DNA of 64,000 bases from Rhynochetos jubatus. Lineage: Eukaryota; Chordata; Aves; Eurypygiformes; Rhynochetidae. The stretch is taken from positions 1,311,273-1,375,272 of the forward strand of contig CM050677.1 in assembly GCA_027574665.1 (NCBI GenBank), read 5' to 3'. The translations under genes and the position numbers were made by a program. The notes beneath the pieces are model-generated. The model was given only the letters and a program-made list of their open reading frames with translations. It did no database searches and was not told the origin of the DNA. Positions 1-64,000 of this stretch are shown here, piece by piece; within the stretch, counting starts at the first letter, position 1; every line of letters starts with the position of its first letter.

Positions 1-93
1 GAGCAGGGGCAGGTCCTCACCGAGTCCAGCCAGACCGACCTGGGCTTGGGAGGAAGCCCTGAGGGCCGCTTCTTTCCTGGGGCTCCACTGTGA
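1..93 (+). CDS. FOXJ1-like: FOXJ1-like copy 0, 3' end only (cut by window edge)
   Basis: The last 30 codons and stop of a further copy upstream, in the frame of exon B (begins [10 protein letters not shown], ends PGAPL then TGA at 91-93). As in all other copies, the FOXJ1-type tail continues past this stop in the +1 frame to a TGA at 191-193. It shows that the array extends beyond the left edge. Confidence 0.9.
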   Translation, partial: EQGQVLTESSQTDLGLGGSPEGRFFPGAPL

Positions 94-2403
94 TGAAGGG
101 ACAAAGCTCGATGTCCTCAGCGTGGATCTGTTGGAGAACGTCCCTTTGCCCCTGGATTGGAATGACTGGAGCAGTGTGGCAGCCCTCTTCTGAGAGGCCT
201 GTCAGCATTTGAAAGCCCACGCAGGCTCCTTTTTAGGGGGGTGGGGTGTCCCGAGGCCAGCAAGCAAGGGCCATGTCTCTGGGGGGGGCTTTGGGGATAG
301 ATAGGTGATGTTGAAAGAGGTTTGTTATAAATCTTTGTGGTTGTAAATCTTGATCACTTGGTTGTCCTCTGTTTTTCTGGTTTGGGGCCTCTGTGTGGAG
401 GCTGAAATAGGGCAGAGATGCACGTGCCATTGCACCTTTGCCAGGGAAAGTTATCTCTAAGTTTTGACAAAGCAAGAAACGGTCCGTTTGCCTCCTTCTT
501 TCCCTCCAGCGCTGCCCGTCTGTGTCTGACGCCCTCCCCTGTGGGTAGGGGACATCTCACCAGCCCAGCCCCGGTCCGTGGGTGCTACCCACCCCCGTGC
601 GCGGCGGCACGGCAATTCCCCGAGGGGAAACCGAGGCGCAAAGCACCGCCTGCATGGCGATGGTTAGCCAGCAGCTGTGCGGCACGAGGGTGGCCCAGTG
701 TCCTGGGAGCTGCTGCCAACGCCTGGCGCATCCTTCCTACGAGGAGCTCCTGGGGGTGATGACAGGCCGTTGGGCAGGGTCATTGCTCACCCGCGGGGGC
801 CAGGCAGAACCCCCCGGCACCCCCAGCGTCGTCCCTTTGGGCCTTTTGTGGGACTTGATTGAATCGTTCCCTCTTGGGGCTTGTCTAGGGGTTTTGCGCC
901 CGCTTTTCCAGAAGCTCCCTCCTCTCCCGTGAGCTTTGCAAGTTGGGGGTCGTCGCCGGGACGAGGTAAGGGACGGCCGGACAGCCGCGGTGGCAGAAAG
1001 CGGCGGGGGGAGGGGCGCTGCCGAGGGAGGGCTCAGCCGGGCGGCCCGTGCAAAGCCGGCTGTCAGGAGCGGGAGGTTTGCCCGGGGGAGGGCTCGGTTT
1101 TGTTCTTGGAGCTTTCTTCTCTAGGCGCAGTTTCATCTTTACTGATTGCATCGGGACTTTTGTCCGTTGGAGGCCCCCCCCCCGCTCCCCACTCGCTGCA
1201 CCCGGCGTTCCTGGGATGGGATCCTCGTTCCCTGCCAGCACAGGAGCTGGCCCGGCTGGGGGGTGACACTGGGGAGCAGGCACCTGAACGCGGCTGTGGC
1301 TGCCCCCAGCCTTGTTTTGGGGGCAAAAAGCCTGTGCTGCGGGAGCGGGGCGGGTAGTCCCGCCGCGCCGCGCTCGCGCCGCGCTCATGCCCGGCCGGGG
1401 CCGGCAGCCGCGTTCAAAGGCTGCAGCCGCGGAGCTCGGCGCCGGCGCTTGCCGGGGCCGGGCCGGGGCCGGGGCCGGGCCGCGCGCACCCGGTTGCGCT
1501 CGCGGGCGCCGCGAGCCCTGGGCTGCCGGTTGGACGGTTGGCGGCGCGAGGCCACAGCTAACGGAAGCTGGACTCCGCCGGCCGGCGCTGAGGGAGCGTG
1601 TGCTTGCGCTGGGTCCGCTGGTCGCCGAGAACCGTTTGAGGGATAGCAGCAGAGTGACCGCCAGGTAAGTGGGGAGCGGGCAGGGGCGGGGGCGTGTGGA
1701 GCTGGAAATTTTGCTCTGCCGGAGACATCCCTGAGCTGGAAATTTTGCTCTGCCGGAGACATCCCTGCGTTGTGAGACAGCGGGGCTGGATTGGGAGCGG
1801 CGGGGGTGGGGGGCGCGGAGGTGTGCGGTTTTTTTTTTCTTCTTTCTGACTCTCTTTCTCCGGCCGCAGGCTGGCCGGGCAGCGCCGGGGTTGTGGGAGC
1901 GGTGGGGGGGGGGGGGGGGGGGCGGCGGGGGGGTGGGGCGCGGAGGTGTGCGGGGTTTTTTTTCTTCTTTCTGTGTCTTTCTCCGGCCGCAGGCTTGCCG
2001 GGCAGCGCCGGAGTTGTGGGAGCAGCGGGGGGGCGGATGGGGGGCGGCCGCGGAGGTGTCCTTTTTTTTTTCTTCTTTGTGTCTCTCTTCCTCCGGCCGC
2101 AGGCTGGCCGAGCAGCGTCGGGGTTGGGGTGAGAGCGGGCCACGGGGGTGCTTACCCGAGGTTCGGGACTGCTAAGGCCCCCCCCTTGCCAGGGGAGACG
2201 TGGCGGCCCTGGTGCACAGCACCCCGGCGACGGGTCTCCCTCGGCGGCGCCGGGAGCAGGCAGTGCCGGCCCTGCCCACGTGCCGCAGGGTGGCTGCGCC
2301 TTGGGGAGCCTCAAAGCCCCTCGATGCTCTTCTTGCAGGCTCTGCCCCACCCTGTCCCTCCCTGTGCACCCTGTCAGCGCAAGAGCAGCTGAAGGCCCAA
2401 GGC
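94..2403 (+). promoter_or_regulatory. Spacer and 5' region of copy 1 (3-module type)
   Basis: This is the reference description for all spacers. The +1-frame C-tail of the preceding gene ends at 193. TATAAA at 326-331, followed by T/GT-rich DNA, is the best poly(A)-signal candidate; I see no AATAAA. From about 360 to 1,300 I see no gene; a donor-like GAG|GTAAGG at 966 could end an alternative upstream exon. The CpG island spans about 930-1,680, with a GC box GGGGCGGG at 1347-1354 and a G-quadruplex-prone GGGGCC-type tract at 1454-1479; no convincing TATA box is seen. Exon 1 ends at 1664 in CAG|GTAAGT. Intron 1 holds a 34 bp direct duplication (1699-1732 and 1733-1766), three T-tract/acceptor modules with AG at 1869, 1992 and 2102, and a G-run at about 1905-1922. 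The acceptor for coding exon A is TTCTTGCAG ending at 2338. The transcription start is not determined. Confidence 0.7.
1829..2128 (+). repeat. Triplicated polypyrimidine/splice-acceptor module, copy 1
   Basis: Three tandem modules, each a T8-T10 tract, TTCTT(T), a CTCTTTCTC-like stretch and CGGCCGCAG|GC, with AG ends at 1869, 1992 and 2102 (spacing 123 and 110 bp). Each would be a strong 3' splice site. The last is followed 26 bp later by a donor-like GGG|GTGAGA (GT at 2129-2130), so 2103-2128 could be a very small noncoding exon. Modules 1 and 2 are followed by G-runs with no clear donor. Use of these sites is inference. Confidence 0.6.
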
Positions 2404-4411
<2,008 letters not shown>

Positions 4412-4543
4412 GAGGCCTGTCAGCATTTGAAAGCCCACGCAGGCTCCTTTTTAGGGGGGTGGGGTGTCCCGAGGCCAGCAAGCAAGGGCCATGTCTCTGG
4501 GGGGGGCTTTGGGGATAGATAGGTGATGTTGAAAGAGGTTTGT

Positions 4544-4549
4544 TATAAA
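4544..4549 (+). terminator. Candidate poly(A) signal TATAAA, copy 1
   Basis: TATAAA, a known minor variant of AATAAA, lies 235 bp past the first base of the stop codon and is followed by TTTGTGGTTGT and a CTGTTTTTCTGG stretch that could be the downstream element. Equivalent sites start at 326, 8793, 12950, 17202, 21438, 25606, 29816, 33900, 37984, 42068, 46268, 50352 and 54551. Confidence 0.45.
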
Positions 4550-6619
4550 TCTTTGTGGTTGTAAATCTTGATCACTTGGTTGTCCTCTGTTTTTCTGGTT
4601 TGGGGCCTCTGTGTGGAGGCTGAAATAGGGCAGAGATGCACGTGCCATTGCACCTTTGCCAGGGAAAGTTATCTCTAAGTTTTGACAAAGCAAGAAACGG
4701 TCCGTTTGCCTCCTTCTTTCCCTCCAGCGCTGCCCGTCTGTGTCTGACGCCCTCCCCTGTGGGTAGGGGACATCTCACCAGCCCAGCCCCGGTCCGTGGG
4801 TGCTACCCACCCCCGTGCGCGGCGGCACGGCAATTCCCCGAGGGGAAACCGAGGCGCAAAGCACCGCCTGCATGGCGATGGTTAGCCAGCAGCTGTGCGG
4901 CACGAGGGTGGCCCAGTGTCCTGGGAGCTGCTGCCAACGCCTGGCGCATCCTTCCTACGAGGAGCTCCTGGGGGTGATGACAGGCCGTTGGGCAGGGTCA
5001 TTGCTCACCCGCGGGGGCCAGGCAGAACCCCCCGGCACCCCCAGCGTCGTCCCTTTGGGCCTTTTGTGGGACTTGATTGAATCGTTCCCTCTTGGGGCTT
5101 GTCTAGGGGTTTTGCGCCCGCTTTTCCAGAAGCTCCCTCCTCTCCCGTGAGCTTTGCAAGTTGGGGGTCGTCGCCGGGACGAGGTAAGGGACGGCCGGAC
5201 AGCCGCGGTGGCAGAAAGCGGCGGGGGGAGGGGCGCTGCCGAGGGAGGGCTCAGCCGGGCGGCCCGTGCAAAGCCGGCTGTCAGGAGCGGGAGGTTTGCC
5301 CGGGGGAGGGCTCGGTTTTGTTCTTGGAGCTTTCTTCTCTAGGCGCAGTTTCATCTTTACTGATTGCATCGGGACTTTTGTCCGTTGGAGGCCCCCCCCC
5401 CGCTCCCCGCTCGCTGCACCCGGCGTTCCTGGGATGGGATCCTCGTTCCCTGCCAGCACAGGAGCTGGCCCGGCTGGGGGGTGACACTGGGGAGCAGGCA
5501 CCTGAACGCGGCTGTGGCTGCCCCCAGCCTTGTTTTGGGGGCAAAAAGCCTGTGCTGCGGGAGCGGGGCGGGTAGTCCCGCCGCGCCGCGCTCGCGCCGC
5601 GCTCATGCCCGGCCGGGGCCGGCAGCCGCGTTCAAAGGCTGCAGCCGCGGAGCTCGGCGCCGGCGCTTGCCGGGGCCGGGCCGGGGCCGGGGCCGGGCCG
5701 CGCGCACCCGGTTGCGCTCGCGGGCGCCGCGAGCCCTGGGCTGCCGGTTGGACGGTTGGCGGCGCGAGGCCACAGCTAACGGAAGCTGGACTCCGCCGGC
5801 CGGCGCTGAGGGAGCGTGTGCTTGCGCTGGGTCCGCTGGTCGCCGAGAACCGTTTGAGGGGTAGCAGCAGAGTGACCGCCAGGTAAGTGGGGAGCGGGCA
5901 GGGGCGGGGGCGTGTGGAGCTGGAAATTTTGCTCTGCCGGAGACATCCCTGAGCTGGAAATTTTGCTCTGCCGGAGACATCCCTGCGTTGTGAGACAGCG
6001 GGGCTGGATTGGGAGCGGCGGGGGTGGGGGGCGCGGAGGTGTGCGGTTTTTTTTTTCTTCTTTCTGACTCTCTTTCTCCAGCCGCAGGCTGGCCGGGCAG
6101 CGCCGGGGCTGTGGGAGCGGGGGGGGGGGGGGGGGGGCGGCGGGGGTGTGGGGCGCGGAGGTGTGCGGGGTTTTTTTTCTTCTTTCTGTGTCTTTCTCCG
6201 GCCGCAGGCTTGCCGGGCAGCGCCGGAGTTGTGGGAGCAGCGGGGGGGCGGATGGGGGGCGGCCGCGGAGGTGTCCTTTTTTTTTTTCTTCTTTGTGTCT
6301 CTCTTCCTCCGGCCGCAGGCTGGCCGAGCAGCGTCGGGGTTGGGGTGAGAGCGGGCCACGGGGGTGCTTACCCGAGGTTCGGGACTGCTAAGGCCCCCCC
6401 CTTGCCAGGGGAGACGTGGCGGCCCTGGTGCACAGCACCCCGGCGACGGGTCTCCCTCGGCGGCGCCGGGAGCAGGCAGTGCCGGCCCTGCCCACGTGCC
6501 GCAGGGTGGCTGCGCCTTGGGGAGCCTCAAAGCCCCTCGATGCTCTTCTTGCAGGCTCTGCCCCACCCTGTCCCTCCCTGTGCACCCTGTCAGCGCAAGA
6601 GCAGCTGAAGGCCCAAGGC

Positions 6620-8560
<1,941 letters not shown>

Positions 8561-10872
8561 CGAAGGGACAAAGCTCGATGTCCTCAGCGTGGATCTGTTG
8601 GAGAACGTCCCTTTGCCCCTGGATTGGAATGACTGGAGCAGTGTGGCAGCCCTCTTCTGAGAGGCCTGTCAGCATTTGAAAGCCCACGCAGGCTCCTTTT
8701 TAGGGGAGTGGGGTGTCCCGAGGCCAGCAAGCAAGGGCCATGTCTCTGGGGGGGGCTTTGGGGATAGATAGGTGATGTTGAAAGAGGTTTGTTATAAATC
8801 TTTGTGGTTGTAAATCTTGATCACTTGGTTGTCCTCTGTTTTTCTGGTTTGGGGCCTCTGTGTGGAGGCTGAAATAGGGCAGAGATGCACGTGCCATTGC
8901 ACCTTTGCCAGGGAAAGTTATCTCTAAGTTTTGACAAAGCAAGAAACGGTCCGTTTGCCTCCTTCTTTCCCTCCAGCGCTGCCCGTCTGTGTCTGACGCC
9001 CTCCCCTGTGGGTAGGGGACATCTCACCAGCCCAGCCCCGGTCCGTGGGTGCTACCCACCCCCGTGCGCGGCGGCACGGCAATTCCCCGAGGGGAAACCG
9101 AGGCGCAAAGCACCGCCTGCATGGCGATGGTTAGCCAGCAGCTGTGCGGCACGAGGGTGGCCCAGTGTCCTGGGAGCTGCTGCCAACGCCTGGCGCATCC
9201 TTCCTACGAGGAGCTCCTGGGGGTGATGACAGGCCGTTGGGCAGGGTCATTGCTCACCCGCGGGGGCCAGGCAGAACCCCCCGGCACCCCCAGCGTCGTC
9301 CCTTTGGGCCTTTTGTGGGACTTGATTGAATCGTTCCCTCTTGGGGCTTGTCTAGGGGTTTTGCGCCCGCTTTTCCAGAAGCTCCCTCCTCTCCCGTGAG
9401 CTTTGCAAGTTGGGGGTCGTCGCCGGGACGAGGTAAGGGACGGCCGGACAGCCGCGGTGGCAGAAAGCGGCGGGGGGAGGGGCGCTGCCGAGGGAGGGCT
9501 CAGCCGGGCGGCCCGTGCAAAGCCGGCTGTCAGGAGCGGGAGGTTTGCCCGGGGGAGGGCTCGGTTTTGTTCTTGGAGCTTTCTTCTCTAGGCGCAGTTT
9601 CATCTTTACTGATTGCATCGGGACTTTTGTCCGTTGGAGGCCCCCCCCCGCTCCCCGCTCGCTGCACCCGGCGTTCCTGGGATGGGATCCTCGTTCCCTG
9701 CCAGCACAGGAGCTGGCCCGGCTGGGGGGTGACACTGGGGAGCAGGCACCTGAACGCGGCTGTGGCTGCCCCCAGCCTTGTTTTGGGGGCAAAAAGCCTG
9801 TGCTGCGGGAGCGGGGCGGGTAGTCCCGCCGCGCCGCGCTCGCGCCGCGCTCATGCCCGGCCGGGGCCGGCAGCCGCGTTCAAAGGCTGCAGCCGCGGAG
9901 CTCGGCGCCGGCGCTTGCCGGGGCCGGGCCGGGGCCGGGGCCGGGCCGCGCGCACCCGGTTGCGCTCGCGGGCGCCGCGAGCCCTGGGCTGCCGGTTGGA
10001 CGGTTGGCGGCGCGAGGCCACAGCTAACGGAAGCTGGACTCCGCCGGCCGGCGCTGAGGGAGCGTGTGCTTGCGCTGGGTCCGCTGGTCGCCGAGAACCG
10101 TTTGAGGGGTAGCAGCAGAGTGACCGCCAGGTAAGTGGGGAGCGGGCAGGGGCGGGGGCGTGTGGAGCTGGAAATTTTGCTCTGCCGGAGACATCCCTGA
10201 GCTGGAAATTTTGCTCTGCCGGAGACATCCCTGCGTTGTGAGACAGCGGGGCTGGATTGGGAGCGGCGGGGGTGGGGGGCGCGGAGGTGTGCGGTTTTTT
10301 TTTTCTTCTTTCTGACTCTCTTTCTCCAGCCGCAGGCTGGCCGGGCAGCGCCGGGGTTGTGGGAGCGGGGGGGGGGGGGGGGTGGGGGGGGCGGCGGGGG
10401 TGTGGGGCGCGGAGGTGTGCGGGGTTTTTTTTCTTCTTTCTGTGTCTTTCTCCGGCCGCAGGCTTGCCGGGCAGCGCCGGAGTTGTGGGAGCAGCGGGGG
10501 GGCGGATGGGGGGCGGCCGCGGAGGTGTCCTTTTTTTTTTCTTCTTTGTGTCTCTCTTCCTCCGGCCGCAGGCTGGCCGAGCAGCGTCGGGGTTGGGGTG
10601 AGAGCGGGCCACGGGGGTGCTTACCCGAGGTTCGGGACTGCTAAGGCCCCCCCCTTGCCAGGGGAGACGTGGCGGCCCTGGTGCACAGCACCCCGGCGAC
10701 GGGTCTCCCTCGGCGGCGCCGGGAGCAGGCAGTGCCGGCCCTGCCCACGTGCCGCAGGGTGGCTGCGCCTTGGGGAGCCTCAAAGCCCCTCGATGCTCTT
10801 CTTGCAGGCTCTGCCCCACCCTGTCCCTCCCTGTGCACCCTGTCAGCGCAAGAGCAGCTGAAGGCCCAAGGC
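8561..10872 (+). promoter_or_regulatory. Spacer and 5' region of copy 3 (3-module type)
   Basis: Exon 1 donor after 10130; exon A acceptor ends at 10807. The G-run after module 1 is interrupted by a T (about 10367-10390). Private GGGGAGTGG for GGGGGGTGG near 8703. Confidence 0.65.
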
Positions 10873-12717
<1,845 letters not shown>

Positions 12718-15028
12718 TGAAGGGACAAAGCTCAATGTCCTCAGCGTGGATCTGTTGGAGAACGTCCCTTTGCCCCTGGATTGGAATGACTGGAGCAGTG
12801 TGGCAGCCCTCTTCTGAGAGGCCTGTCAGCATTTGAAAGCCCACGCAGGCTCCTTTTTAGGGGGGTGGGGTGTCCCGAGGCCAGCAAGCAAGGGCCATGT
12901 CTCTGGGGGGGGCTTTGGGGATAGATAGGTGATGTTGAAAGAGGTTTGTTATAAATCTTTGTGGTTGTAAATCTTGATCACTTGGTTGTCCTCTGTTTTT
13001 CTGGTTTGGGGCCTCTGTGTGGAGGCTGAAATAGGGCAGAGATGCACGTGCCATTGCACCTTTGCCAGGGAAAGTTATCTCTAAGTTTTGACAAAGCAAG
13101 AAACGGTCCGTTTGCCTCCTTCTTTCCCTCCAGCGCTGCCCGTCTGTGTCTGACGCCCTCCCCTGTGGGTAGGGGACATCTCACCAGCCCAGCCCCGGTC
13201 CGTGGGTGCTACCCACCCCCGTGCGCGGCGGCACGGCAATTCCCCGAGGGGAAACCGAGGCGCAAAGCACCGCCTGCATGGCGATGGTTAGCCAGCAGCT
13301 GTGCGGCACGAGGGTGGCCCAGTGTCCTGGGAGCTGCTGCCAACGCCTGGCGCATCCTTCCTACGAGGAGCTCCTGGGGGTGATGACAGGCCGTTGGGCA
13401 GGGTCATTGCTCACCCGCGGGGGCCAGGCAGAACCCCCCGGCACCCCCAGCGTCGTCCCTTTGGGCCTTTTGTGGGACTTGATTGAATCGTTCCCTCTTG
13501 GGGCTTGTCTAGGGGTTTTGCGCCCGCTTTTCCAGAAGCTCCCTCCTCTCCCGTGAGCTTTGCAAGTTGGGGGTCGTCGCCGGGACGAGGTAAGGGACGG
13601 CCGGACAGCCGCGGTGGCAGAAAGCGGCGGGGGGAGGGGCGCTGCCGAGGGAGGGCTCAGCCGGGCGGCCCGTGCAAAGCCGGCTGTCAGGAGCGGGAGG
13701 TTTGCCCGGGGGAGGGCTCGGTTTTGTTCTTGGAGCTTTCTTCTCTAGGCGCAGTTTCATCTTTACTGATTGCATCGGGACTTTTGTCCGTTGGAGGCCC
13801 CCCCCCCGCTCCCCACTCGCTGCACCCGGCGTTCCTGGGATGGGATCCTCGTTCCCTGCCAGCACAGGAGCTGGCCCGGCTGGGGGGTGACACTGGGGAG
13901 CAGGCACCTGAACGCGGCTGTGGCTGCCCCCAGCCTTGTTTTGGGGGCAAAAAGCCTGTGCTGCGGGAGCGGGGCGGGTAGTCCCGCCGCGCCGCGCTCG
14001 CGCCGCGCTCATGCCCGGCCGGGGCCGGCAGCCGCGTTCAAAGGCTGCAGCCGCGGAGCTCGGCGCCGGCGCTTGCCGGGGCCGGGCCGGGGCCGGGGCC
14101 GGGCCGCGCGCACCCGGTTGCGCTCGCGGGCGCCGCGAGCCCTGGGCTGCCGGTTGGACGGTTGGCGGCGCGAGGCCACAGCTAACGGAAGCTGGACTCC
14201 GCCGGCCGGCGCTGAGGGAGCGTGTGCTTGCGCTGGGTCCGCTGGTCGCCGAGAACCGTTTGAGGGATAGCAGCAGAGTGACCGCCAGGTAAGTGGGGAG
14301 CGGGCAGGGGCGGGGGCGTGTGGAGCTGGAAATTTTGCTCTGCCGGAGACATCCCTGAGCTGGAAATTTTGCTCTGCCGGAGACATCCCTGCGTTGTGAG
14401 ACAGCGGGGCTGGATTGGGAGCGGCGGGGGTGGGGGGCGCGGAGGTGTGCGGTTTTTTTTTTCTTCTTTCTGACTCTCTTTCTCCGGCCGCAGGCTGGCC
14501 GGGCAGCGCCGGGGTTGTGGGAGCGGTGGGGGGGGGGGGGGGGGGGGCGGCGGGGGGGTGGGGCGCGGAGGTGTGCGGGGTTTTTTTTCTTCTTTCTGTG
14601 TCTTTCTCCGGCCGCAGGCTTGCCGGGCAGCGCCGGAGTTGTGGGAGCAGCGGGGGGGCGGATGGGGGGCGGCCGCGGAGGTGTCCTTTTTTTTTTCTTC
14701 TTTGTGTCTCTCTTCCTCCGGCCGCAGGCTGGCCGAGCAGCGTCGGGGTTGGGGTGAGAGCGGGCCACGGGGGTGCTTACCCGAGGTTCGGGACTGCTAA
14801 GGCCCCCCCCTTGCCAGGGGAGACGTGGCGGCCCTGGTGCACAGCACCCCGGCGACGGGTCTCCCTCGGCGGCGCCGGGAGCAGGCAGTGCCGGCCCTGC
14901 CCACGTGCCGCAGGGTGGCTGCGCCTTGGGGAGCCTCAAAGCCCCTCGATGCTCTTCTTGCAGGCTCTGCCCCACCCTGTCCCTCCCTGTGCACCCTGTC
15001 AGCGCAAGAGCAGCTGAAGGCCCAAGGC
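12718..15028 (+). promoter_or_regulatory. Spacer and 5' region of copy 4 (3-module type)
   Basis: Exon 1 donor after 14288; exon A acceptor ends at 14963. It shares two variants only with the copy 1 spacer: GAGGGATAGC near the end of exon 1 and CCCCACTCGC upstream. The two promoters therefore have recent common ancestry although copies 2 and 3 lie between them. Confidence 0.65.
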
Positions 15029-16969
<1,941 letters not shown>

Positions 16970-19276
16970 TGAAGGGACAAAGCTCGATGTCCTCAGCGTG
17001 GATCTGTTGGAGAACGTCCCTTTGCCCCTGGATTGGAATGACTGGAGCAGTGTGGCAGCCCTCTTCTGAGAGGCCTGTCAGCATTTGAAAGCCCACGCAG
17101 GCTCCTTTTTAGGGGGGTGGGGTGTCCCGAGGCCAGCAAGCAAGGGCCATGTCTCTGGGGGGGGCTTTGGGGATAGATAGGTGATGTTGAAAGAGGTTTG
17201 TTATAAATCTTTGTGGTTGTAAATCTTGATCACTTGGTTGTCCTCTGTTTTTCTGGTTTGGGGCCTCTGTGTGGAGGCTGAAATAGGGCAGAGATGCACG
17301 TGCCATTGCACCTTTGCCAGGGAAAGTTATCTCTAAGTTTTGACAAAGCAAGAAACGGTCCGTTTGCCTCCTTCTTTCCCTCCAGCGCTGCCCGTCTGTG
17401 TCTGACGCCCTCCCCTGTGGGTAGGGGACATCTCACCAGCCCAGCCCCGGTCCGTGGGTGCTACCCACCCCCGTGCGCGGCGGCACGGCAATTCCCCGAG
17501 GGGAAACCGAGGCGCAAAGCACCGCCTGCATGGCGATGGTTAGCCAGCAGCTGTGCGGCACGAGGGTGGCCCAGTGTCCTGGGAGCTGCTGCCAACGCCT
17601 GGCGCATCCTTCCTACGAGGAGCTCCTGGGGGTGATGACAGGCCGTTGGGCAGGGTCATTGCTCACCCGCGGGGGCCAGGCAGAACCCCCCGGCACCCCC
17701 AGCGTCGTCCCTTTGGGCCTTTTGTGGGACTTGATTGAATCGTTCCCTCTTGGGGCTTGTCTAGGGGTTTTGCGCCCGCTTTTCCAGAAGCTCCCTCCTC
17801 TCCCGTGAGCTTTGCAAGTTGGGGGTCGTCGCCGGGACGAGGTAAGGGACGGCCGGACAGCCGCGGTGGCAGAAAGCGGCGGGGGGAGGGGCGCTGCCGA
17901 GGGAGGGCTCAGCCGGGCGGCTCGTGCAAAGCCGGCTGTCAGGAGCGGGAGGTTTGCCCGGGGGAGGGCTCGGTTTTGTTCTTGGAGCTTTCTTCTCTAG
18001 GCGCAGTTTCATCTTTACTGATTGCATCGGGACTTTTGTCCGTTGGAGGCCCCCCCCCGCTCCCCGCTCGCTGCACCCGGCGTTCCTGGGATGGGATCCT
18101 CGTTCCCTGCCAGCACAGGAGCTGGCCCGGCTGGGGGGTGACACTGGGGAGCAGGCACCTGAACGCGGCTGTGGCTGCCCCCAGCCTTGTTTTGGGGGCA
18201 AAAAGCCTGTGCTGCGGGAGCGGGGCGGGTAGTCCCGCCGCGCCGCGCTCGCGCCGCGCTCATGCCCGGCCGGGGCCGGCAGCCGCGTTCAAAGGCTGCA
18301 GCCGCGGAGCTCGGCGCCGGCGCTTGCCGGGGCCGGGCCGGGGCCGGGGCCGGGCCGCGCGCACCCGGTTGCGCTCGCGGGCGCCGCGAGCCCTGGGCTG
18401 CCGGTTGGACGGTTGGCGGCGCGAGGCCACAGCTAACGGAAGCTGGACTCCGCCGGCCGGCGCTGAGGGAGCGTGTGCTTGCGCTGGGTCCGCTGGTCGC
18501 CGAGAACCGTTTGAGGGGTAGCAGCAGAGTGACCGCCAGGTAAGTGGGGAGCGGGCAGGGGCGGGAGCGTGTGGAGCTGGAAATTTTGCTCTGCCGGAGA
18601 CATCCCTGAGCTGGAAATTTTGCTCTGCCGGAGACATCCCTGCGTTGTGAGACAGCGGGGCTGGATTGGGAGCGGCGGGGGTGGGGGGCGCGGAGGTGTG
18701 CGGTTTTTTTTTTCTTCTTTCTGACTCTCTTTCTCCGGCCGCAGGCTGGCCGGGCAGCGCCGGGGTTGTGGGAGCGGTGGGGGGGGGGGGGGGGGCGGCG
18801 GGGGTGTGGGGCGCGGAGGTGTGCGGGGTTTTTTTTCTTCTTTCTGTGTCTTTCTCCGGCCGCAGGCTTGCCGGGCAGCGCCGGAGTTGTGGGAGCAGCG
18901 GGGGGGCGGATGGGGGGCGGCCGCGGAGGTGTCCTTTTTTTTTTCTTCTTTGTGTCTCTCTTCCTCCGGCCGCAGGCTGGCCGAGCAGCGTCGGGGTTGG
19001 GGTGAGAGCGGGCCACGGGGGTGCTTACCCGAGGTTCGGGACTGCTAAGGCCCCCCCCTTGCCAGGGGAGACGTGGCGGCCCTGGTGCACAGCACCCCGG
19101 CGACGGGTCTCCCTCGGCGGCGCCGGGAGCAGGCAGTGCCGGCCCTGCCCACGTGCCGCAGGGTGGCTGCGCCTTGGGGAGCCTCAAAGCCCCTCGATGC
19201 TCTTCTTGCAGGCTCTGCCCCACCCTGTCCCTCCCTGTGCACCCTGTCAGCGCAAGAGCAGCTGAAGGCCCAAGGC
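16970..19276 (+). promoter_or_regulatory. Spacer and 5' region of copy 5 (3-module type)
   Basis: Exon 1 donor after 18539; exon A acceptor ends at 19211. Private substitutions: CGGCTCGTG for CGGCCCGTG in the CpG island and GGCGGGAGCG for GGCGGGGGCG after the donor. The G-run here is short (about 17 bases). Confidence 0.65.
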
Positions 19277-21205
<1,929 letters not shown>

Positions 21206-23390
21206 TGAAGGGACAAAGCTCGATGTCCTCAGCGTGGATCTGTTGGAGAACGTCCCTTTGCCCCTGGATTGGAATGACTGGAGCAGTGTGGCAGCCCTCT
21301 TCTGAGAGGCCTGTCAGCATTTGAAAGCCCACGCAGGCTCCTTTTTAGGGGGGTGGGGTGTCCCGAGGCCAGCAAGCAAGGGCCATGTCTCTGGGGGGGG
21401 CTTTGGGGATAGATAGGTGATGTTGAAAGAGGTTTGTTATAAATCTTTGTGGTTGTAAATCTTGATCACTTGGTTGTCCTCTGTTTTTCTGGTTTGGGGC
21501 CTCTGTGTGGAGGCTGAAATAGGGCAGAGATGCACGTGCCATTGCACCTTTGCCAGGGAAAGTTATCTCTAAGTTTTGACAAAGCAAGAAACGGTCCGTT
21601 TGCCTCCTTCTTTCCCTCCAGCGCTGCCCGTCTGTGTCTGACGCCCTCCCCTGTGGGTAGGGGACATCTCACCAGCCCAGCCCCGGTCCGTGGGTGCTAC
21701 CCACCCCCGTGCGCGGCGGCACGGCAATTCCCCGAGGGGAAACCGAGGCGCAAAGCACCGCCTGCATGGCGATGGTTAGCCAGCAGCTGTGCGGCACGAG
21801 GGTGGCCCAGTGTCCTGGGAGCTGCTGCCAACGCCTGGCGCATCCTTCCTACGAGGAGCTCCTGGGGGTGATGACAGGCCGTTGGGCAGGGTCATTGCTC
21901 ACCCGCGGGGGCCAGGCAGAACCCCCCGGCACCCCCAGCGTCGTCCCTTTGGGCCTTTTGTGGGACTTGATTGAATCGTTCCCTCTTGGGGCTTGTCTAG
22001 GGGTTTTGCGCCCGCTTTTCCAGAAGCTCCCTCCTCTCCCGTGAGCTTTGCAAGTTGGGGGTCGTCGCCGGGACGAGGTAAGGGACGGCCGGACAGCCGC
22101 GGTGGCAGAAAGCGGCGGGGGGAGGGGCGCTGCCGAGGGAGGGCTCAGCCGGGCGGCCCGTGCAAAGCCGGCTGTCAGGAGCGGGAGGTTTGCCCGGGGG
22201 AGGGCTCGGTTTTGTTCTTGGAGCTTTCTTCTCTAGGCGCAGTTTCATCTTTACTGATTGCATCGGGACTTTTGTCCGTTGGAGGCCCCCCCCCGCTCCC
22301 CGCTCGCTGCACCCGGCGTTCCTGGGATGGGATCCTCGTTCCCTGCCAGCACAGGAGCTGGCCCGGCTGGGGGGTGACACTGGGGAGCAGGCACCTGAAC
22401 GCGGCTGTGGCTGCCCCCAGCCTTGTTTTGGGGGCAAAAAGCCTGTGCTGCGGGAGCGGGGCGGGTAGTCCCGCCGCGCCGCGCTCGCGCCGCGCTCATG
22501 CCCGGCCGGGGCCGGCAGCCGCGTTCAAAGGCTGCAGCCGCGGAGCTCGGCGCCGGCGCTTGCCGGGGCCGGGCCGGGGCCGGGGCCGGGCCGCGCGCAC
22601 CCGGTTGCGCTCGCGGGCGCCGCGAGCCCTGGGCTGCCGGTTGGACGGTTGGCGGCGCGAGGCCACAGCTAACGGAAGCTGGACTCCGCCGGCCGGCGCT
22701 GAGGGAGCGTGTGCTTGCGCTGGGTCCGCTGGTCGCCGAGAACCGTTTGAGGGGTAGCAGCAGAGTGACCGCCAGGTAAGTGGGGAGCGGGCAGGGGCGG
22801 GGGCGTGTGGAGCTGGAAATTTTGCTCTGCCGGAGACATCCCTGAGCTGGAAATTTTGCTCTGCCGGAGACATCCCTGCGTTGTGAGACAGCGGGGCTGG
22901 ATTGGGAGCGGCGGGGGGGTGGGGCGCGGAGGTGTGCGGGGTTTTTTTTCTTCTTTCTGTGTCTTTCTCCGGCCGCAGGCTTGCCGGGCAGCGCCGGAGT
23001 TGTGGGAGCAGCGGGGGGGCGGATGGGGGGCGGCCGCGGAGGTGTCCTTTTTTTTTTTCTTCTTTGTGTCTCTCTTCCTCCGGCCGCAGGCTGGCCGAGC
23101 AGCGTCGGGGTTGGGGTGAGAGCGGGCCACGGGGGTGCTTACCCGAGGTTCGGGACTGCTAAGGCCCCCCCCTTGCCAGGGGAGACGTGGCGGCCCTGGT
23201 GCACAGCACCCCGGCGACGGGTCTCCCTCGGCGGCGCCGGGAGCAGGCAGTGCCGGCCCTGCCCACGTGCCGCAGGGTGGCTGCGCCTTGGGGAGCCTCA
23301 AAGCCCCTCGATGCTCTTCTTGCAGGCTCTGCCCCACCCTGTCCCTCCCTGTGCACCCTGTCAGCGCAAGAGCAGCTGAAGGCCCAAGGC
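21206..23390 (+). promoter_or_regulatory. Spacer and 5' region of copy 6 (2-module type)
   Basis: At 2,185 bp this is about 125 bp shorter than the 3-module spacers: module 1 and the long G-run are absent. Exon 1 donor after 22775; exon A acceptor ends at 23325. The breakpoint lies in the GCGGCGGGGG-type sequence that begins both module 1 and module 2, as expected for unequal exchange between them. Confidence 0.68.
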
Positions 23391-25373
<1,983 letters not shown>

Positions 25374-27684
25374 TGAAGGGACAAAGCTCGATGTCCTCAG
25401 CGTGGATCTGTTGGAGAACGTCCCTTTGCCCCTGGATTGGAATGACTGGAGCAGTGTGGCAGCCCTCTTCTGAGAGGCCTGTCAGCATTTGAAAGCCCAC
25501 GCAGGCTCCTTTTTAGGGGGGTGGGGTGTCCCGAGGCCAGCAAGCAAGGGCCATGTCTCTGGGGGGGGCTTTGGGGATAGATAGGTGATGTTGAAAGAGG
25601 TTTGTTATAAATCTTTGTGGTTGTAAATCTTGATCACTTGGTTGTCCTCTGTTTTTCTGGTTTGGGGCCTCTGTGTGGAGGCTGAAATAGGGCAGAGATG
25701 CACGTGCCATTGCACCTTTGCCAGGGAAAGTTATCTCTAAGTTTTGACAAAGCAAGAAACGGTCCGTTTGCCTCCTTCTTTCCCTCCAGCGCTGCCCGTC
25801 TGTGTCTGACGCCCTCCCCTGTGGGTAGGGGACATCTCACCAGCCCAGCCCCGGTCCGTGGGTGCTACCCACCCCCGTGCGCGGCGGCACGGCAATTCCC
25901 CGAGGGGAAACCGAGGCGCAAAGCACCGCCTGCATGGCGATGGTTAGCCAGCAGCTGTGCGGCACGAGGGTGGCCCAGTGTCCTGGGAGCTGCTGCCAAC
26001 GCCTGGCGCATCCTTCCTACGAGGAGCTCCTGGGGGTGATGACAGGCCGTTGGGCAGGGTCATTGCTCACCCGCGGGGGCCAGGCAGAACCCCCCGGCAC
26101 CCCCAGCGTCGTCCCTTTGGGCCTTTTGTGGGACTTGATTGAATCGTTCCCTCTTGGGGCTTGTCTAGGGGTTTTGCGCCCGCTTTTCCAGAAGCTCCCT
26201 CCTCTCCCGTGAGCTTTGCAAGTTGGGGGTCGTCGCCGGGACGAGGTAAGGGACGGCCGGACAGCCGCGGTGGCAGAAAGCGGCGGGGGGAGGGGCGCTG
26301 CCGAGGGAGGGCTCAGCCGGGCGGCCCGTGCAAAGCCGGCTGTCAGGAGCGGGAGGTTTGCCCGGGGGAGGGCTCGGTTTTGTTCTTGGAGCTTTCTTCT
26401 CTAGGCGCAGTTTCATCTTTACTGATTGCATCGGGACTTTTGTCCGTTGGAGGCCCCCCCCCGCTCCCCGCTCGCTGCACCCGGCGTTCCTGGGATGGGA
26501 TCCTCGTTCCCTGCCAGCACAGGAGCTGGCCCGGCTGGGGGGTGACACTGGGGAGCAGGCACCTGAACGCGGCTGTGGCTGCCCCCAGCCTTGTTTTGGG
26601 GGCAAAAAGCCTGTGCTGCGGGAGCGGGGCGGGTAGTCCCGCCGCGCCGCGCTCGCGCCGCGCTCATGCCCGGCCGGGGCCGGCAGCCGCGTTCAAAGGC
26701 TGCAGCCGCGGAGCTCGGCGCCGGCGCTTGCCGGGGCCGGGCCGGGGCCGGGGCCGGGCCGCGCGCACCCGGTTGCGCTCGCGGGCGCCGCGAGCCCTGG
26801 GCTGCCGGTTGGACGGTTGGCGGCGCGAGGCCACAGCTAACGGAAGCTGGACTCCGCCGGCCGGCGCTGAGGGAGCGTGTGCTTGCGCTGGGTCCGCTGG
26901 TCGCCGAGAACCGTTTGAGGGGTAGCAGCAGAGTGACCGCCAGGTAAGTGGGGAGCGGGCAGGGGCGGGGGCGTGTGGAGCTGGAAATTTTGCTCTGCCG
27001 GAGACATCCCTGAGCTGGAAATTTTGCTCTGCCGGAGACATCCCTGCGTTGTGAGACAGCGGGGCTGGATTGGGAGCGGCGGGGGTGGGGGGCGCGGAGG
27101 TGTGCGGTTTTTTTTTTCTTCTTTCTGACTCTCTTTCTCCGGCCGCAGGCTGGCCGGGCAGCGCCGGGGTTGTGGGAGCGGGGGGGGGGGGGGGGGGGGG
27201 GGCGGCGGGGGGGTGGGGCGCGGAGGTGTGCGGGGTTTTTTTTCTTCTTTCTGTGTCTTTCTCCGGCCGCAGGCTTGCCGGGCAGCGCCGGAGTTGTGGG
27301 AGCAGCGGGGGGGCGGATGGGGGGCGGCCGCGGAGGTGTCCTTTTTTTTTTTCTTCTTTGTGTCTCTCTTCCTCCGGCCGCAGGCTGGCCGAGCAGCGTC
27401 GGGGTTGGGGTGAGAGCGGGCCACGGGGGTGCTTACCCGAGGTTCGGGACTGCTAAGGCCCCCCCCTTGCCAGGGGAGACGTGGCGGCCCTGGTGCACAG
27501 CACCCCGGCGACGGGTCTCCCTCGGCGGCGCCGGGAGCAGGCAGTGCCGGCCCTGCCCACGTGCCGCAGGGTGGCTGCGCCTTGGGGAGCCTCAAAGCCC
27601 CTCGATGCTCTTCTTGCAGGCTCTGCCCCACCCTGTCCCTCCCTGTGCACCCTGTCAGCGCAAGAGCAGCTGAAGGCCCAAGGC
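25374..27684 (+). promoter_or_regulatory. Spacer and 5' region of copy 7 (3-module type)
   Basis: Exon 1 donor after 26943; exon A acceptor ends at 27619. It has CTCCGGCCGCAG in module 1 and an uninterrupted run of over 20 G after it (27180-27202). Confidence 0.65.
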
Positions 27685-29583
<1,899 letters not shown>

Positions 29584-31768
29584 TGAAGGGACAAAGCTCG
29601 ATGTCCTCAGCGTGGATCTGTTGGAGAACGTCCCTTTGCCCCTGGATTGGAATGACTGGAGCAGTGTGGCAGCCCTCTTCTGAGAGGCCTGTCAGCATTT
29701 GAAAGCCCACGCAGGCTCCTTTTTAGGGGGGTGGGGTGTCCCGAGGCCAGCAAGCAAGGGCCATGTCTCTGGGGGGGGCTTTGGGGATAGATAGGTGATG
29801 TTGAAAGAGGTTTGTTATAAATCTTTGTGGTTGTAAATCTTGATCACTTGGTTGTCCTCTGTTTTTCTGGTTTGGGGCCTCTGTGTGGAGGCTGAAATAG
29901 GGCAGAGATGCACGTGCCATTGCACCTTTGCCAGGGAAAGTTATCTCTAAGTTTTGACAAAGCAAGAAACGGTCCGTTTGCCTCCTTCTTTCCCTCCAGC
30001 GCTGCCCGTCTGTGTCTGACGCCCTCCCCTGTGGGTAGGGGACATCTCACCAGCCCAGCCCCGGTCCGTGGGTGCTACCCACCCCCGTGCGCGGCGGCAC
30101 GGCAATTCCCCGAGGGGAAACCGAGGCGCAAAGCACCGCCTGCATGGCGATGGTTAGCCAGCAGCTGTGCGGCACGAGGGTGGCCCAGTGTCCTGGGAGC
30201 TGCTGCCAACGCCTGGCGCATCCTTCCTACGAGGAGCTCCTGGGGGTGATGACAGGCCGTTGGGCAGGGTCATTGCTCACCCGCGGGGGCCAGGCAGAAC
30301 CCCCCGGCACCCCCAGCGTCGTCCCTTTGGGCCTTTTGTGGGACTTGATTGAATCGTTCCCTCTTGGGGCTTGTCTAGGGGTTTTGCGCCCGCTTTTCCA
30401 GAAGCTCCCTCCTCTCCCGTGAGCTTTGCAAGTTGGGGGTCGTCGCCGGGACGAGGTAAGGGACGGCCGGACAGCCGCGGTGGCAGAAAGCGGCGGGGGG
30501 AGGGGCGCTGCCGAGGGAGGGCTCAGCCGGGCGGCCCGTGCAAAGCCGGCTGTCAGGAGCGGGAGGTTTGCCCGGGGGAGGGCTCGGTTTTGTTCTTGGA
30601 GCTTTCTTCTCTAGGCGCAGTTTCATCTTTACTGATTGCATCGGGACTTTTGTCCGTTGGAGGCCCCCCCCCGCTCCCCGCTCGCTGCACCCGGCGTTCC
30701 TGGGATGGGATCCTCGTTCCCTGCCAGCACAGGAGCTGGCCCGGCTGGGGGGTGACACTGGGGAGCAGGCACCTGAACGCGGCTGTGGCTGCCCCCAGCC
30801 TTGTTTTGGGGGCAAAAAGCCTGTGCTGCGGGAGCGGGGCGGGTAGTCCCGCCGCGCCGCGCTCGCGCCGCGCTCATGCCCGGCCGGGGCCGGCAGCCGC
30901 GTTCAAAGGCTGCAGCCGCGGAGCTCGGCGCCGGCGCTTGCCGGGGCCGGGCCGGGGCCGGGGCCGGGCCGCGCGCACCCGGTTGCGCTCGCGGGCGCCG
31001 CGAGCCCTGGGCTGCCGGTTGGACGGTTGGCGGCGCGAGGCCACAGCTAACGGAAGCTGGACTCCGCCGGCCGGCGCTGAGGGAGCGTGTGCTTGCGCTG
31101 GGTCCGCTGGTCGCCGAGAACCGTTTGAGGGGTAGCAGCAGAGTGACCGCCAGGTAAGTGGGGAGCGGGCAGGGGCGGGGGCGTGTGGAGCTGGAAATTT
31201 TGCTCTGCCGGAGACATCCCTGAGCTGGAAATTTTGCTCTGCCGGAGACATCCCTGCGTTGTGAGACAGCGGGGCTGGATTGGGAGCGGCGGGGGGGTGG
31301 GGCGCGGAGGTGTGCGGGGTTTTTTTTCTTCTTTCTGTGTCTTTCTCCGGCCGCAGGCTTGCCGGGCAGCGCCGGAGTTGTGGGAGCAGCGGGGGGGCGG
31401 ATGGGGGGCGGCCGCGGAGGTGTCCTTTTTTTTTTTCTTCTTTGTGTCTCTCTTCCTCCGGCCGCAGGCTGGCCGAGCAGCGTCGGGGTTGGGGTGAGAG
31501 CGGGCCACGGGGGTGCTTACCCGAGGTTCGGGACTGCTAAGGCCCCCCCCTTGCCAGGGGAGACGTGGCGGCCCTGGTGCACAGCACCCCGGCGACGGGT
31601 CTCCCTCGGCGGCGCCGGGAGCAGGCAGTGCCGGCCCTGCCCACGTGCCGCAGGGTGGCTGCGCCTTGGGGAGCCTCAAAGCCCCTCGATGCTCTTCTTG
31701 CAGGCTCTGCCCCACCCTGTCCCTCCCTGTGCACCCTGTCAGCGCAAGAGCAGCTGAAGGCCCAAGGC
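29584..31768 (+). promoter_or_regulatory. Spacer and 5' region of copy 8 (2-module type)
   Basis: Exon 1 donor after 31153; exon A acceptor ends at 31703. Same 2,185 bp length and deletion as the copy 6 spacer. Confidence 0.65.
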
Positions 31769-33667
<1,899 letters not shown>

Positions 33668-35852
33668 TGAAGGGACAAAGCTCGATGTCCTCAGCGTGGA
33701 TCTGTTGGAGAACGTCCCTTTGCCCCTGGATTGGAATGACTGGAGCAGTGTGGCAGCCCTCTTCTGAGAGGCCTGTCAGCATTTGAAAGCCCACGCAGGC
33801 TCCTTTTTAGGGGGGTGGGGTGTCCCGAGGCCAGCAAGCAAGGGCCATGTCTCTGGGGGGGGCTTTGGGGATAGATAGGTGATGTTGAAAGAGGTTTGTT
33901 ATAAATCTTTGTGGTTGTAAATCTTGATCACTTGGTTGTCCTCTGTTTTTCTGGTTTGGGGCCTCTGTGTGGAGGCTGAAATAGGGCAGAGATGCACGTG
34001 CCATTGCACCTTTGCCAGGGAAAGTTATCTCTAAGTTTTGACAAAGCAAGAAACGGTCCGTTTGCCTCCTTCTTTCCCTCCAGCGCTGCCCGTCTGTGTC
34101 TGACGCCCTCCCCTGTGGGTAGGGGACATCTCACCAGCCCAGCCCCGGTCCGTGGGTGCTACCCACCCCCGTGCGCGGCGGCACGGCAATTCCCCGAGGG
34201 GAAACCGAGGCGCAAAGCACCGCCTGCATGGCGATGGTTAGCCAGCAGCTGTGCGGCACGAGGGTGGCCCAGTGTCCTGGGAGCTGCTGCCAACGCCTGG
34301 CGCATCCTTCCTACGAGGAGCTCCTGGGGGTGATGACAGGCCGTTGGGCAGGGTCATTGCTCACCCGCGGGGGCCAGGCAGAACCCCCCGGCACCCCCAG
34401 CGTCGTCCCTTTGGGCCTTTTGTGGGACTTGATTGAATCGTTCCCTCTTGGGGCTTGTCTAGGGGTTTTGCGCCCGCTTTTCCAGAAGCTCCCTCCTCTC
34501 CCGTGAGCTTTGCAAGTTGGGGGTCGTCGCCGGGACGAGGTAAGGGACGGCCGGACAGCCGCGGTGGCAGAAAGCGGCGGGGGGAGGGGCGCTGCCGAGG
34601 GAGGGCTCAGCCGGGCGGCCCGTGCAAAGCCGGCTGTCAGGAGCGGGAGGTTTGCCCGGGGGAGGGCTCGGTTTTGTTCTTGGAGCTTTCTTCTCTAGGC
34701 GCAGTTTCATCTTTACTGATTGCATCGGGACTTTTGTCCGTTGGAGGCCCCCCCCCGCTCCCCGCTCGCTGCACCCGGCGTTCCTGGGATGGGATCCTCG
34801 TTCCCTGCCAGCACAGGAGCTGGCCCGGCTGGGGGGTGACACTGGGGAGCAGGCACCTGAACGCGGCTGTGGCTGCCCCCAGCCTTGTTTTGGGGGCAAA
34901 AAGCCTGTGCTGCGGGAGCGGGGCGGGTAGTCCCGCCGCGCCGCGCTCGCGCCGCGCTCATGCCCGGCCGGGGCCGGCAGCCGCGTTCAAAGGCTGCAGC
35001 CGCGGAGCTCGGCGCCGGCGCTTGCCGGGGCCGGGCCGGGGCCGGGGCCGGGCCGCGCGCACCCGGTTGCGCTCGCGGGCGCCGCGAGCCCTGGGCTGCC
35101 GGTTGGACGGTTGGCGGCGCGAGGCCACAGCTAACGGAAGCTGGACTCCGCCGGCCGGCGCTGAGGGAGCGTGTGCTTGCGCTGGGTCCGCTGGTCGCCG
35201 AGAACCGTTTGAGGGGTAGCAGCAGAGTGACCGCCAGGTAAGTGGGGAGCGGGCAGGGGCGGGGGCGTGTGGAGCTGGAAATTTTGCTCTGCCGGAGACA
35301 TCCCTGAGCTGGAAATTTTGCTCTGCCGGAGACATCCCTGCGTTGTGAGACAGCGGGGCTGGATTGGGAGCGGCGGGGGGGTGGGGCGCGGAGGTGTGCG
35401 GGGTTTTTTTTCTTCTTTCTGTGTCTTTCTCCGGCCGCAGGCTTGCCGGGCAGCGCCGGAGTTGTGGGAGCAGCGGGGGGGCGGATGGGGGGCGGCCGCG
35501 GAGGTGTCCTTTTTTTTTTTCTTCTTTGTGTCTCTCTTCCTCCGGCCGCAGGCTGGCCGAGCAGCGTCGGGGTTGGGGTGAGAGCGGGCCACGGGGGTGC
35601 TTACCCGAGGTTCGGGACTGCTAAGGCCCCCCCCTTGCCAGGGGAGACGTGGCGGCCCTGGTGCACAGCACCCCGGCGACGGGTCTCCCTCGGCGGCGCC
35701 GGGAGCAGGCAGTGCCGGCCCTGCCCACGTGCCGCAGGGTGGCTGCGCCTTGGGGAGCCTCAAAGCCCCTCGATGCTCTTCTTGCAGGCTCTGCCCCACC
35801 CTGTCCCTCCCTGTGCACCCTGTCAGCGCAAGAGCAGCTGAAGGCCCAAGGC
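33668..35852 (+). promoter_or_regulatory. Spacer and 5' region of copy 9 (2-module type)
   Basis: Exon 1 donor after 35237; exon A acceptor ends at 35787. I noticed no difference from the copy 8 spacer. Confidence 0.65.
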
Positions 35853-37751
<1,899 letters not shown>

Positions 37752-39936
37752 TGAAGGGACAAAGCTCGATGTCCTCAGCGTGGATCTGTTGGAGAACGTC
37801 CCTTTGCCCCTGGATTGGAATGACTGGAGCAGTGTGGCAGCCCTCTTCTGAGAGGCCTGTCAGCATTTGAAAGCCCACGCAGGCTCCTTTTTAGGGGGGT
37901 GGGGTGTCCCGAGGCCAGCAAGCAAGGGCCATGTCTCTGGGGGGGGCTTTGGGGATAGATAGGTGATGTTGAAAGAGGTTTGTTATAAATCTTTGTGGTT
38001 GTAAATCTTGATCACTTGGTTGTCCTCTGTTTTTCTGGTTTGGGGCCTCTGTGTGGAGGCTGAAATAGGGCAGAGATGCACGTGCCATTGCACCTTTGCC
38101 AGGGAAAGTTATCTCTAAGTTTTGACAAAGCAAGAAACGGTCCGTTTGCCTCCTTCTTTCCCTCCAGCGCTGCCCGTCTGTGTCTGACGCCCTCCCCTGT
38201 GGGTAGGGGACATCTCACCAGCCCAGCCCCGGTCCGTGGGTGCTACCCACCCCCGTGCGCGGCGGCACGGCAATTCCCCGAGGGGAAACCGAGGCGCAAA
38301 GCACCGCCTGCATGGCGATGGTTAGCCAGCAGCTGTGCGGCACGAGGGTGGCCCAGTGTCCTGGGAGCTGCTGCCAACGCCTGGCGCATCCTTCCTACGA
38401 GGAGCTCCTGGGGGTGATGACAGGCCGTTGGGCAGGGTCATTGCTCACCCGCGGGGGCCAGGCAGAACCCCCCGGCACCCCCAGCGTCGTCCCTTTGGGC
38501 CTTTTGTGGGACTTGATTGAATCGTTCCCTCTTGGGGCTTGTCTAGGGGTTTTGCGCCCGCTTTTCCAGAAGCTCCCTCCTCTCCCGTGAGCTTTGCAAG
38601 TTGGGGGTCGTCGCCGGGACGAGGTAAGGGACGGCCGGACAGCCGCGGTGGCAGAAAGCGGCGGGGGGAGGGGCGCTGCCGAGGGAGGGCTCAGCCGGGC
38701 GGCCCGTGCAAAGCCGGCTGTCAGGAGCGGGAGGTTTGCCCGGGGGAGGGCTCGGTTTTGTTCTTGGAGCTTTCTTCTCTAGGCGCAGTTTCATCTTTAC
38801 TGATTGCATCGGGACTTTTGTCCGTTGGAGGCCCCCCCCCGCTCCCCGCTCGCTGCACCCGGCGTTCCTGGGATGGGATCCTCGTTCCCTGCCAGCACAG
38901 GAGCTGGCCCGGCTGGGGGGTGACACTGGGGAGCAGGCACCTGAACGCGGCTGTGGCTGCCCCCAGCCTTGTTTTGGGGGCAAAAAGCCTGTGCTGCGGG
39001 AGCGGGGCGGGTAGTCCCGCCGCGCCGCGCTCGCGCCGCGCTCATGCCCGGCCGGGGCCGGCAGCCGCGTTCAAAGGCTGCAGCCGCGGAGCTCGGCGCC
39101 GGCGCTTGCCGGGGCCGGGCCGGGGCCGGGGCCGGGCCGCGCGCACCCGGTTGCGCTCGCGGGCGCCGCGAGCCCTGGGCTGCCGGTTGGACGGTTGGCG
39201 GCGCGAGGCCACAGCTAACGGAAGCTGGACTCCGCCGGCCGGCGCTGAGGGAGCGTGTGCTTGCGCTGGGTCCGCTGGTCGCCGAGAACCGTTTGAGGGG
39301 TAGCAGCAGAGTGACCGCCAGGTAAGTGGGGAGCGGGCAGGGGCGGGGGCGTGTGGAGCTGGAAATTTTGCTCTGCCGGAGACATCCCTGAGCTGGAAAT
39401 TTTGCTCTGCCGGAGACATCCCTGCGTTGTGAGACAGCGGGGCTGGATTGGGAGCGGCGGGGGGGTGGGGCGCGGAGGTGTGCGGGGTTTTTTTTCTTCT
39501 TTCTGTGTCTTTCTCCGGCCGCAGGCTTGCCGGGCAGCGCCGGAGTTGTGGGAGCAGCGGGGGGGCGGATGGGGGGCGGCCGCGGAGGTGTCCTTTTTTT
39601 TTTTCTTCTTTGTGTCTCTCTTCCTCCGGCCGCAGGCTGGCCGAGCAGCGTCGGGGTTGGGGTGAGAGCGGGCCACGGGGGTGCTTACCCGAGGTTCGGG
39701 ACTGCTAAGGCCCCCCCCTTGCCAGGGGAGACGTGGCGGCCCTGGTGCACAGCACCCCGGCGACGGGTCTCCCTCGGCGGCGCCGGGAGCAGGCAGTGCC
39801 GGCCCTGCCCACGTGCCGCAGGGTGGCTGCGCCTTGGGGAGCCTCAAAGCCCCTCGATGCTCTTCTTGCAGGCTCTGCCCCACCCTGTCCCTCCCTGTGC
39901 ACCCTGTCAGCGCAAGAGCAGCTGAAGGCCCAAGGC
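37752..39936 (+). promoter_or_regulatory. Spacer and 5' region of copy 10 (2-module type)
   Basis: Exon 1 donor after 39321; exon A acceptor ends at 39871. Same type as the spacers of copies 8 and 9. Confidence 0.65.
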
Positions 39937-41835
<1,899 letters not shown>

Positions 41836-44148
41836 TGAAGGGACAAAGCTCGATGTCCTCAGCGTGGATCTGTTGGAGAACGTCCCTTTGCCCCTGGATT
41901 GGAATGACTGGAGCAGTGTGGCAGCCCTCTTCTGAGAGGCCTGTCAGCATTTGAAAGCCCACGCAGGCTCCTTTTTAGGGGGGTGGGGTGTCCCGAGGCC
42001 AGCAAGCAAGGGCCATGTCTCTGGGGGGGGCTTTGGGGATAGATAGGTGATGTTGAAAGAGGTTTGTTATAAATCTTTGTGGTTGTAAATCTTGATCACT
42101 TGGTTGTCCTCTGTTTTTCTGGTTTGGGGCCTCTGTGTGGAGGCTGAAATAGGGCAGAGATGCACGTGCCATTGCACCTTTGCCAGGGAAAGTTATCTCT
42201 AAGTTTTGACAAAGCAAGAAACGGTCCGTTTGCCTCCTTCTTTCCCTCCAGCGCTGCCCGTCTGTGTCTGACGCCCTCCCCTGTGGGTAGGGGACATCTC
42301 ACCAGCCCAGCCCCGGTCCGTGGGTGCTACCCACCCCCGTGCGCGGCGGCACGGCAATTCCCCGAGGGGAAACCGAGGCGCAAAGCACCGCCTGCATGGC
42401 GATGGTTAGCCAGCAGCTGTGCGGCACGAGGGTGGCCCAGTGTCCTGGGAGCTGCTGCCAACGCCTGGCGCATCCTTCCTACGAGGAGCTCCTGGGGGTG
42501 ATGACAGGCCGTTGGGCAGGGTCATTGCTCACCCGCGGGGGCCAGGCAGAACCCCCCGGCACCCCCAGCGTCGTCCCTTTGGGCCTTTTGTGGGACTTGA
42601 TTGAATCGTTCCCTCTTGGGGCTTGTCTAGGGGTTTTGCGCCCGCTTTTCCAGAAGCTCCCTCCTCTCCCGTGAGCTTCGCAAGTTGGGGGTCGTCGCCG
42701 GGACGAGGTAAGGGACGGCCGGACAGCCGCGGTGGCAGAAAGCGGCGGGGGGAGGGGCGCTGCCGAGGGAGGGCTCAGCCGGGCGGCCCGTGCAAAGCCG
42801 GCTGTCAGGAGCGGGAGGTTTGCCCGGGGGAGGGCTCGGTTTTGTTCTTGGAGCTTTCTTCTCTAGGCGCAGTTTCATCTTTACTGATTGCATCGGGACT
42901 TTTGTCCGTTGGAGGCCCCCCCCCGCTCCCCGCTCGCTGCACCCGGCGTTCCTGGGATGGGATCCTCGTTCCCTGCCAGCACAGGAGCTGGCCCGGCTGG
43001 GGGGTGACACTGGGGAGCAGGCACCTGAACGCGGCTGTGGCTGCCCCCAGCCTTGTTTTGGGGGCAAAAAGCCTGTGCTGCGGGAGCGGGGCGGGTAGTC
43101 CCGCCGCGCCGCGCTCGCGCCGCGCTCATGCCCGGCCGGGGCCGGCAGCCGCGTTCAAAGGCTGCAGCCGCGGAGCTCGGCGCCGGCGCTTGCCGGGGCC
43201 GGGCCGGGGCCGGGGCCGGGCCGCGCGCACCCGGTTGCGCTCGCGGGCGCCGCGAGCCCTGGGCTGCCGGTTGGACGGTTGGCGGCGCGAGGCCACAGCT
43301 AACGGAAGCTGGACTCCGCCGGCCGGCGCTGAGGGAGCGTGTGCTTGCGCTGGGTCCGCTGGTCGCCGAGAACCGTTTGAGGGGTAGCAGCAGAGTGACC
43401 GCCAGGTAAGTGGGGAGCGGGCAGGGGCGGGGGCGTGTGGAGCTGGAAATTTTGCTCTGCCGGAGACATCCCTGAGCTGGAAATTTTGCTCTGCCGGAGA
43501 CATCCCTGCGTTGTGAGACAGCGGGGCTGGATTGGGAGCGGCGGGGGTGGGGGGCGCGGAGGTGTGCGGTTTTTTTTTTCTTCTTTCTGACTCTCTTTCT
43601 CCAGCCGCAGGCTGGCCGGGCAGCGCCGGGGCTGTGGGAGCGGGGGGGGGGGGGGGGGGGGGGGGCGGCGGGGGGTGTGGGGCGCGGAGGTGTGCGGGGT
43701 TTTTTTTCTTCTTTCTGTGTCTTTCTCCGGCCGCAGGCTTGCCGGGCAGCGCCGGAGTTGTGGGAGCAGCGGGGGGGCGGATGGGGGGCGGCCGCGGAGG
43801 TGTCCTTTTTTTTTTTCTTCTTTGTGTCTCTCTTCCTCCGGCCGCAGGCTGGCCGAGCAGCGTCGGGGTTGGGGTGAGAGCGGGCCACGGGGGTGCTTAC
43901 CCGAGGTTCGGGACTGCTAAGGCCCCCCCCTTGCCAGGGGAGACGTGGCGGCCCTGGTGCACAGCACCCCGGCGACGGGTCTCCCTCGGCGGCGCCGGGA
44001 GCAGGCAGTGCCGGCCCTGCCCACGTGCCGCAGGGTGGCTGCGCCTTGGGGAGCCTCAAAGCCCCTCGATGCTCTTCTTGCAGGCTCTGCCCCACCCTGT
44101 CCCTCCCTGTGCACCCTGTCAGCGCAAGAGCAGCTGAAGGCCCAAGGC
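41836..44148 (+). promoter_or_regulatory. Spacer and 5' region of copy 11 (3-module type)
   Basis: Exon 1 donor after 43405; exon A acceptor ends at 44083. It has GAGCTTCGCAAG for GAGCTTTGCAAG near 42674, a CTCCAGCCGCAG module 1 and a G-run of over 20 (about 43640-43665). The T-to-C change recurs in the copy 13 spacer, supporting an 8.28 kb dimer repeat. Confidence 0.66.
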
Positions 44149-46035
<1,887 letters not shown>

Positions 46036-48220
46036 TGAAGGGACAAAGCTCGATGTCCTCAGCGTGGATCTGTTGGAGAACGTCCCTTTGCCCCTGGATT
46101 GGAATGACTGGAGCAGTGTGGCAGCCCTCTTCTGAGAGGCCTGTCAGCATTTGAAAGCCCACGCAGGCTCCTTTTTAGGGGGGTGGGGTGTCCCGAGGCC
46201 AGCAAGCAAGGGCCATGTCTCTGGGGGGGGCTTTGGGGATAGATAGGTGATGTTGAAAGAGGTTTGTTATAAATCTTTGTGGTTGTAAATCTTGATCACT
46301 TGGTTGTCCTCTGTTTTTCTGGTTTGGGGCCTCTGTGTGGAGGCTGAAATAGGGCAGAGATGCACGTGCCATTGCACCTTTGCCAGGGAAAGTTATCTCT
46401 AAGTTTTGACAAAGCAAGAAACGGTCCGTTTGCCTCCTTCTTTCCCTCCAGCGCTGCCCGTCTGTGTCTGACGCCCTCCCCTGTGGGTAGGGGACATCTC
46501 ACCAGCCCAGCCCCGGTCCGTGGGTGCTACCCACCCCCGTGCGCGGCGGCACGGCAATTCCCCGAGGGGAAACCGAGGCGCAAAGCACCGCCTGCATGGC
46601 GATGGTTAGCCAGCAGCTGTGCGGCACGAGGGTGGCCCAGTGTCCTGGGAGCTGCTGCCAACGCCTGGCGCATCCTTCCTACGAGGAGCTCCTGGGGGTG
46701 ATGACAGGCCGTTGGGCAGGGTCATTGCTCACCCGCGGGGGCCAGGCAGAACCCCCCGGCACCCCCAGCGTCGTCCCTTTGGGCCTTTTGTGGGACTTGA
46801 TTGAATCGTTCCCTCTTGGGGCTTGTCTAGGGGTTTTGCGCCCGCTTTTCCAGAAGCTCCCTCCTCTCCCGTGAGCTTTGCAAGTTGGGGGTCGTCGCCG
46901 GGACGAGGTAAGGGACGGCCGGACAGCCGCGGTGGCAGAAAGCGGCGGGGGGAGGGGCGCTGCCGAGGGAGGGCTCAGCCGGGCGGCCCGTGCAAAGCCG
47001 GCTGTCAGGAGCGGGAGGTTTGCCCGGGGGAGGGCTCGGTTTTGTTCTTGGAGCTTTCTTCTCTAGGCGCAGTTTCATCTTTACTGATTGCATCGGGACT
47101 TTTGTCCGTTGGAGGCCCCCCCCCGCTCCCCGCTCGCTGCACCCGGCGTTCCTGGGATGGGATCCTCGTTCCCTGCCAGCACAGGAGCTGGCCCGGCTGG
47201 GGGGTGACACTGGGGAGCAGGCACCTGAACGCGGCTGTGGCTGCCCCCAGCCTTGTTTTGGGGGCAAAAAGCCTGTGCTGCGGGAGCGGGGCGGGTAGTC
47301 CCGCCGCGCCGCGCTCGCGCCGCGCTCATGCCCGGCCGGGGCCGGCAGCCGCGTTCAAAGGCTGCAGCCGCGGAGCTCGGCGCCGGCGCTTGCCGGGGCC
47401 GGGCCGGGGCCGGGGCCGGGCCGCGCGCACCCGGTTGCGCTCGCGGGCGCCGCGAGCCCTGGGCTGCCGGTTGGACGGTTGGCGGCGCGAGGCCACAGCT
47501 AACGGAAGCTGGACTCCGCCGGCCGGCGCTGAGGGAGCGTGTGCTTGCGCTGGGTCCGCTGGTCGCCGAGAACCGTTTGAGGGGTAGCAGCAGAGTGACC
47601 GCCAGGTAAGTGGGGAGCGGGCAGGGGCGGGGGCGTGTGGAGCTGGAAATTTTGCTCTGCCGGAGACATCCCTGAGCTGGAAATTTTGCTCTGCCGGAGA
47701 CATCCCTGCGTTGTGAGACAGCGGGGCTGGATTGGGAGCGGCGGGGGGGTGGGGCGCGGAGGTGTGCGGGGTTTTTTTTCTTCTTTCTGTGTCTTTCTCC
47801 GGCCGCAGGCTTGCCGGGCAGCGCCGGAGTTGTGGGAGCAGCGGGGGGGCGGATGGGGGGCGGCCGCGGAGGTGTCCTTTTTTTTTTTCTTCTTTGTGTC
47901 TCTCTTCCTCCGGCCGCAGGCTGGCCGAGCAGCGTCGGGGTTGGGGTGAGAGCGGGCCACGGGGGTGCTTACCCGAGGTTCGGGACTGCTAAGGCCCCCC
48001 CCTTGCCAGGGGAGACGTGGCGGCCCTGGTGCACAGCACCCCGGCGACGGGTCTCCCTCGGCGGCGCCGGGAGCAGGCAGTGCCGGCCCTGCCCACGTGC
48101 CGCAGGGTGGCTGCGCCTTGGGGAGCCTCAAAGCCCCTCGATGCTCTTCTTGCAGGCTCTGCCCCACCCTGTCCCTCCCTGTGCACCCTGTCAGCGCAAG
48201 AGCAGCTGAAGGCCCAAGGC
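46036..48220 (+). promoter_or_regulatory. Spacer and 5' region of copy 12 (2-module type)
   Basis: Exon 1 donor after 47605; exon A acceptor ends at 48155. Same 2,185 bp form as the spacers of copies 6 and 8-10. Confidence 0.65.
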
Positions 48221-50119
<1,899 letters not shown>

Positions 50120-52431
50120 TGAAGGGACAAAGCTCGATGTCCTCAGCGTGGATCTGTTGGAGAACGTCCCTTTGCCCCTGGATTGGAATGACTGGAGCAG
50201 TGTGGCAGCCCTCTTCTGAGAGGCCTGTCAGCATTTGAAAGCCCACGCAGGCTCCTTTTTAGGGGGGTGGGGTGTCCCGAGGCCAGCAAGCAAGGGCCAT
50301 GTCTCTGGGGGGGGCTTTGGGGATAGATAGGTGATGTTGAAAGAGGTTTGTTATAAATCTTTGTGGTTGTAAATCTTGATCACTTGGTTGTCCTCTGTTT
50401 TTCTGGTTTGGGGCCTCTGTGTGGAGGCTGAAATAGGGCAGAGATGCACGTGCCATTGCACCTTTGCCAGGGAAAGTTATCTCTAAGTTTTGACAAAGCA
50501 AGAAACGGTCCGTTTGCCTCCTTCTTTCCCTCCAGCGCTGCCCGTCTGTGTCTGACGCCCTCCCCTGTGGGTAGGGGACATCTCACCAGCCCAGCCCCGG
50601 TCCGTGGGTGCTACCCACCCCCGTGCGCGGCGGCACGGCAATTCCCCGAGGGGAAACCGAGGCGCAAAGCACCGCCTGCATGGCGATGGTTAGCCAGCAG
50701 CTGTGCGGCACGAGGGTGGCCCAGTGTCCTGGGAGCTGCTGCCAACGCCTGGCGCATCCTTCCTACGAGGAGCTCCTGGGGGTGATGACAGGCCGTTGGG
50801 CAGGGTCATTGCTCACCCGCGGGGGCCAGGCAGAACCCCCCGGCACCCCCAGCGTCGTCCCTTTGGGCCTTTTGTGGGACTTGATTGAATCGTTCCCTCT
50901 TGGGGCTTGTCTAGGGGTTTTGCGCCCGCTTTTCCAGAAGCTCCCTCCTCTCCCGTGAGCTTCGCAAGTTGGGGGTCGTCGCCGGGACGAGGTAAGGGAC
51001 GGCCGGACAGCCGCGGTGGCAGAAAGCGGCGGGGGGAGGGGCGCTGCCGAGGGAGGGCTCAGCCGGGCGGCCCGTGCAAAGCCGGCTGTCAGGAGCGGGA
51101 GGTTTGCCCGGGGGAGGGCTCGGTTTTGTTCTTGGAGCTTTCTTCTCTAGGCGCAGTTTCATCTTTACTGATTGCATCGGGACTTTTGTCCGTTGGAGGC
51201 CCCCCCCCGCTCCCCGCTCGCTGCACCCGGCGTTCCTGGGATGGGATCCTCGTTCCCTGCCAGCACAGGAGCTGGCCCGGCTGGGGGGTGACACTGGGGA
51301 GCAGGCACCTGAACGCGGCTGTGGCTGCCCCCAGCCTTGTTTTGGGGGCAAAAAGCCTGTGCTGCGGGAGCGGGGCGGGTAGTCCCGCCGCGCCGCGCTC
51401 GCGCCGCGCTCATGCCCGGCCGGGGCCGGCAGCCGCGTTCAAAGGCTGCAGCCGCGGAGCTCGGCGCCGGCGCTTGCCGGGGCCGGGCCGGGGCCGGGGC
51501 CGGGCCGCGCGCACCCGGTTGCGCTCGCGGGCGCCGCGAGCCCTGGGCTGCCGGTTGGACGGTTGGCGGCGCGAGGCCACAGCTAACGGAAGCTGGACTC
51601 CGCCGGCCGGCGCTGAGGGAGCGTGTGCTTGCGCTGGGTCCGCTGGTCGCCGAGAACCGTTTGAGGGGTAGCAGCAGAGTGACCGCCAGGTAAGTGGGGA
51701 GCGGGCAGGGGCGGGGGCGTGTGGAGCTGGAAATTTTGCTCTGCCGGAGACATCCCTGAGCTGGAAATTTTGCTCTGCCGGAGACATCCCTGCGTTGTGA
51801 GACAGCGGGGCTGGATTGGGAGCGGCGGGGGTGGGGGGCGCGGAGGTGTGCGGTTTTTTTTTTCTTCTTTCTGACTCTCTTTCTCCAGCCGCAGGCTGGC
51901 CGGGCAGCGCCGGGGCTGTGGGAGCGGGGGGGGGGGGGGGGGGGGGGGCGGCGGGGGGTGTGGGGCGCGGAGGTGTGCGGGGTTTTTTTTCTTCTTTCTG
52001 TGTCTTTCTCCGGCCGCAGGCTTGCCGGGCAGCGCCGGAGTTGTGGGAGCAGCGGGGGGGCGGATGGGGGGCGGCCGCGGAGGTGTCCTTTTTTTTTTTC
52101 TTCTTTGTGTCTCTCTTCCTCCGGCCGCAGGCTGGCCGAGCAGCGTCGGGGTTGGGGTGAGAGCGGGCCACGGGGGTGCTTACCCGAGGTTCGGGACTGC
52201 TAAGGCCCCCCCCTTGCCAGGGGAGACGTGGCGGCCCTGGTGCACAGCACCCCGGCGACGGGTCTCCCTCGGCGGCGCCGGGAGCAGGCAGTGCCGGCCC
52301 TGCCCACGTGCCGCAGGGTGGCTGCGCCTTGGGGAGCCTCAAAGCCCCTCGATGCTCTTCTTGCAGGCTCTGCCCCACCCTGTCCCTCCCTGTGCACCCT
52401 GTCAGCGCAAGAGCAGCTGAAGGCCCAAGGC
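50120..52431 (+). promoter_or_regulatory. Spacer and 5' region of copy 13 (3-module type)
   Basis: Exon 1 donor after 51689; exon A acceptor ends at 52366. It matches the copy 11 spacer including GAGCTTCGCAAG (near 50958) and the CTCCAGCCGCAG module; the G-run (about 51925-51948) differs slightly in length. Confidence 0.66.
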
Positions 52432-54318
<1,887 letters not shown>

Positions 54319-55647
54319 TGAAGGGACAAAGCTCGATGTCCTCAGCGTGGATCTGTTGGAGAACGTCCCTTTGCCCCTGGATTGGAATGACTGGAGCAGT
54401 GTGGCAGCCCTCTTCTGAGAGGCCTGTCAGCATTTGAAAGCCCACGCAGGCTCCTTTTTAGGGGGGTGGGGTGTCCCGAGGCCAGCAAGCAAGGGCCATG
54501 TCTCTGGGGGGGGCTTTGGGGATAGATAGGTGATGTTGAAAGAGGTTTGTTATAAATCTTTGTGGTTGTAAATCTTGATCACTTGGTTGTCCTCTGTTTT
54601 TCTGGTTTGGGGCCTCTGTGTGGAGGCTGAAATAGGGCAGAGATGCACGTGCCATTGCACCTTTGCCAGGGAAAGTTATCTCTAAGTTTTGACAAAGCAA
54701 GAAACGGTCCGTTTGCCTCCTTCTTTCCCTCCAGCGCTGCCCGTCTGTGTCTGACGCCCTCCCCTGTGGGTAGGGGACATCTCACCAGCCCAGCCCCGGT
54801 CCGTGGGTGCTACCCACCCCCGTGCGCGGCGGCACGGCAATTCCCCGAGGGGAAACCGAGGCGCAAAGCACCGCCTGCATGGCGATGGTTAGCCAGCAGC
54901 TGTGCGGCATGAGGGTGGCCCAGTGTCCTGGGAGCTGCTGCCAACGCCTGGCGCATCCTTCCTACGAGGAGCTCCTGGGGGTGATGACAGGCCGTTGGGC
55001 AGGGTCATTGCTCACCCGCGGGGGCCAGGCAGAACCCCCCGGCACCCCCAGCGTCGTCCCTTTGGGCCTTTTGTGGGACTTGATTGAATCGTTCCCTCTT
55101 GGGGCTTGTCTAGGGGTTTTGCGCCCGCTTTTCCAGAAGCTCCCTCCTCTCCCGTGAGCTTTGCAAGTTGGGGGTCGTCGCCGGGACGAGGTAAGGGACG
55201 GCCGGACAGCCGCGGTGGCAGAAAGCGGCGGGGGGAGGGGCGCTGCCGAGGGAGGGCTCAGCCGGGCGGCCCGTGCAAAGCCGGCTGTCAGGAGCGGGAG
55301 GTTTGCCCGGGGGAGGGCTCGGTTTTGTTCTTGGAGCTTTCTTCTCTAGGCGCAGTTTCATCTTTACTGATTGCATCGGGACTTTTGTCCGTTGGAGGCC
55401 CCCCCCCCGCTCCCCGCTCGCTGCACCCGGCGTTCCTGGGATGGGATCCTCGTTCCCTGCCAGCACAGGAGCTGGCCCGGCTGGGGGGTGACACTGGGGA
55501 GCAGGCACCTGAACGCTGCTGTGGCTGCCCCCAGCCTTGTTTTGGGGGCAAAAAGCCTGTGCTGCGGGAGCGGGACGGGTAGTCCCGCCGCGCCGCGCTC
55601 GCGCCGCGCTCATGCCCGGCCGGGGCCGGCAGCCGCGTTCAAAGGCT
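54319..55647 (+). promoter_or_regulatory. Truncated fourteenth unit: 3' region, spacer and partial CpG promoter
   Basis: It continues like the other spacers (tail stop 54418, TATAAA at 54551, spacer, CpG island) but ends abruptly at 55647 inside GTTCAAAGGCT, before the GGGGCC tract and exon 1. It carries several private substitutions, including CGGCATGAG for CGGCACGAG (near 54909), GAACGCTGC for GAACGCGGC and GAGCGGGACGGG for GAGCGGGGCGGG. These suggest that the edge unit escapes homogenisation. No gene lies downstream for it to drive. Confidence 0.8.
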
Positions 55648-55648
55648 C
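55647..55648. other. Junction between FOXJ1-like array and satellite
   Basis: Left of the junction the sequence matches the gene unit through AAAGGCT; right of it the sequence matches the satellite from CTAAAGCAGCAC. The T at 55647 fits both, so the overlap is 1 bp. There is no transposon end or target-site duplication at the join, which fits end joining or illegitimate recombination. Confidence 0.85.
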
Positions 55649-55968
55649 TAAAGCAGCACTATAATGCGACCAAACAGACAGAGTTAGGAGAGAATTTCTT
55701 GTCCCTTCTTGCTGCGCCTTTGCAGAGCACTGCGTGCCAGAGCAGCCGGAACGCTGTCTTGCTTGCAATCTCCAATTGCAACAGTGCTACAGTTGCTCCG
55801 AATCTGAAAGAGCTAGGAAGGAATTGCTTCCGCTCTTTTCTCTCGCTGTGCTCCAGCAGTTCATTCCCTTTTCGGCAGAATGCTGGACTCCTTGAAAAGC
55901 TTAGAAACAAACCTCTCCCTTTTCCTCCAAAGCGGAAAGAGCTACGAGAGAATTTCTTAGTGAAACCA

Positions 55969-55977
55969 TGTTTGTTT
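55969..55977 (+). promoter_or_regulatory. TGTTTGTTT forkhead-like core in satellite (first of about 18)
   Basis: TGTTTGTTT occurs once in each third-type segment and resembles the HFH-4/FOXJ1 consensus, whose core is TGTTTGTTTA. In every monomer an inverted AAACAAAC lies about 65 bp upstream (for example 57592-57599 against 57657-57664). One copy, near 62650, is mutated to TGTTTGTAT. Binding is unproven; a T-rich 9-mer can arise by chance and then spread with the monomer. Confidence 0.3.
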
Positions 55978-56407
55978 TGGCAGAGCACTGCATGCCTCTT
56001 AAGACAGAGCTCTGGATCACCTGCAAAGCCTAAATCCAAAGGGACACCTTCTCTGTGCTAACAGGCTCGGAGAGGCTCGAATGCGCGGCTCGTTGAAGCG
56101 TCTGCCCGAACACGGACATCTAAAGCAGCACTGTAATGCGAGCAAACAGAAAGAGTTAGGAGAGAATTTCTTGTCCCTTCTTGCTGCGCCTTTGCAGAGC
56201 ACTGCGTGCCAGAGCAGCCGGATCGCTATCTTGCTTGCAATCTCCAATTGCAACAGTGCTACAGTTGCTCCGAAACTGAAAGTGCTAGGAAGGAATTGCT
56301 TGTGCTGATTTCTCTCAGTGTGCTCTAGCAGTTCGTCCCCTTTTCGGCAGAACGCTGGACTGCTTGCAAAGCTTAGAAACAAACCTCTCCCTTTTCCTCC
56401 AAAAGGG

Positions 56408-56679
56408 AAAGAGCTACGAGAGAATTTCTTAGTGAAACCATGTTTGTTTTGGCAGAGTACTGCATGCCTCTTAAGACAGAGCTCTGGATCACCTGCAAAG
56501 CCTAAATCCAGAGGGACACCTTGTGGTCCAAATAGACTAGGACAAAACAGAAAGAGCTAGGAAGGAATTGCTTGCGCTGATTTCGCTTGCTGTGCTCTAG
56601 CAGATTGTGCCCTTTTCGGCAGAACGCTGGACTGCTTGCAAAGCTTAGAAACAAACCTCTCCCTTTTCCTCCTAAAGGG
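56408..56679. repeat. Extra 272 bp segment pair in long satellite monomer 1
   Basis: A third-type segment with an alternative linker (CTTGTGGTCCAAATAGACTA) followed by a second second-type segment. Segment starts are 56150, 56279, 56408, 56551 and 56680. Equivalent extra pairs lie at 59039-59310 and 62614-62885. Confidence 0.85.
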
Positions 56680-58239
56680 AAAGAGCTACGAGAGAATTTC
56701 TTAGGGAAACTTTGTTTGTTTTGGCAGAGCACTGCATGCCTCTTAAGACAGAGCTCTGTATCCCCGGGAAAGTCGAAATCCACAGGGTCACCTTCTCTGT
56801 GCTAACAGGCTCGGAGAGGCTCGAATGCGCGGCTCGTTGAAGCGTCTGCCCGAACACGGACATCTGAAGCAGCACTGTAATGCGACCAAACAGAAAGAGT
56901 TAGGAGAGAATTTCTTGTCCCTTCTTGCTGCGCCTTTGCAGAGCACTGCGTGCCAGAGCAGCCGGATCGCTGTGTTGCTTGCAATCTCCAGTTCCAAGAG
57001 TGCCACAGTTCCTCGGCAACAGAAAGAGCTAGGAAGGAATTGCTTACGCTGTTTTCTCTCGCTGTGCTCCAGCAGTTCATTCCCTTTTCGGCAGAATGCT
57101 GGACTCGTTGAAAAATTTGAAACAAACCTCTCCCTTTTCCTCCAAAAGGGAAAGAGCTACGAGAGAATTTCTTAGGGAAACCTTGTTTGTTTTGGCAGAG
57201 CACTGCATGCCTCTTAAGACAGAGCTCTGTATCCCCGGGAAAGTCGAAATCCACAGGGTCACGTTCTCTGTGCTAACAGGCTCGGAGAGGCTCGAATGCG
57301 CGGCTCGTTGAAGCGTCTGCCCGAACACGGACATCTGAAGCAGCACTGTAATGCGACCAAACAGAAAGAGTTAGGAGAGAATTTCTTGTCCCTTCTTGCT
57401 GCGCCTTTGCAGAGCACTGCGTGCCAGAGCAGCCGGATCGCTGTGTTGCTTGCAATCTCCAGTTCCAACAGTGCCACAGTTCCTCGGCAACAGAAAGAGC
57501 TAGGAAGGAGTTGCTTACGCTGTTTTCTCTCGCTGTGCTCTAGCAGTTCGTTCCCTTTTCGGCAGAGCGCGGGACCGCTTGCAAAGCTTAGAAACAAACC
57601 TCTCCCTTTTCCTCCTAAAGGGAAAGAGCTACGAGAGAATTTCTTAGGGAAACCTTGTTTGTTTTGGCAGAGCACTGCATGCCTCTTAAGACAGAGCTCT
57701 GTATCCTCGGGAAAGTCGAAATCCACAGGGTCACCTTCTCTGTGCTAACAGGCTCGGAGAGGCTCGAATGCGCGGCTCGTTGAAGCGTCTGCCCGAACAC
57801 GGACATCTAAAGCAGCACTGTAATGCGACCAAACAGAAAGAGTTAGGAGAGAATTTCTTGTCCCTTCTTGCTGCGCCTTTGCAGAGCACTGCGTGCCAGA
57901 GCAGCCGGATCGCTGTGTTGCTTGCAATCTCCAGTTCCAACAGTGCCACAGTTCCTCGGCAACAGAAAGAGCTAGGAAGGAATTGCTTACGCTGTTTTCT
58001 CTCGCTGTGCTCTAGCAGTTCGTTCCCTTTTCGGCAGAGCACGGGACCGCTTGCAAAGCTTAGAAACAAACCTCTCCCTTTTCCTCCAAAAGGGAAAGAG
58101 CTACGAGAGAATTTCTTAGGGAAACTTTGTTTGTTTTGGCAGAGCACTGCATGCCTCTTAAGACAGAGCTCTGTATCCCCGGGAAAGTCGAAATCCACAG
58201 GGTCACCTTCTCTGTGCTAACAGGCTCGGAGAGGCTCGA

Positions 58240-60870
58240 ATGCGCGGCTCGTTGAAGCGTCTGCCCGAACACGGACATCTAAAGCAGCACTGTAATGCGA
58301 CCAAACAGAAAGAGTTAGGAGAGAATTTCTTGTCCCTTCTTCCTGCGTCTTTGCAGAGCACTGCGTGCCAGAGCAGCCGGAACGCTGTCTTGCTTGCAAT
58401 CTCCAATTGCAACAGTGCTACATTTGCTCCGAATCTGAAAGAGCTAGGAAGGAATTGCTTTCGCTCTTTTCTCTCGCTGTGCTCCAGCAGTTCATTCCCT
58501 TTTCGGCAGAATGCTGGACTCCTTGAAAAGCTTAGAAACAAACCTCTCCCTTTTCCTCCAAAGCGGAAAGAGCTACGAGAGAATTTCTTAGTGAAACCAT
58601 GTTTGTTTTGGCAGAGCACTGCATGCCTCTTAAGACAGAGCTCTGGATCACCTGCAAAGCCTAAATCCAAAGGGACACCTTCTCTGTGCTAACAGGCTCG
58701 GAGAGGCTCGAATGCGCGGCTCGTTGAAGCGTCTGCCCGAACACGGACATCTAAAGCAGCACTGTAATGCGAGCAAACAGAAAGAGTTAGGAGAGAATTT
58801 CTTGTCCCTTCTTGCTGCGCCTTTGCAGAGCACTGCGTGCCAGAGCAGCCGGATCGCTATCTTGCTTGCAATCTCCAATTGCAACAGTGCTACAGTTGCT
58901 CCGAAACTGAAAGTGCTAGGAAGGAATTGCTTGTGCTGATTTCTCTCAGTGTGCTCTAGCAGTTCGTCCCCTTTTCGGCAGAACGCTGGACTGCTTGCAA
59001 AGCTTAGAAACAAACCTCTCCCTTTTCCTCCAAAGCGGACAGAGCTACGAGAGAATTTCTTAGTGAAACCATGTTTGTTTTGGCAGAGTACTGCATGCCT
59101 CTTAAGACAGAGCTCTGGATCACCTGCAAAGCCTAAATCCAGAGGGACACCTTGTGGTCCAAATAGACTAGGACAAAACAGAAAGAGCTAGGAAGGAATT
59201 GCTTGCGCTGATTTCGCTTGCTGTGCTCTAGCAGATTGTGCCCTTTTCGGCAGAACGCTGGACTGCTTGCAAAGCTTAGAAACAAACCTCTCCCTTTTCC
59301 TCCTAAAGGGAAAGAGCTACGAGAGAATTTCTTAGGGAAACTTTGTTTGTTTTGGCAGAGCACTGCATGCCTCTTAAGACAGAGCTCTGGATCACCTGCA
59401 AAGCCTAAATCCAGAGGGTCACCTTCTCTGTGCTAACAGGCTCGGAGAGGCTCGAATGCGCGGCTCGTTGAAGCGTCTGCCCGAACACGGACATCTGAAG
59501 CAGCACTGTAATGCGACCAAACAGAAAGAGTTAGGAGAGAATTTCTTGTCCCTTCTTGCTGCGCCTTTGCAGAGCACTGCGTGCCAGAGCAGCCGGACCG
59601 CTGTGTTGTTTGCAATCTCCAGTTCCAAGAGTGCCACAGTTCCTCGGCAACAGAAAGAGCTAGGAAGGAATTGCTTACGCTGTTTTCTCTCGCTGTGCTC
59701 CAGCAGTTCATTCCCTTTTCGGCAGAATGCTGGACTCGTTGAAAAATTTGAAACAAACCTCTCCCTTTTCCTCCAAAAGGGAAAGAGCTACGAGAGAATT
59801 TCTTAGGGAAACCTTGTTTGTTTTGGCAGAGCACTGCATGCCTCTTAAGACAGAGCTCTGTATCCCCGGGAAAGTCGAAATCCACAGGGTCACGTTCTCT
59901 GTGCTAACAGGCTCGGAGAGGCTCGAATGCGCGGCTCGTTGAAGCGTCTGCCCGAACACGGACATCTGAAGCAGCACTGTAATGCGACCAAACAGAAAGA
60001 GTTAGGAGAGAATTTCTTGTCCCTTCTTGCTGCGCCTTTGCAGAGCACTGCGTGCCAGAGCAGCCGGATCGCTGTGTTGCTTGCAATCTCCAGTTCCAAC
60101 AGTGCCACAGTTCCTCGGCAACAGAAAGAGCTAGGAAGGAGTTGCTTACGCTGTTTTCTCTCGCTGTGCTCTAGCAGTTCGTTCCCTTTTCGGCAGAGCG
60201 CGGGACCGCTTGCAAAGCTTAGAAACAAACCTCTCCCTTTTCCTCCTAAAGGGAAAGAGCTACGAGAGAATTTCTTAGGGAAACCTTGTTTGTTTTGGCA
60301 GAGCACTGCATGCCTCTTAAGACAGAGCTCTGTATCCTCGGGAAAGTCGAAATCCACAGGGTCACCTTCTCTGTGCTAACAGGCTCGGAGAGGCTCGAAT
60401 GCGCGGCTCGTTGAAGCGTCTGCCCGAACACGGACATCTAAAGCAGCACTGTAATGCGACCAAACAGAAAGAGTTAGGAGAGAATTTCTTGTCCCTTCTT
60501 GCTGCGCCTTTGCAGAGCACTGCGTGCCAGAGCAGCCGGATCGCTGTGTTGCTTGCAATCTCCAGTTCCAACAGTGCCACAGTTCCTCGGCAACAGAAAG
60601 AGCTAGGAAGGAATTGCTTACGCTGTTTTCTCTCGCTGTGCTCTAGCAGTTCGTTCCCTTTTCGGCAGAGCACGGGACCGCTTGCAAAGCTTAGAAACAA
60701 ACCTCTCCCTTTTCCTCCAAAAGGGAAAGAGCTACGAGAGAATTTCTTAGGGAAACTTTGTTTGTTTTGGCAGAGCACTGCATGCCTCTTAAGACAGAGC
60801 TCTGTATCCCCGGGAAAGTCGAAATCCACAGGGTCACCTTCTCTGTGCTAACAGGCTCGGAGAGGCTCGA
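58240..60870. repeat. Satellite higher-order repeat, block 2 (2,631 bp, complete)
   Basis: Same order as block 1: N-type (58240), 744 bp long (58712), 471 bp (59456), then two 472 bp monomers (59927, 60399). Diagnostic variants recur at a 2,631 bp offset. Block differences include the end of the long monomer (GGATCACCTGC here, GTATCCCCGGG in block 1). Confidence 0.85.
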
Positions 60871-63800
60871 ATGCGCGGCTCGTTGAAGCGTCTGCCCGAA
60901 CACGGACATCTAAAGCAGCACTGTAATGCGACCAAACAGAAAGAGTTAGGAGAGAATTTCTTGTCCCTTCTTGCTGCGCCTTTGCAGAGCACTGCGTGCC
61001 AGAGCAGCCGGACCGCTGTGTTGCTTGCAATCTCCAGTTCCAACAGTGCCACAGTTCCTCGGCAACAGAAAGAGCTAGGAAGGAATTGCTTACGCTGTTT
61101 TCTCTCGCTGTGCTCTAGCAGTTCGTTCCCTTTTCGGCAGAGCGCGGGACCGCTTGCAAAGCTTAGAAACAAACCTCTCCCTTTTCCTCCAAAAGGGAAA
61201 GAGCTACGAGAGAATTACTTAGGGAAACTTTGTTTGTTTTGGCAGAGCACTGCCTGCCTCTTAAGACAGAGCTCTGTATCCCCGGGAAAGTCGAAATCCA
61301 CAGGGTCACCTTCTCTGTGCTAACGGGCTCGGAGAGGCTCGAATGCGCGGCTCGTTGAAGCGTCTGCCCGAACACGGACATCTAAAGCAGCACTGTAATG
61401 CGACCAAACAGAAAGAGTTAGGAGAGAATTTCTTGTCCCTTCTTGCTGCGCCTTTGCAGAGCACTGCGTGCCAGAGCAGCCGGATCGCTGTGTTGCTTGC
61501 AATCTCCAGTTCCAACAGTGCCACAGTTCCTCGGCAACAGAAAGAGCTAGGAAGGAGTTGCTTACGCTGTTTTCTCTCGCTGTGCTCTAGCAGTTCGTTC
61601 CCTTTTCGGCAGAGCGCGGGACCGCTTGCAAAGCTTAGAAACAAACCTCTCCCTTTTCCTCCAAAAGGGAAAGAGCTACGAGGGAATTTCTTAGGGAAAC
61701 CTTGTTTGTTTTGGCAGAGCACTGCATGCCTCTTAAGACAGAGCTCTGTATCCCCGGGAAAGTCGAAATCCACAGGGTCACCTTCTCTGTGCTAACAGGC
61801 TCGGAGAGGCTCGAATGCGCGGCTCGTTGAAGCGTCTGCCCGAACACGGACATCTGAAGCAGCACTGTAATGTGACCAAACAGAAAGAGTTAGGAGAGAA
61901 TTTCTTGTCCCTTCTTGCTGCGCCTTTGCAGAGCACTGCGTGCCAGAGCAGCCGGATCGCTGTGTTGCTTGCAATCTCCAGTTCCAACAGTGCCACAGTT
62001 CCTCGGCAACAGAAAGAGCTAGGAAGGAGTTGCTTACGCTGTTTTCTCTCGCTGTGCTCTAGCAGTTCGTTCCCTTTTCGGCAGAGCGCGGGACCGCTTG
62101 CAAAGCTTAGAAACAAACCTCTCCCTTTTCCTCCAAAAGGGAAAGAGCTACGAGGGAATTTCTTAGGGAAACCTTGTTTGTTTTGGCAGAGCACTGCATG
62201 CCTCTTAAGACAGAGCTCTGTATCCCCGGGAAAGTCGAAATCCACAGGGTCACCTTCTCTGTGCTAACGGGCTCGGAGAGGCTCGAATGCACGGCTCGTT
62301 GAAGCGTCTGCCCGAACACGGACATCTAAAGCAGCACTGTAATGCGACCAAAGAGAAAGAGTTAGGAGAGAATTTCTTGTCCCTTCTTGCTGCGCCTTTG
62401 CAGAGCACTGCGTGCCAGAGCAGCCGGACCGCTGTGTTGCTTGCAATCTCCAGTTCCAACAGTGCCACAGTTCCTCGGCAACAGAAAGAGCTAGGAAGGA
62501 CTTGCTTACGCTGTTTTCTCTCACTGTGCTCTAGCAGTTCGTTCCCTTTTCGGCAGAGCACGGGACCGCTCGCAAAGCTTAGAAACAAACCTCTCCCTTT
62601 TCCTCCAAAAGGGAAAGAGCTACGAGAGGATTTCTTAGGGAAACCTTGTTTGTATTGGCAGAGCACTGCATGCCTCTTAAGACAGAGCTCTGGATCACCT
62701 GCAAAGCCTAAATCCAGAGGGACAACTTGTGGTCCAAATAGACTAGGACAAAACAGAAAGAGCTAGGAAGGAATTGCTTGCGCTGATTTCGCTTGCTGTG
62801 CTCTAGCAGATTGTGCCCTTTTCGGCAGAACGCTGGACTGCTTGCAAAGCTTAGAAACAAACCTCTCCCTTTTCCTCCTAAAGGGAAAGAGCTACGAGAG
62901 AATTTCTTAGGGAAACTTTGTTTGTTTTGGCAGAGCACTGCATGCCTCTTAAGACAGAGCTCTGGATCACCTGCAAAGCCTAAATCCAGAGGGTCACCTT
63001 CTCTGTGCTAACAGGCTCGGAGAGGCTCGAATGCGCGGCTCGTTGAAGCGTCTGCCCGAACACGGACATCTGAAGCAGCACTGTAATGCGACCAAACAGA
63101 AAGAGTTAGGAGAGAATTTCTTGTCCCTTCTTGCTGCGCCTTTGCAGAGCACTGCGTGCCAGAGCAGCCGGACCGCTGTGTTGCTTGCAATCTCCAGTTC
63201 CAAGAGTGCCACAGTTCCTCGGCAACAGAAAGAGCTAGGAAGGAATTGCTTACGCTGTTTTCTCTCGCTGTGCTCCAGCAGTTCATTCCCTTTTCGGCAG
63301 AATGCTGGACTCGTTGAAAAATTTGAAACAAACCTCTCCCTTTTCCTCCAAAAGGGAAAGAGCTACGAGAGAATTTCTTAGGGAAACCTTGTTTGTTTTG
63401 GCAGAGCACTGCATGCCTCTTAAGACAGAGCTCTGTATCCCCGGGAAAGTCGAAATCCACAGGGTCACCTTCTCTGTGCTAACAGGCTCGGAGAGGCTCG
63501 AATGCGCGGCTCGTTGAAGCGTCTGCCCGAACACGGACATCTGAAGCAGCACTGTAATGCGACCAAACAGAAAGAGTTAGGAGAGAATTTCTTGTCCCTT
63601 CTTGCTGCGCCTTTGCAGAGCACTGCGTGCCAGAGCAGCCGGATCGCTGTGTTGCTTGCAATCTCCAGTTCCAACAGTGCCACAGTTCCTCGGCAACAGA
63701 AAGAGCTAGGAAGGAGTTGCTTACGCTGTTTTCTCTCGCTGTGCTCTAGCAGTTCGTTCCCTTTTCGGCAGAGCGCGGGACCGCTTGCAAAGCTTAGAAA

Positions 63801-64000
63801 CAAACCTCTCCCTTTTCCTCCAAAAGGGAAAGAGCTACGAGAGAATTTCTTAGGGAAACTTTGTTTGTTTTGGCAGAGCACTGCCTGCCTCTTAAGACAG
63901 AGCTCTGTATCCCCGGGAAAGTCGAAATCCACAGGGTCACCTTCTCTGTGCTAACGGGCTCGGAGAGGCTCGAATGCGCGGCTCGTTGAAGCGTCTGCCC
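60871..64000. repeat. Satellite, irregular continuation
   Basis: Three ordinary monomers (60871, 61343, 61815), a chimeric 744 bp monomer (62287) whose first part is ordinary and last part long-type, then a 471 bp type (63031) and an ordinary one (63502), cut at the window edge. The N-type monomer that precedes the long one elsewhere is absent. Confidence 0.85.

What the first reader, a model, noticed from the sequence alone, without database searches (positions are those of the whole stretch)
1..55647. Multicopy tandem amplification of a FOXJ1-like ciliogenesis regulator
FOXJ1 is normally single-copy (or one of few paralogues) in vertebrates. Here at least 13 full genes, each with its own CpG promoter and intron, sit head to tail with near identity. 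The protein is clearly FOXJ1-type: N-terminal WL-DF motif, KPPYSY...FRHANATWQ / NSVRHNLS forkhead, QIHPA, TPPGSP. Forkhead contact residues are kept while linkers diverge. A multicopy regulator of cilia and sperm flagella suggests testis expression, dosage selection or a sex-linked/ampliconic role.
Basis: partly seen in the sequence, partly recalled or inferred. Interest (0 to 1): 0.85.

Follow-up and report, generated by a model that had tools for sequence, protein, structure and literature searches.

The report
FOXJ1-derived macrosatellite on many chromosome arms
A gene derived from the master switch for motile cilia (FOXJ1) has been copied more than 160 times into near-identical tandem arrays at the same spot on about 18 chromosome arms of what looks like a bird genome; most copies can still encode a DNA-binding protein, but one that has lost its normal tail, and they look more like a repeat passenger than a tuned gene family.

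Summary
In detail: 13 complete and 2 partial head-to-tail units (4.07-4.29 kb, 99.7-100% identical) fill 1-55647, then a 472-bp satellite begins. The interpretation needs changing. In the window's own genome the same left junction lies at 18 places on 17 contigs (at least 164 units), at the inner edge of a roughly 0.5-Mb chromosome-end block that carries a rootletin-like gene; a marker in that block is 98-100% identical at 25 places. Eight further arms have the block with one listed FOXJ1-like 3' fragment. The true FOXJ1 lies on C22 beside an Exo70 gene, with an intact tail. The array founder gained one base that replaced the conserved tail; three fragments read keep the old frame. Against C22, dN/dS is 0.61 (0.42-0.96). 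Among present copies nonsynonymous changes are not depleted (16:4), CpG decay reaches the promoter (suggesting germline methylation), and 4 of 13 window copies are truncated. Best reading: a FOXJ1-derived macrosatellite, like D4Z4/DUX4 and chicken pericentromeric amplicons, homogenised by exchange between arms. Expression, possibly testicular, is untested. Dosage selection and sex linkage are not supported.

The parts
1..2403 (+). partial unit: end of exon 3 of a preceding copy (1-93), 3' region, CpG promoter, non-coding exon 1 (donor GT at 1665), intron 1, exon 2 from 2339 up to the ATG of copy 1
2404..4311 (+). FOXJ1-like copy 1: exon 2 CDS 2404-2892, exon 3 3499-4311, 433 aa
6620..8560 (+). 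FOXJ1-like copy 2: 6620-7108, 7727-8560, 440 aa
10873..12432 (+). FOXJ1-like copy 3: 10873-11361, 11968-12432, 317 aa (early TAG)
15029..16684 (+). FOXJ1-like copy 4: 15029-15517, 16136-16684, 345 aa (early TAG)
19277..21205 (+). FOXJ1-like copy 5: 19277-19765, 20372-21205, 440 aa
23391..25373 (+). FOXJ1-like copy 6: 23391-23879, 24498-25373, 454 aa
27685..29298 (+). FOXJ1-like copy 7: 27685-28173, 28792-29298, 331 aa (early TAG)
31769..33667 (+). FOXJ1-like copy 8: 31769-32257, 32876-33667, 426 aa
35853..37751 (+). FOXJ1-like copy 9: 35853-36341, 36960-37751, 426 aa
39937..41835 (+). FOXJ1-like copy 10: 39937-40425, 41044-41835, 426 aa
44149..46035 (+). FOXJ1-like copy 11: 44149-44637, 45244-46035, 426 aa
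48221..50119 (+). FOXJ1-like copy 12: 48221-48709, 49328-50119, 426 aa
52432..54033 (+). FOXJ1-like copy 13: 52432-52920, 53527-54033, 331 aa (early TAG)
53922..54045 (+). in-frame 21/42-bp exon-3 minisatellite (shown for copy 13; present in each of the 13 copies with varying length; carries the TAG in copies 3, 4, 7, 13)
54034..55647 (+). 3' end of copy 13 and truncated promoter region of a would-be next unit; array ends at 55647
55648..64000 (.). satellite with 472-bp period; still present at probes C32:1.5, 2.0 and 2.4 Mb; presumed (peri)centromeric

Best explanation
The region is one copy of a dispersed macrosatellite whose unit is a whole duplicated FOXJ1 gene (promoter, non-coding exon 1, exon 2, forkhead-splitting intron, exon 3). 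One unit with a shifted C-terminal frame was amplified in tandem at the inner edge of a chromosome-end block of about 0.5 Mb, between a rootletin-like gene and a 472-bp satellite. The whole module is now on about 18 chromosome arms and is kept near-identical by exchange between arms (inferred from identity and shared breakpoints). The likely setting is the short arm of acrocentric chromosomes next to the centromere (inferred from order, size and the chicken precedent). The copies encode a forkhead DNA-binding protein without the normal FOXJ1 tail. Most are probably methylated in the germline and silent for much of the time, with occasional expression, perhaps in testis, as in D4Z4/DUX4 arrays and chicken pericentromeric amplicons. 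Shown: anatomy, dispersal, single-origin junctions, frame change, FOXJ1 elsewhere, CpG decay, no present constraint detected. Inferred: centromere identity, exchange mechanism, methylation, expression.
For: Left junction (1-kb query) matched full length at 99-100% at 18 places on 17 contigs; right junction spanned at 18 places, 15 of them full length; 17 places show both. At least 164 units from two lists capped at 150. Telomere-side flank 99.5-99.9% identical between 10 contigs. A marker 92-94 kb telomere-side is 98-100% identical at 25 places, a marker 242-244 kb telomere-side 99-100% at 21 places, each count including the query itself; one further 95% interstitial copy on C6 each. Rootletin-like exon beside 17 of the 18 left junctions, PF15035 E=4e-20. 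TTAGGG at the ends of C12 and C18 and the start of C130. Satellite at C12 probes 30.9, 30.7, 30.5 Mb and C14 probes 0.7, 1.0, 1.2 Mb, then other sequence. FOXJ1 with intact tail on C22, about 31 kb from Exo70 exons. Frame intact in C4, C6, C17 fragments, shifted in the array. CpG transitions 11/154 against 1/568 other C/G in coding sequence; 7/108 against 2/143 in the promoter. N:S 16:4 among copies; diversity of exons (0.0010-0.0013) not below that of intron 2 and 3' sequence (0.0005-0.0007).
Against: dN/dS against C22 is 0.61 with the bootstrap interval below 1, so constraint acted on at least part of the joint history. Frames are mostly open: 134 of 149 array copies listed have exon-3 frames of 235-319 codons, and exon-3 lengths were multiples of three in all 26 copies examined; recency may explain this. 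Intron 2 shows no CpG excess (1/42 against 5/313), and the promoter excess is weak (p=0.04). Two cilia genes side by side, the rootletin-like one also in 14 tandem copies on C20, could point to function. Several 'ends' are contig ends not shown to be telomeres; C14:1-1000 and C49:1-500 read N. The second C32 array is not near a contig end.
Confidence: 0.7

Rival explanations
1. Selected dosage amplification: the array is a functional expansion of a ciliogenesis regulator, for example for sperm flagella.
For: Forkhead 85% identical to C22 and recognition-helix residues kept; most listed copies open; own promoters and splice sites 13 of 13; dN/dS below 1; rootletin-like neighbour and its tandem cluster on C20.
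Against: Tail lost by frameshift; nine array-only against two C22-only forkhead replacements when polarised by recalled human FOXJ1; no depletion of nonsynonymous variants now; early-stop copies common on C32; CpG decay in promoter.
Confidence: 0.12
2. Truncated FOXJ1 antagonist or selfish testis amplicon: copies are expressed in the male germline and make a DNA-binding protein without the tail, competing with FOXJ1 or favouring their own spread.
For: DNA-binding domain kept while the tail is replaced; chicken pericentromeric amplicons are testis-biased on 7 of 10 dot chromosomes (PMC9974502, section 9 read).
Against: No expression data here; CpG decay suggests methylation; no sign of constraint among copies.
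Confidence: 0.12
3. Assembly artefact: one or few arrays mis-copied to many scaffolds or misjoined.
For: C32 holds the module twice, both block markers and the left junction at an offset of 2.479 Mb, which may be a tandem duplication or a misjoin; several small contigs (C49, C66, C130, C143, C146, and C148 of unseen length) carry arrays.
Against: Unit numbers and spacings differ between contigs; C49 units share a private amino-acid variant, 8 of 8 against 0 of 13 on C32; flanks differ by 0.1-0.5%; telomere repeats at the far end of the block on C12 and C18.
Confidence: 0.06

Closest known systems
FOXJ1 (here the C22 gene beside an Exo70 gene)
   Same: Same exon layout with an intron splitting the forkhead, 78.6% aa identity over 388 codons, same exon-2 coding length (489 bp).
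   Different: Array copies replace the last 49 residues by 16 others through a frameshift, have 9 array-only forkhead replacements, an expanded minisatellite and a shorter intron 2; more than 160 copies.
D4Z4/DUX4 macrosatellite (human; PMC12963445, passages seen)
   Same: Tandem transcription-factor gene units of a few kb, near-identical arrays on many chromosomes in subtelomeric or pericentromeric DNA; arrays outside 4q reported as consistently hypermethylated.
   Different: Forkhead gene split by introns, not a homeobox ORF in one exon (recalled); unrelated origin; expression and any disease role unknown here.
Chicken pericentromeric testis-expressed amplicons and CenTe_5k (PMC9974502, section 9 read, passages seen)
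   Same: Acrocentric chromosomes with gene amplicons in pericentromeric heterochromatin (an olfactory receptor with 386 intact copies; HINT1W in 52 tandem copies on W); a short-arm sequence conserved on 19 chromosomes.
   Different: Chicken amplicons served as chromosome-specific probes and the conserved short-arm sequence is 5 kb; here one amplicon and a block of about 0.5 Mb are shared by many arms. FOXJ1, forkhead, CROCC and rootletin do not occur in that paper's main text.
Interchromosomal subtelomeric duplications of birds (PMC13431229, passages seen)
   Same: Subtelomeric duplications in birds are biased to interchromosomal ones.
   Different: No FOXJ1 or forkhead in that main text; a bias over many species, not this block or array.
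Human acrocentric short arms (PMC12724521, PMC12767296; start of abstracts in the listing)
   Same: Repetitive short arms of non-homologous chromosomes with ectopic exchange.
   Different: About 25 arms here; no rDNA looked for.

Membership tests
FOXJ1 orthologue (ciliogenesis regulator) | FOXJ-type forkhead domain | tested here: met
   PF00250 E=1.4e-34; 85% aa identity to the C22 forkhead
FOXJ1 orthologue (ciliogenesis regulator) | conserved C-terminal tail | tested here: not met
   one extra base after SSQTDL shifts the frame; intact in C22 and in the C4, C6 and C17 fragments
FOXJ1 orthologue (ciliogenesis regulator) | syntenic position beside EXOC7 (recalled from human 17q25) | tested here: not met
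   the only Exo70 matches (2 of 3 candidates) lie by the C22 gene, not by the arrays
FOXJ1 orthologue (ciliogenesis regulator) | strong purifying selection | tested here: not met
   omega 0.61 against C22; N:S 16:4 among copies
FOXJ1 orthologue (ciliogenesis regulator) | expression in multiciliated cells and testis | not testable with these tools
   no RNA data held
Gene-bearing macrosatellite (D4Z4-like) | kb-scale tandem units, near-identical, variable number | tested here: met
   junction-to-junction spans from about 7 kb (C130) to 81 kb (C14),
Gene-bearing macrosatellite (D4Z4-like) | subtelomeric or pericentromeric, on several chromosomes | tested here: met
Gene-bearing macrosatellite (D4Z4-like) | DNA methylation and repression | tested here: inconclusive
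   indirect only: CpG transition excess in most regions, not in intron 2
Avian pericentromeric testis amplicon | array bordering centromeric heterochromatin | tested here: inconclusive
   472-bp satellite behind the array, reached by probes over about 0.6 Mb on C12 and C14; no CENP-A data
Avian pericentromeric testis amplicon | testis-biased expression | not testable with these tools
   no RNA data held
Sex-linked ampliconic gene | confined to a sex chromosome | tested here: not met
   left junction on 17 contigs, up to 126 Mb long

The most novel reading that the evidence does not exclude
About 25 chromosome arms of this genome behave as one recombining community of pseudo-homologous short arms, and a tail-less FOXJ1 with its rootletin-like neighbour rides on it as a germline-expressed amplicon that interferes with, or tunes, FOXJ1-driven flagellum formation and thereby promotes its own spread.
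Probability: 0.12. Interest if true: 0.88.

Novelty: new variant of a known kind. Interest (0 to 1): 0.62.

Why it matters
It is a case of a developmental master regulator turned into a dispersed macrosatellite, and a view of exchange between non-homologous chromosome arms in a probable bird that is far larger than the 5-kb conserved short-arm sequence described for chicken. It makes testable whether arm sharing, array copy number and spermatogenesis are linked, and it warns that FOXJ1 reads and annotations in such genomes mix one real gene with more than 160 near-identical relatives.

Tried and rejected
Retrocopy origin: rejected, introns and promoter are kept. Local or sex-confined amplification: rejected by dispersal. 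Array as the only FOXJ1: rejected, C22 gene found. A dead repeat with dN/dS of 1: not fully supported. Satellite as an array of the 41-bp repeat of chicken centromeres: autocorrelation peaked at 472, 129, 343 and 214 bp, not 41. PDB searches gave other forkheads only at the top and nothing useful for the rootletin exon. Papers: nine full-text searches showed no paper on FOXJ1 amplification in birds; five lists were complete (14 papers in all) and four showed only the top (40 of 549, 20 of 393, 15 of 65, 20 of 48). Beyond listings I saw passages of PMC13431229, PMC13320880, PMC9702581, PMC12963445 and PMC9974502, and read section 9 of the last. Most subscription papers are not held. PMC9702581 lists a 'foxj1.2' methylation site on an unplaced house sparrow scaffold, a lead only. 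No structure was predicted. The expected fraction uses mutation weights set by hand from the same data. The union count (165) includes one doubtful C130 pair, hence 'at least 164'. In one search one C21 exon-2 row was out of register in its first 33 bases, so that copy probably has a small indel there; those mismatches were not counted. The 26 exon-3 rows are those that held both of two fixed anchors; other partial copies were dropped.
Full report
OBSERVATION. The window holds 13 complete head-to-tail units of a forkhead gene on the + strand and a partial unit at each side. Units are 4072-4294 bp from ATG to ATG and 99.66-100% identical among 12 compared. Each has a CpG-rich promoter, a non-coding exon 1 with donor GTAAGT, exon 2 (489 coding bp), an intron that splits the forkhead domain after ATWQ, and exon 3. 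Pfam gives Forkhead, E=1.4e-34. Nine of 13 copies have the long frame (426-454 aa); four (copies 3, 4, 7, 13) stop at a TAG inside a 21/42-bp minisatellite of exon 3. The array ends at 55647, where a satellite with a 472-bp period begins. No AATAAA or ATTAAA lies in the one unit scanned.

THE ARRAY IS DISPERSED. The window's own genome is held (G000, 1.33 Gb, 148 contigs; the window is C32:1311273-1375272). Exon-2 and exon-3 queries, each capped at 150 scored matches, together mark 165 units, of which one C130 pair is doubtful. A 1-kb query over the left junction matches full length at 99-100% at 18 places on 17 contigs (C3, C12, C13, C14, C15, C18, C21, C24, C28, C30, C32 twice, C35, C49, C130, C143, C146, C148; 40 of 303 candidates scored). 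A query over the right junction is spanned at 18 places (the same list with C66 in place of C148; 15 full length, 3 to base 903-926; 40 of 2376 candidates scored). Seventeen places on 16 contigs show both, so both breakpoints look to be of single origin. Direct comparison of fetched flanks agrees: arrays start at unit position 1884 and end at 3237, counted from the ATG.

POSITION. On C12, C13, C14, C15, C18, C24, C28 and C30 the array lies about 0.48-0.53 Mb from a contig end, on C3 and C21 0.11 Mb and on C35 0.15 Mb; on these 11 contigs it points away from that end. The second C32 array lies mid-contig. The ends of C12 and C18 and the start of C130 are TTAGGG repeats. The telomere-side flank is 99.5-99.9% identical between 10 contigs over 3.1-9.8 kb. 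A 2-kb marker 92-94 kb telomere-side of the C14 array is 98-100% identical at 25 places on 24 contigs including itself, with one further 95% copy inside C6. A 2-kb marker 242-244 kb telomere-side is 99-100% identical at 21 places including itself, with the 95% C6 copy as the only other match (22 of 22 candidates); it is missing on C3, C21 and C35, whose contigs end nearer, and on C5. Behind the array the satellite is present at C14 probes 0.7, 1.0 and 1.2 Mb and C12 probes 30.9, 30.7 and 30.5 Mb, and absent at C14 1.4-3.0 Mb and C12 30.2 and 29.9 Mb; on C4 it is present at 0.6 and absent at 0.9 Mb. The order telomere, 0.5-Mb block, array, satellite, ordinary arm is what an acrocentric chromosome would show; chicken acrocentric centromeres are reported as 0.2-0.8 Mb (PMC9974502, passages). 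Centromere identity is inferred, not shown.

NEIGHBOUR. On the telomere side, reading the other way, lies a rootletin-like exon (PF15035, E=4e-20 for L012:886-1143). It occurs at 41 places: beside 17 of the 18 left junctions (the C143 contig starts short of it), at C4-C8, C17, C25 and C71, in a cluster of 14 on C20 (16.36-16.58 Mb, spacing about 16 kb), and two more distant ones (C20 17.95 Mb, C24 8.97 Mb).

ORIGIN. The best match to a recalled human FOXJ1 exon-3 stretch is not in an array but on C22 (84% against 75-77% for the array copies listed). This gene has the same exons and a 438-aa frame with an intact C-terminal tail, and Exo70-family exons, presumably EXOC7, lie about 31 kb away, which fits the FOXJ1 locus (synteny recalled from human). 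A recalled-motif pattern search had found nothing, as expected since C22 has Q for R in that motif. Array and C22 proteins share 78.6% identity over 388 codons. In the array the frame shifts just after SSQTDL, so the last 49 residues of the C22 protein are replaced by 16 others and a stop. Eight other arms (C4-C8, C17, C25, C71) carry a 99-100% copy of one FOXJ1-like 3' fragment (40 of 294 candidates scored) and gave no full left-junction match. On C4 and C6 the fragment runs straight into the satellite. In the three read (C4, C6, C17) the tail frame is intact and the array differs by one extra base. So the frame change most likely happened in the founder of the array, before amplification.

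SELECTION AND SILENCING. NG86 dN/dS of array against C22 is 0.61 without the minisatellite (368 codons; bootstrap 0.42-0.96; dN not below dS in 1.6% of 1000); forkhead 0.50, N-terminus 0.67. Polarised by recalled human FOXJ1, 9 of 94 forkhead positions changed only in the array and 2 only in C22. Within the window, exons (pi 0.0010-0.0013) are not less variable than intron 2 and 3' sequence (0.0005-0.0007). Among copies aligned to a mean depth of 31 the coding variants are 16 nonsynonymous and 4 synonymous, against an expected nonsynonymous fraction of 0.66 under a CpG-weighted neutral spectrum (p=0.24): no constraint detected, with low power. CpG transitions hit 11 of 154 CpG positions in coding sequence against 1 of 568 other C/G (Fisher 3e-7), 9 of 140 against 6 of 634 in 3' sequence, 10 of 92 against 5 of 284 in intron 1, and 7 of 108 against 2 of 143 in the promoter (p=0.04); intron 2 shows no excess (1 of 42 against 5 of 313). 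This suggests that the units, promoters included, are methylated in the germline. Of 149 array copies listed, 15 have the short frames 154, 168 or 182 (14 on C32, 1 on C12). Local homogenisation is visible too: a V-to-A variant is in 8 of 8 C49 units and 0 of 13 C32 units.

MECHANISM. A whole FOXJ1 duplicate came to lie beside a rootletin-like gene in a chromosome-end block. One copy with a shifted tail frame was amplified; the module is on many arms and is homogenised within and between them, most likely by ectopic exchange. The product keeps the recognition helix (NSVRHNLS aligns to NSIRHNLS of solved forkheads), so it could still bind DNA. The closest analogues are the human D4Z4/DUX4 arrays and the pericentromeric amplicons of chicken, which are testis-biased on 7 of 10 dot chromosomes. 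Expression here is untested.

VERDICT. Observation confirmed; interpretation partly supported. It is a new variant of a known kind: a dispersed transcription-factor macrosatellite on a shared chromosome-end block. Nine paper searches, four of them seen only in their top rows, showed no report of it.

Noticed in passing
C20:16364387-16575244 (own genome): Cluster of 14 rootletin-like exons at about 16-kb spacing, 93-94% identical to the exon beside the FOXJ1-like arrays: a second amplified cilia gene.
   Followed up: partly
C32:1046158-3843257 (own genome): Both block markers and the left junction occur twice on the window's contig at a constant offset of 2.479 Mb, and 14 of the 15 early-stop copies listed are on C32: tandem duplication or assembly join.
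   Followed up: partly
C6:44141955-44334306 (own genome): An interstitial copy of the two chromosome-end block markers at 95% identity, possibly an older source.
   Followed up: no
L030, L031 (ends of C12 and C18): A GC-rich repeat (unit length not measured) lies directly before the TTAGGG array; the two ends align at 89% over 524 bases.
   Followed up: no
C22:11228182-11232233 (L043, L047): The FOXJ1 gene itself has Q for the usual R in the FRHADPTWQ motif and G for D in the [10 protein letters not shown] motif (human form recalled).
   Followed up: partly
window 56273-64000: The satellite shows three stretches of 272-bp period between stretches of 471/472-bp period, a higher-order structure.
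   Followed up: no
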